A stretch of DNA of 64,000 nucleotides from Blastococcus sp. TF02A-35 (GTDB taxonomy: Bacteria > Actinomycetota > Actinomycetes > Mycobacteriales > Geodermatophilaceae): the NCBI RefSeq assembly GCF_004571075.1, contig NZ_SPQP01000012.1, forward strand, positions 1-64,000, read 5' to 3'. The translations under genes were made by a program, and so were the position numbers. The notes beneath the pieces were generated by a model, which worked only from the letters and a program-made list of their open reading frames with translations, had not been told where the DNA came from and searched no databases. Below are positions 1-64,000 of this stretch, in pieces. Every line of letters starts with the position of its first letter. Position 1 is the first letter of the stretch.

Positions 1-242
1 GCCTGCGCGGCGGCGGCTGCTGGCAGCCCTTCCAGGGCGGCACCATCCACTGGTCCCCCACCACCGGCGCCCACGCCACCGACGGCATGATCCGCGAGGC
101 CTGGGGCCGGCTGGGCTGGGAGAACGGACGCATGGGCTACCCCACCGGCGGCGTCGTCTGCGGCCTGCGCGGCGGCGGCTGCTGGCAGCCCTTCCAGGGC
201 GGCGCCATCCACTGGTCCCCCGCCACCGGCGCCCACGCCACC
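1..242 (+). repeat. Tandem DNA repeat, 162-bp unit, inside the LGFP gene
   Basis: Bases 1-80 and 163-242 differ at only about two positions. The offset of 162 bp equals one 54-residue LGFP unit. The third unit (from about 250) is more diverged. Such near identity at the DNA level indicates a recent unit duplication or gene conversion. Confidence 0.85.
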
Positions 243-404
243 TTCGGCGCCATCCGGGACGCCTGGGGCCGCCAGGGCTGGGAGAACGGGCGCCTCGGCT
301 ACCCCGTCTCGGGCGAGATGGTCTCCGGCGGCGTGGTCCGGCAGAACTTCCAGGGGGGGTACATCACGGTCGACCGGCGCACCGGCCGGGTCACCGTCCG
401 CTGA
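1..404 (+). CDS. LGFP-repeat protein, C-terminal part (5' end outside window)
   Basis: The reading frame is open from base 3 to the TGA at 402-404; the start lies upstream. It encodes tandem copies of a repeat of about 54 residues built around GWENGRxGYP and CWQPFQGG followed by HWSP, the signature of LGFP repeats. In actinobacteria these repeats occur in secreted or surface proteins, often linked to the cell wall or to a hydrolase or amidase domain. Two full repeats and the end of a third are visible. The last repeat diverges and ends in a short basic tail. Any catalytic domain would be outside the window. Confidence 0.85.
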   Translation, partial: LRGGGCWQPFQGGTIHWSPTTGAHATDGMIREAWGRLGWENGRMGYPTGGVVCGLRGGGCWQPFQGGAIHWSPATGAHATFGAIRDAWGRQGWENGRLGYPVSGEMVSGGVVRQNFQGGYITVDRRTGRVTVR

Positions 405-409
405 CCGGG

Positions 410-446
410 TTCGCCTGACGTCCGGCGAGCCCGGACGTCAGGCGAA
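410..446. terminator. Bidirectional hairpin between LGFP gene and purC
   Basis: A perfect 16-bp stem (410-425 with 431-446) closes a 5-base loop between two converging genes. The right arm contains the purC stop codon, so the purC 3' end is built into the hairpin. There is no clear T tract, as is usual at this GC content. Confidence 0.7.
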
Positions 447-1301
447 GCGGCGGCCGGTGAGCTGCTCGTACGCGGTGACGTAGCGCTCCCGGGTGGCGGC
501 GACGACGTCGTCGGGCAGCTCGGGCGGCTCGGAGACGCGGTCCCAGCCCGAGGAGGTCAGCCAGTCGCGGACGAACTGCTTGTCGTAGGAGGGCTGCACC
601 GATCCGGGCGACCAGGTGTCAGCCGGCCAGAAGCGGGACGAGTCCGGGGTGAGCACCTCGTCGCCGAGCACCAGCCCGCCGTCGGGTGCGACCCCGAACT
701 CGAACTTGGTGTCGGCCAGCACGATCCCGGCCTCGCGGGCGACCTCCGCCCCCCGCCGGTACAGCGCCAGCGTGAGCTCGCGCAGCTGCTCGGCCCGCTC
801 GGCGCCCACCAGCTGCACCACCCGCGGGAAGTCGATCGGCTCGTCGTGCTCGCCGATCTCCGCCTTGGTCGACGGCGTGAACACCGGCTCCGGCAGCTGC
901 GAGCCCTCGACGAGGCCCGCGGGAAGCGCGACGTCGCGGATCGAGCCGGTCCGCTCGTACTCCTTCGTGCCCCCGCCGGAGAGGTAGCCGCGGGCCACGC
1001 ACTCCACCGGCTGCATCTCCAGCCGCCGCACGAGCATCGCCCGGCCGGCGACCGACGCGGGCACGTCGGCGGCCGACACCAGGTGGTGCGAGGCCCCGAA
1101 GGAGGCCAGCACCGGGGCCAGCTGCTCGAACCACCAGACCGACAGCTGGGTGAGCACCTTCCCCTTGTCGGGGATCGGCGTGGGCAGCACCCAGTCGTAG
1201 GCCGAGATCCGGTCCGATGCCACGAGCAGCAGCTGCTCGGGGCCGGCGTCGTAGATCTCCCGCACCTTGCCGCGGGCGACGAGGGGCAGGTCGACGGTCA
1301 C
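438..1301 (-). CDS. purC: Phosphoribosylaminoimidazole-succinocarboxamide synthase (SAICAR synthetase)
   Basis: PurC joins CAIR and aspartate with ATP to make SAICAR in de novo purine synthesis. The 287-residue product has the SAICAR synthetase motifs GKVREIYD near the N terminus, SDRISAYD, the [11 protein letters not shown] substrate segment and LADTKFEFG. The GTG start at 1301 overlaps the purB stop by 4 bases (GTGA), giving translational coupling. The frame is open further upstream, but that extension has no PurC similarity and would overlap purB. Length is normal for the actinobacterial family. Confidence 0.96.
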
Positions 1302-2605
1302 GACAGCGCGGCCAGCCGGTCGAACAGCGGACCCAGGTTGGCCACGTACCGCTCCGGGCGGCAGATCTCGTCCAGCCGGGCCTCGTCCAGGGTCACACCG
1401 GACTCCGCGGCGCGTGCCCGCAGCGTCTCGCGGAACGGGGCACCCGAGTTCCACGTCTGCATCGCGGCCGACTGGACGAGGGCGTAGGCGTCCTCGCGGG
1501 ACAGCCCGCCCTCCACCAGCTCCAGCAGCACCGAGGAGGTGTAGATGAGCCCGCCGGTGGACTCCAGGTTCGCCCGCATCCGGTCGGCGTCCACGACCAG
1601 GTTCTCGACCAGGCCCGCCGTCAGGTTCAGCAGGTAGTCGGTGGTGATCGCGGCGTCGGGCAGGAACACCCGCTCGGTCGACGAGTGCGAGATGTCGCGC
1701 TCGTGCCACAGCGGGATGCCCTCCATCACCGGCACGATCGCCGCGCGCACGACCCGCGCGAGGCCGGCGATGCGCTCGGAGCGGATCGGGTTCTTCTTGT
1801 GCGGCATCGCCGACGAGCCCTTCTGGCCCGACCCGAACGCCTCGGACAGCTCACGCACCTCGGTCCGCTGGCCGTGCCGGACCTCCAGGGCGACCGCCTC
1901 GCAGACCGTGGCGATGATCGCCAGCGCGGAGACCCACTCGCTGATGCCGTCGCGCAGCACCACCTGGGTGGACGCGTCGGCCGGCCGCAGCCCCAGCGCG
2001 TCGGCCACGGTGCGCTCGACCGACGGGTCGATCAGCGAGTACGTGCCGACGGCGCCGGAGATGGCCACCACGCCGACGGCGTCCCGCGCCGCCCGCAGCC
2101 GGTCCCGGGACCGGGCGGCGGCGAAGGCGAGGTCGGCGACCCGGTGCCCCCAGACGACGGGCTCGGCGTGCACGCCGTGCGTGCGGCCGACCCGGATCGT
2201 CCCCCGGTGCGCCAGGCCGTGGTCGCGCAGCGCGGCCACCAGCCGGTCGGCCTTGGCGAGCAGGACGTCGGTGGCGTCGGTGAGCTGGACGGCCAGCGCG
2301 GTGTCGAGCAGGTCCGAGGAGGTCATGCCGTGGTGGACGAAGGCCGCGGCGGAGCGCGGCTCGGTGTTGTCCGCCCACGCGGTGAGGAAGGCGATGACGT
2401 CGTGCTGCGTCGTCTCCTCGATCTCCGCGACCCGCTCGGGGGTGGGCGGGGGCGCGTTGCGCACCGGCTCCACGACGTCGGCCGGCACGCGCCCGGCGGC
2501 CGCGTGGGCCTCGAGCACCAGCGTCTCGACGCGGCACCACAGCTCGTACTTGTGGGCGTCGCTCCAGACCCGTCCCATCTCGGGGAGGGTGTAGCGCTCG
2601 ATCAT
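1298..2605 (-). CDS. purB: Adenylosuccinate lyase
   Basis: PurB cleaves SAICAR to AICAR and adenylosuccinate to AMP, releasing fumarate each time. The 435-residue protein carries the fumarase/aspartase signature [11 protein letters not shown] near residue 270 and the THGVHAEP substrate motif near residue 160. The ATG at 2605 gives the expected N terminus [14 protein letters not shown]. It is the first gene of a purB-purC pair whose stop and start codons overlap. The two enzymes act consecutively in the pathway. Confidence 0.97.
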
Positions 2606-2708
2606 GCGGGTACCGCCCGCCCTCGGTCAGCTCGTCGCAGCACGGGGACAGTCTCCCGTAGGGCTAGCGTGATCACGAACGGCCCCTACTGGCGGTGGAG
2701 GAGTGCCC

Positions 2709-4088
2709 ATGCTGGGACGTGCCGGCGAGTTCGTCGGCCGGGCCCGCGAGCGCATCCGCGCCGCCCGCGAGCACGACCCGCACGGCTGGCCCGAGGAGCG
2801 CCCCGCGCGTCCCGAGCCGCCCGCCGACGACGGCCCTCCCCCGCTCGGCAGCCCCGCGCCCGGCGCGCCCGACCTCGACGGCGCCCTCGCCCCCGGCAGC
2901 GTGAGCGGCCCCCCGGAGAACGGGCGCCCGCAGCGCCGCGAGGAGCTCGACCGCCCGCTCCTGGGCGACCCGGGCCCCCGCATCCACGCCGAGGAGTTCG
3001 TGCCCACCACCCTGCGCACGGCGGCGGCCTGGTCGTGGCGGCTGCTGGTCGTGGTGGCCGGCCTGTACGCGCTGCTGGTCGCGATGGCCTACGTCGCGGT
3101 CGTGGTCGTCCCGGTGATCGTGGCGCTGCTGCTCGCGGCCCTCCTGCAGCCCGGTGCGGCGGCGATGGTGCGCAACGGCTGGCCGCGGTCGCTGTCCGCG
3201 CTGACCATGCTCGTCGTCGGCCTGGGCGTCGTCTCGGGGATCATCACGCTGGTCGTCCAGCAGATCAGCACCGGCTTCAGCGACCTCGCCGACCAGGTCA
3301 GCGAGGGCATCACCCAGGTGCAGAACTTCGTCGTCCGCAGCTTCCCCATCAGCCGGGGCCAGCTCGAGGACGCCGTCGTCCAGCTGCAGGACACCCTCGT
3401 CGCCAACCAGGAGACGATCGCCTCGGGGGCGATCACCACCGCAACCACGGTCGGCGAGGTCTTCACCGGCATCGTCCTGGCGCTGTTCACGCTCTTCTTC
3501 TTCCTCAAGGACGGCCGGTCCATCTGGCTGTGGCTGGTGGGGCTGTTCCCCCGCGAGTCGCAGGCGTTCCTGGACGAGGCGGCACGCCGGGCCTGGCGGA
3601 CGCTGATCTCCTACGTCCGGGCCACCGTGGCCGTCGCGCTCGTCGACGCGGTCGGCATCGGGATCGGGCTGGCGATCCTGGGCGTGCCGCTGGTGATCCC
3701 GCTGGCCGCGCTGGTCTTCCTCGGTGCGTTCATCCCGATCATCGGCTCGTTCCTCGCCGGGTCGGTCGCCGTCCTGGTGGCCCTGGTGTCGGTCGGCCCG
3801 ATCAAGGCGCTCATCGCCCTGGCGGTCGTCATCGCGGTCATGCAGCTGGAGGGCCACGTCCTGCAGCCGCTGCTGCTGGGCCGGGCGGTGCACGTGCACC
3901 CGCTGGCGGTCGTCCTCGCCATCGCGGCGGGGCTGCTCGTCGGCGGGATCTTCGGCGCGCTGATCGCCGTCCCGACCGTGGCCTGCGTGAACGTCGCCGG
4001 GACCTACCTGAGCCGCCGGAACGAAGGGCCACGCCCGCCCGAGCCGCGGCCGGAGCGGGTCCGCCCCGTGGTGACGGCGGGCGGCTAG
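2709..4088 (+). CDS. AI-2E family transporter (PerM-type permease)
   Basis: Residues 1-100 are Pro/Gly/Arg-rich and probably cytoplasmic. They are followed by about eight membrane segments and the conserved AI-2E_transport C-terminal block GHVLQPLLLGRAVHVHPLAV. Family members export small molecules or ions; the substrate here cannot be inferred. The ATG at 2709 is preferred over the GTG at 2703, because GGAGG (2697-2701) lies 7 bases before the ATG but abuts the GTG. A TAGCGT hexamer at 2665-2670 is a plausible -10. The gene converges with 4085-4480 and overlaps its stop by 4 bases. Confidence 0.88.
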   Translation: MLGRAGEFVGRARERIRAAREHDPHGWPEERPARPEPPADDGPPPLGSPAPGAPDLDGALAPGSVSGPPENGRPQRREELDRPLLGDPGPRIHAEEFVPTTLRTAAAWSWRLLVVVAGLYALLVAMAYVAVVVVPVIVALLLAALLQPGAAAMVRNGWPRSLSALTMLVVGLGVVSGIITLVVQQISTGFSDLADQVSEGITQVQNFVVRSFPISRGQLEDAVVQLQDTLVANQETIASGAITTATTVGEVFTGIVLALFTLFFFLKDGRSIWLWLVGLFPRESQAFLDEAARRAWRTLISYVRATVAVALVDAVGIGIGLAILGVPLVIPLAALVFLGAFIPIIGSFLAGSVAVLVALVSVGPIKALIALAVVIAVMQLEGHVLQPLLLGRAVHVHPLAVVLAIAAGLLVGGIFGALIAVPTVACVNVAGTYLSRRNEGPRPPEPRPERVRPVVTAGG

Positions 4089-4480
4089 CCCAGCGGGGCG
4101 TAGGCCTCGGGGTGCGCGGCCAGGTGGTCCTCGAACGCAGCCTGGATCTCGGCGTCCCACCCCGGCAGCGCCGCTTCGTAGCGCCGGTTGGCCTCTTCCT
4201 CCAGCCGCTCGCCGGCGTCCGGGTCCTCGGGGTCCAGGGCGGCGGCCTGCCGCGCGACCTCCTCGACGGCGTCGGCGGCCGCGTCGAGCCCCAGGGCCCG
4301 GAAGCCGTCGGCCGCGGCTGCCCGCTGGCCGGGCTCCAGGCTCTCCACCGCGTGCAGCAGGCCGCCGTTCATCGCCATCCCGTGGCAGAGCAGCACCGCG
4401 GCGAGCGCGGCGTCCCCGGGGTGGGTGAAGGGCGCGTACGGATCGCAGGCGCGGTTCCAGACCTCGTCGGGGTCGCTCAC
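4085..4480 (-). CDS. Conserved hypothetical protein, DUF4375-like
   Basis: A 131-residue acidic, mostly helical soluble protein. The stretch [19 protein letters not shown] followed by an alanine-rich helix resembles DMP19/DUF4375 proteins, which have no established function. The GTG start at 4480 overlaps the purD stop by 4 bases, so it is probably translated together with purD. I cannot assign it a purine role. The start is chosen because the upstream frame is a shadow of purD. Confidence 0.7.
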
Positions 4481-5757
4481 GGCGCGATCCGGCCCTCGAC
4501 GGCGGCCAGCGCGATGTCGGTGCGCCAGTGCGCGTCGGCCAGCCGCACGCCCGCCACGCGCTCGTAGGCCGCCTGCCGCGCCGCGGCGAGGTCCTCGCCG
4601 ACCGCCGTCACGGCCAGCACCCGGCCGCCGGCGGAGACGACCGTTCCGTCGGGGGCGAGCGCGGTCCCGGCGTGCAGGACGCCCTCGCCGTCGGCACCGG
4701 TGACGGGGTCGCCGGTGCGCGGGCGGTCCGGGTAGCCCGGTGCCGCGACGACGACGGTGACGGCGGCGCCGTCGCGCCAGCGCAGCGGCGGGTGCTCGGC
4801 GAGCGAGCCGGTGGCCGCCGCGTGCAGCAGCCCGCCGAGGGGCGTCTCCAGCAGCGGCAGCACCACCTGGGTCTCGGGGTCGCCGAACCGGGCGTTGAAC
4901 TCGACGACCCGCACGCCACGGGAGGTGAGCGCGAGACCGGCGTAGAGCAGGCCGCTGAAGGTCTCGCCGCGCCGCGCCATCTCGTCGACGGTCGGCTGCA
5001 GCACGGTCGCGAGGACCTCCTCGACCAGCCCGGCCGGCGCCCAGGGCAGCGGTGCGTAGGCGCCCATGCCGCCGGTGTTGGGCCCGCCGTCGCCGTCGTC
5101 GCGCCGCTTGTGGTCCTGTGCCGGGACCAGCGGCAGCACCGTCGTCCCGTCGGTGACGGCGAAGAGGGAGACCTCCGGCCCGTCCAGGTACTCCTCGACC
5201 AGGACCGAGCCGCCGGCGTCGAGGACGGCCCGCCCGTGCGCCGCGGCGGCGTCGCGGTCGGGGGTGACGACGACACCCTTGCCGGCCGCCAGCCCGTCGT
5301 CCTTGACCACGTACGGAGCACCGCCGGTGAGCGCGGCCACCTCGTCGAGGGCGGTCTCCAGCTCCGCAGGACCGCCGACGGCCCAGGACCGGGCGGTGGG
5401 CACCCCGGCCGCGGTCATCACGTGCTTGGCGAAGGACTTGCTGCCCTCGAGCTGGGCCGCCTGAGCGGACGGGCCGAAGCAGGCGATGCCGGCCTCGCGC
5501 ACGGCGTCGGCGACCCCGGCGACGAGCGGCACCTCGGGGCCGACGACCACGAGGTCGGCCCGCCAGCCCCGCGCGAGGTCGGCGACGGCGACCGGGTCGG
5601 CGACCGCGAGCGCCTCGCCGCCGGGCGGCGGCGGGGCGGTCCCCCGCGTGCCGGCGTTCCCGGGGGCGCAGGCGAGCGCGCTCACCGCGGGGTCGGACTG
5701 CAGAGCCACGCACAGGGCGTGCTCCCGGGCACCGGAGCCGATCACCAGCACGCGCAC
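4477..5757 (-). CDS. purD: Phosphoribosylamine-glycine ligase (GAR synthetase)
   Basis: PurD catalyses ATP-dependent joining of phosphoribosylamine and glycine, step 2 of de novo purine synthesis. The 426-residue protein begins with the nucleotide-binding strand [13 protein letters not shown]. It has the ATP-grasp loop with [11 protein letters not shown] near residue 145 and the metal-binding [10 protein letters not shown] near residue 285. The GTG at 5757 gives the canonical N terminus; an upstream in-frame extension is not conserved. It is the first gene of a pair with the DUF4375-like gene. About 225 bp separate it from the divergent phosphodiesterase gene. Confidence 0.97.
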
Positions 5758-5984
5758 GGCTGGCGACCCTACCGACCCCGCGGAGCACGGGCACCCAGCG
5801 GGCAGAGCCGCCGGGACGTGACCGCTCCCACGGCTTCTAAACCTCAGAAACCCCAGACACCTCATGTGATCTACCTCATATAAAGGCTGTCACGAGCCTG
5901 GTCAGCGCGCTGTGTGCTCAGTTGTGCGCAATCCGTCTCCTTCAGTTCCCGCGCGATTCACCCGATTCCTGTGTTGTGGGTGCC

Positions 5985-7007
5985 ATGCGCGCGACCGAGT
6001 CGCTGGCGATTCGACCAGTGACACGCCTTCCCCGGCCCGTCGTCATCGGACACCGTGGAGCCCCGGCCTACCGGCCGGAGCACACCACGGCGAGCTTCGA
6101 GCTGGCCATCGACCTGGGTGCCGACCTCATCGAGCCCGACGTCGTGGTCAGCCGCGACGGCGTGCTCGTCGTCCGGCACGAGAGCGAGCTCTCCCTCTCC
6201 ACCGACGTGGCCGAGCACCCGGAGTTCGCCGACCGCCACACCTCGAAGGTGGTCGACGGGGAGCTGTGCACCGGCTGGTTCACCGAGGACTTCACCTACG
6301 CCGAGCTGCGCACTCTGCGCGCCGTCGAGCGGATGCCCGCCCTGCGGCCGCTCAACACCGCCTACGACGGCCGGTTCGGCATCCTCACGCTCGGCGAGGT
6401 CGTCGAGCTGGCCCGCTGCCGGTCGACCGCGGACCGCCAGATCCGCGTGCTCGCCGAGCTGAAGAGCCCCGAGGTCGTCGACGGGGACGCGCTCCCGCTG
6501 GGCGCCCTCGTGGCCGAGGAGCTGCGCCGCCTGGGCGCCGACCGGGCCGACGGCAGCGTGCTCATCCAGTCGTTCGACGCCGCCCTGCTGCGTGAGCTGC
6601 GCGCCCGCCTGGGCGACGGCGGCCCGCAGATGGCCCAGCTCATCGACGACGTCCCCACCGGGGACGCGATGACCACGCCCTCGGGCCTCCGGGAGATCTC
6701 CACCTACGCCCAGGCGATCGCCCCCAGCCGGGAGCGGGTCCTGGCCAGCGCCGCCGCCGCCCGCCCGGGCAGCGGGCACCTGGTCGACCAGGCGCACGCC
6801 GCCCAGCTGTCGGTCTTCGTTTGGACGCTGCGGGCGGAGAACACCTTCCTGCCGGCGCACCTGCGCCGGGGCGACGCGCCGGAGGGCCTGGGCGACGCCG
6901 TCGGCGACGCCGCGGAGCTGCTGGGGCTGGGCGTCGACGGGCTGATCACCGACTCCCCCGACCACGCCGTCCGGGCACGTACCGCCGTCGCCGCCCAGCT
7001 GGTCTGA
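5985..7007 (+). CDS. Glycerophosphodiester phosphodiesterase
   Basis: The enzyme hydrolyses glycerophosphodiesters to glycerol-3-phosphate and an alcohol, recycling phospholipid head groups. The GDPD barrel starts at about residue 20 with IGHRGAPAYRPEHT. It then shows the metal ligands of the ADLIEPDVVVSRDGVLVVRHE region (His-Arg-Gly, Glu-x-Asp, His) and ends in LGVDGLITDSPDHAV. No export signal is visible, so a cytoplasmic GlpQ1/UgpQ-like enzyme is likely. The ATG at 5985 is chosen, although GTG codons at 5976 and 6018 are alternatives and no strong ribosome site is seen. It converges with rsgA 4 bases away. Confidence 0.9.
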   Translation: MRATESLAIRPVTRLPRPVVIGHRGAPAYRPEHTTASFELAIDLGADLIEPDVVVSRDGVLVVRHESELSLSTDVAEHPEFADRHTSKVVDGELCTGWFTEDFTYAELRTLRAVERMPALRPLNTAYDGRFGILTLGEVVELARCRSTADRQIRVLAELKSPEVVDGDALPLGALVAEELRRLGADRADGSVLIQSFDAALLRELRARLGDGGPQMAQLIDDVPTGDAMTTPSGLREISTYAQAIAPSRERVLASAAAARPGSGHLVDQAHAAQLSVFVWTLRAENTFLPAHLRRGDAPEGLGDAVGDAAELLGLGVDGLITDSPDHAVRARTAVAAQLV

Positions 7008-7011
7008 CTCC

Positions 7012-8031
7012 TCACCGGGCCCGGTAGGGCCGCTCGCGCATCGACCGGTGCAGCGAGCGCAGCCGCTTCCGCTCGTCGGCGCGCGCCCGCGCGTCGACCC
7101 GGAGCAGCTGCCGTCGCGCCTCGCCCTCCAGCTTCCGCCACGCGGTGAGCCGCGCGGGGTCCAGCCGCCCGTCGTCGACCGCGGCGGCGACCGCGCAGCC
7201 GGGCTCGGTGCGGTGCTCGCAGTCCCGGTAGCGGCACTCCGCCGCGAGCCCGACCACGTCGGCGTAGGCCTGCGCGACGCCGTCCTCGTCGTCGTAGAGC
7301 GCGAGCTCGCGCATGCCGGGGGTGTCGACCAGCAGCCCGCCCCCGGGCAGCACGTGCAGCTCGCGGGCGGTCGTCGTGTGCCGGCCGCGCCCGTCCTCCC
7401 GGATGTCCTGCGTGCCGGCGACCGCACGGCCCGCGAGGGCGTTGGCCAGGCTGGACTTGCCCACGCCCGAGGGCCCGACCATCGCCGCCGTCCGCCCCGG
7501 GCCGACCAGCGACCGGACGGCGTCCAGCCCCTCGCCCGTCAGCGAGCTGACCGGCAGGACCGGGACGCCGAGCGCGTCCTCGGCGACCTGCGCGACGACG
7601 GCGGCCACGTCGTCGCACAGGTCGGCCTTGGTCAGCACGACGGCGGGCGCCGCCCCGCTGCCCCACGCCACGGCGAGGTACCGCTCGATCCGGCGCACCC
7701 GGGCCTCGCCGACCAGGGCGTCCACGACCAGGACGACGTCCACGTCGGCCGCCACCACCTGCGCCGCCGACGTCCGCCCGGCGGCCGTGCGGGTGAAGGC
7801 GCTGCGGCGGGGCAGGACGGCGACGGCCAGCTCACCGCGCAGCGCGACCCAGTCACCCACGGCCGGCGCCGCGCCCTCGTGCAGGCCGGCCGCCGGGTGG
7901 ACGCGCCGCTCGCCGTCGGCGGCGTGCACCGTCAGCCGGCCGCGGTCGACCCGCAGCACCCGGCCGGGCTCGCAGCCCGGCGGGAGGTCGGCGACGCGGT
8001 CGGCCGTCCAGCCCAGCGCGGTGAGGTCCAC
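7012..8031 (-). CDS. rsgA: Ribosome small-subunit-dependent GTPase A
   Basis: RsgA is a circularly permuted GTPase that checks late 30S subunit maturation. The motifs occur in permuted order: TKAD (G4) near residue 140, the P-loop GPSGVGKSS near 195, then DTPGMREL (G3). A C-terminal zinc segment with CRYRDCEHRTEPGC follows. The N-terminal OB fold spans roughly residues 20-90. Length of 339 is typical. It starts with GTG 8031, 48 bases after the purA stop, so the two may be cotranscribed. Confidence 0.94.
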   Translation of the reverse strand: MDLTALGWTADRVADLPPGCEPGRVLRVDRGRLTVHAADGERRVHPAAGLHEGAAPAVGDWVALRGELAVAVLPRRSAFTRTAAGRTSAAQVVAADVDVVLVVDALVGEARVRRIERYLAVAWGSGAAPAVVLTKADLCDDVAAVVAQVAEDALGVPVLPVSSLTGEGLDAVRSLVGPGRTAAMVGPSGVGKSSLANALAGRAVAGTQDIREDGRGRHTTTARELHVLPGGGLLVDTPGMRELALYDDEDGVAQAYADVVGLAAECRYRDCEHRTEPGCAVAAAVDDGRLDPARLTAWRKLEGEARRQLLRVDARARADERKRLRSLHRSMRERPYRAR

Positions 8032-8079
8032 GCCGGAGATGGTGGCGCCCCCGGCCGCCGGCTGTCGCCGGGTTTTCCG

Positions 8080-11228
<3,149 letters not shown>

Positions 11229-11232
<4 letters not shown>

Positions 11233-12056
11233 GCACCGCGCTCCTCCCGGACCAGCCGCCGACGACGCCCGCCGTCGAGCTCCGCGGGGTCACGGTGCGG
11301 CACGGCAACGTGCCGGCGCTCAACCGGGTGAGCGCCGTCCTGCAGCCGGGCGAGATCACCTGCGTGCTCGGGGAGAACGGCTCGGGCAAGTCCACGCTGG
11401 TCTCGGTGCTCTCCGGCCTGCGGCGGCACGACGAGGGCGAGCTGCTGGTCGCGGGGGTGCCGGTGCGCTTCCGCTCCGCGCGGCAGGCGCGCGCCCTCGG
11501 CATCGCCACCGTGTGGCAGGACCTCGCCGTCGCGCCGCTGCTGTCGATCTGGCGGAACTTCTTCCTGGGCGCGGAGCCCACGCGCGGCATCTGGCCGCTG
11601 CGCCGGCTGGACGTCGAGGGCGCCCGGGCCACCACGGTGCGCGCGATGGCGCGCGTCGGTGTCACCGGGCTGGACCCCGACCAGCCGGCCAGCGCGCTGC
11701 AGGCCGGCGAGCGGCAGAGCCTCGCGGTCGCCCGCGCGCTGCACTTCGGGGCCCGCGCCCTGGTCATCGACGAGCCGGCCACGCCCATGACCGTGGCCCG
11801 GCAGACCCTGTTCGGGCAGGCGATCCTGGCGGCGCGGGCCCAGGGGCTGGCGGTCGTCGTCGTGACGAACAACCCGCGCTACGCCCACCTGATCGGCGAC
11901 CGCTTCCTGCTGCTGGCCCACGGCAGCGTGGCCGGGAACCTGACCCGCGACGACATCGACGCCGACGAGCTGACCGCGCTGATGGCCGGTGGCGACTCGC
12001 TCACGACCCTGACGGACGCCCTGACCGCCCTGCACCCGGAGCTCGGCGAGCGCTGA
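11229..12056 (+). CDS. Sugar-type ABC transporter ATP-binding protein with atypical motifs
   Basis: The 275-residue subunit has a good Walker A (GENGSGKST, residues 48-56) and Walker B acidic pair D181-E182. Other elements are degenerate. The signature reads LQAGE instead of LSGGQ, the D-loop region after DEPATP lacks the usual ALD, and the H-loop position is Asn214 (VTNNP) where His is nearly universal. It is coupled to the permease by a 4-base overlap. Together with the missing binding protein, this suggests a specialised, regulatory or decaying transporter. Its core folds like the sugar-import (RbsA half) ATPases. Confidence 0.85.
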
Positions 12057-12080
12057 GCCGGGGAGGGCGGTCAGGGATGG

Positions 12081-12224
12081 TCAGGCGAAGAGGCTGACAC
12101 CACCCGGGCCGACCAGCAGCCCGACGACGATCAGCACGATGCCCCACAGCATCTGCCCACGGATGATCGCGAAGATCCCGGAGACCACCAGGATGACGGC
12201 AAGGATCCACAACAGGGTCACCAT
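12081..12224 (-). CDS. GPGG-motif small membrane protein
   Basis: A 47-residue reading frame starting at ATG 12224 encodes two hydrophobic helices joined by the charged turn IIRGQMLWG. It ends with GLLVGPGGVSLFA. The terminal GPGG motif matches a family of tiny actinobacterial membrane proteins of unknown function. The frame codes for membrane residues throughout and sits in a gap between the ABC operon and DUF3151. It is a confident small gene, although nothing is known of its role. Confidence 0.85.
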   Translation of the reverse strand: MVTLLWILAVILVVSGIFAIIRGQMLWGIVLIVVGLLVGPGGVSLFA

Positions 12225-12391
12225 TGCTCAATCCCCATCTCTGCGGGCGCCCGGTCGGCGCCGTGCACGCTCAGTGATGCTCTTCACGATCAACTCGCAA
12301 ACACCGCGCGAGAAAGACCTGGTCAGCGGCGCACCCTGAGATGGGACCACGAATTCTCGTTACTCGACGTCACGGGAACTCCGCGGGAGCA

Positions 12392-12422
12392 GGTCCCGGC
12401 CACCGGACCGGCCGCCGGGACC
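12392..12422. terminator. Hairpin after the DUF3151 gene
   Basis: An 8-bp stem (392-399 with 415-422, GGTCCCGG with CCGGGACC) encloses a GC-rich interior that can pair further. It lies 8 bases beyond the DUF3151 stop on the minus strand and fits a transcription terminator for the fba-DUF3151 unit. Confidence 0.5.
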
Positions 12423-12429
12423 AGCCTGC

Positions 12430-12837
12430 CTACGGGACGAGCGTGGGGTCGCAGTCGCGCAGCAGCTGGGTGCAGCGCTCCTGCTCGCCCGTCTCGCCGA
12501 TCGCGCCGGCCGCCGACGCCAGGACCCTCACGCAGCGCAGGAAGCCGCGGTTGGGCTCGTGCGACCACGGCACCGGGCCGAAGCCCTTCCAGCCGTTGCG
12601 GCGCAGCGCGTCCAGCCCGCGGTGGTAGCCGGTGCGGGCGTAGGCGTAGGCCTCGATGGTGCGACCGTCGGCCAGCGCCCCCTCGGCCAGCGCCGCCCAC
12701 GCGGCGCTCACCGTCGGGTGGTGCGCCGCGACCTCGGCGGCCGGGACGCCGTCGGCGAGCTCGCGCTCGGCCTCGGGGTTGCCCGGCAGCAGGGTCGGGT
12801 CCGGCTCGCCGAGCAGGTTGCCGTGGGAGTGGGTCAT
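12430..12837 (-). CDS. DUF3151 family protein
   Basis: A 135-residue soluble protein with the DUF3151 hallmarks: NLLGEPDPTLLPG at the N terminus, a helical repeat with SAAWAALAE and EAYAYARTGYHRGLD, and GWKGFGPVPWSHEPNRGFLR. Function is unknown. It is conserved next to fba in actinobacteria. The ATG at 12837 shares its A with the fba stop (TGATG), so the two are translationally coupled. The tetratricopeptide-like helices suggest a binding role, but this is inference. Confidence 0.9.
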   Translation of the reverse strand: MTHSHGNLLGEPDPTLLPGNPEAERELADGVPAAEVAAHHPTVSAAWAALAEGALADGRTIEAYAYARTGYHRGLDALRRNGWKGFGPVPWSHEPNRGFLRCVRVLASAAGAIGETGEQERCTQLLRDCDPTLVP

Positions 12838-13871
12838 CAGGCGCCCTGCGACTGGCCGGCGGACAGCAGGTCCTCGCACGCCTCGACGACGCGGGCGGCC
12901 ATGTTCGTCTCGGCGGCCTTGAGGTAGCTGCGCGGGTCGTAGGTCTTCTTGTTGCCGACCTCGCCGTCGACCTTCAGCACGCCGTCGTAGTTGCTGAACA
13001 TGTGGCCGGCGATCGGCCGGGTGAAGGCGTACTGGGTGTCGGTGTCGACGTTCATCTTCACGACGCCGTAGGAGAGCGCCTCGCGGATCTCCGACTGCGC
13101 CGAGCCCGAGCCACCGTGAAAGACGAAGTTGAACGGCTTGGCACCCTCGCCGAGGCCGAGCTCGGCGCTGACGACGTCCTGGCCCTGCTTGAGGATCTCC
13201 GGCCGCAGCTTCACGTTGCCCGGCTTGTAGACGCCGTGCACGTTGCCGAAGGTCGCAGCGAGCAGGTAGACGCCGCGCTCGCCGAGGCCGAGGGCCTTCG
13301 CGGTGGCGACGAAGTCACCGGGGGCGGTGTAGAGCTTCTCGTTGATGTCGTGCGCGACGCCGTCCTCCTCGCCGCCGACGACGCCGATCTCGAGCTCGAG
13401 CACGATCTTGGCGGCCGCGCACTTGTCGATGAGCTCCTCGGCGATCTGGAGGTTCTCCTCGAGGTCGATCGCCGAGCCGTCCCACATGTGCGACTGGAAC
13501 AGCGGCGCCTGGCCGGCGTCCACGCGGTCCTGGGACAGCGCGATCAGCGGGCGGACGTAGGAGTCCAGCTTGTCCTTGGGGCAGTGGTCGGTGTGCAGCG
13601 CGACGTTGACCGGGTACCTCTCGGCCACCACGTGCGCGAACTCGGCCAGCGCGACGGCGCCGGTGACCATGTCCTTCACCTTGGTGCCGGAGCCGAACTC
13701 CGCGCCGCCGGTGGAGAACTGGATGATGCCGTCGCTGCCCGCGTCGGCGAACCCGCGGAGCGCCGCGTTGATCGTCTCGGACGAGGTGCAGTTGATCGCC
13801 GGGTAGGCGAAACCGCCCTCCTTGGCCCGGTTGATCATGTCGGCGTAGACCTCAGGGGTCGCGATGGGCAT
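12837..13871 (-). CDS. fba: Fructose-bisphosphate aldolase, class II
   Basis: This enzyme interconverts fructose-1,6-bisphosphate with DHAP and glyceraldehyde-3-phosphate in glycolysis and gluconeogenesis. The 344-residue protein has the zinc-binding HTDHCPKDKLDS block near residue 93, a second metal region with LELEIGVVGGEEDGV, and the phosphate-binding FHGGSGS and MNVDTDTQ near the C terminus. The ATG at 13871 is chosen because AGGAG lies 8 bases upstream; the GTG at 13880 is too close to that site. It is coupled to DUF3151 downstream. Confidence 0.97.
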   Translation of the reverse strand: MPIATPEVYADMINRAKEGGFAYPAINCTSSETINAALRGFADAGSDGIIQFSTGGAEFGSGTKVKDMVTGAVALAEFAHVVAERYPVNVALHTDHCPKDKLDSYVRPLIALSQDRVDAGQAPLFQSHMWDGSAIDLEENLQIAEELIDKCAAAKIVLELEIGVVGGEEDGVAHDINEKLYTAPGDFVATAKALGLGERGVYLLAATFGNVHGVYKPGNVKLRPEILKQGQDVVSAELGLGEGAKPFNFVFHGGSGSAQSEIREALSYGVVKMNVDTDTQYAFTRPIAGHMFSNYDGVLKVDGEVGNKKTYDPRSYLKAAETNMAARVVEACEDLLSAGQSQGA

Positions 13872-13991
13872 GCGGAGCACTCCTTGCGGTGAGCGGCGTG
13901 TACGGCGCTGTACGTCGGTGATCAGTATCGCGCCGCGCCTGCGGCCGCGGCACCACGGGGCGCGGCGGACCCCGACCGGGCGAGCCGGCGC

Positions 13992-14468
13992 TCAACCGCC
14001 GTCCCCCGCCGGTAGCACCGGTACGGGCAGGGTCGCGCCGAGGTCGCCACGGGTCACCCGCAGCTCCCAGCAGCCGGGAGCGTCCAGGAGGACCCCGGTC
14101 CCCCACTCGTCGCCGGGCGCGGGGAAGGAGCTGCTGCCGTGCGCCCGCGGCCCGAACGCGAGGGCCGCCTCGCTGCCGTCGGGGCGGACCGGCGTCACCT
14201 GCAGCTCCCCCTGCCCCGTCACCCGCCACACCACCTTCAGCTCCTCGCCCTCGCGGACCGGTAGATCGGCGAACGGCAGGGCGGTGACGGTCCCGCCGTC
14301 GGCCGGGACCTCGACGGGCTCGAGCGCGGCGCCGGCCGGGGTGTCGCACCCGCCCGTGGTCGTGACCTGGGCGGCGTCCGGGTCCAGCTCGGCCGGTGAG
14401 GTGCACCCCGGCGCCGTGAGCAGCAGCGCCAGCCCCAGGACTGCCCGTCGCCCGCCCAGCGCGACCAC
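13992..14468 (-). CDS. Putative lipoprotein, unknown function
   Basis: The 158-residue product starts with RR, a hydrophobic stretch of about 10 residues (VLGLALLL) and a cysteine at position 22 (TAPGC), compatible with a lipoprotein signal although the lipobox is weak. The mature part is beta-rich and acidic, with no domain I recognise. It contains WRVTGQGELQVTP and GCWELRVTRG, which recall small surface beta-sandwich proteins. The GTG at 14468 is the best start. The gene lies between fba and the flavoprotein pair on the same strand. Confidence 0.65.
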   Translation of the reverse strand: MVALGGRRAVLGLALLLTAPGCTSPAELDPDAAQVTTTGGCDTPAGAALEPVEVPADGGTVTALPFADLPVREGEELKVVWRVTGQGELQVTPVRPDGSEAALAFGPRAHGSSSFPAPGDEWGTGVLLDAPGCWELRVTRGDLGATLPVPVLPAGDGG

Positions 14469-14509
14469 CTCAGCGCCCGTCGGGGGCGACGTCGCCGGCC
14501 GCCACCCGC

Positions 14510-15868
14510 TCAGCCCTGCTCGGTCCGGCTCACCACGCGGGCGGCGACCACGACCGGGTCGTACGTGGGCGAGAACGGTGGGGCGTAAGAGAGGTCGGAG
14601 CCGGCCAGGTCCTCGGCGGTCATGCCCGCCCAGATGGCCGCGGCCAGCACGTCGATGCGCTTGCCGGAGCCGGGCCCGCCGACGATCTGCGCCCCGATCA
14701 GCCGGCCGGAACCCGCCTCGCTGAGCAGCTTGATGGCGATCTCCTCCGCACCGGGGAAGTAGCCGGCCTTGGTCGTCGCCTCGATCGTGTCGGTCCGGTA
14801 GTCGAACCCGGCCTCCTCCGCTTGGGTGGTGCACAGCCCTGTGCGGGCGACCTCGATCTCGCCGACCTTGGTGAGGGCCGTCCCCAGGACGCCGGCGAAG
14901 CGCGCGGCCCGGCCACCGATGACAGAGCCCGCGACCCGGCCCTGCTTGTTGGCGTGCGTGCCCAGCGCGACGTGCGCGACCTCCCCCGTCACCCGGTGGA
15001 AGGTCTGCGCGCAGTCCCCGGCGGCGTAGATCTCCGGGTGCGACCTGGTCCGCTGGGTGCGGTCGACGTCGATCGCGCCGGTGGTGCCCAGCCCGATGCC
15101 GGCGGCCTCGGCGAGCGCGACCTCCGGCCCCATGCCCAGCCCCAGGACCACGATGTCGGCCTCGTAGGTCCCGGCATCGGTGCGGACCCCGCACGCGCGA
15201 CCGGACCGGTCCACCAGCACCTCGCGCACGGCCTGGTCGGTGTGCACGTCCATCCCCATCGCACCCATGCCGTCGCGCACCCGCTCACCCATGTCGGCGT
15301 CGAGCAGCTGCATGGGCAGCGGATCGGCGAGCACGACGGTCACCTCGAGGCCCCGCCGGTGCAGGACCTCGGCCATCTCCAGCCCGATGTAGCCGCCCCC
15401 GAGGACCAGGCCCCGCCTGGCACCGGCGTCGAGGGCGGAGCGGATCGCCGCGCCGTCGTCCAGCCGGTGCACCCCGTACACACCGGGAGCGTCCAGCCCT
15501 GGGATCGGTGGCCGCGCCGGGCGCCCACCGGTGGCGACCACCAGGCGGTCGTAGCCGATCCGCTCGCCGTCGGCCGTGACCACCTTCCCGGCGTCGGTCT
15601 CGATGCCCTCCGCGCGGGTGCCCGTGCGGACGGTGATGCCCCTTGCCTCGAACTCGGCGGGCGTGCGGGCGATGAGCTGCTCCCGCCGCTCCACCTGGCC
15701 GCCGATCCAGTACGGGATGCCGCACGCGGAGAAGGAGACGTCCGACCCCTGCTCCAGCACCACGATCTCGAGGTCGTCGGCGTCGCGCAGGCGACGCGCC
15801 TGCGCCGCCGCGGACATGCCGGCGGCGTCCCCACCGATGACCACCAGCCGCTCCCGGGATCCGCTCAT
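14510..15868 (-). CDS. FAD-dependent pyridine nucleotide-disulfide oxidoreductase (CoA-disulfide reductase/NADH oxidase type)
   Basis: A 452-residue flavoprotein with an N-terminal FAD dinucleotide fold (VVIGGDAAGMSAA), an NAD(P)-binding fold near residue 155 (LVLGGGYIGLEMA), the second FAD motif YAAGDCAQT near residue 280, and a C-terminal dimerisation domain. The single redox cysteine in SFSACGIPYWIGG places it with CoA-disulfide reductases and NADH oxidases rather than two-cysteine glutathione reductases. The start codon overlaps the stop of the upstream FAD oxidase gene (ATGA), so the two are coupled. Substrate is not certain. Confidence 0.88.
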   Translation of the reverse strand: MSGSRERLVVIGGDAAGMSAAAQARRLRDADDLEIVVLEQGSDVSFSACGIPYWIGGQVERREQLIARTPAEFEARGITVRTGTRAEGIETDAGKVVTADGERIGYDRLVVATGGRPARPPIPGLDAPGVYGVHRLDDGAAIRSALDAGARRGLVLGGGYIGLEMAEVLHRRGLEVTVVLADPLPMQLLDADMGERVRDGMGAMGMDVHTDQAVREVLVDRSGRACGVRTDAGTYEADIVVLGLGMGPEVALAEAAGIGLGTTGAIDVDRTQRTRSHPEIYAAGDCAQTFHRVTGEVAHVALGTHANKQGRVAGSVIGGRAARFAGVLGTALTKVGEIEVARTGLCTTQAEEAGFDYRTDTIEATTKAGYFPGAEEIAIKLLSEAGSGRLIGAQIVGGPGSGKRIDVLAAAIWAGMTAEDLAGSDLSYAPPFSPTYDPVVVAARVVSRTEQG

Positions 15869-17292
15869 GCGGTCAGCGTTCCACCCGGTCGGCCCGCCTG
15901 CCGGAACACCGTCCCGGGGTTGAGCAGCCCGGCCGGGTCGAGAGCGGCCTTGATGGACCGGTGCACGTCCAGCGACACGGGGCCGATCTCGCGTTCGAGC
16001 CAGTCCAGCTTGATGGTGCCCACGCCGTGCTCGCCGGTGATCGTGCCGCCCAGCGCCAGCCCGAGCTCGAGGATGTCGTCGAAGGCGCCGTAGGCCCGCT
16101 CCCGCTGGCCGGGGTCGCCGTCGTCGAAGCAGACGGTGGGGTGCATGTTGCCGTCGCCGGCGTGCCCGACGACGCCGACGGTGAGGTCCCGGGTGGCCGC
16201 GATCGCGTCGCAGCCGTCGAGGAAGGCGGCGATCCGGGAGCGCGGGACGGCGACGTCGTCGATCAGCATCGCGCCGCCCACCTGCTGCAGCGCCGGCAGC
16301 GCCATCCGCCGGGCCTGCAGCAGCAGGTCGCCCTCGGCCTGGTCGTCGGTGGAGTGCACGAGCTGGGCCCCGGCCTCCTCGCAGAGGACCGTGAGCGCCG
16401 CGATCTCCTCCGCCGCGGTCACGCCCCCGCTGTCGGACTGGGCGACCAGCAGCGCCCGGGTGCCGTCGTCGAGGCCGGCCTTGAGCACCCGGTCCACGGT
16501 GCGGATGCAGGTGCCGTCCATGATCTCGAGCAGGCTGGGCACCAGGCCGGAGGTGACCACCCGCTCCACGACCTGCCCCGCCTGCGCCGTCGTCGCGAAC
16601 GAGGCGGCGAGGGTCACCGGGGCCTTCGGCGCGGGACGCAGCGCCAGCGTGGCCTCGGTGATGATGCCGAGCGTGCCCTCCGAGCCCACGAACAGCCGGG
16701 CCAGGTCGTAGCCGGCCACGCCCTTGACCGTCCGCCGCCCGGTACGCAGCACCCGGCCGTCGGCGAGCACGACCTCCAGGCCGAGCACGTAGTCGGTGGT
16801 GACCCCGTACTTCACGCAGCACAGGCCGCCGGAGTTGGTGGCGAGGTTGCCGCCGATCGTGCACCAGTCGTAGCTGGACGGGTCCGGTGGGTAGAACAGC
16901 CCCGACCCGGCGACGGCGTCGCGCAGCTGCTTGTTCACCACTCCGGGCTGGACGACCACCAGCCGGTCGGCCGGCGAGATCTCCAGGACGGCGTCCATGC
17001 GGGTCATGACCACGGTGATGCCGCCGTCGACGGCGTTGCTGCCGCCGGCCAGCCCTGAGCCGGCGCCGCGGGGGACGACCGGGACGCCGTGCCGCGCGGC
17101 CACTCGCATCACCGCCACGACGTCGTCGGTGCTGCGCGGGAGGACCACCGCCGCGGGGGTGCCGGCCGGGGCCAGCATCGCCTGGTCCCGGGCGTAGGAG
17201 GCGGTGACGTCGGGGTCGGTGAGGACGCCGTCGGCGCCCAGCGCGTCGGTGAGCTCGGCGAGCCACGAGGTGGCGACTGTGGTCACGGTCAC
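15865..17292 (-). CDS. FAD-binding oxidase, GlcD/D-lactate dehydrogenase type
   Basis: The 475-residue enzyme has the PCMH-type FAD-binding domain (VPRGAGSGLAGGS near residue 75, then DPSSYDWCTIGGNLATNSGG) and a C-terminal FAD-oxidase domain. The latter has the GHAGDGNMHP metal/substrate motif and TGEHGVGTIK. This pattern is typical of glycolate or D-2-hydroxy acid dehydrogenases that oxidise alpha-hydroxy acids to keto acids. It is the upstream member of a coupled pair with the disulfide-reductase-like flavoprotein. GTG 17292 or GTG 17286 could be the start. Confidence 0.9.
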   Translation of the reverse strand: MTVTTVATSWLAELTDALGADGVLTDPDVTASYARDQAMLAPAGTPAAVVLPRSTDDVVAVMRVAARHGVPVVPRGAGSGLAGGSNAVDGGITVVMTRMDAVLEISPADRLVVVQPGVVNKQLRDAVAGSGLFYPPDPSSYDWCTIGGNLATNSGGLCCVKYGVTTDYVLGLEVVLADGRVLRTGRRTVKGVAGYDLARLFVGSEGTLGIITEATLALRPAPKAPVTLAASFATTAQAGQVVERVVTSGLVPSLLEIMDGTCIRTVDRVLKAGLDDGTRALLVAQSDSGGVTAAEEIAALTVLCEEAGAQLVHSTDDQAEGDLLLQARRMALPALQQVGGAMLIDDVAVPRSRIAAFLDGCDAIAATRDLTVGVVGHAGDGNMHPTVCFDDGDPGQRERAYGAFDDILELGLALGGTITGEHGVGTIKLDWLEREIGPVSLDVHRSIKAALDPAGLLNPGTVFRQAGRPGGTLTA

Positions 17293-17322
17293 ACCGTACG
17301 GCTCACGGTGACCTGCTGGAAC

Positions 17323-17379
17323 GGCCCCGCCGCAGGGGCCCGGCCCGAGCGGAGCGAGGGCTGGGGGGCGACGGGGTCC
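17323..17379. repeat. GC-rich hairpin element between pyrE and the FAD oxidase gene
   Basis: The segment contains GGCCCC paired with GGGGCC (17323-17340) and then GCCCGAGCGGAGCGAGGGC (17343-17361), which begins and ends in complementary GCCC/GGGC and repeats GAGCG. It directly follows the pyrE stop, so it may serve as its terminator. The GAGCGGAGCGAGGG core looks like an interspersed intergenic element, but only one copy is seen in this window. Confidence 0.45.
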
Positions 17380-17934
17380 TTATGCCAGGCCGAGGTCGGC
17401 GAGGGTGAAGGCGGCGCGGTACTCGAAGCCCGCCTCCTCGACCGCCTGCCGCCCGCCCCGGTCCACGATGACGGCGACGCCGATGACCTCGGCGCCCGCC
17501 TCCTGCAGCGCCTGGGCCGCGGTCAGGGGGCTGCCGCCGGTGGTCGACACGTCCTCGACGACCAGCACGGCGCGGCCCGCGACGTCCGGCCCCTCGATCC
17601 GCCGCTGCAGACCGTGCGCCTTGCCCGCCTTGCGCACCACGCAGGCGTCGAGGAAGCCCTCGCCCGCAGCGGCCGCGTGCAGCATCGCCGTCGCCACCGG
17701 GTCCGCGCCCAGGGTGAGGCCGCCGACGACGTCGTAGCGCAGGTCACCGGTCAGCTGCCGCATCACGCGCCCGACCAGCGGGGCACCCTCGTGGTGCAGC
17801 GTGAGCCGGCGCATGTCGATGTACCAGTCCGCCTCCTTGCCCGAGGAGAGCGTGACCTTCCCGTGGACCACGGCGAGGTCGACGATCAGCTGCAGCAGCC
17901 GGTCGCGGTCGGGCAGGGCGGGAGCAGCCGTCAT
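17380..17934 (-). CDS. pyrE: Orotate phosphoribosyltransferase
   Basis: PyrE transfers ribose-5-phosphate from PRPP to orotate, giving OMP in pyrimidine synthesis. The 184-residue protein has the KVTLSSGKEADWYIDMR substrate segment near residue 25 and the PRPP-binding VLVVEDVSTTGGS near residue 120. The ATG at 17934 lies just downstream of a TAGGGT hexamer (minus strand), consistent with a leaderless transcript. A strong hairpin (17958-17992) lies 24 bp upstream. The frame continues upstream without PyrE similarity. Confidence 0.95.
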   Translation of the reverse strand: MTAAPALPDRDRLLQLIVDLAVVHGKVTLSSGKEADWYIDMRRLTLHHEGAPLVGRVMRQLTGDLRYDVVGGLTLGADPVATAMLHAAAAGEGFLDACVVRKAGKAHGLQRRIEGPDVAGRAVLVVEDVSTTGGSPLTAAQALQEAGAEVIGVAVIVDRGGRQAVEEAGFEYRAAFTLADLGLA

Positions 17935-17957
17935 GGGTCCGACCCTAGACACGCCGG

Positions 17958-17992
17958 AGGGCCGCCGTCGGACCGAGTCCGGCGGCGGCCCT
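17958..17992. terminator. Hairpin between the fasciclin gene and pyrE
   Basis: A 10-bp stem (AGGGCCGCCG 17958-17967 with 17983-17992) is topped by a second GGAC/GTCC stem. It follows the fasciclin gene stop by about 60 bp and ends 24 bp before pyrE. A terminator for the fasciclin gene is the simplest reading; a pyrE attenuator is possible but unsupported. Confidence 0.6.
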
Positions 17993-18052
17993 GTCGGCCT
18001 GCGTCCCCGTTCCCGCCCCGGCTCACGAGGGGTGGGAGGACGGGGCCCTCGC

Positions 18053-18712
18053 TCACATACCGGCAGGCTTGAGGACCTGGTCGATGACGTAGACGGTGGC
18101 GTTGGCGGTCTGGACGTTGCCGCAGACCACCGAGGCCTCCATGCCGACGACGGTGCCGTCCATGGCGATCGAGAAGTCCTCGCCGGACCCCTCGATGGTG
18201 ACCTCGTCACCGTTCAGCGTGGTGTGCGTGCCGGCCAGCTCCTCCGGGGTCAGGCGACCCTGGATGACGTGGTGGGTGAGCACCGTGGTCAGGGCCTGGG
18301 TGTCGCCCAGCAGGCCCTGGAGCGCGTCCGCCGGGACGGCCTCGAACGCCGGGTTGGCCGGGGCCAGCACGGTGATGTCCTCGGCGCTGTTCAGCGTGTC
18401 GCCGAGGTTGGCGGCGGTGACCGCCTGGACCAGGGTCGACAGGACGGGGTTGTTGCTCGCGGCGGTGGCCACCGGGTCGTCCGACATGCCCTCGACGCTG
18501 CCCTCGCCCTCGGTGGGCACCTGGGCGCAGGCCGGGCCGAACGGCGCGTCGGACATGGGCATCGCGGAGCTCTCGGAGGCCGAGGAGCTGCTGCTGGACG
18601 AGCCCGAGGCGCTGCTCTCGGAGCCCTCGTCGGAGCCGCCGCAGGCGCTCAGCGTGATCGCGAGCGTGGAGACGGCGGTGACCAGGATGCTGCGGGAAAG
18701 GGTGCGCTTCAT
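18053..18712 (-). CDS. Fasciclin (FAS1) domain lipoprotein
   Basis: The 219-residue product has a lipoprotein signal with cysteine 24 (LSAC). A Ser/Glu-rich linker of about 25 residues follows, then one FAS1 domain from about residue 75 to the end. FAS1 features include ITVLAPANPAFEAVP near the middle, LTHHVIQGRLTPEEL and the terminal VYVIDQVLKP. Such proteins resemble the mycobacterial MPT70/MPT83 surface antigens and are thought to mediate adhesion or protein binding. The start has AGGAG 10 bases upstream. It follows the molybdopterin oxidoreductase gene on the same strand. Confidence 0.9.
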   Translation of the reverse strand: MKRTLSRSILVTAVSTLAITLSACGGSDEGSESSASGSSSSSSSASESSAMPMSDAPFGPACAQVPTEGEGSVEGMSDDPVATAASNNPVLSTLVQAVTAANLGDTLNSAEDITVLAPANPAFEAVPADALQGLLGDTQALTTVLTHHVIQGRLTPEELAGTHTTLNGDEVTIEGSGEDFSIAMDGTVVGMEASVVCGNVQTANATVYVIDQVLKPAGM

Positions 18713-18858
18713 GTCGGTGGTGCTCCTGTCCTGTTCCGTGCGACGTCGGTGTCGCGGTCGGGGTGGTGCACCGGCCGCGGGAGCGACCGGGGGGTTCGCC
18801 GCCGGCGGGGGCCGGGACGGGTCTGTGGGGGCGTCCGGTGGTGGCACCGGACGGTTTC

Positions 18859-20526
18859 TCAGCGGACGACCACCCGCACCGAGTGCCAGCCGCTGGCACC
18901 GTTCGGGAAGGGGGCGGCCCGCTCCTCGGTCTGCGTCTCGCCGTCGGTGCTGGTGGCCCGGACGGTGAGCGTGTGCTGGCCGGTCGCGAAGTCGTAGGGC
19001 AGCACCCACTGGCGCCACAGGTCGGCGTCGACCTCCGGGGAGAGCTCGGCCTCCACCCAGTCCCCCTCGTCGACCTTGACCTCGACGCGGGCGATGCCGC
19101 GGGTCTGCGCCCAGGCCACCCCGGCGATCGCCCGGCGGCCCGGGGGGAACGCCCGCAGCGGCGCGGGGGTGTCGACCCGGCTGAAGACCTTGATCGGCGC
19201 CTCGGCGGCCCAGTCGCGCTCGACCCAGTAGGGGTCGAAGGCGTCGAAGGTGGTGGCGTCGATCCGGGTGAGCCACTTGCAGGCGGAGACGTAGCCGTAG
19301 AGACCGGGGATGAGCATCCGCACGGGGAAGCCGTGCTCGACCGGCAGCGGCTCGCCGTTCATGCCGAAGGCCAGCATCGCGTCCTCGACCCCGAGGGCCG
19401 AGCGGGTCGGGGCGCCGATGGTCATCCCGTCCTGCGAGGTGCAGACCAGCTGGTCGCTGTCGTCCCGGATGCCGTTCTCGCGCAGGAAGGCACCCAGGGG
19501 CACGCCCAGCCAGCGGGCGGTCCCGGCCAGCCGACCGCCGACCTCGTTCGAGACGCAGGTGAGCGTGATGTCCCGCTCGATGATGTCGTCGCGGTCGAAG
19601 AGCTGCTGCAGCGTGTACGTCTGCGGGCTGTCGAACTTGCCCGTGAGGGTCAGCTGGTACTCCGACGGGCGGATCTGCGGCACCGTGATGGCGGTGTCCA
19701 CCCGGTAGAAGTCGCGGTTGCGCGTGACCAGCGGGGTCAGGCCCTCGACGCCGGGCGCGAGGTCGGCACCAGCGGGGAGCGCCGGGGCGGGCGAGGCCGG
19801 CCGCGGCAGGGCCAGGTCGCCCCGCTCACCGGCGACGTCGAAGCGCTGCTGGAGGAGCTTGCCGCCACCACCGGCGACCGCGGCGACGCCGACGGCCACG
19901 CCGCTGGTGAGGAAGAACCGGCGCCGGTCCATGCCGGCGCCCTTGCGGTCCCCGGCGCCCAGCGCGTCGCGCAGCCGGCCGGCGAGGCCGGGCGACGCCG
20001 CACCCTCTGCGGGCCGCTCCGCGCCGTCGGCGTCCTCGGCGGCGGCCGGGGTCTGCAGCGGGGACAGCAGGGCCAGCAGGGCGAACGCCCCGACGATGGC
20101 GCCGACCAGCGCGGGGAGGCCGTTGAGCGGGCCGCCGGCCGGCCGGGTCACCGCGGCGACGACGCCGACCAGCCCGAACAGCGCGATGCCGGCGACGCCG
20201 AGCACGCGGTTGCGCAGCCCGACCAGGCCGATCACCAGCGCGTAGAGCGCGATGACCACCAGCGTGCCGACGATCAGGGCGATCTTGTCGTTCTCGCCGA
20301 AGGTCCGGATGGCGAAGGCCTTGACCGGCTCGGGGGTCAGCGTGATCGCGGCGTCGCCGACGGCCACGACCGGGGAGGAGGCGGGGCCCACGAGCGCGGC
20401 CACCAGCTCCGCGACGCCGAGCGCCACCGCGGCGGCCAGCAGCCCCGCCAGCGCGGCCAGCAGCCGGCGGACGCCGGGCTTCCGGCCGGCGCCGCGGGAG
20501 GTGGCTCGCGGGTCCTGCTCGGTCAT
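18859..20526 (-). CDS. Membrane-anchored molybdopterin-dependent oxidoreductase (sulfite oxidase-like)
   Basis: The protein of about 555 residues has four predicted membrane helices (about residues 25-170) and a cytoplasmic loop. An internal twin-arginine-like segment DRRRFFLTSG near residue 200 leads a fifth helix. An extracytoplasmic sulfite oxidase-type Mo domain follows, with the Moco cysteine in LTCVSNEVGG (C324), then a C-terminal dimerisation domain. This five-span layout matches the Streptomyces protein SCO3746, a known Sec/Tat dual-targeted molybdoprotein. Electron donor and partner are unknown. ATG 20526 or ATG 20541 could be the start. Confidence 0.88.
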   Translation of the reverse strand: MTEQDPRATSRGAGRKPGVRRLLAALAGLLAAAVALGVAELVAALVGPASSPVVAVGDAAITLTPEPVKAFAIRTFGENDKIALIVGTLVVIALYALVIGLVGLRNRVLGVAGIALFGLVGVVAAVTRPAGGPLNGLPALVGAIVGAFALLALLSPLQTPAAAEDADGAERPAEGAASPGLAGRLRDALGAGDRKGAGMDRRRFFLTSGVAVGVAAVAGGGGKLLQQRFDVAGERGDLALPRPASPAPALPAGADLAPGVEGLTPLVTRNRDFYRVDTAITVPQIRPSEYQLTLTGKFDSPQTYTLQQLFDRDDIIERDITLTCVSNEVGGRLAGTARWLGVPLGAFLRENGIRDDSDQLVCTSQDGMTIGAPTRSALGVEDAMLAFGMNGEPLPVEHGFPVRMLIPGLYGYVSACKWLTRIDATTFDAFDPYWVERDWAAEAPIKVFSRVDTPAPLRAFPPGRRAIAGVAWAQTRGIARVEVKVDEGDWVEAELSPEVDADLWRQWVLPYDFATGQHTLTVRATSTDGETQTEERAAPFPNGASGWHSVRVVVR

Positions 20527-20656
20527 GGTCACGACTGGCATTCGCACGCCGGGTCGGATCCGGATTCACCCGTCCCGAAAATCTTCCGGCGCCCGCCGCG
20601 ACGGCTCCCGCTCGTGGCGGTGCGGCGCCGACCTCGCCGTCTGCCAGGCTGGGGCC

Positions 20657-21118
20657 GTGCCGGCCACCCCAGCTCCCAGCCCCGCAGACCCCGCGACCCC
20701 CGCGTCGAGGCCGACGTCGGTCCGGATGGCCGTCGCGCTCCTGGCCACCCTGGGGGTCCTGCTGCTGCTCTACGTGGTGATCACGGTCCTCGGCCGCGAC
20801 GGGCTGATCCAGTCGCTGATGACCGCGGGCCTCACCCGGCCGGAGGCCGAGCAGTTCCTGCTCATCAACACCACGGCGCCGCTCGTGCTCGGGCTGGTCT
20901 ACGCGGTGTCGGCCGGTGCCGTCGAGAGCCGCCGGGGCTGGGGACGCTGGCTGGGCCTCGTCGGCGCGGTCGTCCTCGCGCTCCTGGTGCTGACGACGAC
21001 GCTGACCGCGGGCGGCGTCACCGTCATCTCGCTGCTGCTGCTCGTCCTGTCGGTCTCCGCGGCCGCGAGCCTGCTGGCCCGCACGACCCGCGAGTGGCTG
21101 GCCCCGGCCGGCGGCTGA
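20657..21118 (+). CDS. Small four-span membrane protein, unknown
   Basis: The 153-residue product has a Pro/Ala-rich N terminus of about 22 residues and then four hydrophobic helices. A loop with GLTRPEAEQFLLINT lies between the first two. No family is recognised; similar proteins are usually annotated as hypothetical membrane proteins. The GTG at 20657 is the only start before the first helix. It is divergent from the molybdopterin oxidoreductase and converges with the QPPYG-repeat protein. Confidence 0.7.
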   Translation: MPATPAPSPADPATPASRPTSVRMAVALLATLGVLLLLYVVITVLGRDGLIQSLMTAGLTRPEAEQFLLINTTAPLVLGLVYAVSAGAVESRRGWGRWLGLVGAVVLALLVLTTTLTAGGVTVISLLLLVLSVSAAASLLARTTREWLAPAGG

Positions 21119-21136
21119 GCCGCCGGCCGGCCCGCC

Positions 21137-21946
21137 TCACGCCTGGCCGGTGGTGCGCTGCCACTTCCGCCAGCGGTACCAGTCGTTGGACGGCTTGAGG
21201 GCCAGGAGCACCACGCCGGCCATCACCAGCAGCGTCTCGAACCAGCCGAGGGCGGTCGCGAACGGGACCGGGCCCGCCTCGCTCCCGGCGCCGTACGGCG
21301 TCGCCAGCAGGGTCAGCCCACCCAGCACCCAGAGGACGATCCGGGCCCAGTTGTAGCCGCGCCAGGCGAACCAGAGGAACAGCAGCTGCAGGGCGGTGAC
21401 CACCAGGCCGCCCACGATGGTGACCTGGAGCAGGAGCTCGGCGAACCGCTCCGGGTCCAGCCCCTCGAGGTCCTGGTCGCTGAACGCGCTGCCGGCCTCG
21501 GCCTCGGTGAACGCGACGACCTCGTCGAACCGGGCCAGCAGCGCGATGGAGCTGATGACGGCGAGCACGAGGGCGGCCAGGAAGGCACCCAGGCCCGCCC
21601 GCACCGTCACGGGGCGCTCCATCGGCTGCGGGGGCGGGGCGCCCCAGCCGGGCGCCGCGGGCGGCCCCGGCGGGTAGGCGTAGGGGTTCTGCGGGTACGG
21701 CGGGGGCTGCTGGCCCCAGGGGGCCTGCTGGCCGTACGGCGGCTGCCCGTAGGGCGGCTGGCCCGGCTGCGGCTGGCCGTACGGCGGCTGCCCGTACGGC
21801 GGCTGGCCGTAGGGCGGCTGGCCCGGCTGCGGCTGCCCGTAGGGCGGCTGGCCCGGCTGCGGCCACGCCGGTGGCTGCCCACCCTGCTGACCGTCCTCGG
21901 GCCGGCCCTGCTGCTGCCCGTGCTGGTCGCCCTGACCCGCCGTCAT
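21137..21946 (-). CDS. Membrane protein with QPPYGQP-repeat N terminus
   Basis: A 269-residue protein. Residues 1-110 are a low-complexity cytoplasmic tail of repeated GQPPYGQP and PQPG units. Residues 120-260 hold about four membrane helices separated by an acidic loop (residues about 150-175). Proline/tyrosine-rich tails of this kind occur on many actinobacterial membrane proteins and can mediate phase separation or polar localisation. The membrane domain looks like a generic DUF-type tetraspan, and no function can be assigned. ATG 21946 gives the full repeat tail. Confidence 0.75.
21714..21870. repeat. Tandem short repeats encoding GQPPYGQP
   Basis: Units of 15-36 bp reading CCGTAGGGCGGCTGG or CCGTACGGCGGCTG on the plus strand recur about nine times inside the coding sequence of the 21137-21946 gene. 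Slippage at such repeats would change the tail length between strains without shifting the frame. Confidence 0.8.
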
Positions 21947-22073
21947 CGCGCCTCCGCTCGTCGTTCCCCGTCGACGCGATCATCGCCGACCCGTCCACCG
22001 CCGACCAACGAGCCACGCAGCCGTCCCGTCCCCGGTCCCGCCCCGGCGTGCCGGGGCGGGACCGGAGGCCGGC

Positions 22074-24656
22074 TCAGGCGCGGGTGACGCTCAGCCCCGC
22101 GGCGTCACCACCCGGCCAGTCGACGACGACCTCGTCGCCGTCCCGGATGTCGCCGGCCAGCAGCGCCTTCGCCAGCTGGTCACCGATCGCCGACTGCACC
22201 AGGCGGCGCAGCGGCCGCGCGCCGTAGACGGGGTCGAACCCGTTGAGCGCCAGCCATTCCCGCGCGGCGTCGGTGACGGTGAGGGTCAGCCGGCGGGCGG
22301 CCAGCCTGCGGGCGAGGACACCCACCTGGATGTCGACGATCCCGCTCAGCTCCTCGCTGCCCAGCGCGCGGAAGACCACCACGTCGTCGAGCCGGTTGAG
22401 GAACTCCGGCTTGAAGTGCGACCGCACCACCTCGAGGACGGCGTCGCGGCGGCGCTCCTCCGGGACGGACTGGTCCGCGATGATCTGGGACCCGAGGTTC
22501 GAGGTCAGGATCAGGATGGTGTTGCGGAAGTCCACCGTCCGGCCCTGGCCGTCGGTCAGCCGGCCGTCGTCGAGCACCTGCAGGAGGACGTCGAAGACGT
22601 CGGGGTGCGCCTTCTCCACCTCGTCGAGCAGGACGACGGTGTACGGCCTCCGGCGGACGGCCTCGGTGAGCTGGCCACCGGCCTCGTACCCCACGTAGCC
22701 CGGAGGGGCACCGACCAGGCGGGCCACCGAGTGCTTCTCGGAGTACTCGCTCATGTCGATCCGGACCATCGCCCGGTCGTCGTCGAACAGGAACTCCGCC
22801 AGGGCCTTGGCCAGCTCGGTCTTGCCGACACCGGTCGGGCCGAGGAACAGGAAGGAGCCGGTGGGGCGGTCGGGGTCCGCGACGCCGGAGCGCGCGCGGC
22901 GCACGGCGTCCGACACCGCCCGCACCGCGTCCGGCTGCCCGACCACGCGCCCGGTCAGCCCCTCCTCCATGCGCAGCAGCTTCTGGGTCTCGCCCTCGAG
23001 CAGCCGGCCGGCGGGGATGCCGGTCCAGGCCTGGACGACCTCGGCGATGTCGTCGGGGCCGACCTCCTCCTTGAGCATCGAGTCACCGGAGGCGACCGAG
23101 TCCTCGGCCGAGCGGAGCGACCGCTCGAGCTCGGGCAGCCGGCCGTAGCGCAGCTCCGCGGCCCGGGCGAGGTCGCCGTCGCGCTCGGCGCGCTCGGCCT
23201 CCAGCCGGACGGACTCCAGCTCCTCCTTGATCCGCTGGATCCGCTCGATGGCGCTCTTGTCCTGCTGCCAGCGCAGGGTCAGCTCGGCCAGCTCCTGCCG
23301 GCGGTCGGCCAGCTGGGTCCGGAGGGTCGCCAGCCGTTCCTCGGACGACGGGTCGTCCTCCTTGGACAGCGCCATCTCCTCGATCTCCAGGCGCCGCACC
23401 GCGCGCTCCACCTCGTCGACCTCGACGGGGCGGCTGTCGATCTCCATGCGCAGCCGGCTGGCGGCCTCGTCGACCAGGTCGATCGCCTTGTCCGGCAGGA
23501 AGCGGGAGGTGACGTAGCGGTCAGACAGGGTCGCGGCGGCCACGATCGCGGTGTCGGTGATGCGGACACCGTGGTGGACCTCGTACCGCTCCTTGAGCCC
23601 GCGGAGGATGCCGATGGTGTCCTCGACGCTCGGCTCGCCGACCAGCACCTGCTGGAAGCGACGCTCCAGCGCCGGGTCCTTCTCGATGTGCTCGCGGTAC
23701 TCGTCGAGCGTCGTCGCGCCGACCATGCGCAGCTCGCCGCGGGCCAGCATCGGCTTGATCATGTTGCCGGCGTCCATGGCGGACTCGCCGGTGGCCCCGG
23801 CGCCGACGATCGTGTGCAGCTCGTCGATGAAGGTGACGACCTGCCCCTCGGCCTCGGTGATCTCCTGCAGCACGGCCTTGAGCCGCTCCTCGAACTCACC
23901 GCGGTACTTGGCGCCGGCCACCATCGCGCCCAGGTCGAGCGCCATGAGCCGCTTGCCCTTCAGGCTCTCCGGCACGTCGCCGGCCACGATCCGCTGGGCC
24001 AGGCCCTCGACGATCGCCGTCTTGCCGACGCCGGGCTCGCCGATGAGCACCGGGTTGTTCTTCGTGCGCCGGGAGAGCACCTGGACCACGCGGCGGATCT
24101 CGGTGTCCCGGCCGATGACCGGGTCGATCTTGCCCTCGCGGGCGCGCTCGGTGAGGTCGACGGCGTACTTCTCCAGCGCCTGGAAGGTGCTCTCCGGGTC
24201 GGCGGTGGTCACCTTGCGGTTGCCCCGCACGGTGCGGAAGGCAGCGACGAGCGCGTCGCGCGTGGCACCGGCGCTCGAGAGCACCGCGCCCGCCTCGCCC
24301 TCGGACCCGGCCAGCCCGACCAGCAGGTGCTCGGTGGAGACGTACTCGTCCCCCAGCGCGCTCGCCTGCTCACCCGCGGCGTTGATCACGCGCAGGAACT
24401 CCCGCGACGGCGAGGGCGCGGACACGGTGGCGCCGCTGACGCTCGGCATCCGCCGCAGGGCCGCGTCGGCCTTGGCGCGCACGTCGGCGGGGTCCGCCCC
24501 GACCGCGGTCAGCAGGGGGCCGGCGATCCCGTCGGTCTGCTCCAGCAAGGCGACGAGCAGGTGCAGCGGCTCCAGCGCCGCCTGACCCCGGCCGACGGCG
24601 AGGCGCTGGGCGCCGGCGACGGCCTCCTGCGAACGGGTCGTGAGCTTGCTCTCCAT
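22074..24656 (-). CDS. clpB: ATP-dependent chaperone ClpB (Hsp104 family disaggregase)
   Basis: ClpB hexamers pull polypeptides out of aggregates together with DnaK. The 860-residue protein has an N-terminal Clp_N repeat (residues 1-145), AAA-1 with Walker [10 protein letters not shown] near 205, a coiled-coil M domain (about 405-525), AAA-2 with GPTGVGKTE near 605, and the C-terminal D2-small domain. The ATG at 24656 gives the canonical N terminus [12 protein letters not shown]; the upstream in-frame extension is not conserved. A HAIR operator lies 80 bp upstream, indicating HspR repression. Confidence 0.97.
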
Positions 24657-24735
24657 GCTCGGACGCGATCCTTTCCTCGTTCCGGTGCGCCGTCCGTCCC
24701 TGGACGGCGCCGTCGACCTGTGCAACGACGGTCGA

Positions 24736-24756
24736 GTTGAGTCTGTTCCGCTCAAC
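24736..24756. promoter_or_regulatory. HAIR operator (HspR-binding inverted repeat) upstream of clpB
   Basis: GTTGAGT, seven spacer bases, GCTCAAC: inverted halves with one mismatch, against the HAIR consensus CTTGAGT-N7-ACTCAAG. The site is 80 bp upstream of the clpB ATG, the same distance as the HAIR-like site upstream of dnaK. HspR is encoded at 28709-29158. Confidence 0.85.
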
Positions 24757-24875
24757 TCTGCCACCGCTCAGCGGGTCCCGGCAGGTGGCGCGCCCGGGGC
24801 CCGATCGGGCCCGGTCGGAGCAGAAAGTGGACGGAGGTTCCTGGTCAAGGGGCAGAAGGCCCTTAGACTGCCGGA

Positions 24876-25328
24876 ATGACCGCACTGCCGGCGCCGAGCG
24901 TGGCGCTCGACGACCAGCTGTGCTTCGCGCTGTACGCCGCCTCCCGGGCCGTGACCGCGCGCTACCGCCCGATGCTCGACGCCATCGGCCTGACCTACCC
25001 GCAGTACCTGGTCATGCTGCTGCTCTGGGAGTCCGACAACCAGACCGTGGGCCAGCTCGGCCAGCGCCTGGCGCTGGACAGCGGCACGCTCTCCCCGCTG
25101 CTCAAGCGGCTCACCGCCGCGGGGCTGGTCAGCCGGCACCGGCGGGTCGAGGACGAGCGCTCGGTCTCCATCGCGCTCACCGACGCCGGTCGCGCGCTGC
25201 AGGAGAAGGCGGTCGCCATCTCCGCCGAGATGATCGACGCCATCGGCTTCGACGCCGGCGAGTTCGACGACCTGAAGAGCCGGCTGCGGCTGCTCACCGA
25301 GCGGGTCAACGGCACCGCCGGAGCCTGA
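24876..25328 (+). CDS. ohrR: OhrR-type MarR transcriptional regulator (organic peroxide sensor)
   Basis: A 150-residue winged-helix protein with the OhrR N-terminal signature LCFALYAASR, in which Cys16 is the peroxide-reactive residue. The conserved wing is in HRRVEDERSVSIALT near residue 85. There is no second conserved cysteine, so it looks like a one-cysteine type. It precedes osmC on the same strand and probably represses it. A TAGACT hexamer at 24864-24869 ends 6 bases before the ATG, suggesting a leaderless transcript. Confidence 0.92.
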   Translation: MTALPAPSVALDDQLCFALYAASRAVTARYRPMLDAIGLTYPQYLVMLLLWESDNQTVGQLGQRLALDSGTLSPLLKRLTAAGLVSRHRRVEDERSVSIALTDAGRALQEKAVAISAEMIDAIGFDAGEFDDLKSRLRLLTERVNGTAGA

Positions 25329-25330
25329 GC

Positions 25331-25360
25331 GCAGAACCGGACGGTAGTGCGCAACCGGAC
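25331..25360. promoter_or_regulatory. Direct repeats upstream of osmC, candidate operator
   Basis: GCAGAACCGGAC (25331-25342) and GCGCAACCGGAC (25349-25360) are near-identical 12-mers with an 18-bp period between ohrR and osmC. They could be binding sites for OhrR or part of the osmC promoter. The assignment is inferred from position only. Confidence 0.35.
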
Positions 25361-25423
25361 CGGGTAGGAGCTGGTCACAGCGCCGCCCGAGCAGGAGGCG
25401 GCCACGGCCACGGAAGAGGCAGC

Positions 25424-25861
25424 ATGCCCACTCGCAGCGCTCGCACCGCCTGGAACGGCACCCTCCAGGAGGGGTCCGGCCAGGTGGAGCTCTCCAGCTC
25501 CAAGATCGGCACCTACGAGGTGTCCTTCCCCAAGCGGACGGCCGACGAGGCCGGCGGGACGACGAGCCCCGAGGAGCTGATCGCGGCGGCCCACTCCGCC
25601 TGCTTCGCGATGGCCCTGTCCAGCGAGATCGGCAAGGCCGGCGGCACCCCGCAGTCGCTCGAGGTCTCGGCCGACGTGACGCTCGGCCAGAAGGACGGCG
25701 CACCGGCGATCACCGGCATCAAGCTCACCGTGCGCGGGGAGGTCGACGGCCTGGACGCGGCGGGCTTCGACAAGGCGGCCCAGGCGGCCAAGGCCGGCTG
25801 CCCGGTCAGCAAGGCCCTCACCGGCACGGAGATCACACTGGACGCCTCGCTGGAGCAGTAG
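25424..25861 (+). CDS. osmC: OsmC family peroxiredoxin
   Basis: A thiol-dependent hydroperoxide reductase of 145 residues. The two catalytic cysteines are present as SAC60FAMAL and AGC126PVSKAL, and the active-site Arg region and Glu of the SPEELIAAAHS helix are seen. The WNGTLQEGSGQVELSS N terminus is OsmC-like rather than Ohr-like. It lies 95 bp downstream of ohrR, which fits induction by organic peroxide. The ATG at 25424 is the only start before the conserved domain. Confidence 0.93.
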   Translation: MPTRSARTAWNGTLQEGSGQVELSSSKIGTYEVSFPKRTADEAGGTTSPEELIAAAHSACFAMALSSEIGKAGGTPQSLEVSADVTLGQKDGAPAITGIKLTVRGEVDGLDAAGFDKAAQAAKAGCPVSKALTGTEITLDASLEQ

Positions 25862-25878
25862 GCGGACACCTCCCGGTA

Positions 25879-25920
25879 CGACGACGGCCCGCCTCCCCTC
25901 GGGGAGGCGGGCCGTCGTCG
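25879..25920. terminator. Strong bidirectional terminator hairpin
   Basis: A perfect 20-bp stem (25879-25898 with 25901-25920) with a 2-base apex separates the converging osmC and MFS exporter genes. Confidence 0.85.
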
Positions 25921-25928
25921 CGGGTGGG

Positions 25929-27578
25929 TCAGCGGGAGGCGGCCGGCACCTTCTCGGTGACGACGGGGGCGCCGGCCTGCGCGTCGACCCCCGGCTCGGC
26001 GGCGGCACGCTCGGCAGCGACCCGCTCGTCACCGGTGTCGGTGCGCAGGGCGACCTCCTTGATGAACACGACCGCCACGAGGGCGACCACCGCCAGCACG
26101 GCGGAGATCAGGAAGATCCTGCCCGTCGCGTCGCCGTAGGACGCGGCGATCAGCACCCGGATCGGCGCGGGGGCGGTGCCCAGGTCGGCCAGCCCGACCT
26201 CGCCACCGCCGGCGGCCACGGCCTCGGCGGCGCCGGGGATCCTGGCCAGGCCGTCCCGGATCAGCTCCGCGACGTGGTTGCTCAGCACCGCGCCCAGCAC
26301 CGAGACGCCGATGGTGCCGCCGAGGCTGCGGAAGAACGCGACGGCCGAGCTGGCCGCCCCCAGGTCCGTGGCGGCCACGGTGTTCTGCACCGCCAGGACG
26401 AGGTTCTGCATCGTCATGCCGATGCCCACGCCGAGCACGAACAGGAAGGCGCACAGCAGCACCATGTTCGTCTCGTGGTCGATCGTCGACAGCAGCGCGA
26501 AGCCGGCCACCGTCAGCACCGAGCCGCCGACGAGGAAGCCCTTCCACCGGCCGTACCGGGTGATGAGCAGGCCCGAGACTGTCGAGGACACCAGCAGCCC
26601 GCCCACCATCGGGATCGTCAGCAGCCCGGCCTCGGTCGGCGAGTAGCCGCGCGAGATCTGCAGGTACTGGCCCAGGAAGACCGAGGAGCCGAACATCGCG
26701 ATGCCGACGGCGATGCTGGCCACGACGGCCAGGGTCGTGGTGCGGTCGCGGAAGAGCCGCAGCGGGACGATCGGCTCGGCCGCCCGCGTCTCGGTCACCA
26801 GGAAGGCGATGATCGCGGCGGCGGCACCGGCCAGGAAGACCGCGGTCTCGGTGGAGGCCCACTCGAAGCGGGTGCCGGCCAGGGTGACCCAGATCAGCAG
26901 CGCGGTCACACCCGCGGTCAGGAACGTGGCGCCGAGGTAGTCGATGCGGACCTTCCGGCGGGTCACCGGCAGGTGCAGCGTGCGCTGCAGGAGCACCAGC
27001 GCGACGAGGGCGAACGGGACGCCCACGTAGAAGCACCAGCGCCAGCCGAGCCAGCTGGTGTCGACGAGGACGCCACCGAGCAGCGGGCCGCCGACGGTGG
27101 CGACGGCCATGACCGCCCCCATCAGGCCGGCGTACCGGCCGCGCTCCCGCGGGCTGATCATCGCCGCGATCGCGATCTGCACCAGCGCCTGCAGGCCACC
27201 GAGGCCGAGGCCCTGGACCGCGCGCCAGGCGATCAGCGTGTCGACGGACTGCGCGAGACCGGCGGCCATCGAGCCCACGATGAAGACGACGATCGACAGC
27301 TGGATGAGCAGCTTCTTGCTGAAGAGGTCGGCGAGCTTGCCCCAGATCGGGGTGGTCGCCGTCGACGCCAGCAGGGTCGCGGTGACGATCCAGGTGTACT
27401 GGTTCTGCGTCCCGCGCAGGTCGGTGATGATCGTCGGCAGGGCGTTGGAGACGACGGTCCCGGACAGGAACGCGACGAACATCGCCAGCAACATGCCGGA
27501 GAGGGCCTCCAGCACCTGGCGGTGCGTCATCTTCCCCTGTTGCTCGACGGGTGCCTCGGCGGCGGTGGTGGTGCTCAT
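25929..27578 (-). CDS. MFS drug exporter, DHA2 (EmrB/QacA) family
   Basis: A proton-driven efflux pump of 549 residues with 14 predicted helices. Motif A-like GKLADLFSKK lies in the loop after helix 2, near residue 85. Motif C-like GPLLGGVLVD lies in helix 5 near residue 160, a feature of antiporters. A long cytoplasmic tail of about 40 residues is charged and Ala-rich. It lies 47 bp downstream of a marR gene on the same strand and is probably controlled by it through the palindrome at 28152-28193. The ATG at 27578 is supported by an AGGAG-type site. Confidence 0.92.
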   Translation of the reverse strand: MSTTTAAEAPVEQQGKMTHRQVLEALSGMLLAMFVAFLSGTVVSNALPTIITDLRGTQNQYTWIVTATLLASTATTPIWGKLADLFSKKLLIQLSIVVFIVGSMAAGLAQSVDTLIAWRAVQGLGLGGLQALVQIAIAAMISPRERGRYAGLMGAVMAVATVGGPLLGGVLVDTSWLGWRWCFYVGVPFALVALVLLQRTLHLPVTRRKVRIDYLGATFLTAGVTALLIWVTLAGTRFEWASTETAVFLAGAAAAIIAFLVTETRAAEPIVPLRLFRDRTTTLAVVASIAVGIAMFGSSVFLGQYLQISRGYSPTEAGLLTIPMVGGLLVSSTVSGLLITRYGRWKGFLVGGSVLTVAGFALLSTIDHETNMVLLCAFLFVLGVGIGMTMQNLVLAVQNTVAATDLGAASSAVAFFRSLGGTIGVSVLGAVLSNHVAELIRDGLARIPGAAEAVAAGGGEVGLADLGTAPAPIRVLIAASYGDATGRIFLISAVLAVVALVAVVFIKEVALRTDTGDERVAAERAAAEPGVDAQAGAPVVTEKVPAASR

Positions 27579-27625
27579 GGAACTCCTGTCGGACGGTGCG
27601 GCGGTGGCGGAGGCAGGTCGGGCGG

Positions 27626-28126
27626 TCATCCGGCGACGGCCTGCGGGTCGTGGTGCCCGGCGGCGGACGGTGGCGAGGCGGTGACGGCGCGCTCGATGTC
27701 GGTGAGCAGCCGGTCGACCAGGTCGGCCAGGCGGTGCGCGTCGGCGTCGTCCCAGCCGGCCAGGGCGGTGCCAGTCCACTCCGAGCGGAGCGCGCGCGAG
27801 GTGGTCAGCGCCTCGAGCCCGCGGGCGGTGATGCGGAGCAGGCTGGCCCGCCCGTCCTGCGGGTCGGGGCGGCGCTCGACGTAGCCGGCGCGCTCCAGGG
27901 CGGCGACCTGCCGGCTGGCGACCGAGACGTCGATGCCCGCGCGGACGGCGAGGGCGCTGCAGCGCAGGTCGCCGTCGCTCTCCAGCGGGAGCAGCAGCGG
28001 CCAGCCGAAGGAGGGCAGGTCGCCGTGCAGGTGGGTGGCGGCCCGCGAGCTCATGTGCCGCCCGCTCCGGACGAGCTGGGCGAGGCTCACGGAGAGACGT
28101 TCCCGGGTCTCGGGGCTGAGCGGCAT
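27626..28126 (-). CDS. MarR family transcriptional regulator, partner of the MFS exporter
   Basis: A 166-residue winged-helix regulator. The recognition helix region VRAGIDVSVASRQVAALERAG and wing DPQDGRASLLRIT are clear. It is followed closely by the DHA2 exporter gene, the usual layout of a ligand-responsive repressor and its efflux pump. Its own promoter region holds a 17-bp inverted repeat overlapping -35 TTGCAG and -10 TATGGT, implying autoregulation. It resembles the MarR at 28224-28712 in the helix-turn-helix and the AGW-D-D C-terminal stretch, so the two may be old duplicates. Confidence 0.92.
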   Translation of the reverse strand: MPLSPETRERLSVSLAQLVRSGRHMSSRAATHLHGDLPSFGWPLLLPLESDGDLRCSALAVRAGIDVSVASRQVAALERAGYVERRPDPQDGRASLLRITARGLEALTTSRALRSEWTGTALAGWDDADAHRLADLVDRLLTDIERAVTASPPSAAGHHDPQAVAG

Positions 28127-28151
28127 GGGGTCCTCACGGGGTGATCAATGC

Positions 28152-28193
28152 TTGCAGACCGCAACCATACTCTTAAATGGTTGCGGTCTGCAA
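28152..28193. promoter_or_regulatory. MarR operator/promoter: 17-bp perfect inverted repeat
   Basis: Arms 28152-28168 and 28177-28193 are exact reverse complements with an 8-base centre. Each arm also contains its own half-symmetric TTGC-N5-GCAA. On the minus strand, TTGCAG (28193-28188) and TATGGT (28169-28164), 18 bases apart, make a good promoter. A dimer on each arm would therefore cover the -35 and -10. The site ends 26 bp before the marR start at 28126. Confidence 0.8.
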
Positions 28194-28223
28194 CGGATCG
28201 CCCCGGTGCCGCTCGTCACACGG

Positions 28224-28712
28224 TCAGCGGTCGGCCGGCTCCTCCACCACGTCGGTGTCGCGTGCCTCGCTCAGCCGGTTCAGCCGCCCGAGCAGGCCGG
28301 CGAGCGTGGCGACGTCGTCGGTCCCCCAGCCGGCGAGGTCGTCCTCCCAGCGGGCCCGCCGCGCGTCGCGGATCCGGCTCAGCCGGGCCGCCCCCTCCCG
28401 CGACGGGCTGAGCACCTGCGCCCGGCCGTCGTCGGGGTCCGCGGCCCGGTCGACCAGCCCGAGCTCGACCAGGCTGGAGATCTGGCGGCTGACCGTGCTC
28501 TTGTCCAGGCCCAGCCGCGCGACCAGGTCGCTGGCCCGCAGGGGGCCGGCGTCCTGGAGCAGCGCGAGCAGCCCGTAGGCGGCGCCGTCGAGGTCGGGGT
28601 GCAGCTCCCGGGCGAGCCGGGTCGAGATGGCCCTGGACCGCCGGAGCAGCAGTCCGATCTCCCGCTCCAGGGCCACGAATGCTTCGTGCGCGTCCACCGG
28701 CGCAGCATTCAC
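28224..28712 (-). CDS. MarR family regulator translationally coupled to hspR
   Basis: A 162-residue MarR-type winged-helix protein with the helix-turn-helix in ARLGLDKSTVSRQISSLVELG and wing DPDDGRAQVLSPS. The GTG start at 28712 overlaps the hspR stop by 4 bases (GTGA), placing it as a fifth gene of the dnaK-grpE-dnaJ-hspR operon. A regulator here is not part of the textbook operon. Its target is unknown; possible targets include the palindrome just downstream or its own locus. There is no cysteine, so thiol sensing is unlikely. Confidence 0.88.
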   Translation of the reverse strand: MNAAPVDAHEAFVALEREIGLLLRRSRAISTRLARELHPDLDGAAYGLLALLQDAGPLRASDLVARLGLDKSTVSRQISSLVELGLVDRAADPDDGRAQVLSPSREGAARLSRIRDARRARWEDDLAGWGTDDVATLAGLLGRLNRLSEARDTDVVEEPADR

Positions 28713-29158
28713 CGTGCGGCGCCGGGCCGCCAGACCACCAGGGCGGAGCTGGAGCGCCGCAGCGGCACCAGGTCGGCTCGGTAGGCGGCGGGGACCGCGG
28801 CCTCGGCGGCCATCCGCCGGTTCTCCGAGTGCTGCAGCTCCTCGAGCAGCTCGTGCACGCGGGCCTGCAGCGCCTCGACCTGCGACTCCAGGTCGATGAT
28901 CCGCTTGATCCCGGCCAGGTTGACGCCGTCCTCCTGCGAGAGGCGCTGGACCTCCCGCAGGAGCGCGACGTCGCGCGGGCTGTAGCGGCGGCCGCCGCCG
29001 GCGGTCCGGCCGGGGCTGACCAGCCCGAGCCGGTCGTACTGGCGCAGCGTCTGGGCGTGCATCCCGGCCAGCTCCGCGGCCACCGAGATCACGAAGACCG
29101 GCGCGTCGTCGGCGACGGCGCGCCCGGCCTCCTGCGCCGGGTCCAGCGGGTGGCTCAT
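28709..29158 (-). CDS. hspR: Heat shock repressor HspR (MerR family)
   Basis: HspR represses dnaK and clpB by binding HAIR repeats, with DnaK acting as co-repressor. The 149-residue protein has a MerR helix-turn-helix from about residue 22 ([24 protein letters not shown]), the [10 protein letters not shown] wing, then a coiled coil (about 85-125) and a hydrophobic C-terminal tail. The ATG at 29158 overlaps the dnaJ stop (ATGA), and its own stop overlaps the next marR gene. Two HAIR sites in this window are its likely targets. Confidence 0.95.
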
Positions 29159-30354
29159 CGCTCGCCCCCCGTCACCGCCGCGGTGATCTGCGGACGCGGG
29201 TCCTCGTCCATCTCCTCGGCCAGCGTCTCGATGACCTTGCGCTGGGCCGGGGTCAGCCGGACGGGGACGGCGATCTCGACGGTGACCAGCAGGTCCCCGG
29301 ACCGGGCCTTGCCGGGCACGCCCCGGCCGCGGACGCGCAGCGTGCGCCCGCTCGCCGTCCCTGCGGGGACCTTGAGCGAGACGGAGCCGTCGAGGGTCGG
29401 CACGGTGAGGGTCGTGCCCAGGGCCGCCTCGGCGAACGTGATCGGCACGGTGAGCGTGAGGTCGTCGCCCTTGCGCCCGAACAGCGGGTGCTCGGCCACG
29501 TGGACGACGACGAACAGGTCACCGGCCGGGCCCCCGCGCCGCCCCGGGGCGCCCTTGCCGGCCAGCCGGATGCGCTGGCCGTCCTTGACCCCCGCCGGGA
29601 TCCGCACGGTGATGGTGCGGGTCTGGGTGGTGATCCCGCTGCCGGTGCAGGTGGGGCACGGGTCGTCGACCACCTGGCCGCTGCCGCGGCAGTTGCGGCA
29701 GGGCTCGGAGAACGCGAACGCCCCCTGGCTGCGGCTGGTGACCCCGGCGCCCTGGCACACCGGGCAGGCGTGCGGGCTCGTGCCGGGCTTGGCGCCGCTG
29801 CCCGCGCAGGTCGGGCAGCTGCCCGGGCTCTGCATGCGCAGCGGCACGGTCACGCCGAGGACCGCCTCCTCGAAGGAGAGCGTCGCCTCGGTCTCGACGT
29901 CCTGGCCGCGGGCCGGGCCGGACGCCGCCTGGCTGCGGGCCCGCGGGCCGCCGGCCGCACCGCCGAAGAGGCCGCCGAGGATGTCCCCCAGCCCGCCCGC
30001 GTTGCGGGCACCGGCCCCGCCCCCGGCGGCCCCGAAGAGGTCGCCGAGGTCGAACGCCTGGCCGCCGCCTCCCGGGAACCCGCCGGGGAACCCGGCACGG
30101 GCCCCGGCTCCCCCGGCGCCGAACAGCCGACGCGCCTCGTCGTACTCCCCGCGCCGCTTGGGGTCGGAGAGCACGTCGTAGGCCTCGGAGACCTCCTTGA
30201 AGCGGGCCTCTGCCTCGGCGTTCCCCGGGTTCTTGTCCGGGTGCAGCTCCTGGGCCAGCTTCCGGTAGGCCTTCTTGATCGCGGCGGCATCGGCGCCCTG
30301 GGGGACGCCGAGTGCGCCGTAGTAGTCCTTCTCGATGAAGTCACGGGTGCTCAT
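29155..30354 (-). CDS. dnaJ: Chaperone protein DnaJ
   Basis: The 399-residue co-chaperone has a J domain (residues 10-75, HPD at 38-40) and a long Gly/Phe/Ala-rich linker to about 150. Four CxxCxGxG zinc motifs ([32 protein letters not shown]) and the C-terminal substrate-binding domains follow. It stimulates DnaK ATPase and delivers clients. It sits 18 bp after grpE and overlaps hspR. All functional residues are intact. Confidence 0.97.
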
Positions 30355-30372
30355 CGACGCCCCCTCTCCGGA

Positions 30373-31067
30373 TCAGTCCGACGCGGTGGCGCCGGCCTCG
30401 TCGCCGGCCGGCTGCGCGGCGGGCTCCTGGGCGGGCGCCGGGTTCTCGGGCGCGGTCACCGCGACCATCGCCGTCCGCAGCACCCGGTCCCCGCGGCGGA
30501 AGCCCTGCCGCAGCACCGTGGTCGCCGTCGGGACGGACACCTCCGAGGAGGTGTCGTGCATGACGGCCTCGTGCAGCGACGGGTCGAACTCGTCCCCGGC
30601 GGTGCCGAAGGCCTCGACGCCGAGGCCGTCGAGCAGGCCCAGGACACGGTCGCCCACGACCTTGAACGCACCGGTCAGGTCGCCGTGGTCACGGGCCCGC
30701 TCGATGTCGTCGACGATCGGGAACAGCTGGGCGGCGAACCGCTCGGCCGCCTGGTCCACCACCAGCGACCGGTCGCGGTCGACCCGCCGCCGGTAGTTGG
30801 CGTACTCCGCGGTCACCCGCTGGAGGTCCTCGGTGCGCTCGGCCAGCTGCTGGGCCAGGCCGTCCTGGCCGTCGCCGCCGGCGGCTGGGTGCGGCGCCGA
30901 CTGCTCGGCGGCCGCCGTCTCGTGCTCGCTCATCTGCTCCCCTGGGAGGTCGGGACCGGGCCGTGCGCCGGCCGGCTGCTCGCCGGCCGGCGCACGGACC
31001 TCACCACTGGTCGGGTCGATCCGCCGCTTGTCGCGGACCACGACCCGCGGCTGCTCTTCCCGGTCCG

Positions 31068-31071
<4 letters not shown>
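30373..31071 (-). CDS. grpE: Nucleotide exchange factor GrpE
   Basis: GrpE releases ADP from DnaK. The 232-residue protein has a disordered N terminus of about 65 residues, a long helix with [15 protein letters not shown], and the C-terminal beta-wing with [13 protein letters not shown] and [17 protein letters not shown]. The ATG at 31071 overlaps the dnaK stop by 4 bases. A second ATG at residue 47 (MSEHE) would give a GrpE of more usual length, so the true start is uncertain. Confidence 0.95.
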
Positions 31072-32930
<1,859 letters not shown>

Positions 32931-33010
32931 GGGGGATGGCCTCTCTTCCGTGTGCTGGGTGGTTCTGGTCCGTGTGGGGTCAGCCGAGGAACCGCGGCGC
33001 CCGGGTCCAC

Positions 33011-33031
33011 CTTGCGCGGGGTTCGCTCAAC
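33011..33031. promoter_or_regulatory. HAIR-like operator upstream of dnaK
   Basis: CTTGCGC, seven spacer bases, GCTCAAC. The right half is identical to the corresponding half upstream of clpB; the left half departs from the consensus CTTGAGT at two positions. It lies 80 bp upstream of the dnaK ATG. The rest of 32931-33215 shows no gene. Confidence 0.75.
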
Positions 33032-33215
33032 TTTCCTGCCCACCGTAACGGCAGGGGCTGCACCGGTGTTCCCGGGGTGCGTCCCATCGACTCATGTCCC
33101 CGCGCCGCCGCCGCGCCGGCCTCACCGCAGGCAGCTCGACCCCGCGCCCGAGCGCGAGGGCGGCACGCCCACGCGAGGGCCAGCGCCGCCCGCACCTCCA
33201 GCCGCCGTCCCCAGC

Positions 33216-33416
33216 TGCTCCGGCCGGCTCGGCCTCCTCACCACCGCCCAGGCCCTGGCCACCGGGTACGGGCCGGGCGAGGTCCGCGGCCTCGTCTCGT
33301 CCGGCAGCTGGGTCCGGCTGCGGCGCGGCGGCACCGGCCGGACTGCCTCGCCGTGCTGATGTCCGTCGGACGGTCGTCCGCGGTGGTCAGCCGCGGCGCC
33401 GGGACCTGCGGTCCCG
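33216..33416 (+). pseudogene. Remnant of an AbiEi-type (DUF559-like) winged-helix gene
   Basis: Bases 33216-33359 encode RLGLLTTAQALATGYGPGEV followed by a stretch ending WVRLRRG. This is the N-terminal winged helix typical of AbiEi_4/type IV antitoxin and DUF559 proteins. The frame then breaks: the expected continuation appears one frame over as DCLAVLMSVGRSSAVVSRGA (from about 33345). No start codon precedes the domain, and the C-terminal domain is missing. The decayed fragment runs into the 3' end of the opposing HAAS-type gene. It is a relic, not a working gene. Confidence 0.6.
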
Positions 33417-34490
33417 TCAGTCGCCGGGGGCAGGGGCGACCGGCTTCACGGGCTCCTCCGTCGGGGCCGGCTCCATCGGGGTCGGCTCCGCCGCCCCGTC
33501 GGACGGGATCACCGGCAGCGGGACGGCGGGGCGCGGGACCTCCGACAGGCACCCGTTCGTCGACGTGGCGTAGGGCTCCAGCTCGTAGGCCTGCGGGAAG
33601 GCGTGCTCCACCGGGGCGCCGTCGGCCGCGCGCGGTGGCACCGGGACCCGGTAGCAGCCGTCGGCCCACCACTCCTGGAAGCCCACCTCGAGCGGCCGGC
33701 CGTCCTGGTCGTAGAGCAGCACGTCCTCGAGCGGCGTGCCGTCGGCGGCGTAGGGGAAGACGTTCGTCACCGGCCCGTAGCGGTTGAGCAGCGGGTACTG
33801 ACCCATCGCCTGCTCGGGTGCCGCCGTCGCGTAGTCGTACCCGTACACCGGCTCCGGCCCGGTGACCGAGCCGCTCGAGACCAGCGCCAGGCCCCACAGC
33901 GCGAGCAGCACCCCACCCCCCGCGGTCACCAGGTGCAGCCGCCGGCCCGGCCTCTGCCCGGCGGTCGCACGCCGGCCGAGGTGCACCGAGCCCACGACCG
34001 CCGCAGCCACCAGGAGCACCCCGAGGACGTGGCTCCCCAGCGGTGCGGGGACGGGGAAGTCGCGGTGGTCCCCGAGCACGGCGCTCGGCACGAACACCAG
34101 GAGGTAGCCGCGCAGCACCCACCAGGCCGGGCGCAGCTCGACCAGCAGCCGGCGCGTCTCGCGGAGCGCCGGCCGGGCCCGCTGGAAGGCCTCCGAGGCG
34201 ACCAGGCCGTCGATGCGCTCCCGCAGCCCCGGGGCCGGGGAACGGCCGCCCGCACCCCGGGCGGGGAGGCCCGCGGCCGCGCGCAGCTCCTCGGCGTAGA
34301 CGGCCGGCGGCCCGAGGCGCACCGCGATGTCGCGGTCGTCGTCCTCGGCGGCGAGCGCGTCGAGGTGCATCGCGAGGTCCTCGACCAGGTCGCCACGGTC
34401 CTCCGCCGGGAGGTCGGCGAGCTCGTGCTCCACCGCGGCGAGGTAGTCCTGCGCCTGGCGCGTGCGCGAGGGGGCGGAGGGCGCGCTCAT
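33417..34490 (-). CDS. Membrane protein with HAAS/DUF1700-like N terminus, PadR-coupled
   Basis: A 357-residue protein. Residues 1-80 form a helical HAAS-type domain (YLAAVEHELADLPAEDRGDLVEDL, split by loops), followed by about three membrane helices (roughly 125-220). An extracytoplasmic C-terminal region with YGYDYA and CYRVPVPPRAADG ends in a Pro/Glu-rich tail. HAAS proteins are commonly encoded with PadR regulators, as here: its ATG overlaps the padR stop (ATGA). The pair is probably a membrane signalling unit, with ligand unknown. Confidence 0.8.
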   Translation of the reverse strand: MSAPSAPSRTRQAQDYLAAVEHELADLPAEDRGDLVEDLAMHLDALAAEDDDRDIAVRLGPPAVYAEELRAAAGLPARGAGGRSPAPGLRERIDGLVASEAFQRARPALRETRRLLVELRPAWWVLRGYLLVFVPSAVLGDHRDFPVPAPLGSHVLGVLLVAAAVVGSVHLGRRATAGQRPGRRLHLVTAGGGVLLALWGLALVSSGSVTGPEPVYGYDYATAAPEQAMGQYPLLNRYGPVTNVFPYAADGTPLEDVLLYDQDGRPLEVGFQEWWADGCYRVPVPPRAADGAPVEHAFPQAYELEPYATSTNGCLSEVPRPAVPLPVIPSDGAAEPTPMEPAPTEEPVKPVAPAPGD

Positions 34491-34819
34491 GCCACGTCCG
34501 CCTTCCGGTCCAGGAGGGCGTCGACCGTGTCGGCGAACGTCCTCCACGTCTTGGTCGAGTCGTCGAGCACCGAGCGCCCCCTGTCGTTGATCGCGTAGTA
34601 CTTGCGGTGCGGCCCCTCGTCGCTCGGGACGACGTAGGAGGTCAGCGCACCTGCCTGGTAGAGGCGACGGAGGGTGCCGTAGACCGAGGCGTCGCCCACC
34701 TCCTCGAGCCCGGCGGTGCGCAGCCGGCGCACCACGTCGTAGCCGTAGCCGTCGGCGTCGCGGACCACGGCGAGCACCGCGACGTCGAGCACCCCCTTGA
34801 GGAGCTGGCTGGCGTCCAT
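34487..34819 (-). CDS. PadR family transcriptional regulator
   Basis: A 110-residue winged-helix protein starting LLKGVLDVAVLAVVRD, with GYDVVRRLRTAGLEEVGDAS and the PadR hallmark VYGTLRRLYQAG. HRKYYAINDRGR is the wing, and a short C-terminal dimer helix follows (PadR-s1/DUF subtype). ATG 34819 has a GGAGG site 6 bases upstream. It is cotranscribed with the HAAS-type membrane protein, and such regulators usually repress their own operon. Confidence 0.93.
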   Translation of the reverse strand: MDASQLLKGVLDVAVLAVVRDADGYGYDVVRRLRTAGLEEVGDASVYGTLRRLYQAGALTSYVVPSDEGPHRKYYAINDRGRSVLDDSTKTWRTFADTVDALLDRKADVA

Positions 34820-35260
34820 CGCCCACCTCCATGTGGAACCACGGCGTCCGCGCTGTGGTGCAACGGAAGGTACTCCACGAAGCGCAGTAGTGCGCAAGGC
34901 GCGGGCGCGTGTCGCGGCGGACCCGCCCGGCGGCCCCAGCGCGGGCACGTCGACCGCGCGGTGGAGGGTGAGAACGGCGTGCCGGGAGTGAGGTCGGCCG
35001 CACGGCCGGCCGGGGCCGGGGCGGCGGACCTGGGGTGGCGCGCCGCGGTGGCCGGATCGTGATCCCCGCGCGCGGTTACCGGCGAGTAGCCTTCTGGCGC
35101 GCCCGCTATCGTGCGCAGCAGTGCGGGCAGCGGTGCCCGTACGCGCCCGCACGCCCGGCTCGCGAGCCGGGATGGGCGGCGCGCGCACCACACACAGCCT
35201 CGTCGCCCCACGTGGCCGGCGGGAGTCAGCCGACGCCCTCGGGCGTCCGGGGAGGAAAAC
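34820..35260. other. Divergent intergenic region between padR and the EtfD-like gene
   Basis: This 441-bp stretch holds no convincing gene. It contains the operator-like site at 35075-35089 and a small palindrome GCGCA-GTAG-TGCGC around 34884, on the padR side. A TATCGT hexamer at 35107-35112 could be the -10 of the EtfD-like gene. GGAGG immediately precedes the ATG at 35261. The 5' leader of that gene would be about 140 bases. Confidence 0.6.
35075..35089. promoter_or_regulatory. Operator-like site GTTACCGGCGAGTAG upstream of the EtfD-like gene
   Basis: TTACC-N4-AGTA(G) is an imperfect palindrome. The full 15-mer is identical to the one at 52412-52426 upstream of the FadE5-like acyl-CoA dehydrogenase. 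It lies just upstream of a possible -10 (35107). The pattern resembles TetR-family operators of TTAC-N6-GTAA type. Confidence 0.65.
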
Positions 35261-37561
35261 ATGACGGGCCCGCTGCAGATCGTCCTCGGGACGATCAGCG
35301 TCCTGTTGCTCATCGTCGCCTCGGTGCTGGCCTACCGCGCCGTGCGCGCGATGGTGCGGATCATCCGCACCGGCCAGCCCGACGGCACCCGCTGGGGACC
35401 GGTCAAGACCCGGTTGAAGACGACGCTGGTCGAGTCGCTGGGCCACACCCGCATGCTCAAGTGGTCGAGCATCGGCGCCGCCCACTGGTTCGTCTTCATG
35501 GGCTTCTACGGCCTGTTCCTGACGCTGGTCGAGGCGTTCGGCGAGGTCTGGAACCCGGCGTTCCACCTGCCGCTCATCGGCGAGTGGAGCCTGTGGAACC
35601 TGTTCGCCGACATCATCGGCACCGGCACGATCCTCGGCATCCTGTACCTGATCTACCGGCGGCAGAAGGACCACCCGCGCCGGCAGGGCCGCAAGAGCCG
35701 CTTCGCCGGCTCCAACGAGGGCCGCGGCTACTTCGTCGAGGCCGTCGTCCTCGTCGTCGGCATCTGCATCCTGCTGATCCGCGCGCTCAAGGTCTCCTCC
35801 GACCTCACCGACGCGCCCGCCTGGTCGCACCCGATCTCGGGCGCCCTGGCGACGATCCTGCCCGACAGCCCCGACCTGCTCACCGTCGTCGCGTTCATCA
35901 AGATCGCCGTCTCGATGGCCTGGCTCGTGGTCCTCAGCCGGATCCTGAACATGGGTGTCGCCTGGCACCGGTTCAGCGCCTTCCTGAACATCTACGCCAA
36001 GCGCAACGCCGACGGCGCCCCGGCGCTCGGCCCGCTGCTCCCCATGACGTCCGGTGGCAAGCCCATCGACTTCGAGGACCCGGGCGAGGACGACGTCTTC
36101 GGCCGCGGCAAGATCGAGGACTTCACCTGGAAGGGGATGCTGGACTTCACCACCTGCACCGAGTGCGGGCGGTGCCAGAGCCAGTGCCCGGCGTGGAACA
36201 CGGGCAAGCCGCTCAGCCCGAAGATGGTGATCATGGACCTCCGCGACCACCTCTACGCGAAGGCCCCCTACCTCCTCGGCGAGAAGACCGCGTCGGAGAC
36301 GATGCCGGACTACGACGTCCTCAAGCCCTCCGACGAGCAGGTCTGGGCCTCGGGCTACGCCCGCATCGAGGGCACCAACGACGCGCAGGCCCACCGCCCG
36401 CTGGTCGGCACCCTCGAGGAGGGCGGCGTCATCGACCCCGACGTCCTCTGGAGCTGCACCAACTGCGGCGCCTGCGTCGAGCAGTGCCCCGTGGACATCG
36501 AGCACATCGACCACATCGACGACATGCGCCGCTACCAGGTGCTCATCGAGTCGAACTTCCCGTCCGAGGCCGGCGTCATGATGACCAACCTCGAGAAGCG
36601 CGGGAACCCGTGGGGCATGGGCGGCAACGTCCGCGAGGACTGGATCAAGGAGCTCGACTTCGAGGTCCGCATGGCCGACGGCCCGCTGCCGGCCGAGGTC
36701 GAGTACCTGTTCTGGGTCGGCTGCGCCGGCGCCGTCGACGACCGCGCCAAGAAGGTCACCAAGGCCGTCGCCGAGCTGCTGCACACCGCGGGCGTCGAGT
36801 TCGCCGTCCTCGGCAACGGGGAGACCTGCTCCGGCGACCCGGCCCGCCGCATGGGCAACGAGTTCCTGTTCCAGCAGCTGGCCATGGAGAACGTCGAGAC
36901 CCTCAACGGCGTCTTCGAGGGCCGCGTGCCCGGCACCCGCAAGATCGTGGCCACCTGCCCGCACTGCTTCAACTCGCTGGGCAAGGAGTACCCGCAGGTC
37001 GGCGGCGAGTACGAGGTCGTCCACCACACGCAGCTGCTCGGCCAGCTGGTGGAGGAGGGCCGGCTGACCCCGGTCACCCCGGTCGACCGCAAGGTCACCT
37101 ACCACGACCCGTGCTTCCTGGGCCGGCACAACAAGGTCTACACGCCCCCGCGCGAGATCCTGGACTCCGTCCAGGGCCTCACCACGCAGGAGATGCACCG
37201 CTGCAAGGACCGCGGCTTCTGCTGCGGCGCCGGCGGTGCCCGCATGTGGATGGAGGAGAAGATCGGCAAGCGGATCAACGTCGAGCGCACCGAGGAGGCG
37301 CTCGAGCTCGATCCCGACGTCATCTCCACCGCCTGCCCGTTCTGCATCACGATGCTCAGCGACGCGCTGACCGCCAAGAAGCAGAACGGCGAGGCCGGCG
37401 ACCACGTCGAGGTCCTGGACGTCAGCCAGATCCTGCTGCGCTCCATGCAGCCGGTCGCGGTCTCCGCCCAGGGGGCCGAGCAGGGTGCCGACGTGGGCAC
37501 CAAGGCCGACGACGTCGTGGGCCTGGACTCGGCGAACACCATCCACGACCCCGAGAAGTAG
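35261..37561 (+). CDS. etfD: Membrane-bound iron-sulfur reductase, EtfD-like (Rv0338c family)
   Basis: A 766-residue fusion. Five membrane helices (about 5-25, 70-95, 110-132, 158-178 and 205-230) resemble a cytochrome-b/NarI-like anchor. Two 4Fe-4S motifs follow (C299xxCxxCxxxCP and C399xxCxxCxxxCP), then two CCG domains with DPCFLGRHN, CCGAGGARMW and CPFC as in heterodisulfide reductase subunits. In M. tuberculosis the homologous EtfD accepts electrons from EtfBA during fatty-acid beta-oxidation and passes them to the quinone pool. GGAGGAAAAC precedes the ATG. The upstream operator is shared with the acyl-CoA dehydrogenase at 52470. Confidence 0.9.
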   Translation: MTGPLQIVLGTISVLLLIVASVLAYRAVRAMVRIIRTGQPDGTRWGPVKTRLKTTLVESLGHTRMLKWSSIGAAHWFVFMGFYGLFLTLVEAFGEVWNPAFHLPLIGEWSLWNLFADIIGTGTILGILYLIYRRQKDHPRRQGRKSRFAGSNEGRGYFVEAVVLVVGICILLIRALKVSSDLTDAPAWSHPISGALATILPDSPDLLTVVAFIKIAVSMAWLVVLSRILNMGVAWHRFSAFLNIYAKRNADGAPALGPLLPMTSGGKPIDFEDPGEDDVFGRGKIEDFTWKGMLDFTTCTECGRCQSQCPAWNTGKPLSPKMVIMDLRDHLYAKAPYLLGEKTASETMPDYDVLKPSDEQVWASGYARIEGTNDAQAHRPLVGTLEEGGVIDPDVLWSCTNCGACVEQCPVDIEHIDHIDDMRRYQVLIESNFPSEAGVMMTNLEKRGNPWGMGGNVREDWIKELDFEVRMADGPLPAEVEYLFWVGCAGAVDDRAKKVTKAVAELLHTAGVEFAVLGNGETCSGDPARRMGNEFLFQQLAMENVETLNGVFEGRVPGTRKIVATCPHCFNSLGKEYPQVGGEYEVVHHTQLLGQLVEEGRLTPVTPVDRKVTYHDPCFLGRHNKVYTPPREILDSVQGLTTQEMHRCKDRGFCCGAGGARMWMEEKIGKRINVERTEEALELDPDVISTACPFCITMLSDALTAKKQNGEAGDHVEVLDVSQILLRSMQPVAVSAQGAEQGADVGTKADDVVGLDSANTIHDPEK

Positions 37562-37576
37562 CCCACCTGCACACCC

Positions 37577-37614
37577 GGACGGCGCGCGTCCCCCCGAGGG
37601 GGCGCGCGCCGTCC
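37577..37614. terminator. Terminator after the EtfD-like gene
   Basis: A 12-bp perfect stem (37577-37588 with 37603-37614) extends through a C/G-rich inner stem to a CCGA loop, 15 bp past the stop codon. Confidence 0.8.
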
Positions 37615-37640
37615 GCGTTCCCCGGGATAGAAACGTCGCC

Positions 37641-38597
37641 GTGCTGATGCAGCTGCGGGTGACCGTCCCCGCCGACCGGACCGAGCAGGTGCGCGACCTG
37701 TTCGCCGGCGACCCGGGGACCGCGCACCTCGCCGTGCTGCCGGGCGCCGCGGTCGCCCCCGCGGGAGACCTCGTCGTCGCCGACGTCGCCCGGGAGTCCG
37801 CCGACGCCCTCGTCTCGGCCCTGCGCGACCTGGGGGTGGACCGGGACGGCGGCATCGCGATGGTCGCCGTCGACGCCGCCGTGTCCTCCGCCGCCCGCCG
37901 GGCGGAGGAGCGCGCGCCGGGCGACGGCGCGGACGCGGTCGTCTGGGAGCAGGTGGTCCGCACGACCGACGCCGAGTCGTCGCTGTCGGTCTCCTACCTC
38001 GCGTTCCTGACCATCGCCACGCTCCTGGCCGCGGTCGCCATCATCAACGACTCGGCGATCCTGGTGATCGGCGCGATGGTGCTCGGCCCGGAGTTCGCCC
38101 CCCTCGCGGCCCTCGCCGTGGCCGTCCTGCACCGCCGGCCGTCCGTCCTGCGCCAGGCGGCGGTCTCGCTGCTCGTCGGGTTCGCCGTCGCCATCGCGGT
38201 CACCACCCTCGCCGTCCTGGTCGGGCGGGGGCTGGGCTGGTTCGGCACCGAGCTGCTCACCGCCGAGCGCCCGGAGACCGGCTTCATCACCGCGCCGGAC
38301 CGCTGGTCGGTCGTCGTCGCGGTCCTGGCGGGGGTCGCGGGCGTCCTGTCGCTCACCTCCGCCAAGAGCGGGGCGCTGGTCGGCGTCTTCATCTCCGTCA
38401 CCACCGTCCCGGCGGCGGCGGACATGGCGGTCTCCCTGGCGCTGGGCGGCGGCACCGAGCTGCTCCGGGCGGCGACCCAGCTGGGCATCAACCTGGTCGG
38501 CATCCTCGTCGCGGCGCTGGCCACCCTGGCGGTGCAGCGGGCCGTGTGGCACCGGATGCCCCGCACGGTGCCGAAGGTGGAGCGCGTCGGCGCCTGA
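37641..38597 (+). CDS. DUF389 domain membrane protein
   Basis: A 318-residue protein. An N-terminal soluble domain (1-100) resembles a ferredoxin-fold sensor. Six membrane helices (about 120-310) follow, with the DUF389/TIGR00341 hallmarks LLAAVAIINDSAILVIGAM and GPEFAPLAALA. Family members have no established function, and transport or sensing is speculative. Start is GTG 37641 or ATG 37647, and neither has a clear ribosome site. It lies between the terminator at 37614 and the CynX-type MFS gene. Confidence 0.88.
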   Translation: MLMQLRVTVPADRTEQVRDLFAGDPGTAHLAVLPGAAVAPAGDLVVADVARESADALVSALRDLGVDRDGGIAMVAVDAAVSSAARRAEERAPGDGADAVVWEQVVRTTDAESSLSVSYLAFLTIATLLAAVAIINDSAILVIGAMVLGPEFAPLAALAVAVLHRRPSVLRQAAVSLLVGFAVAIAVTTLAVLVGRGLGWFGTELLTAERPETGFITAPDRWSVVVAVLAGVAGVLSLTSAKSGALVGVFISVTTVPAAADMAVSLALGGGTELLRAATQLGINLVGILVAALATLAVQRAVWHRMPRTVPKVERVGA

Positions 38598-38644
38598 CGA
38601 CGGTTGCAGTCGGCCACCAACCCGGCGGGAACGTGCCGCCGGTC

Positions 38645-39985
38645 ATGGAGGACGATCCAGGGGTGACCCGCACCGCCCCGTCCGTCCCCTCGCAGACCGG
38701 GTCCGCGGGGCGCGGCCTGGCGCTGATCGCCGTCGCGATCGTGCTGACCGGCCTCAACCTGCGCACCGCCGTCAACAGCATCGGCCCGGTGCTCGAGGAG
38801 ATCGAGGCCGGACTCGGCCTCTCCAGCGGCCTGGCCGGGCTGGTCACCTCGCTGCCGGTCCTGTGCTTCGCCGCGCTCGGCTTCGCCGGCCCCCCGCTCT
38901 CGGCCCGGTTCCGCGACTCGCACGTGCTGGCCGGCGCGCTGCTGGCCATGGCGGCAGGGCTGGTCCTGCGCAGCGTCGCCGGCTCCTTCGGCCTGTTCGT
39001 AGTCGGCACCGTGATGGCGATGACCGGCGGCGCCCTGGGCAACGTCCTGCTGCCCGGCCTCGTGAAGCGCTACTTCCCCGGCCGCACCGGCCTGCTGGTC
39101 GGCGCGTACAGCACCGCGCTCAGCGTGGGTGCGGCGGTCGCCTCGGTGGCCACCCAGCCGATCGCCGACGCCGTCGGCGAGGGCGGCTGGCGCTGGGCGC
39201 TGGGGATCTGGGCCGTGGCGGCGCTCCTGGCGGCCCTCCCCTGGCTGCTGGTGCGGCCCACCCCCGGGGCGTCCCGGGCGTCGCACACCGCCGTCCGGCT
39301 GCGGGTGGTGCTCCGCAGCCGGCTCGCGCTGGCCCTCACCGCGTTCTTCGGCCTGCAGGCGATGCAGGCCTACGTGATCGTCGGCTGGTCGGCCCAGTAC
39401 CTGCGGGACGCCGGCCTCAGCGCCGCCACCGCCGGGCTGCTGCTGGGCGTCAACTCGATCGTCGCGATCCCGGTGAACGCCGTCGTCCCGGTGCTCACGG
39501 TCCGGCCGCGGCTGCAGTGGCCGCTGGTCTGCTTCTTCATGACCTGCTACGCCGCCGGCTGGGTCGGGCTCTGGACCGCACCCCTGGCCGCCCCGTGGCT
39601 GTGGATGGTCCTGCTCGGGCTGGGTCTCGGCACCTTCGCGATGGTGCTGGCCCTGCTGGGCCTGCGGGCCCGCACCCCCGTGACGACGGCGGCGCTGTCG
39701 ACCGTGACCCAGGGCTGGGGCTACCTGGTCGCCGGCGCCGGGCCGCTGCTGGTGGGCGTCCTGCGCGGTGCGACGGGCGGGTACGACGGCATGTTCGTGC
39801 TGGTGCTGGTCGGCGTCGCCGGGCTGTGGTCGCTGGGCTGGCTGGTCACCCGCGACCGGTTCGTCGACGACGAGATCGCCCACCTGCTGCCCACCGGGGC
39901 GGGGAGCGCCCGCGACGACGACCCGATCGAGGTCGCGGGCGCCGAGGCGCCGGTCAGCCGGGGCGGCGGGTCTCCGCGCGGGTGA
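38645..39985 (+). CDS. MFS transporter, CynX/NimT type
   Basis: A 12-helix major facilitator of about 446 residues with the CynX motif [20 protein letters not shown] after the first helix. The inter-domain loop is near residue 210 and the tail is acidic. Characterised relatives transport cyanate or nitroimidazole-like compounds; the substrate here is unknown. ATG 38645 has no ribosome site, while GTG 38663 has GGAGG 11 bases upstream and may be the real start. The 3' end overlaps the convergent dcd gene by 32 bp. Confidence 0.88.
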
Positions 39986-40541
39986 AGTTGCGGTAGGACC
40001 GCGACGGCGTGGGGCCGCGCTGGTCCTGGTAGCGCGAGCCGTAGACCGCCGACCCGTACGGGTGCTCCGCCGCGCTCGTCAGGCGGAACATGCACAGCTG
40101 GCCGATCTTCATCCCGGGCCAGAGCGTGATCGGCAGGTTCGCGACGTTGGAGAGCTCCAGCGTGATGTGGCCCGAGAACCCGGGGTCGACGAAGCCCGCC
40201 GTCGAGTGGGTGAGCAGGCCCAGCCGGCCGAGCGAGGACTTGCCCTCCAGCCGGGCGGCGAGGTCGTCGGGCAGGCTGATGACCTCGAGGGTGGAGCCGA
40301 GGACGAACTCCCCGGGGTGCAGGACGAACGGCTCGTCGCCCTCGGGCTCGACGGGCGTCGTCAGGTCGTCCTGCTGCTCGGCCGGGTCGATGTGGGTGTA
40401 CCGCGAGTTGTTGAAGACGCGGAAGTACCGGTCGAGCCGGACGTCGATGCTCGAGGGCTGCACCAGGGCCGGGTCGTAGGGGTCGATGCCGAGGCGTCCC
40501 TCGGCGATCGCGGCCGTGATGTCGCGGTCGCTCAGCAGCAT
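39954..40541 (-). CDS. dcd: dCTP deaminase (bifunctional, dUMP-forming type in actinobacteria)
   Basis: The 195-residue trimeric enzyme supplies dUTP/dUMP for dTMP synthesis. It shows [11 protein letters not shown], the [10 protein letters not shown] motif, the nucleotide-binding [11 protein letters not shown] and catalytic Glu region [20 protein letters not shown], and the C-terminal lid [18 protein letters not shown]. Mycobacterial Dcd also hydrolyses dUTP, and this sequence could do the same, by analogy. ATG 40541 gives the standard N terminus. The 3' end overlaps the opposing MFS gene. Confidence 0.96.
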
Positions 40542-40674
40542 GGCGCGGAGTCTAGGGAACGCGCCCACCCACCCCTCCGGGTGAAGGCCGCTCAAGCCGG
40601 GGGCCAGGTGCGCCGATGCGCCCGGGAACGCCTCCCGGATCGTCCGGGCAGGCCGCGCCGGAGGGCTGCAACGG

Positions 40675-43383
40675 ATGACGAGCAAGCGGGCCATGGGGAT
40701 CGTCCTGACCACAGCGGTGGTGGCCGGCTACGCCGGCGCCGCCGTGTGGTCGGCCTGGGCGGAGCCCGGCATCGAGCTGGCGGGCGGCTACGGGGAGGGC
40801 GACGGCCTCACCCGCTACGCCCTGACCACCGAGGCCGGCACCGCCGACCCGGCCCTCCTCGCCGCGCTGGAGGCCGTGCCCGGCGTGGCCTCGGCGCAGT
40901 GGCTCGACGGCGACCGCGCGCTCGTCGCCGCCAGCGGCGTGACCGCCGAGCGGCTGCGGGACGTGCCGGGGGTCCGCGAGGTGGAGCTCTCGCCCTCGGT
41001 CCCCGTCATGAGCACGGTGACCGACCCGTACGCCGTGGCCTACGGCTGGAACCTCGAGAACACCGGCAGCAACGCCTACCAGACCGCGGCCGTCGCCGAC
41101 GCCGACGTCGACGCCACCACCGGGTGGGACACGACCACCGGGGCGGGCCGCGTCGTGGCCGTCGTCGACAGCGGCTTCGACTCCGACCACCCCGACCTGG
41201 TCGGGTCGCTGTGGAGCAACCCCGACGAGCGCTGCGGCAGCGTCGACACCGACGGCAACGGCCTGCGCGGCGACTGCAACGGCTGGAACTTCTACACGAA
41301 CAGCTCGGACATCGACAACGGCGCGATGGGCACGCACGGGACCAGCGTCTCCAGCGTGGTCGGCGGCCGCGCCAACAACGGCGTGGGCTCGGCCGGCCTG
41401 GCCCCGAACGTGTCGATCATGCCCCTGGTCATCGGCGGCGGCAGCACCGTCGACGTGAACCTCGGCGCGCGCGCCATCCGCTACGCCGTCGACCACGGCG
41501 CCGACGTCATCAACGCCTCCTGGGGCGGCGCGGTCACCGGCAGCACCCTGCAGGCGCTGCGCGAAGCCGTCGCCTACGCCGCGGCGCACGACGTGCTCGT
41601 CATCGCCGCGGCCGGCAACGACTCGCTGAACCGCGACAGCAGCATCCTCTACCCGGCGAGCCTGACGGAGCCGAACGTCATCACCGTCGGCAGCTCCACC
41701 GCGTCCGACACGGTGGCCGCCCACTCCGCCTACGGGGCCTCGTCGGTCGACCTCTTCGCCCCCGGCGAGAAGCTGCCCATTGCGTGGAACGACGGCGGGA
41801 TGCGCGTGGGCAACGGCACCTCGTTCGCGGCCCCGCACGTCGCGGCCGCCGTCGCGATGTACCGCGCGGTCATGCCGGAGGCGACCGCCCTGGAGATCAA
41901 GGACGCGCTGCTCGCCGACGTCGACCCCAAGGCGGCGTTCGTCGGCCGGTCGGTCACCGGCGGCCGGCTGACGATGGACGGCCTGGCCGCCCGCACCGGC
42001 GAGCAGGTGCGGTACGCCTTCACGTCGATGACGGCCCGCCCCGGCACCGTCACGCCCACCATCGGCGTGAGCGCGCCGGCCGCCAGCGGCCGCTACTCGG
42101 TCGACGTCGGCCTCGGCATGGAGCACGCCGGCGAGATCTGGGCGCTGGCCGACAAGGACGTGACCCTGGACGGCACCAGCGTGCCGACCGACGACGCCGG
42201 GGACGCCCGCTTCGACCTGGGCGTGCACCAGGCCCTGGACGGCTTCGCCCTGGCGCCGTCGATGGACCTGGCCGCCGGCCGCTACGTGCTCACCGTGCAG
42301 CTGTACCGCGACGGCGAGCCGGTCGGTCGGATGACCGCCGCTCCCCTGCTGGTGTCGGTGCCGGGCACGGCGCCCGGCACCTCCCCGGGCGGCTCGACCC
42401 CCGGTGGGACGACCCCGGGCACCACGCGGCCCGGCACCTCCCCCGGCGGCACCACCCCCGCGCCCGGCGGCAGCACGCCGACCACCCCGGGCACCCCGGC
42501 TCCGGGCACCCCGGCCCCGACGGCACCGCGCACGCCCACCCCGGGCACGCCGGCCCCGGGCACCCCGGCTCCCGGCACCCCCGCGCCGGGCACCACGACG
42601 CCGGGCACCCCGGCTCCGGGCACCCAGCCCGGCACCTCGCCCGGTGGCACCCAGCCCGGGACGACGCCGGGCACCCAGCCCGGCACCTCGCCCGGTGGCA
42701 CCTCGCCCGGTGGCACCTCGCCGGGTGGCAGCACGCCGAGCACGCCGGCTCCGGGTGGCACCACGCCGGGGACCTCGCCGGGCACCTCGCCCGGTGGCAC
42801 GGCGCCGACCGCTCCGGGGACCAAGACCTACCCCGAGGTGAGCGACTTCCGGATCACGTCGCTGAGCCCGGACGTCGTCGCCACGAGCGGCGGGTCCCTG
42901 GTCACGGTCACCGGCCTGGCGCTGCCCAGCATGCCGACGGTGCGCATCGGCGCGACCGCGACGGCGACGGTCGTGCAGAGCTCGGCGACCAGGCTGGTGT
43001 TCCGGGTCCCGGCTCGCGTGGCCGGCACCTACGACGTGTCGGTGCACGCCCGGGACGGCCGCTCCGCGGTCCTGGACGACGCGCTCACCTACACCGAGAC
43101 GGTCGGCACGGCGCCGGGCGGCACCACGCCCACCTCGCCGGCCGCGGGCGGCACGTCGCCGGGCACCGGCACCACGCCGGGCACGTCGCCGGGCACGTCG
43201 CCGGGCGGCTCGACGCCGGGCGGCAGCACCCCCGGTGGCACCTCCCCCGGCACGGGCACGCCGCCCGCCGCCGGCGCCGAGGGCCCCTCGGGCGAGCGCC
43301 TGGTCCGCTCCGACCGGTTCCGCGCCCTCGGGCACGTCTGGTCGCAGAACTGCTCGGTCAGCTGCACCGGCGTCGCGATCTGA
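40675..43383 (+). CDS. Secreted S8 subtilisin-like serine protease with Pro/Gly/Thr-rich linkers and IPT/TIG domain
   Basis: A 902-residue exported protease. In order: signal peptide (about 1-30), I9-like pro-region (about 45-115), and S8 catalytic domain with Asp165 ([13 protein letters not shown]), His221 ([11 protein letters not shown]) and Ser383 ([12 protein letters not shown]). A beta-rich domain spans about 410-560, and a 155-residue PGT/PGGT linker about 563-720. An IPT/TIG fold covers about 725-805, followed by a second PGT linker and a tail with two cysteines (NCSVSC) that could form a disulfide. No LPxTG or membrane anchor is seen, so it is probably secreted. Substrate is unknown. 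Confidence 0.93.
42361..42825 (+). repeat. Low-complexity repeats encoding PGT/PGGT linker in the subtilase
   Basis: Degenerate 9-15 bp units (CCGGGCACC, CCCGGTGGCACC) encode PGTPAPGT and PGTSPGGT repeats over about 155 codons. A shorter second block lies at about 43105-43270. The arrays stay in frame, and length variation between strains is likely. Confidence 0.85.
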
Positions 43384-43420
43384 CGCCGCTCCGCGCGCCT
43401 CTCCGGCGCGTCCCCTGAAC

Positions 43421-43463
43421 CACCGCGCCCCGTCCGGCTTCCCCATACGGACGGGGCGCGGTG
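43421..43463. terminator. Terminator after the subtilase gene
   Basis: A 16-bp perfect stem (43421-43436 with 43448-43463) with an 11-base loop, 38 bp past the stop codon. Confidence 0.85.
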
Positions 43464-43537
43464 TCGTTCCCGGAGGTTCCGGTACAGCTTCGGACTGCCG
43501 ATGGACAGGTCACACCCGGAAACCGCAGGGAGACCTC

Positions 43538-44116
43538 GTGCTCGACACCCGCCCGGCGCCCCACGCGTCCCGTGGCGCCCGACCCACCATCCGCCCCACC
43601 GGGCGGGAGCGGAGCTTCGCCGCCGACGAGCTGATCGTCTCCAAGACCGACCCCCGCGGCGTCATCACCTACGCGAACGACGTCTTCCTCCGGGTGAGCG
43701 GGTACGAGCTGGACGAGGTCCTCGGCCAGCCGCACAACCTCGTGCGGCACCCCGAGATGCCGCGCGCGGTGTTCAAGCTGCTGTGGGACACCCTGGCCGC
43801 GAAGCAGGAGATCTTCGCCTACATCAACAACCTGGCCTCCGACGGCGACCACTACTGGGTGCTGGCGCACGTCACGCCGTCCCAGGGCCCCGACGGCCGG
43901 GTCGTCGGCTACCACTCCAGCCGCCGCAAGCCGTCCGCGGCCGCCATCCGGCGCGTGCAGCCCGTCTACGCGCAGCTGCTCGCCGAGGAGCGCCGGCACT
44001 CCGGTGCCCGAGCCGCGGCCGAGGCCTCCTCGCGGCTGCTCGGCGACCTGCTCGCCGAGCAGCAGCAGAGCTACGAGGAGTTCATCTGGAGCATCATCAC
44101 CCGCGAGGAGCACTGA
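43538..44116 (+). CDS. PAS-domain sensor protein (Aer-like), no output domain
   Basis: The 192-residue protein has one PAS fold (about residues 30-130) with Aer/TlpA-like motifs: [39 protein letters not shown] and [11 protein letters not shown] helical tail of about 50 residues follows. Aer-type PAS domains bind FAD and report redox state. It has no membrane segment or methyl-accepting domain of its own. One base separates it from the chemoreceptor gene, so a split Aer with the two parts acting together is plausible. GTG 43538 has AGGGAG 7 bases upstream. Confidence 0.85.
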
Positions 44117-44117
44117 G

Positions 44118-45083
44118 ATGGGCATGCGGTCCCTGCGCGACGCCGGACGCCGCGGCGACGCCGAGGAGCTCGCCGTCTACCGCGACTTCGTGCGCCAGCT
44201 GACCAAGGCCTGCGAGGCGGCGTCCAAGGGCGACCTCGAGGTCCGCAGCCGGCTGACGCCGGCGGCCGAGAGCGTCCCCGAGCTGACGGCGCTGCACCAC
44301 GCGCTCAACCGGGTCCTGGACGTCAGCGACGCGTTCGTCCGGGAGTCCTCGGCCGCGCTCAGCTCGGCCGCCGAGGGCCGGTACCACCGCAAGCTGCTCA
44401 CGACCGGGCTGCTCGGCTCCTTCCGGCGCAGCGCCGTCGACATCAACGACGCCCGCTCCGCCATGCAGGCGACCGACGGGCGGGTCGCCGAGGCCCAGTC
44501 CAGCCGGCTGCGGATGGCCGACGAGTTCGAGTCCGTCGTGCTGTCGATGTCCGAGCAGGTGGCGACGGCGGCGACCGAGCTCAGCGCCTCGGCCTCCGGT
44601 CTCACCGCCGCGGCGTCGGCGGCCAGCAGCGAGGTGGTCGCCGCCCGGGACACCATCTCGATGCTCACCCGCTCCTCGACCGAGATCAAGGAGATCATCG
44701 CGCTCATCGACTCGGTGGCCGCGCAGACCCGGCTCCTGGCCCTCAACGCCACCATCGAGGCCGCGCGCGCCGGGGAGGCCGGCAAGGGCTTCGCCGTCGT
44801 GGCCTCCGAGGTCAAGGACCTGGCCGACCAGACCGGCCGGGCCACCGAGCGGGTCACCGCGCAGGTGGAGCAGATCCGGCAGGTGTCGGAGAACGTGGCC
44901 GGCGTGATGGGCAGCGTCGGCGGGACGGTCGACGAGATGAACGGCCTGGTGGACGGCATCGCCGCGGCCGTGGACGGGTCGGCGTCGCTGAACACCGGCC
45001 ACGACGACGTCACCGGCCTGTCGCAGATGGCGGAGAAGCTGCGGTCCGAGGCCATCGGCTTCCTCGCCGGCATGCGCCGCTGA
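44118..45083 (+). CDS. Soluble methyl-accepting chemotaxis-like protein
   Basis: A 321-residue protein without membrane helices or periplasmic domain. Residues about 15-120 form a helical region, and about 130-290 a short MCP signalling hairpin. The tip is close to the consensus ([23 protein letters not shown] is broken here only by Arg for Asn in QTN). It starts 1 base after the PAS gene stop. No chemotaxis kinase or CheW gene lies in the window, so it may use a distant array or a different partner. ATG 44118 has GAGGAG upstream. Confidence 0.88.
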
Positions 45084-45135
45084 GCGGGGGCGGCTGCCGC
45101 GGGGGCGGGGCGACCAGGTAGTCTCGTCGCCGTTC

Positions 45136-45209
45136 GCGGGTGTAGTTCAATGGTAGAACATCAGCTTCCCAAGCTGACAGTGCGAGTTCGATTCTCGTCA
45201 CCCGCTCCA
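45136..45209 (+). tRNA. tRNA-Gly (anticodon CCC)
   Basis: A complete cloverleaf: acceptor GCGGGTG/CACCCGC, D arm GTTCAATGGTAGAAC, anticodon stem TCAGC/GCTGA with loop TTCCCAA, T arm GCGAG/CTCGT with TTCGATT, discriminator T and an encoded CCA. A TAGTCT hexamer (45119-45124) is a likely -10 just upstream. Confidence 0.97.
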
Positions 45210-45241
45210 CTCGCCGCCGGGGCACCGGCACGCGCGACCGC

Positions 45242-45454
45242 TCAGCGGTCCTCCCAGTCCCCGTCGTGGGTCAGCTCCTCGCCGGGGCGCACCGGCCAGG
45301 CCTCCAGCTCCGGCGCCCGCAGCACCGCCTCGACCAGCTCGGCGGGACCGCCGACCGACGTCTGGTCGACGTCCACCTCGGTCACCACCAGCCGGCCCCG
45401 GTCGGCCGGGGCGGGGGCCTTTGGTCCCTGGGACACGACCGGATGGCGCACCAC
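45242..45454 (-). CDS. Small hypothetical protein
   Basis: A 70-residue frame from ATG 45454 encodes a soluble acidic protein. It has a short strand-rich start (MVRHPVVSQG) and a helix with LVEAVLRAPELEAWPV, and it ends in EELTHDGDWEDR. No family is recognised. It fills the gap between the tRNA and the histidine kinase gene on the opposite strand. It reads like protein-coding sequence, but no strong ribosome site supports it. Confidence 0.5.
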   Translation of the reverse strand: MVRHPVVSQGPKAPAPADRGRLVVTEVDVDQTSVGGPAELVEAVLRAPELEAWPVRPGEELTHDGDWEDR

Positions 45455-45533
45455 GATGAGCTGACCGCTTCCGGAACCGCATCGGCACTCCTACGGTTCG
45501 GGCCGTGCCCCCGCCCGAGCTCCCGGACCGTCG

Positions 45534-47012
45534 GTGACCGACGGCCGCGCCACCCCGGCGGCCCCCGGGCCGTTGGAGGCCACGCTGCGCCGACTGGCCG
45601 AGGCCGCCGCCGAGCACCTGGGCGGCGACCACGTGGCCCTGACCGCGCGCTCGGCGGACGACGAGCCGGAGCGCTCCGTCACGCTGGGGGCGGCCGGGGC
45701 GGGTGCCCCTGCGCCGTCGCACGCGCTGGAGCTGCAGCTGCGTGCCGACGACGCCGTGCTCGCCGCCCTGCGCGTCGCCCGCGCCGCCGGCGCACCCGCC
45801 TTCACCCCGGCAGACCGCGCGCGGGGAGCGGCGTTCGCGGCCGGCGCCGCCCCGGCCGTCGAGAACGCCCTCCTGGTCGAGCACGCACGCCTCCGGCGCC
45901 GCTGGGCCCTGGCCGGCACCGAGATCGCCAGCGCCCTCCTCTCGGGCCGGCCCGCCGACCAGGTGCTGCGCGAGGCCGCCGCCCGGGTGGCCGAGCTCGC
46001 CGGCGCCGATGCCGTCGGGGTGCTGGTACCCGAGCCGGACGACGACACGACCCTGCGCATCACCGCGGCCGTGGGACCGACGGCCGCGGAGCTGGAGGGC
46101 GTCCGCCTGCCGCTGGGCGAGACGCGCCTGCACGCGGCGCACCGCTCCGGGGTGCCGCTGCTCATCGACGACGCCGCGACCCCACCGCCGGGGACCCGGC
46201 TCGACGAGGTGGTCGACGCGATCGCCCGCTGGTACGGCCCGGCGCTGTTCATCCCGCTCGGCGGCCCCGCGCCCCTCAGCACCCTGACCGTCATGCGGAT
46301 GCGGGGCCGGCCACCCTTCGACCGCCGGGTCCTCGACCTGGCGGCGGCGTTCGCCACACAGGCCACCGTGGCGATGGAGCTGGCCCGCAGCCAGGAGCGG
46401 GAGCGGCGCCTGCAGCTCCAGGCCGACCGGGACCGGATCGCCCGCGACCTGCACGACCACGTGGTGCAGCGGATCTTCGCCACCGCCCTGGCCCTCGACC
46501 GCGTGGGGCGGTCGCTGGAGGCCACCGCCCCGGAGGTGGCGGAGCGGATCGCCGAGCGCGTGGACGAGCTCGACGGCACCATCGCCCGCATCCGGGCGTC
46601 GATCTTCGAGCTGCACGGGGCGGAGGACGCCTCGCCGGACGCCGTCCGCCGGCGGCTCACCGAGATCGTGCGCTCGGTGACCGAGGGCCACGGGCTCCGC
46701 CCCGCACTCCGGGTGCACAACGAGGTCGAGGACCTGCCACCGGACCTCGTGCCCGACGTGGTGGCGGTGGTCCGCGAGCTGGTCACCAACGTGGTGCGGC
46801 ACGCGGCGGCCTCGCGCCTGACCGTGACGGTGGCGATCGCCGACGGCGTGCGGGTGGTGGTCACCGACGACGGCTGCGGGCTGCCGCCGGTGACGGTGCG
46901 CAGTGGGCTGGCCAACCTGGCCGACCGGGCGGAGCGGCGCGGCGGGCGGCTGGCGGTCTCCGCCGCCCCGTCGGGCACCGAGATCGAGTGGGCGGTCCCG
47001 CTCCCGCGGTGA
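45534..47012 (+). CDS. GAF-domain sensor histidine kinase (HisKA_3, DevS/NarX-like)
   Basis: A 492-residue cytoplasmic kinase. GAF-like sensory domains cover about residues 15-120 and 125-280. The dimerisation/phosphoacceptor helix has DRIARDLHDHVVQRIF (His307), and the HATPase_c domain has the N box RELVTNVVRHA and GCGLPP. There is no membrane segment, so it senses a cytoplasmic or diffusible cue. It converges with a NarL-type response regulator gene 10 bp away, its likely partner despite the opposite orientation. GTG 45534 is the first start. Confidence 0.92.
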   Translation: MTDGRATPAAPGPLEATLRRLAEAAAEHLGGDHVALTARSADDEPERSVTLGAAGAGAPAPSHALELQLRADDAVLAALRVARAAGAPAFTPADRARGAAFAAGAAPAVENALLVEHARLRRRWALAGTEIASALLSGRPADQVLREAAARVAELAGADAVGVLVPEPDDDTTLRITAAVGPTAAELEGVRLPLGETRLHAAHRSGVPLLIDDAATPPPGTRLDEVVDAIARWYGPALFIPLGGPAPLSTLTVMRMRGRPPFDRRVLDLAAAFATQATVAMELARSQERERRLQLQADRDRIARDLHDHVVQRIFATALALDRVGRSLEATAPEVAERIAERVDELDGTIARIRASIFELHGAEDASPDAVRRRLTEIVRSVTEGHGLRPALRVHNEVEDLPPDLVPDVVAVVRELVTNVVRHAAASRLTVTVAIADGVRVVVTDDGCGLPPVTVRSGLANLADRAERRGGRLAVSAAPSGTEIEWAVPLPR

Positions 47013-47022
47013 GCCGCCGCCC

Positions 47023-47697
47023 TCAGCGGAAGCCGCGCTGGTCGCGCAGCTCGGTGGCCAGGATCGCGGCCTGGGTGCGCCGCTCGAGGCCGAGCTTGGC
47101 GAGCAGGTGGCTGGTGTAGTTCTTCACGGTCTTCTCGGCCAGGCCCATGCGGTCGCCGATCTGCCGGTTGGTCAGGCCCTCGCCGATGAGCCGCAGCACG
47201 ATGCGCTCCTGGTCGGTGAGCCGGGCCAGCCGGTCGGTGCCCAGCCGCGCGGCCGGCGGCCGGAGCCCTTCCTGGGCCAGCGTCCCTCCGGCAGCGACCG
47301 TGCGCACCGCCGTCACCAGGGCCGGGCCGCGCACCTGCTTGAGCAGGAAGCCGGCCGCGCCGGCGCCGAAGGCCGCGTCGCGGGCGTCCTGCTCGCCGTA
47401 GCTGGTGAGCACCAGGCAGGGCAGCCCGGGCACCCGGGCACGCAGCTCCCGGCACAGCCCCGCGCCGTCGCCGTCCGGGAGGCGCATGTCCACGATCACC
47501 ACGTCCGGCCGCACGGCCGGCACGCGGGCCAGCGCCTCGGCGACCGTGCCGGCCTCACCGGCGACGGTGATGCCGGCGTCGTCCTCCAGGACCTCGGCCA
47601 CCCCGCGCCGCACCACCTCGTGGTCGTCGACCAGGAAGACGCGGATGCGGGTGGACGGCTGCACGACCCCTCCCACGCTCGATGTGATCTCGGCCAC
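47023..47697 (-). CDS. NarL/DevR-type response regulator
   Basis: A 224-residue two-domain regulator: receiver (about 17-135) with acidic pair DD24-25, phospho-acceptor Asp70 (VIVDMRLPD) and the conserved Lys in LLKQ. A LuxR-type helix-turn-helix follows (about 155-215, GLTNRQIGDRMGLAEKTVKNYTSHLLAKL split by turns). It is transcribed toward the GAF histidine kinase gene, an unusual convergent pairing. DNA targets are not evident here. Confidence 0.93.
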   Translation of the reverse strand: MAEITSSVGGVVQPSTRIRVFLVDDHEVVRRGVAEVLEDDAGITVAGEAGTVAEALARVPAVRPDVVIVDMRLPDGDGAGLCRELRARVPGLPCLVLTSYGEQDARDAAFGAGAAGFLLKQVRGPALVTAVRTVAAGGTLAQEGLRPPAARLGTDRLARLTDQERIVLRLIGEGLTNRQIGDRMGLAEKTVKNYTSHLLAKLGLERRTQAAILATELRDQRGFR

Positions 47698-47733
47698 AGA
47701 GCAGCGTAGGGCCCGCGCCCCCGTCCCGGCAGG

Positions 47734-48762
47734 TCAGGCGGGCAGGAGCAGCGCCGCGTAGAGGGTCAGTCCGGGGCCGAAGGCCATGGCGACGATCGGC
47801 CCGTCGACGTCGGCCAGCTCCTGCAGGACCAGCAGCACGGTGGCCGAGGAGCAGTTGCCGTGCTCGGACAGGACCCGCCGGGACGCCGCGACCTGCTCCT
47901 CGCGCAGCCCCAGCTCGTCGCGGACGACGTCGATGATCCGCGGGCCACCGGGGTGCACCGCCCAGCCCGCCACGTCCTCCGGCCGGAGCCCGGCGCCGGC
48001 GAGCAGCTCGTCCACGACGTCGCCCACGTGCCGGGAGAGCACGTCGGGCACCTTCGGGGAGAGCCCCATCCGGAAGCCGAGGTCGGTCACGTCCCAGGTC
48101 ATGTGGTCGGCGGTCGAGGCGTCGGTGCGGGCCACGACCCCGGCGAGGCGGTGGCCGCGGCCGGCCCCCGGCTCGACGACGACGGCGGCCGCGGCGTCGG
48201 AGAAGAGCGCGTGCGCCACCACCTGCTCGAGGTCCCGCTGGGCCGGCTGCACGTGCAGGCTGGTCAGCTCGCAGCAGAGCAGCACCGCCGGGCGGGAGCG
48301 CGCGGTGACGAAGTCGCCGACGGCGGCCAGCCCCGGGATCGCGGCGTAGCAGCCCATGTGGCCCACCAGCAGCCGCTGCAGGCCTGCCGGCATGCCCAGG
48401 TCGCTTGCCAGCCGGATGTCCAGGCCGGGCGTCGCGTACCCGGTGCAGGTGGCGACGGCGAACAGGCCGACCTCACCGGGGGCCAGCCCGGCGGCGTCCA
48501 GCGCCCCGGCGACCGCCTGCTTCCCCAGGGGCAGCGCCTCCTGGATGTAGCGGGCCATGCGCGCCCCGGTGCCCCACCCGCTGAGGTCCTCGTCCATCGG
48601 GTTGGCCACGGCGTGCCGACGGCGGACGCCGGCGCCCATGAAGATGCGCTCTGCGGCGCGGACGCCCTCGTAGTGCCGGGCGAAGAACCCGTCCCACGCG
48701 GCCCGCTGGTCCAGCGTGGTCGGCAGCGCCGACCCCGCGCCGGTGACGACGGCCGCGGTCAC
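47734..48762 (-). CDS. Type III polyketide synthase (chalcone synthase-like)
   Basis: A 342-residue homodimeric ketosynthase-type enzyme that condenses malonyl-CoA on an acyl-CoA starter without an ACP. The triad is intact: Cys138 (GHMGCYAAIPGL), His270 (WAVHPGGPRI) and Asn303 (EHGNCSS). The C terminus has AFGPGLTLYAALL. The start is GTG 48762, with GGAG a few bases upstream; GTG 48783 is an alternative. It follows a methyltransferase gene by about 70 bp, and the two could make a methylated pyrone or resorcinol. The product cannot be predicted. Confidence 0.92.
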   Translation of the reverse strand: MTAAVVTGAGSALPTTLDQRAAWDGFFARHYEGVRAAERIFMGAGVRRRHAVANPMDEDLSGWGTGARMARYIQEALPLGKQAVAGALDAAGLAPGEVGLFAVATCTGYATPGLDIRLASDLGMPAGLQRLLVGHMGCYAAIPGLAAVGDFVTARSRPAVLLCCELTSLHVQPAQRDLEQVVAHALFSDAAAAVVVEPGAGRGHRLAGVVARTDASTADHMTWDVTDLGFRMGLSPKVPDVLSRHVGDVVDELLAGAGLRPEDVAGWAVHPGGPRIIDVVRDELGLREEQVAASRRVLSEHGNCSSATVLLVLQELADVDGPIVAMAFGPGLTLYAALLLPA

Positions 48763-48835
48763 GCTCGCCGCTCCGCGGCGCACCTGCTGGGGATCATGCT
48801 CACGACGGTACGTGCGCCCCGGGACCGACGCTCCT

Positions 48836-49543
48836 TCACCGCTTGCGCCCGTAGCCGGCGAAGACGACCGCGGTCGAGCGCACGGGCTTCATGCGCACCA
48901 CGTCCCGACGGCGCGACAGCCAGGCCACCAGGTCGCGCACCGACGGCCGGAGGCCGACCAGCCGCAGGTCCAGCCCCAAGCGTTCGGCCGCCGACAGCAG
49001 CCGCGCGCGGTCGACGAACAGCGCCGGGTCGTGGATGCCGCGCGGCGGGCCGCCGGGCAGGCGCTCGGCGACCGTGACCATGAGGAAGCGGCCGACCCGG
49101 GTGTCGGCGAGGGCGTCGACGACCAGCGTCCCGCCCGGACGGAGCAGCCGCGCGCACTCCGCGAGCACGGCGACGTCGTCCGCCACGTGCTCGAGCACCT
49201 CACCGGCGACGACGACGTCGGCGCAGCCGTCGGCCAGCGGCACGGCGAGCACCGACCCCTGCACCGGCAGGACACCGTGCCCGCCGGCCACGCGGAGGCC
49301 CGCCTCGCCCAGGTCGACGCCGACGTGCCGGTAGCCCAGCCGGGCGACGTGCGGCGCCATGAGCCCGCCCCCGCAGGCCAGGTCCACCAGGAGCGCGCCG
49401 GGGGTGGCCGCCTGCGGGATGTGCTCGGCACGGGAGGCCGCCAGCCAGTGCAGGGCGGCGAACCCGCCCGAGGGCTGCCACCACTGGTCGGCCAGGTCGT
49501 CGTACTGCGCCGGGTCGTTGCGCGGCCGGGTGGTGCTTCGCAC
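48836..49543 (-). CDS. Class I SAM-dependent methyltransferase (UbiG-like)
   Basis: The 235-residue enzyme has the SAM-binding motifs LLVDLACGGGLMAPHVARLG (motif I, residues about 50-70), VGVDLGEAGL (motif II), DVVVAGEVLEHV (motif III/IV) and RLLRPGGTLVV. An N-terminal DPAQYDDLADQWWQPSGGF segment resembles UbiG-type O-methyltransferases. The gene starts 6 bp after the DUF3140 stop and precedes the type III polyketide synthase. A tailoring role for that product is likely but unproven. Confidence 0.88.
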   Translation of the reverse strand: MRSTTRPRNDPAQYDDLADQWWQPSGGFAALHWLAASRAEHIPQAATPGALLVDLACGGGLMAPHVARLGYRHVGVDLGEAGLRVAGGHGVLPVQGSVLAVPLADGCADVVVAGEVLEHVADDVAVLAECARLLRPGGTLVVDALADTRVGRFLMVTVAERLPGGPPRGIHDPALFVDRARLLSAAERLGLDLRLVGLRPSVRDLVAWLSRRRDVVRMKPVRSTAVVFAGYGRKR

Positions 49544-49549
49544 GCAGGG

Positions 49550-49894
49550 CTAGCCCTTCTTCAGCGGGTCGTGGCCCCAGTTCATCAGGGAGTAGCGCCA
49601 CCTGGAGGTCTCGACGTCCTCCCCCTTCGGCTCCTGGGCCAGGTGGCGCTGGACGTAGCCGTGCACCTTGCGCATGTGCGCGAGGTCGTCGTCGGTCAGG
49701 TCGTCCTTCCTGGTGCGGAGCAGCTCGACGATGCGCCGTCCCGAGGCGTGGCCGGTCGACTCGCCGCCGTCGTCGCCCTTCTGGCCGACGGCCTGGGACT
49801 CCTCGCCGGCGAGCCACCTCTCCAGCTCGCCGGCGGTCATGTTCACCGCCTCGCCGAACTGGCGCCTGGTCTCGTCGGGGTCCTCGCCGGCCAT
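49550..49894 (-). CDS. DUF3140 family protein
   Basis: A 114-residue soluble protein with the DUF3140 pattern: FGEAVNMTAGELERWLAGEES, a GHASGRRIVELLRTRKDDLT block, and the C-terminal YVQRHLAQEP with WRYSLMNWGHDPLKK. Function is unknown. Relatives are frequent in soil actinobacteria and halotolerant bacteria. GGAGG lies 4 bases before ATG 49894. It heads the DUF3140, methyltransferase and type III PKS gene string. Confidence 0.9.
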   Translation of the reverse strand: MAGEDPDETRRQFGEAVNMTAGELERWLAGEESQAVGQKGDDGGESTGHASGRRIVELLRTRKDDLTDDDLAHMRKVHGYVQRHLAQEPKGEDVETSRWRYSLMNWGHDPLKKG

Positions 49895-50035
49895 CGGTCC
49901 TCCGCTCACGTCGTCCACCCCCGGTACCTCGCGACCCGCTCCCGGAAACCGCCGGTCACCTGCGCCGACCGGCGGTTCACCGCCGGGAGGACCGGGCACA
50001 GGCCTGCCGACCCGTACCGACGAGGAGGAGCCGAC

Positions 50036-50191
50036 ATGAGCGAGTCCCACCGCACTCCCCGCAGCGCCGAGCGCGCCGAGGGCGACCCCGCCGGCGAGGA
50101 GAGCGGCAGCGGCCGCACCCCGCACCCGGAGGAGCCGGCCGAGGGCCGCTCCGACGCCGCCGGCGACGGCGCGGACACGCCGGACGCCTGA
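50036..50191 (+). CDS. Tiny disordered acidic protein
   Basis: A 51-residue product rich in Glu, Gly, Ser, Asp and Pro with no hydrophobic core (starts MSESHRTPRSAERAEGD). A very strong ribosome site (GAGGAGGAG, 5 bases before ATG 50036) indicates real translation. The gene is divergent from DUF3140. It resembles other tiny proteins in 50.0-54.8 kb in composition. Function is unknown. Confidence 0.65.
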   Translation: MSESHRTPRSAERAEGDPAGEESGSGRTPHPEEPAEGRSDAAGDGADTPDA

Positions 50192-50317
50192 ACCATCCGC
50201 GGACGACGCTCACCGCCGCGCGTGCCCGGCGGCGGTGAGCAGCGTCTCTGCCCCGATAGGGGGCACTTCGCCGGCGGGGCGGTTTCCTCGAGTCACCCCC
50301 CGGGCACGCTGCGGCAC

Positions 50318-50449
50318 ATGGAGCAGACCACGAACCAGCCCCGCACCGAGGAGTCGACCGGGACCTCCACCGAGGAGCCCCGCGCCGAGGCCGCCGCGCG
50401 CGCCGTCGCCCGGATGCTCGCCAACCCGCGCCGCACGCGCCGCACCTGA
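50318..50449 (+). CDS. Tiny hydrophilic protein, uncertain
   Basis: A 43-residue frame (MEQTTNQPRTEESTGTST) with a short Ala-rich helix (AEAAARAVARMLANP) and a basic end. No good ribosome site is seen, so the support is only codon use and position among similar mini-proteins. It may be spurious. Confidence 0.35.
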   Translation: MEQTTNQPRTEESTGTSTEEPRAEAAARAVARMLANPRRTRRT

Positions 50450-50600
50450 CCGGTCCGGCCCCGCAGGACCGGCGCTCTCGTCGCGCTGGGTGACCACACC
50501 GACCACATCGATCCCCGGCGTCCCGTTCAGCCCGGGCGCCTCTCGTCACCCAGAGCAACCACCCCGGCGTGCCGCGAACTGCTCCGTCACGTACCGGTGC

Positions 50601-51239
50601 ATGCTCGCTGACGTGACCGCCGTACTCCCCCGCGCCGCCGCCGACGACACCACGGCACCGGTCCGCCGCAGCCGAGCAGAGCGTCAGGAGATCGTGCTCG
50701 ACACCGCCGAGCGCCTGTTCTCCAGCCGCAGCTCGCGCAGCGTCGGCATGGACGAGCTGGTCCGGGAGACCGGGCTGGGGAAGATGACGGTCTACCGGCT
50801 CTTCAAGAGCAAGGACGACCTCGTCGGCGCCTACCTCTCGCGGAAGGCGGCCACCGTCCTGGCCTTCATCGACGCCGAGCTGGCCCGCCTGGAGGGCGAC
50901 CCGCGCGCGGCGCTGCTGTCGGTCGTCGACGCCGTCGAGCGCGACGTGACGCGCACCGGCTTCCGCGGCTGCCCGTTCAACAACGTCAGCAGCGAGTACG
51001 ACGACCCGCAGCACCCCGCCCGCAGCGCCGCCGCGGACTACAAGTTCGAGCTCTACGGCCGCCTCGAGCGGCTGGCCGAGGAGGTCGTGCCCGGTGGTGG
51101 CGAGGACCTCGCGGCCCAGCTGCACCTGATCATCGACGGCATGTACCTCTCCGGCGGGCTGCTCGGCCCCGACGGGCCGGCCGCCCACGGCCGCCAGCTG
51201 GCCGAGAAGCTGATCGACGCGGCGGTCGCCCGCGCCTGA
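50601..51239 (+). CDS. TetR family transcriptional regulator
   Basis: A 212-residue regulator with an N-terminal helix-turn-helix (about residues 30-75: VGMDELVRETGLGKMTVYRLFKSKDDLV, split by the turn). The C-terminal ligand domain contains RGCPFNNVSSEY, a Cys-Pro-Phe motif common in TetR proteins of the YxaF/LmrA-like group. ATG 50601 or GTG 50613 could start it. No palindrome is obvious in its own upstream region, and whether it controls the acyl-CoA dehydrogenase downstream cannot be told from sequence. Confidence 0.9.
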   Translation: MLADVTAVLPRAAADDTTAPVRRSRAERQEIVLDTAERLFSSRSSRSVGMDELVRETGLGKMTVYRLFKSKDDLVGAYLSRKAATVLAFIDAELARLEGDPRAALLSVVDAVERDVTRTGFRGCPFNNVSSEYDDPQHPARSAAADYKFELYGRLERLAEEVVPGGGEDLAAQLHLIIDGMYLSGGLLGPDGPAAHGRQLAEKLIDAAVARA

Positions 51240-51276
51240 GCGGGCGCCCCGCCCGGCCGCCCCGCAGGATGGTCCG

Positions 51277-51702
51277 GTGACCAGCGACCGCACCCGCCCC
51301 GACCTCGACGACACGACCGTCGAGGCGCTGGGCAAGCTCTCCGAGGCCCTGGAGACCGTCGACCAGGCCCGGGGCTTCCTGTACGCGTTCCACCAGCTCA
51401 CCGGCAAGGCCGACCGCCTGCTGCAGGAGTCGGTGGAGCTGTTCGAGGAGGCAGGGGCGACCGAGCTCGCCGCCGACCTGGACCGGGACCTGGTGGGGCG
51501 CAACGTGATCGCCGACCGCTGGACCTTCCAGATCGTCGAGGACTTCGACGAGAGCTACTGGGGCACCTTCCGCCGCTACGACGCCCGTGCGCGCGACGAG
51601 CTGGCCGGCGGTGACCGGCACGTCTACGAGGCGCGGATGAAGCAGCGCGAGCGGACGAAGGGCCACCCCCACCACGAGGCGGGCCCCGCCCTCTCCGGCT
51701 GA
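51277..51702 (+). CDS. Conserved hypothetical protein
   Basis: A 141-residue soluble, charged, helical protein. Visible features are a helix with VEALGKLSEALETVDQARGFL, a FHQLTGKADRLL segment, and a WTFQIVEDFDESYWGTFRRYD block, followed by a His-rich tail (GHPHHE). Similar proteins occur in Geodermatophilaceae and relatives, but I know of no function. GTG 51277 starts it 37 bp after the tetR gene, so cotranscription is possible. Confidence 0.7.
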   Translation: MTSDRTRPDLDDTTVEALGKLSEALETVDQARGFLYAFHQLTGKADRLLQESVELFEEAGATELAADLDRDLVGRNVIADRWTFQIVEDFDESYWGTFRRYDARARDELAGGDRHVYEARMKQRERTKGHPHHEAGPALSG

Positions 51703-51744
51703 CCGCGCGGTTTCCGTCGGCCCGGCACCGGGAAGACCCAGGTC

Positions 51745-51915
51745 ATGACCATGCCTGACGGGAACAACCGCGGCTCCGACCGCGAGGCGAAGCCGCTGGG
51801 CGCCGAGAAGGCGCCGGGCGAGGACCGCGACTCGCTGGGCGCCACCGAAGGCCCCGCCGACGGGATCGCCGGCACCGCCTACCCGCCGGCCGGCACGGAG
51901 CCGGACGCCCGATGA
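51745..51915 (+). CDS. Tiny disordered acidic protein upstream of the LapA-domain gene
   Basis: A 56-residue product (MTMPDGNNRGSDREAKPLGA) rich in Gly, Asp, Glu, Ala and Pro with no hydrophobic segment. Its stop overlaps the next start codon (ATGA), so it is translationally coupled to the LapA-domain gene, which supports its reality. ATG 51745 or ATG 51751 could be the start. Function is unknown. Confidence 0.65.
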   Translation: MTMPDGNNRGSDREAKPLGAEKAPGEDRDSLGATEGPADGIAGTAYPPAGTEPDAR

Positions 51916-52286
51916 GCGCGCCGACCCCGCCGCCGTCCCGCGACCCGCTGAGCGTCGGCCTGGGCTCCCCCGGGGAGACCGGGCCGACGACGGCCACCCC
52001 CGGTGCCACCCCGCCGGCCACCGGCCCCCGCAGCACGCCCGCGCCCACCCGGGAGCGCCACACCGGCCGCGCCATCGGCCGGTCGCTGGCCCTGGCGCTG
52101 CTGATCTTCGTCACCGTCGTCCTGGTGCTGTTCGTCGTCTTCAACGACCAGACGGTGCCCATCAGCCTGGTGTTCGGTGACGTCGAGGCACCCCTGGTGC
52201 TCGCGCTGCTCGTCGCGGCGGCGCTGGGTGGCCTGCTGGTCTGGCTGGCCGGCCTCGTGCGACGGGCCCGCCGCCGCAACCGCTGA
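51912..52286 (+). CDS. LapA-domain membrane protein (DUF1049-like)
   Basis: A 124-residue protein. Residues 1-55 are a disordered Pro/Thr-rich region, and 56-120 hold two membrane helices with the LapA signature FNDQTVPISLVFGDVEAPLV and a basic tail. LapA-domain proteins help lipopolysaccharide assembly in proteobacteria; in actinobacteria their role is unknown. It overlaps the tiny upstream gene. A strong hairpin 27 bp after its stop ends the unit. Confidence 0.85.
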   Translation: MSAPTPPPSRDPLSVGLGSPGETGPTTATPGATPPATGPRSTPAPTRERHTGRAIGRSLALALLIFVTVVLVLFVVFNDQTVPISLVFGDVEAPLVLALLVAAALGGLLVWLAGLVRRARRRNR

Positions 52287-52312
52287 CGTCCGGGGCCGGC
52301 AGGCCCCCGGAG

Positions 52313-52360
52313 CCACGAGAGGGCCATCTCCTCCCTGAGGGGCAGATGGCCCTCTCGTGG
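52313..52360. terminator. Terminator after the LapA-domain gene
   Basis: A 17-bp perfect stem (52313-52329 with 52344-52360) with a 14-base loop that can itself pair. Confidence 0.88.
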
Positions 52361-52389
52361 CGTGTCGGAGCACCCGACCCTTGCCGTTG

Positions 52390-52426
52390 TTACCGATGGG
52401 TAATAGCGTTTGTTACCGGCGAGTAG
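52390..52426. promoter_or_regulatory. Tandem TTAC-type operators upstream of the FadE5-like gene
   Basis: Site 1, TTACCGATGGGTAA (52390-52403), is a perfect palindrome, TTACC-N4-GGTAA. Site 2, GTTACCGGCGAGTAG (52412-52426), has one mismatch in the right arm and is identical to the site upstream of the EtfD-like gene. The palindromes start 23 bp apart, about two helical turns, so dimers would lie on one face. The FadE5-like ATG is 44 bp downstream. Confidence 0.8.
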
Positions 52427-52469
52427 GAAATCGCCGCCCATCGGCATGGAGCACGGGAGCCCAGCGCAC

Positions 52470-54308
52470 ATGAGCCACTACACCGCGAACCTGCGGGACC
52501 TCGAGTTCAACCTCTTCGAGTTCCTCGACACCAAGGACAAGTTCGGCACCGGCCCGTTCGAGCAGATGGATGCCGAGACCGCGCGCGGGATCCTGGCCGA
52601 GATCCGGAAGCTCGCCGAGGGGCCGGTCGCCGCGTCCTTCGTCGACGCCGACCGCAACCCGCCGGTCTTCGACCCGGCGACGAACTCCGTGACCATCCCG
52701 GAGTCGTTCAAGAAGTCGTACAAGGCCGTCGAGGACGGCGAGTGGTCGCGCCTCGACCTGCCCGAGCACCTGGGCGGCTTCGGCGCACCGCACGCCCTGA
52801 CCTGGGGCGCCTTCGAGATGATCCTCGGCGCCAACCCCGCCGTCTTCATGTACGGCTCGGGCGCGGCCTTCGCGGCCATCCTCGACGAGCTGGGCACGCC
52901 GGACCAGAAGCGCCTGGCCGAGCTCATGCTCGAGCACCGCTGGGGCGCCACGATGGTGCTCACCGAGCCCGACGCGGGCTCCGACGTCGGCGCCGGCACC
53001 ACCAAGGCCGTGCAGCAGGCCGACGGCTCGTGGCACATCACCGGCGTGAAGCGGTTCATCACGTCGGCCGAGCACGACATGAGCGACAACATCATCCACC
53101 TGGTCCTGGCCCGCCCCGAGGGCGCGAAGGCCGGCACCAAGGGCCTGTCGCTGTTCGTCGTCCCCAAGTTCCACGTGGACCTGGCCACCGGCGAGCTCGG
53201 CGAGCGCAACGGCGCCTACGTCACCAACGTCGAGAAGAAGATGGGCCTCAAGGTCTCCACGACCTGCGAGCTGACCTTCGGCGACGGCCCGGTCCCGGCC
53301 CAGGGCTGGCTGGTCGGCGAGGTGCACGACGGCATCGCCCAGATGTTCAAGGTCATCGAGCACGCCCGGATGTTCGTCGGCGCCAAGGCGATCGCGACCC
53401 TCTCCGCCGGCTACCAGGTCGCGCTGGACTACGCGAAGACCCGCGTCCAGGGCGCCGACCTGACCGCGACCAGCAAGGACGCCCCGCGGGTGACCATCAC
53501 CCACCACCCGGACGTCCGCCGCTCGCTGATGCGCCAGAAGGCCTACGCCGAGGGCATGCGCGCGCTGTACCTCTACACCGCGGGCTTCCGCGACCGCGTC
53601 ACGGAGGCCGAGGCGGCCGGTGACGCCGAGGCCGCGAAGCTGGCCGAGCGGGTCAACGACCTGCTGCTGCCGATCGTGAAGGGCTTCGGCTCCGAGCGGG
53701 CCACGGAGCTGCTGACGTCGGAGTCGCTGCAGACCCTGGGCGGCTCGGGCTTCCTGCAGGACTACCCGATCGAGCAGTACATCCGCGACTCCAAGATCGA
53801 CACCCTCTACGAGGGCACGACGGCGATCCAGGGCCAGGACTTCTTCTTCCGGAAGATCGTCAAGGACGGCGGCGTCGCCCTGACCTGGCTGGCCGAGCAG
53901 ATCCAGGCCACGGTCGACGGCGAGGCCGGCAACGGCCGCCTCAAGGAGGAGCGCGCGCTGCTCGGCGCCGCCCTGCAGGACGTCCAGGGCATGCTCGCCG
54001 CGATGTTCAACCAGCTGTCCGGCGCGCAGGAGGACATGACCTCGCTGTACAAGGTCGCGCAGAACACCAGCCGCCTGCTGCTGTCGGTCGGCGACCTGGT
54101 CACCGCGTGGCTGCTGGTCCGCCAGTCCGAGGTGGCGCTGGCCGCCCTGGCCGGCGAGGTCAGCGAGCGGGACCGCCACTTCTACGAGGGCAAGCTCGCC
54201 GCCACCCGCTTCTTCGCCACCCAGGTGCTGCCCCGGCTCACCTCGGAGCGGGTCATCGTCGAGAACACCGACAACGCCCTCATGGAGGTCGACGAGGCCG
54301 CGTTCTGA
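52470..54308 (+). CDS. fadE5: Acyl-CoA dehydrogenase, FadE5-like
   Basis: A flavin enzyme of 612 residues that oxidises acyl-CoA to trans-2-enoyl-CoA. It begins [17 protein letters not shown] as in mycobacterial FadE5 (611 residues, broad chain length). The FAD/substrate motif [16 protein letters not shown] lies near residue 170, and [14 protein letters not shown] and the catalytic Glu448 in LYEGTTAIQ follow. A C-terminal extra domain (about 480-610) is typical of this subgroup. Electrons go to ETF and then, in mycobacteria, to EtfD; an EtfD-like gene lies at 35261. Tandem operators precede it. Confidence 0.94.
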
Positions 54309-54325
54309 GCCTCCGCACCACCGCG

Positions 54326-54360
54326 CCGACGGCCGTCTCCCCATGGGAGGCGGCCGTCGG
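54326..54360. terminator. Terminator after the FadE5-like gene
   Basis: A 10-bp outer stem (54326-54335 with 54351-54360) plus an inner CTCCC/GGGAG stem, followed by CCGTTTCCTG, 17 bp past the stop. Confidence 0.8.
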
Positions 54361-54416
54361 CCGTTTCCTGGCGCGGCGCACGGGCATGGCCAGGGGACGT
54401 CGACCTAGGAGGAACC

Positions 54417-54632
54417 GTGAGCGACCCGCAGGGCAGCGACCGCATCCAGCAGGACGTCCCGACCGCGTCCGGCACCGGCGACAATAGCGACTCCTCGTCG
54501 TCGTTCGACGACGTGCCCCTCACCGCCGAGGAGGGGATCGAGCGGGACGCCGCCCAGGGCGACGACCTGCCGGCCCGCGCCGACGGTGACATCCCTCGCG
54601 CCACGCGTGCAGGGGCGTCGGGCGAGGTATGA
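54417..54632 (+). CDS. Tiny disordered acidic protein
   Basis: A 71-residue, Asp/Ser-rich, hydrophobic-poor protein (starts SDPQGSDRIQQDVP, with a run of five serines near residue 28). A strong AGGAGG lies 4 bases before GTG 54417. It is followed 37 bp later by a similar mini-gene that also begins SDP and has its own ribosome site. Function is unknown. Confidence 0.7.
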   Translation: MSDPQGSDRIQQDVPTASGTGDNSDSSSSFDDVPLTAEEGIERDAAQGDDLPARADGDIPRATRAGASGEV

Positions 54633-54669
54633 GCGTCCCGACCGCGCACCCGGCGACCCGAGGAGAACG

Positions 54670-54831
54670 ATGAGCGACCCCACCGGCTACGGCGAGTCCC
54701 CCGACACCGAGGACGGGCCCGTCGGCGAGGACCAGCAGACCGGCGGCGCCGAGGGCAGCGCCACCCTGACCACCGACGAGGACGCGCAGGCCGACGACGG
54801 CGTCGTCCGCCCCGGCAACGCCCCCGACTAG
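54670..54831 (+). CDS. Tiny disordered acidic protein
   Basis: A 53-residue, strongly acidic protein (MSDPTGYGESPDTEDGPVG) with no hydrophobic core. GAGGAG lies 4 bases before ATG 54670, and a terminator hairpin begins 3 bp after its stop. It forms a pair with the 54417 gene. Function is unknown; a desiccation or osmotic protectant role is only a guess from its composition. Confidence 0.7.
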   Translation: MSDPTGYGESPDTEDGPVGEDQQTGGAEGSATLTTDEDAQADDGVVRPGNAPD

Positions 54832-54834
54832 CGG

Positions 54835-54870
54835 ACGGCCCCTCTCCCGACCGACCGGGAGAGGGGCCGT
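54835..54870. terminator. Bidirectional terminator between mini-gene and MHS transporter
   Basis: A perfect 15-bp stem (54835-54849 with 54856-54870) and a 6-base loop between converging genes. Confidence 0.88.
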
Positions 54871-54874
54871 CGCC

Positions 54875-56243
54875 TCAGACCCGCTCGACCGCCTGCGCCC
54901 CGTCCCTGGGGACGACGGCGTGGTCCGCGGCGAGGTCGCGCGACCGGGTCTCCCCGTAGGCCAGGACCGCCACCACCGTGACCACCGCGCAGGCGACGAG
55001 GTAGAGGGCCACCGCGGTGGTGTTCGGCTCCTCGAAGCTGCCCAGCAGCGCCAGCGCGATCAGCGGCGCGGGGGCCCCGGCGACGAGCGAGGCCAGCTGC
55101 GACCCCATGCCGACGCCGGTGTACCGCGACTTCGTGCCGAAGAGCTCGGAGAAGAACGCCGCCTGCGGGCCGTACATGGCGCCGTGGAACAGCAGCCCGA
55201 CGGTGATGGCGAAGACGCTCATCCAGAAGCTGTCCGCATCCAGCAGCTCGAACAGCGCGAACGCCCAGACCCCGATGCCGACCGCGCCCAGCAGGTAGAC
55301 CGGCCGGCGGCCCACCCGGTCCGAGAGGGCACCCCAGAGCGGGATCGTCACCAGGTGCACCGCCGAGGCCAGCACGAGGGCGTTGAGGGTGAACGAGGAG
55401 TCCGCCCCCTCGGCCTTCGTCAGGTAGGAGAGGCTGAAGGCGGTCAGCAGGTAGAACGAGACGTTCTCCGCGATCCGCGCCCCCATCGCGACGAGCACCT
55501 CGCGCTTGTAGTGGGCGAGGACGGTCATGATCGGCGCCTTCTCGGCCACGCCGGTCTCCGCGGCCTTCTCGGCCGCCACCCGCTGGGCCTCCAGGAACAC
55601 CGGCGACTCGCTGACCGCCAGCCGGACGAACAGGCCGACGAGGATCAGCACCGCCGACAGCAGGAACGGGATGCGCCAGCCCCAGCTCTCGAAGGCGGCG
55701 TCGGACTGGAAGGCCGCCAGCAGCGCCAGCACCCCGGTCGCCAGCAGGTTGCCCGCCGGCGCCCCCGCCTGCGGCCACGAGGACCAGAAGCCGCGGTTCT
55801 CCGGCTTCCCGTGCTCCGAGACCAGCAGGACGGCGCCACCCCACTCCCCACCGAGCGCGAAGCCCTGGATCAGCCGCAGGGTGACCAGCAGGATCGGCGC
55901 GAGCACGCCGACGGTGCCGAAGGTCGGCAGCAGGCCGATGGCGAACGTGGCGCCACCCATCATCAGCAGCGAGATGACGAGCAGCTTCTTGCGCCCGATC
56001 CGGTCACCGAAGTGGCCGAAGACCAGGGCGCCGATCGGCCGGGCCGCGAACCCGACGGCGTAGGTGCCGAAGGACAGCAGCGTGCCCGCGAACTCCGACT
56101 GGTCGGGGAAGAACAGCGCCGGGAAGACCAGCGCGGCCGGCGGAGCCGTAGAGGAAGAAGTCGTACCACTCGACGGTGGTGCCGATGACGCTCGCCCCGA
56201 CGACCTTGCCGAAGCCGGCGCGGGGCTGCGCGGGTGCGGACAT
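54875..56243 (-). pseudogene. MFS transporter of the metabolite:H+ symporter (MHS) family, single-base frameshift
   Basis: The protein should be about 455 residues with 12 helices. It starts at ATG 56243 with the MHS hallmark GASVIGTTVEWYDFFLYGSA, but the frame then reads out of phase. One extra base near 56136-56142 (in CGGCCGGCGG) explains it: removing one G restores AALVFPALFFPDQ and the rest of the protein in the frame ending at 54875. The total of 1369 bases fits one insertion. MHS members carry short organic acids or betaines. It is divergent from bdhA and is probably the uptake partner for 3-hydroxybutyrate or a related acid. The shift could be real or a sequence error. Confidence 0.85.
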
Positions 56244-56404
56244 GGGACCCTCCTGGTGGATGTGATGGCGGTCACTGACGCTAGGCCGGTCACCCCCGCC
56301 GGTCCATGTGCCGGGACGCCCCGATCGCAGCCGTCCAGGTGTGGGTCCCGCCCATGACGTGCCGGCCCGGTCGCGCGCACCCCACCCTCCGGCGCGCGAC
56401 GGGA

Positions 56405-56424
56405 GTGGTGTGGCGGCACACCAC
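56405..56424. promoter_or_regulatory. Palindrome between the MHS transporter and bdhA, candidate operator
   Basis: GTGGTGTG, four bases, CACACCAC is a perfect 8-bp inverted repeat in the 249-bp divergent region. A TAGCGT (-10-like) lies just before the bdhA ATG at 56493. The GAF/PucR-type regulator at 57317 is the obvious candidate to bind it, by position only. Confidence 0.55.
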
Positions 56425-56492
56425 GGGACCGCGCGCTGCTGTGTGTCGCGCAACCGTGGGGGGCGTCGCACGATCGGCCTAGCGTCGCGGCC

Positions 56493-57248
56493 ATGGCGGT
56501 CAACGGTTCCCTGGTCGGACGGCGCGCGCTCATCACGGGCGGGGCGTCGGGCATCGGCCGCGCCTGCGCCGTGCGGCTGGCCGCCGAGGGCGCCGACGTC
56601 GTCGTCGCCGACCGGGACGCCGCCGCGGCCGAGGCGGTCGCCGACGAGGTGGGCGGCACCGCGCTCGCCGTCGACCTCTCCGACCTCGACGCCGTGGACC
56701 TCCTCGACCCGGCGGTCGACGTCCTGGTCAACAACGCCGGGCTGCAGCACGTCGCACCGGTCCACGAGTTCCCGGTGGACCGGTTCTCCTACATCCTCCG
56801 GCTGATGGTGGAGGCCCCGTTCCGGCTGGCCCGGACGGTGCTCCCGCACATGTACGAGCAGGGCTGGGGCCGCGTGGTCAACGTCAGCTCCGTCCACGGG
56901 CTGCGCGCGTCGGCCTACAAGTCGGCCTACGTGACGGCCAAGCACGGCCTGGAGGGGCTGTCCAAGGTCATCGCCCTGGAAGGGGCCGCGCACGGGGTCA
57001 CCTCCAACTGCGTCAACCCCGCGTACGTCCGGACGCCGCTGGTCGAGGGGCAGATCGCCGACCAGGCGCGCGCGCACGGCCTCTCCGAGGACCAGGTCGT
57101 CGAGCAGGTGATGCTGGCGCCGGCAGCGGTCAAGCGGCTCATCGAGCCGGCCGAGGTCGCCGACGCCGTGGCCTGGCTGTGCTCGCCCGCGGCCGCGTCG
57201 GTCACCGGCACCTCGCTGGTGATGGACGGCGGGTGGAGCGCGCATTGA
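56493..57248 (+). CDS. bdhA: 3-hydroxybutyrate dehydrogenase (short-chain dehydrogenase)
   Basis: The 251-residue NAD-dependent SDR oxidises 3-hydroxybutyrate to acetoacetate. It shows the TGGASGIGRA cofactor motif (from about residue 16), NNAGLQHVAPVHEFP typical of BDH, the Ser-Tyr-Lys catalytic residues in NVSSVHG and YVTAKHGL, and the BDH-like NPAYVRTPLVEGQI loop. It is flanked by the MHS transporter and the GAF/PucR-type regulator, a module for hydroxybutyrate use. A -10-like TAGCGT ends 8 bases upstream of ATG, suggesting a leaderless transcript. Confidence 0.94.
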   Translation: MAVNGSLVGRRALITGGASGIGRACAVRLAAEGADVVVADRDAAAAEAVADEVGGTALAVDLSDLDAVDLLDPAVDVLVNNAGLQHVAPVHEFPVDRFSYILRLMVEAPFRLARTVLPHMYEQGWGRVVNVSSVHGLRASAYKSAYVTAKHGLEGLSKVIALEGAAHGVTSNCVNPAYVRTPLVEGQIADQARAHGLSEDQVVEQVMLAPAAVKRLIEPAEVADAVAWLCSPAAASVTGTSLVMDGGWSAH

Positions 57249-57316
57249 GGACCGACCGCCTGCCGCTCACCACGCGCGCGGTCGCGGCGGGACGGCGGGG
57301 GCCGGCGTCGGCGACA

Positions 57317-59209
57317 ATGCCGCCCGTGACCCGGGCCGCCGAGTACTTCGAGCTCCTGCTCGAGGACGCCGCTGCGATCGAGTACGAGCGGCCCCTCGTC
57401 CGCGCCCGGGCCGCCGGCGCCGACGGCGACGAGCTGGCCGAGCTGGAGCGGGTCAAGCTGCTGGCGCTGGAGGTCCGCGAGGCGTTCGCCGCGCGCCGCC
57501 GTCGCGAGTCGGAGCTGTCGGCGCTCTTCGACACCGCCAACGACCTGGCCGCCCTCCGCGGCGTCGACTCCGTGCTCACCGCGATCATCCGGCGGGCCCG
57601 CCAGCTGCTGGGCACCGACGTCTCCTACCTGACCCTGCACGACCCCGCCGCCGGCGACACGTACATGCGGGTCACCGACGGCTCGGTCTCCGCGCGCTTC
57701 CAGGCCCTCCGGCTGCAGATGGGCGCGGGCCTGGGCGGCCTCGTGGCGCAGTCGGCGGCGCCCTACGCCACGTCGAGCTACTTCAACGACGCCCGGTTCC
57801 GGCACACCGACGAGATCAACGACGGCGTGCACGACGAAGGGCTGGTCGCCATCCTCGGCGTCCCGCTGATCCGGGGCTCGCAGGTCATCGGGGTGCTGTT
57901 CGCCGCCGACCGCACCGAGCGCACCTTCGACCGGTCGGAGGTCTCGCTGCTCGGCTCGCTGGCCGCGCACGCCGCCATCGCCCTGGACAACGCCCGGCTC
58001 CTGGAGGAGACGCGGACGGCGCTGGACGAGCTGTCCGCGGCCAGCCGGGAGCTGCGCGCCCACACCGCCTCGGTGGAGCGGGCCGCCGGGGCGCACGACC
58101 GCTTCATCGACGTCGTCCTGCGCGGGGGCGGCGTGGAGGACGTCGCCGCCGCGGTGACCGAGGCGCTGGGCGGCAGCATCACCGTCGTCGACGAGGGCGG
58201 CCGGGTGGCGCCCGCGGACGACGGGGCGTCCACCGAGCTGCCGGCCGACCCGGCCGCGGCACTGACGCTGGCCCGCTCCACCGGGCGGACGGTGCGCGAC
58301 GGCAGCTGGTGGACCGCCGCGGTCACCGTGGACAGCGAGCTGCTGGGCGGGCTGATCCTGCACCGCGAGGAGGAGCTCACCGACTCCGAGCAGCGCATCC
58401 TCGAGCGAGCGGCACTGGTGACGGCCCTGCTGCTGCTCATCCGCCGCACCGCCGGGGAGGCGGAGAACCGCGTCCGCGGGGAGCTCCTCGAGGAGCTGCT
58501 CAGCGGGAGCATGCGCGACCCAGACGGCATGCGGGAGCGGGCCCGGCGGCTGGGCGCGGACCTGGACCGACCGCACGCCGTCGTCGTCGCGCGGGTGGAG
58601 CCGCGCTGCCGCACCCGAGCGCTGGCGGCGGCCACGCACCTGGCGGCCACCCGGGGCGGCCTCGCCGGCACGCACGAGGGCAACGTCGTCGTCTGCCTGC
58701 CCGACATGGCGGCGGAGACCGCCGCCGCCTGCGTGCGGCGGGAGCTGGCGAACGCGGGCGCCGGTGCGGTGACCGCCGGCGGGGCGGGTCCGGCCCGCGG
58801 CCCGGGGGCCGTCGCGACGGCGCACGCGGAGGCGGCCCGCTGCGCGGCGACGCTGGTGGCGCTGGGCCGCGCCGGCACCTCGGCGAGCGCCGACGAGCTC
58901 GGCTTCTTCGGGCTGCTGCTCGGGGAGGGCCGGGACGTGCGCGGGTTCGTCGAGGCCACCCTCTCCCCCGTGCTCGAGTACGACGCCAAGCGGGGCACGG
59001 ACCTGGCCGGCACGCTGCAGGCCTTCTTCGACGCCGGGAACTCCCCCGCCCGGGCGGCCGAGGGGCTGCGGGTGCACGTCAACACCGTCACCCAGCGGCT
59101 GGAGCGGGTGGGCCGGCTGCTCGGGAAGGACTGGTCCGCCCCGGCACGGGCGCTGGAGGTCCAGCTCGCCCTGCGGCTGCACCGGCTCACCGACACGTCG
59201 GCGGTCTAG
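57317..59209 (+). CDS. GAF-domain, PucR/CdaR-type transcriptional regulator
   Basis: The 630-residue protein has a long N-terminal helix, a GAF domain (about 75-235) with VPLIRGSQVIGVLFAADR, a middle region with degenerate sensory features, and a CdaR GGDEF-like part. At the C terminus is a PucR helix-turn-helix (about 565-625): LQAFFDAGNSPARAAEGLRV, then HVNTVTQRLERVGRLLG. Such regulators control catabolic genes in response to a metabolite bound by GAF. It follows bdhA by about 70 bp. ATG 57317 is preferred over upstream starts that overlap bdhA. Confidence 0.9.
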   Translation: MPPVTRAAEYFELLLEDAAAIEYERPLVRARAAGADGDELAELERVKLLALEVREAFAARRRRESELSALFDTANDLAALRGVDSVLTAIIRRARQLLGTDVSYLTLHDPAAGDTYMRVTDGSVSARFQALRLQMGAGLGGLVAQSAAPYATSSYFNDARFRHTDEINDGVHDEGLVAILGVPLIRGSQVIGVLFAADRTERTFDRSEVSLLGSLAAHAAIALDNARLLEETRTALDELSAASRELRAHTASVERAAGAHDRFIDVVLRGGGVEDVAAAVTEALGGSITVVDEGGRVAPADDGASTELPADPAAALTLARSTGRTVRDGSWWTAAVTVDSELLGGLILHREEELTDSEQRILERAALVTALLLLIRRTAGEAENRVRGELLEELLSGSMRDPDGMRERARRLGADLDRPHAVVVARVEPRCRTRALAAATHLAATRGGLAGTHEGNVVVCLPDMAAETAAACVRRELANAGAGAVTAGGAGPARGPGAVATAHAEAARCAATLVALGRAGTSASADELGFFGLLLGEGRDVRGFVEATLSPVLEYDAKRGTDLAGTLQAFFDAGNSPARAAEGLRVHVNTVTQRLERVGRLLGKDWSAPARALEVQLALRLHRLTDTSAV

Positions 59210-59228
59210 CGCCTCCTACTCTGGGCCG

Positions 59229-60095
59229 GTGCCAACCACCCTGACGCCGACCCTGCTGACGCGGGAGGAGTGGACCGCGCGCGCGGCCGCTCACGAGGAG
59301 CGGGTCGACCGGTGGACCGGGCCGCACCGGGAGCGGCGGCGCCGCGGGGAGGCGCACCCGGTCCTGGACTTCCTCTTCACGTACTACTCCGAGACGCCGG
59401 GCCGGCTGCGCCGCTGGCACCCCGGCCCCGGGGTCGCGCTCGCCGGCCCCGCGCCGCACGCCGGCTGGCGCTGGTACGCGGCCGACGGCGGGACGGTGCG
59501 TCTGGACGCCGACGCCTTCGCCGCGGACCGGGGCGACACCGTCCGCTTCGTCCGCCGGCTGCTGGCCGCCACCGCCGCACGCCCGGCGTTCAGCGGCTGC
59601 TTCGGCCTGCACGAGTGGGCGATGGTCTACCGCGACACCGGCACCCGCCACCCCATCCCCCTGCGGCTGGGCCAGGAGGGCACCGACGCCGTCGTGGAGG
59701 CGCACCCCATCCGGTGCAGCCACTTCGACGCGTTCCGGTTCTTCACGCCCGACGCGGTGGGCCGCAACCGGCTGCAGCCCACCCGCGAGAGCCAGCCCGA
59801 CCTCGAGCAGCCGGGCTGCCTGCACGCCGGGATGGACCTGTACAAGTGGGCCTACAAGCTCAGCCCGGCCACGCCCGGCGAGCTGGTGGCCGACTGCTTC
59901 GAGCTGGCGGTCGAGATCCGCGAGCTGGACATGCGAGCCTCGCCGTACGACCTGCGCGAGCACGGCTACGAGCCGGTCGCGATCGAGACCCCTGAGGGCA
60001 AGGCCGCCTACGTCGCGGCCCAGCGCGGGTTCGCCGAGCGCGGCGCCGTCCTCCGGCGGCGGCTGGTCGAGGTCTGCGACCAGCTGGTGACGTGA
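59229..60095 (+). CDS. Conserved actinobacterial protein, often annotated 3-methyladenine DNA glycosylase
   Basis: The 288-residue soluble protein has a characteristic N terminus (LTREEWTARAAAHEERVDRW, then HPVLDFLFTYYSETPG) and a His/Cys-bearing centre (FSGCFGLHEWAMVY, PIRCSHFDAFRFF). It ends with CLHAGMDLYKWAYKLSP and an acidic helix. I recognise it as a conserved streptomycete-type family annotated by similarity as a DNA glycosylase. I see no helix-hairpin-helix or other glycosylase motif, so that function is doubtful. GTG 59229 lies just after TACTCT, a possible leaderless promoter. Confidence 0.8.
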   Translation: MPTTLTPTLLTREEWTARAAAHEERVDRWTGPHRERRRRGEAHPVLDFLFTYYSETPGRLRRWHPGPGVALAGPAPHAGWRWYAADGGTVRLDADAFAADRGDTVRFVRRLLAATAARPAFSGCFGLHEWAMVYRDTGTRHPIPLRLGQEGTDAVVEAHPIRCSHFDAFRFFTPDAVGRNRLQPTRESQPDLEQPGCLHAGMDLYKWAYKLSPATPGELVADCFELAVEIRELDMRASPYDLREHGYEPVAIETPEGKAAYVAAQRGFAERGAVLRRRLVEVCDQLVT

Positions 60096-60096
60096 C

Positions 60097-60130
60097 GGAG
60101 GGCCGCCCTCCCGGAGGAGGGCGGCCCTCC
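60097..60130. terminator. Bidirectional terminator between converging genes
   Basis: A 15-bp perfect stem (60097-60111 with 60116-60130) with a 4-base loop between the 59229 gene and livM. Confidence 0.9.
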
Positions 60131-60131
60131 C

Positions 60132-61264
60132 TCAGACGCCGTCGCGGGGCTGACCGCCGCCGAGGCCCGCGCCCACCTGCTCGCGCAGCTGCTCCACGAC
60201 CCGGCCCGCCGCCGGCCCGCCGTCCCCGGGCCGGCGCCCGGCCCGCCGTTCCCGCACCCGGTCCACCAGGCCGGCGATCCCGCCCGGCACGAAGAAGACG
60301 ACCAGGATGAACAGCGTCCCGAGCAGGAACAGCGGCTCCGACAGCGGCACCTGCAGCCACCCGGGCAGGTCCTGGACCGTCGGTGAGTTGGCCAGGTCGG
60401 TGAGCCGGTTGTCCAGGTAGGTGTAGAGGACCCCGCCCAGCACCGCGCCCCAGCGGCTGCCCGCGCCGCCCAGCACCACCATGATCAGCAGCCCGATGGT
60501 GAAGTCCGACGTCGTCGTGCGGGGCGTGGACCCGCCGAGGAGCAGCAGGTGGGTGACGCCGCCGAGCGCGGCGAGCAGCCCGGCGATGACGAACACCAGG
60601 AGCTTGAAGCGGTACGGCTGCAGGCCCAGCACCTCGACGCGGCGCTCGTTCTCCCGGATCGCCTGCCACACCTTGCCGGCCCGGGACCCCGTCACCCAGG
60701 TGACGACGACGTAGACCAGCACCAGGTAGGCCAGGGCCAGCCAGTACAGGTTCACCGTGTTGAGGACGCCCACGAAGGCGTCGGGCACCTGGCCGCGGTC
60801 CAGCGCCAGGCCCTCCTCGCCGCCGGTGAGGCCCCCGGGTCCTGCAGCACGATGATCGAGCCGACCTGGGCCGTCGCCAGGGTCACCATCGAGAAGGCGA
60901 TCCCGGAGACCCGCAGCGCCACCCCGCCCACCACCAGCGGCAGCACGACGCCCACCACGGTGGTCAGCGCGAGCGCCGCACCGAGGCCCCAGCCGAGCTC
61001 GGTCAGCGCCAAATTCGCCGCATAGGTGCCGGCGGCGAAGTAGAGCGCGTGGCCGAACGACAGCAGCCCGGTGAACCCGAACAGCAGGTCGTAGGAGAGC
61101 GCGACGCCGCCGAAGACCAGGCAGAGCGCGAGCAGCTGCAGCGTGCCCGGGCTGTTGAGCACGCCGTCGAAGACCCCGGGGAGCTGCAGCGTGGAGTACG
61201 GCAGCACCGCCAGCACGACGAGCACGATGAGCGGCGCCAGCCGCCGCACAGCCGACTTGTTCAT
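60132..61264 (-). pseudogene. livM: Branched-chain amino acid ABC permease LivM, single-base frameshift
   Basis: From ATG 61264 the frame encodes LivM-type helices (FGFTGLLSFGHALYFAAGTY and ALRVSGIAFSMVTLATAQ) up to IIVLQDPG, then derails. Near 60832-60836 there is a run of five C (plus strand). With one more base, the codons continue as GLTGGEEGL and then the remaining permease (VNLYWLALAYLVL, FKLLVFVIAGLLAALGG, and so on to 60132). The 1133 bases fit one deletion from a 377-residue protein. It is the last gene of the Liv operon. The defect is either a homopolymer sequence error or a real loss of transporter function. Confidence 0.88.
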
Positions 61265-61275
61265 GACGCCCTCTT

Positions 61276-62160
61276 TCACGCGAGCCGAGCCGTCAGCCCG
61301 CTCGGGCGGGTCAGCAGGACCGCGGCCAGCAGCAGCACGACCGACAGGTCGCCCACCCCGCTCGCCGCGTAGTAGTTGGCGAACTGCTGGACGAGGCCCA
61401 CGAGCACGGCGGCCACGGCAGTCCCGGTGATGGAGCTCATCCCGCCGATGACGACGACGATGAACGCGAAGATCAGCAGCGAGGTGCCCTGCCCCGGCGA
61501 GATCGAGCCGAGGTAGATGCCACCGAGGGCGCCGGCCAGCGCGGCGAAGGCGCCGCCGACCGCGAACACCAGCGTGAACGCCTTCCGCACGTCGATGCCG
61601 AGCGCGGTCACCATCGACCGGTTCTCCACGCCCGCCCGGATGATCAGGCCGACCCGGGTGAACCGGAGGAAGGCCAGGACCGCCACCAGGACCACCAGCG
61701 CGCTGCCGATCAGCAGGAAGCGGTCGTTGGGCACGCTGGCGCCCAGGACCGACGTCGTGCGCTGGGCCCACTCCGGCCGCGGGAAGGGGTGCGGGTCGGC
61801 TCCCCAGATGGCGCGCACCAGGGCGACCAGCGCCAGGGCGAGACCCATGGTGACCAGCACCTGCTCGATGTGCCGCTCGTAGAGCGGCCGGATGAGGGCC
61901 AGCTCGACCAGGGCCGCGACGGCGGTGCCGACGGCGACCCCGAAGGCGACGGCGAGCACGAAGCCCCAGCCGGTCGAGCCGGCGCCGGGCAGGTTGTCCG
62001 ACGCCCACCAGGTCCCGTAGGCCCCGATGGTCAGGAAGGCGCCGTGGGCGAAGTTCAGCACGCCCATCAGCCCGAAGATGAGCGAGAGGCCGGAGGCCAC
62101 CAGGAAGTAGAGGGCGGCCAGCCCCAGGCCGGTGACGGTGAGGAGCACGACGGTGTCCAT
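61276..62160 (-). CDS. livH: Branched-chain amino acid ABC transporter permease LivH
   Basis: The 294-residue permease with about eight helices has the LivH motif FGLMGVLNFAHGAFLTIGAYG near residue 30 (split), GLIIRAGVENRSMVTALGIDV and a terminal LTRPSGLTARLA. It forms the membrane channel with LivM. ATG 62160 shares its A with the livF stop (TGATG). Its stop is 12 bp before the livM start. It is intact. Confidence 0.94.
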   Translation of the reverse strand: MDTVVLLTVTGLGLAALYFLVASGLSLIFGLMGVLNFAHGAFLTIGAYGTWWASDNLPGAGSTGWGFVLAVAFGVAVGTAVAALVELALIRPLYERHIEQVLVTMGLALALVALVRAIWGADPHPFPRPEWAQRTTSVLGASVPNDRFLLIGSALVVLVAVLAFLRFTRVGLIIRAGVENRSMVTALGIDVRKAFTLVFAVGGAFAALAGALGGIYLGSISPGQGTSLLIFAFIVVVIGGMSSITGTAVAAVLVGLVQQFANYYAASGVGDLSVVLLLAAVLLTRPSGLTARLA

Positions 62161-62900
62161 CAGGCGTGCCCCCCGCTCGTCGCCACGCCCAGCAGCTCGC
62201 GGGTCCGGTCGGCGTCGTCCAGCAGGTCCTGGGCGGAGCCGGTCCAGGCGACCCGTCCCTGGTCGACGACGGCCGCGTCCTGCGCCATCCGGCGCACCAC
62301 GGTCAGGTTCTGCTCGACGAGCAGGATCGTCACCTCCTCGGCCGCGCGGGCCAGCACCTCGGCGACCTCGGCGACCAGCAGCGGGGCCAGCCCCTTCGTC
62401 GGCTCGTCGATCAGCAGCAGCTGGTTGTCGTTGAGCAGCAGCCGGGCGATGGCGACCATCTGCTGCTGGCCACCGGAGAGCGTCCCGGCCAGCTGCCGGC
62501 TCCGCTGCTTGAGCTCGGGGAACAGCTCGTAGACCCGGTCGTGGTGGTGGGCGGAGTCCCGCCGCTCGGCCAGGGTGAGGTTCTCGGCGACGGTGAGGCC
62601 GCCGAAGACCTCGCGGTCCTCCGGCGCGTAGCCGATGCCGTGCCGCACCACCTCGTGCGTGCGGCGGCCCGACAGCCGGTGGGTGCGGCCGTCGGCGCCG
62701 GTGAGCTCGACCACGCCGGTGGAGGGCACCAGCCCCAGGACGGCCTTGACGGTGGTGGTCTTCCCGGCGCCGTTGCGCCCGAGCAGCGCGGTCACGCCGC
62801 CGCGGCGGACGGTGAGGTCCACGCCCTGCAGGATGTGGCTGCCGGACAGCCGGACGTGCACGTCGGACATCCGGAGCAGCGGCTGGTCGGTCGCGGTCAC
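62160..62900 (-). CDS. livF: Branched-chain amino acid ABC transporter ATPase LivF
   Basis: The 246-residue ATPase has Walker A GRNGAGKTT (near residue 42), Q-loop region APEDREVFGGLTV, signature LSGGQQQM, Walker B LLLIDEP and H-loop region. The catalytic His of the switch is replaced by Gln in LLVEQN, which is normal for LivF. GTG 62900 overlaps the livG stop by 4 bases. Operon order on this strand is binding protein, livG, livF, livH, livM. Confidence 0.95.
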   Translation of the reverse strand: MTATDQPLLRMSDVHVRLSGSHILQGVDLTVRRGGVTALLGRNGAGKTTTVKAVLGLVPSTGVVELTGADGRTHRLSGRRTHEVVRHGIGYAPEDREVFGGLTVAENLTLAERRDSAHHHDRVYELFPELKQRSRQLAGTLSGGQQQMVAIARLLLNDNQLLLIDEPTKGLAPLLVAEVAEVLARAAEEVTILLVEQNLTVVRRMAQDAAVVDQGRVAWTGSAQDLLDDADRTRELLGVATSGGHA

Positions 62901-63694
62901 AGCTGCTCCCCCAGGTACGCCTGCTGCACCGCGGGGTCGCTCGTGACCTTCTCCGGGGTGTCGAGCGCCAGCAGCCGGCCGTGGTGCATGACCGCCACCC
63001 GGTCCGCCAGCCCCAGCAGCACGTCCATGTGGTGCTCGACCATCAGCACCGTCTTGCCCTCCTCGCGGTGCACCCCGGCGATGACCTCGGTGAGCCCGGC
63101 GACGTCCTCGATGCTGACGCCGGCCATGGGCTCGTCCAGCAGGACGACCGTCGGGTCGGTGGCCAGCAGGATGGCGAGCTCGAGCTTGCGCTTGTCGCCG
63201 TGGGACAGCGCCCCGGCGAGGCCGTCGCCGCGCCGGGCGAGCCCGACCCGCTGCAGCGAGCGCGTGGCGACGTCCTGGGCGGCGTCCCGGTCGCGGACCC
63301 GCTGCCACGGTCGCAGGCTGCCGCCCAGCTTGGCCTGCGCCGCCAGCCGGACGTTCTCCCGGACGGTCAGCCCGGCGAAGACCGAGGACGCCTGGAACGT
63401 GCGCCCCAGACCCCGCCGGGCGCGGGCGGCCGGCGCCGCCCCGGTGATGTCGGCGCCGTCGAGGGTGACGGAGCCGCCGGTCGCCGGGAGCAGCCCGGAG
63501 AGCAGGTTGAACAGCGACGTCTTGCCGGCCCCGTTGGGCCCGATGACGGCGACGAACTCACCGCGCGCGACGTCGAAGCTGACGTCGTCGACGATGACCG
63601 CCCCACCGATGGCGCAGGTGAGGCCGGCGACCTGCAGCACCGGCACGCCCGCGGCGGGGCGGGCGGCCGGTGCTGCCTCCGTGCTCGTGGACAC
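62897..63694 (-). CDS. livG: Branched-chain amino acid ABC transporter ATPase LivG
   Basis: The 265-residue ATPase has Walker A GPNGAGKTS (near residue 52), the LivG-type GRTFQASSVFAGLTVRENV Q-loop, a signature region ALSHGDKRKLEL (Ser-His-Gly-Asp in place of SGGQ, as in other LivG proteins), Walker B VVLLDEP and H-loop LMVEHHM. It starts 13 bp after the binding-protein stop and overlaps livF. Confidence 0.95.
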   Translation of the reverse strand: MSTSTEAAPAARPAAGVPVLQVAGLTCAIGGAVIVDDVSFDVARGEFVAVIGPNGAGKTSLFNLLSGLLPATGGSVTLDGADITGAAPAARARRGLGRTFQASSVFAGLTVRENVRLAAQAKLGGSLRPWQRVRDRDAAQDVATRSLQRVGLARRGDGLAGALSHGDKRKLELAILLATDPTVVLLDEPMAGVSIEDVAGLTEVIAGVHREEGKTVLMVEHHMDVLLGLADRVAVMHHGRLLALDTPEKVTSDPAVQQAYLGEQL

Positions 63695-63707
63695 GCGGGA
63701 CCCGGGG

Positions 63708-64000
63708 TCAGGAGCCGGACGCGACCGGCGGGGCGGTCGTCTCGGCGTCCAGCGTCTCGACCAGGACCGGGACCAGCTCGCCGTCCTTCTCCTCCAGGCG
63801 GGCCTGGAACATCGGCTGCAGCAGCGCGTGGTCCTCCTCGCGGATGGTCATCTCGCCCTTGACGCCGTCGAAGGTCCAGCCCTCCAGCGCGTCGATCATG
63901 GCGCTCACCTCGTCGCCGCCCTCCTGGATGGCGCGGACGACCATCTGGGCGGCGGTGAAGCCGTCGGGCGTGAAGAGGTCGACCTCGCCCCCGTCGGCCT
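63708..64000 (-). CDS. ABC transporter substrate-binding protein, C-terminal part (5' end outside window)
   Basis: The frame is open to the right edge of the window and ends at 63708. The visible 97 residues fit the C terminus of a Leu/Ile/Val-type periplasmic binding protein: TPDGFTAAQMVVRAIQEGG, then LEGWTFDGVKGEMTIREED and a tail ending APPVASGS. Ligand is not determinable from this part. It is the first gene of the Liv operon on the minus strand and the start is outside the window. Confidence 0.88.
   Translation of the reverse strand, partial: ADGGEVDLFTPDGFTAAQMVVRAIQEGGDEVSAMIDALEGWTFDGVKGEMTIREEDHALLQPMFQARLEEKDGELVPVLVETLDAETTAPPVASGS

Follow-up and report, generated by a model that had tools for sequence, protein, structure and literature searches.

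A common operator before fadE5 and etfD in Blastococcus sp. TF02A-35 suggests a TetR-controlled fatty acid regulon

Background

In E. coli and B. subtilis, beta-oxidation is repressed by the acyl-CoA-responsive regulators FadR and FadR/YsiA, respectively. Their regulons are scattered, as is the one described here, but their operators are unlike those found here, and E. coli FadR belongs to the GntR family. In mycobacteria, FdmR (Rv0238) is a long-chain-acyl-CoA-responsive repressor of fatty acid degradation genes, and FasR (Rv3208) is a long-chain-acyl-CoA sensor which activates fas-acpS and is released by long-chain acyl-CoA.

The fas promoter contains three inverted repeats bound by FasR (PMC7382501), and three TAC-N6-GTA sites were reported there (PMC3388012). 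This palindrome was predicted before fatty acid genes in 2012, in groups of two to three sites tied to palmitate-induced gene clusters, with sites before Rv2524c, Rv3229c and Rv3230c; the words fadE5, etf and Rv0338c are absent from the main text of that paper (PMC3388012). Mycobacterial fadE5 was reported as an FdmR target (PMC9262360). The initial annotation of the DNA studied here had presented a link between the control of fadE5 and of etfD as not known to be described. This held for etfD, for whose control no description was found in the literature searched (PMC13083937 included), but not for fadE5 under FdmR (PMC9262360) nor for the TAC-N6-GTA palindrome (PMC3388012), whose core is the same as here. 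The regulon is of a known kind, and its extension to ETF/EtfD and across the class is the new part.

Results

Identical sites upstream of fadE5 and etfD

The window was a 64-kb stretch of Blastococcus sp. TF02A-35 DNA. As claimed in the initial annotation, a 15-bp sequence, GTTACCGGCGAGTAG, occurred identically at 35075–35089 and 52412–52426, upstream of genes for an EtfD-like reductase and a FadE5-like acyl-CoA dehydrogenase. Allowing up to two mismatches, these were two matches in the window against 0.12 expected, a number reached in none of 100 shuffles. The additional perfect palindrome said to precede fadE5 at 52390 was also recovered: TTACCGATGGGTAA (52390–52403) was the only TTACC-N4-GGTAA of the window at up to one mismatch (0.02 expected; one match was reached in 2 of 100 shuffles). 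The 15-mer is an imperfect version of this palindrome (TTACC-GGCG-AGTAG), so that a single unit precedes etfD, while fadE5 has a pair spaced by 23 bp.

The product of fadE5 (52470–54308, forward strand, as are all features of both loci given here) matched the FadE5 structure 6kse (E 1.6e-252), which bore out its identity. Operator 1 (52390–52403), found by both the window and the genome pattern searches, lies within a promoter spacer, between a possible −35 box (TTGCCG, 52381–52386) and, at a spacing of 17 bp, a possible −10 box (TAGCGT, 52404–52409); the boxes were assigned from the sequence, the latter also from comparison within the family. Operator 2, TTACCGGCGAGTAG, follows at 52413–52426. 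Like this locus, 26 of 30 family loci had tandem operators, 22–23 bp apart, and in 28 of the 30 the first operator lay between TTGNNN and TANNNT boxes. A promoter-position survey of 83 loci yielded no site in two, apparently L312 and L318 with their incomplete flanks, owing to the fixed start on which it relied. Given the position of operator 1 between the promoter boxes, repression by promoter blocking would be the natural reading.

The etfD gene (35261–37561) encodes a membrane iron-sulfur reductase, the electron outlet of ETF. Its product contained CCG and 4Fe-4S (Pfam Fer4) domains and had 9ojn as its best solved chain (E 1.2e-240), in agreement with the EtfD-like identity first proposed. 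Its operator, also TTACCGGCGAGTAG (35076–35089), is overlapped by a possible −10 box (TAGCCT, 35087–35092), and a TANNNT box was present at the same offset in 23 of 28 family etfD sites.

Conservation of the pair

Within the family, the site was present at 30/30 FadE5 and 28/30 EtfD loci, with no further match in the 145 kb and 159 kb, respectively, that were scanned around them. Beyond the family, every one of the 83 other class genomes examined had the fadE5 operator, as did 80/80 loci of a mycobacterial FadE5 scan. For etfD, the operator was present in 31 of the 44 class genomes examined that have FadE5 and in none of five without it (Fisher p 0.0045, shared ancestry ignored); the 13 genomes with FadE5 that lacked it included all eight of one family (f23). 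In two genomes of the family that lack both FadE5 and EtfD, six sites each were counted (controls 3 and 6), compared with 17–30 in seven others. One genome without a FadE5 match (G052) had 23 sites (control 13), a point against the explanation favoured here, as are the 13 genomes without the etfD site. These results supported one operator common to fadE5 and etfD, a pair conserved in the family and beyond. As judged from the sequences, its copies before both genes are widely conserved, and we infer that one regulator acts on both.

Sites across the genome

A 13-mer search at two mismatches was too permissive (92 places against 25 in a reversed control), and the palindromic pattern TTACY-N4-RGTAA (TTACYNNNNRGTAA), with the core TAC-N6-GTA (NTACYNNNNRGTAN), was used instead. 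At up to one mismatch the whole genome contained 18 sites (10 in the reversed control), 14 of them with an intact core. Rather than dozens of matches before unrelated genes, which the initial annotation had named as grounds for rejection, ten of the 14 core-perfect sites preceded nine genes that act in acyl-CoA oxidation, in electron transfer or in a putative ethylmalonyl-CoA route, the last by our reading of some of the genes. These genes were fadE5 (two sites), etfD, etfB, ccr and genes for a thiolase, a 3-hydroxyacyl-CoA dehydrogenase, a mutase, a CitE-like lyase and another acyl-CoA dehydrogenase. A site before a pyruvate kinase gene recurred, among four other genomes mapped, only in one of the same genus (G044); a site before a FabG1-like gene (C8:44359) was seen in none of the four and may be due to chance. 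The four sites with a broken TAC core were treated as chance: C14:65072 and C24:44367 before proteins without a Pfam match, C54:17618 before a TrwC-relaxase-like protein, and C68:2013 between a MerR-family gene and a gene whose 622-aa product had no Pfam match either. On sequence evidence, the operator site belongs to a real regulon.

Candidate regulators

One acyl-CoA-responsive repressor of the TetR type, akin to FasR and FdmR, probably uses the sites as its operators, although the binder may also be a regulator outside the TetR family. In this genome, the FasR ortholog (G000:C87:23893–24531) is a somewhat better than even candidate for the repressor. It matched the NCBIfam FasR model NF053731 (E 5.2e-74; 248 bits, below the cut-off of 330) and the structure 6o6p (E 4.7e-59), and it grouped with 6o6n in a tree (support 84/95); 6o6n–6o6p are presumably M. 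tuberculosis FasR. The VSKPVLYQHF stretch of the recognition helix was identical in the solved FasR and the ortholog. Of the 102 class genomes with FadE5, 99 had a FasR match below E 1e-45 (Fisher p 2.4e-6, shared ancestry ignored), the exceptions being three drafts (G102, G114 and G115) that have FadE5 and the operator. The presence of FasR discriminates little, because eight of the 16 class genomes lacking FadE5 also had it, as did G042 and G047. On the fadE5 operator matrix, the window site scored 19.6 bits and the crystallised FasR oligonucleotide only 7.2, a score also attained in 79 cases among 20000 shuffles and in 26 among 20000 random sequences; the element upstream of fasR in this genome reached 5.7 bits. 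The published tandem TAC-N6-GTA sites at fas resemble those here, but the known FasR targets are synthesis genes and its known effect is activation, whereas the sites here precede degradation and electron-transfer genes and would serve repression, which we infer from their positions.

It is rather unlikely that the same regulon is read by a different TetR protein, with FasR confined to synthesis. Such a protein could be the FasR-like paralog at C13:92734–93339 (36% identical to FasR), the one encoded at C57:86540, which we take to be MadR-like, or another, and the three drafts retain the operator without a detected FasR. However, in several operator-bearing genomes (e.g. G077, G078, G090 and G131) FasR was the only FasR-like match at E ≤ 1e-15, and in two genomes with the fadE5 operator and only two TetR_N genes each (G144 and G164), the recognition stretch of the sole TetR besides FasR differed from one to the other. 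A MadR regulon was rejected, the TTACY-N4-RGTAA sites being unlike the published MadR motif, TCTGTGxxxxxxxGT (PMC8872791). As to FdmR, the operator before fadE5 is the same here as in mycobacteria, and in L155 the TetR gene occupying the FdmR position is preceded by a TTACY-N4-RGTAA site, ~36 bp upstream of the likely start. Yet no clear FdmR ortholog was found in this genome, where the best match (27%, 65.6 bits) was the FasR ortholog itself, and FdmR matches below E 1e-60 occurred in only 8 of 118 class genomes, all of family f2, a distribution that speaks against FdmR as the regulator everywhere.

The TetR-family gene at 50601–51239 (forward strand), which the initial annotation had put forward, is very improbable as the source of the repressor. 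A distance of 1.15 kb separates it from the fadE5 operators, and its relatives adjoin fadE5 in other genomes of the family, but no operator precedes the gene itself. Its product is a weak FdmR relative (24.8 bits, 10th of 12 matches) with a recognition stretch unlike those of FasR and FdmR, and the second TetR protein of G144 and G164 is not close to it. Least probable of all is that the etfD copy serves local control by the divergent PadR-family gene (34487–34819; PadR match E 5.5e-17), which starts ~0.26 kb from the site, since the operator common to fadE5, etfB and others would be left unexplained.

Discussion

With a TetR-type repressor of the FasR/FdmR kind, the bound protein would cover the promoters and keep fadE5, etfD, etfB and the other target genes off. 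When fatty acid arrives, long-chain acyl-CoA would release the repressor, and the dehydrogenase would rise together with ETF, its soluble carrier, and EtfD, the outlet in the membrane.

A broader reading, tentative but possible, is that FasR is a class-wide ancestral fatty acid switch which, besides its role in synthesis, represses beta-oxidation, ETF, EtfD and acetyl-CoA assimilation, and whose degradation arm passed later, in mycobacteria, to the paralog FdmR acting on the same operators. If this is true, FasR would be the TetR counterpart of E. coli FadR.

With the common motif, candidate regulators can be put directly to the test. By a shared operator, cells would set dehydrogenase, carrier and outlet jointly, which would avoid reduced flavin being stranded without an exit, and one short motif could mark the fatty acid regulon across a large bacterial class.

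A predicted operator shared by fadE5 and etfD

The initial annotation had placed one 15-bp site, base for base, before both an EtfD-like and a FadE5-like gene, and a perfect palindrome before the latter. Both 15-mers (35075–35089 and 52412–52426) and the palindrome (52390–52403) were found at these positions, above chance expectation, and both gene names (etfD, 35261–37561, + strand; fadE5, 52470–54308, + strand) were upheld. The 15-mer proved to be an imperfect repeat of the same palindrome. The operator unit was TTACY-N4-RGTAA with core TAC-N6-GTA, present as two copies 23 bp apart in the fadE5 promoter and as one in the etfD promoter. A PadR-family regulator gene (34487–34819, − strand) ran divergently from etfD and lay about 0.26 kb away from the etfD operator.

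Searching the whole genome with TTACYNNNNRGTAA, allowing up to one mismatch, gave 18 sites versus 10 for the reversed pattern, and NTACYNNNNRGTAN was intact in 14 of the 18. Genes around them were called by a simple G+C-by-frame script and then scanned for families. Ten core-intact sites fronted nine genes: fadE5 (two sites), etfD, etfB, crotonyl-CoA carboxylase/reductase (ccr), a thiolase, a 3-hydroxyacyl-CoA dehydrogenase, a methylmalonyl-CoA-mutase-like protein, a CitE-like lyase and another acyl-CoA dehydrogenase. From their families, the carboxylase/reductase, mutase and lyase are read as the ethylmalonyl-CoA route. The other four core-intact sites were at a FabG1-like reductase, an MlaF-like ABC ATPase, pyruvate kinase and a divergent pair (a TIM-barrel protein and an unknown), and neighbours of the four broken-core sites came from no related family.

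Conservation in the family and the class

FadE5 was present in 47 and EtfD in 54 of 57 genomes of the window's family (E 1e-150), which we infer to be Geodermatophilaceae (with f2 as Mycobacteriaceae and the class as Actinomycetes). Among 30 FadE5 and 30 EtfD family loci inspected, the window's own among them, the operator occurred in 30 and 28, respectively, with two sites 22–23 bp apart in 26 FadE5 loci; these 56 and 28 hits were the only matches in 145 kb and 159 kb. EtfD loci L078 and L083 had no operator; each belongs to a genome that encodes a second EtfD. G028 and G050 had two EtfD copies each, and the operator was absent from the one copy examined per genome.

Seven of nine family genomes contained 17–30 sites each (controls 2–17), and G042 and G047, without FadE5 and EtfD at E 1e-150, 6 and 6 (controls 3 and 6). 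The FadE5 match was also absent from G052, yet 23 sites were found there (control 13), which counts against a simple story of loss. Four of these nine genomes were mapped through 50 site-bearing stretches, chosen to exclude the sites at fadE5 and etfD and most of those with a broken core. Of the 50, 29 held close relatives of the window genome's targets, one being FasR (G055), and 21 held none; four of the 21 encoded less closely related acyl-CoA dehydrogenases or thiolases. Behind sites, etfB, ccr, thiolase and mutase recurred in all four mapped genomes, the hydroxyacyl and acyl-CoA dehydrogenases in three, the MlaF-like gene, CitE-like gene and divergent pair in two, and pyruvate kinase in one. 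In one family genome (L291, G009:C45:19012), a TTACCCGCGAGTAG site lay directly before the start of a 212-aa TetR gene.

Among the best 80 of 385 loci from a mycobacterial FadE5 scan (79 titled mycobacterial), a site lay within 300 bp upstream in all 80, and two sites in 66. The remaining locus, L123, titled as an Acidobacteria MAG bin, had the same operator pair and a FadE5 that shared 86% identity with the mycobacterial query; its contig is probably mis-binned. Downstream of fadE5 in L155 (15105) and many other scan loci, a related palindrome, TTACTCTGGAGTAA, lay between a divergent thiolase and FabG-like gene; its fixed centre was unlike the one at fadE5.

FadE5 was found in 102 of 118 class-sample genomes, and in all 83 examined of the 101 besides the window's, a site lay no more than 350 bp from the start assigned to the gene (339 bp in L315, whose gene start is ambiguous). 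The 54 upstream sites of 29 class loci (L308–L336) were all those found in their 136 kb. EtfD was found in 105 of the 118, and 49 of the 104 other genomes were checked upstream (the 600 bp preceding the match start for 29 genomes, about 900 bp for the other 20): a site was present in 31 of 44 with FadE5 and in none of five without. The 13 with FadE5 but no etfD site were all eight f23 genomes, whose etfD starts were extrapolated from partial matches, and G126, G113, G075, G065 and G131; G126 and G113 were two of seven f2 genomes so examined. G077 had one imperfect match just inside the estimated etfD gene.

Overlap with promoters

The first fadE5 operator lay between TTGNNN and TANNNT in 28 of 30 family loci, the boxes being 17–18 bp apart in 27 of these. 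In the class, TANNNT was at the right end of the upstream operator in 41 of 49 pairs, of the downstream operator in 10 of 49, and of single fadE5 operators in 17 of 32; it overlapped 23 of 28 family etfD operators. A protein bound at these sites would block the promoter, and the natural reading of the sequence is repression. The tandem spacing (22–23 bp in the family, 25–27 in mycobacteria, 20–28 in the class except for a single pair at 59), about two helical turns, suggests two dimers side by side. At many mycobacterial fadE5 promoters (L106–L185), TTGCGT was followed by a 16-bp spacer with the first operator and then by TATAGT, as read in L106.

Candidate regulators

The mycobacterial TetR-type regulator FdmR (Rv0238) is reported to be a repressor that responds to long-chain acyl-CoA (PMC12403877) and to have a key role in regulating fadE5 (PMC9262360). 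Among the 118 class genomes, 8 had an FdmR match (below E 1e-60), and these 8 were all f2. The TetR gene downstream of fadE5 in L155 and L111 we take to be FdmR, from its position, which is that of Rv0238. In L155 a site preceded the likely start of this gene by about 36 bp (the longest reading frame by 3 bp), and the best match of this TetR in the window's genome, 27% identical, was the FasR ortholog (G000:C87:23893–24531).

That ortholog matched 6o6p at E 4.7e-59; its score on the FasR model, 248 bits, was below the cut-off of 330. Its ADRAGVSKPVLYQHF stretch was identical to that of the solved FasR. FasR (below E 1e-45) occurred in 107 of 118 class genomes, 99 of the 102 with FadE5 and 8 of the 16 without; none was found at this threshold in drafts G102, G114 and G115, where the fadE5 operator was kept. 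Of the 57 family genomes, 56 had FasR, including G042 and G047, so it does not track the regulon within the family. G144 and G164 had two TetR_N genes each, FasR with VSKPVLYQHF in both; the recognition stretch of the second gene differed between them, while the fadE5 operator core was unchanged.

FasR of M. tuberculosis is reported to bind the fas promoter at three inverted repeats (PMC7382501), and three TAC-N6-GTA sites are described for that promoter (PMC3388012). This core is present in the crystallised FasR oligonucleotide (sequence from PMC7382501), which scored just 7.2 bits against the matrix built from 130 class fadE5 sites; scores at least this high came from 79 of 20000 shuffled and 26 of 20000 random sequences. 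Family fasR promoters had a GAACYCGCCGGTAACA-like element 26–27 bp before the start, and in 26 of 30 loci it differed from the operator pattern by at most two mismatches. It resembled part of the crystallised oligonucleotide, was weak on the operator matrix (5.7–11.9 bits) and may simply hold a -10 box.

Already described are FdmR and fadE5 in mycobacteria (PMC9262360), the TAC-N6-GTA palindrome upstream of fas and of Rv3229c/Rv3230c (PMC3388012) and FasR at fas (PMC7382501). The surveyed part of the open-licence literature contained neither an operator common to fadE5, etfD and ETF nor class-wide conservation of the fadE5/etfD operator, a weak indication that both are new. The predicted operator and regulon are well supported, the repressor is likely of the FasR/FdmR type, and FasR itself is somewhat more probable than not as the regulator. 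Protein on the operators would block the fadE5 and etfD promoters, and long-chain acyl-CoA, judging from FdmR and FasR, may be the releasing signal.
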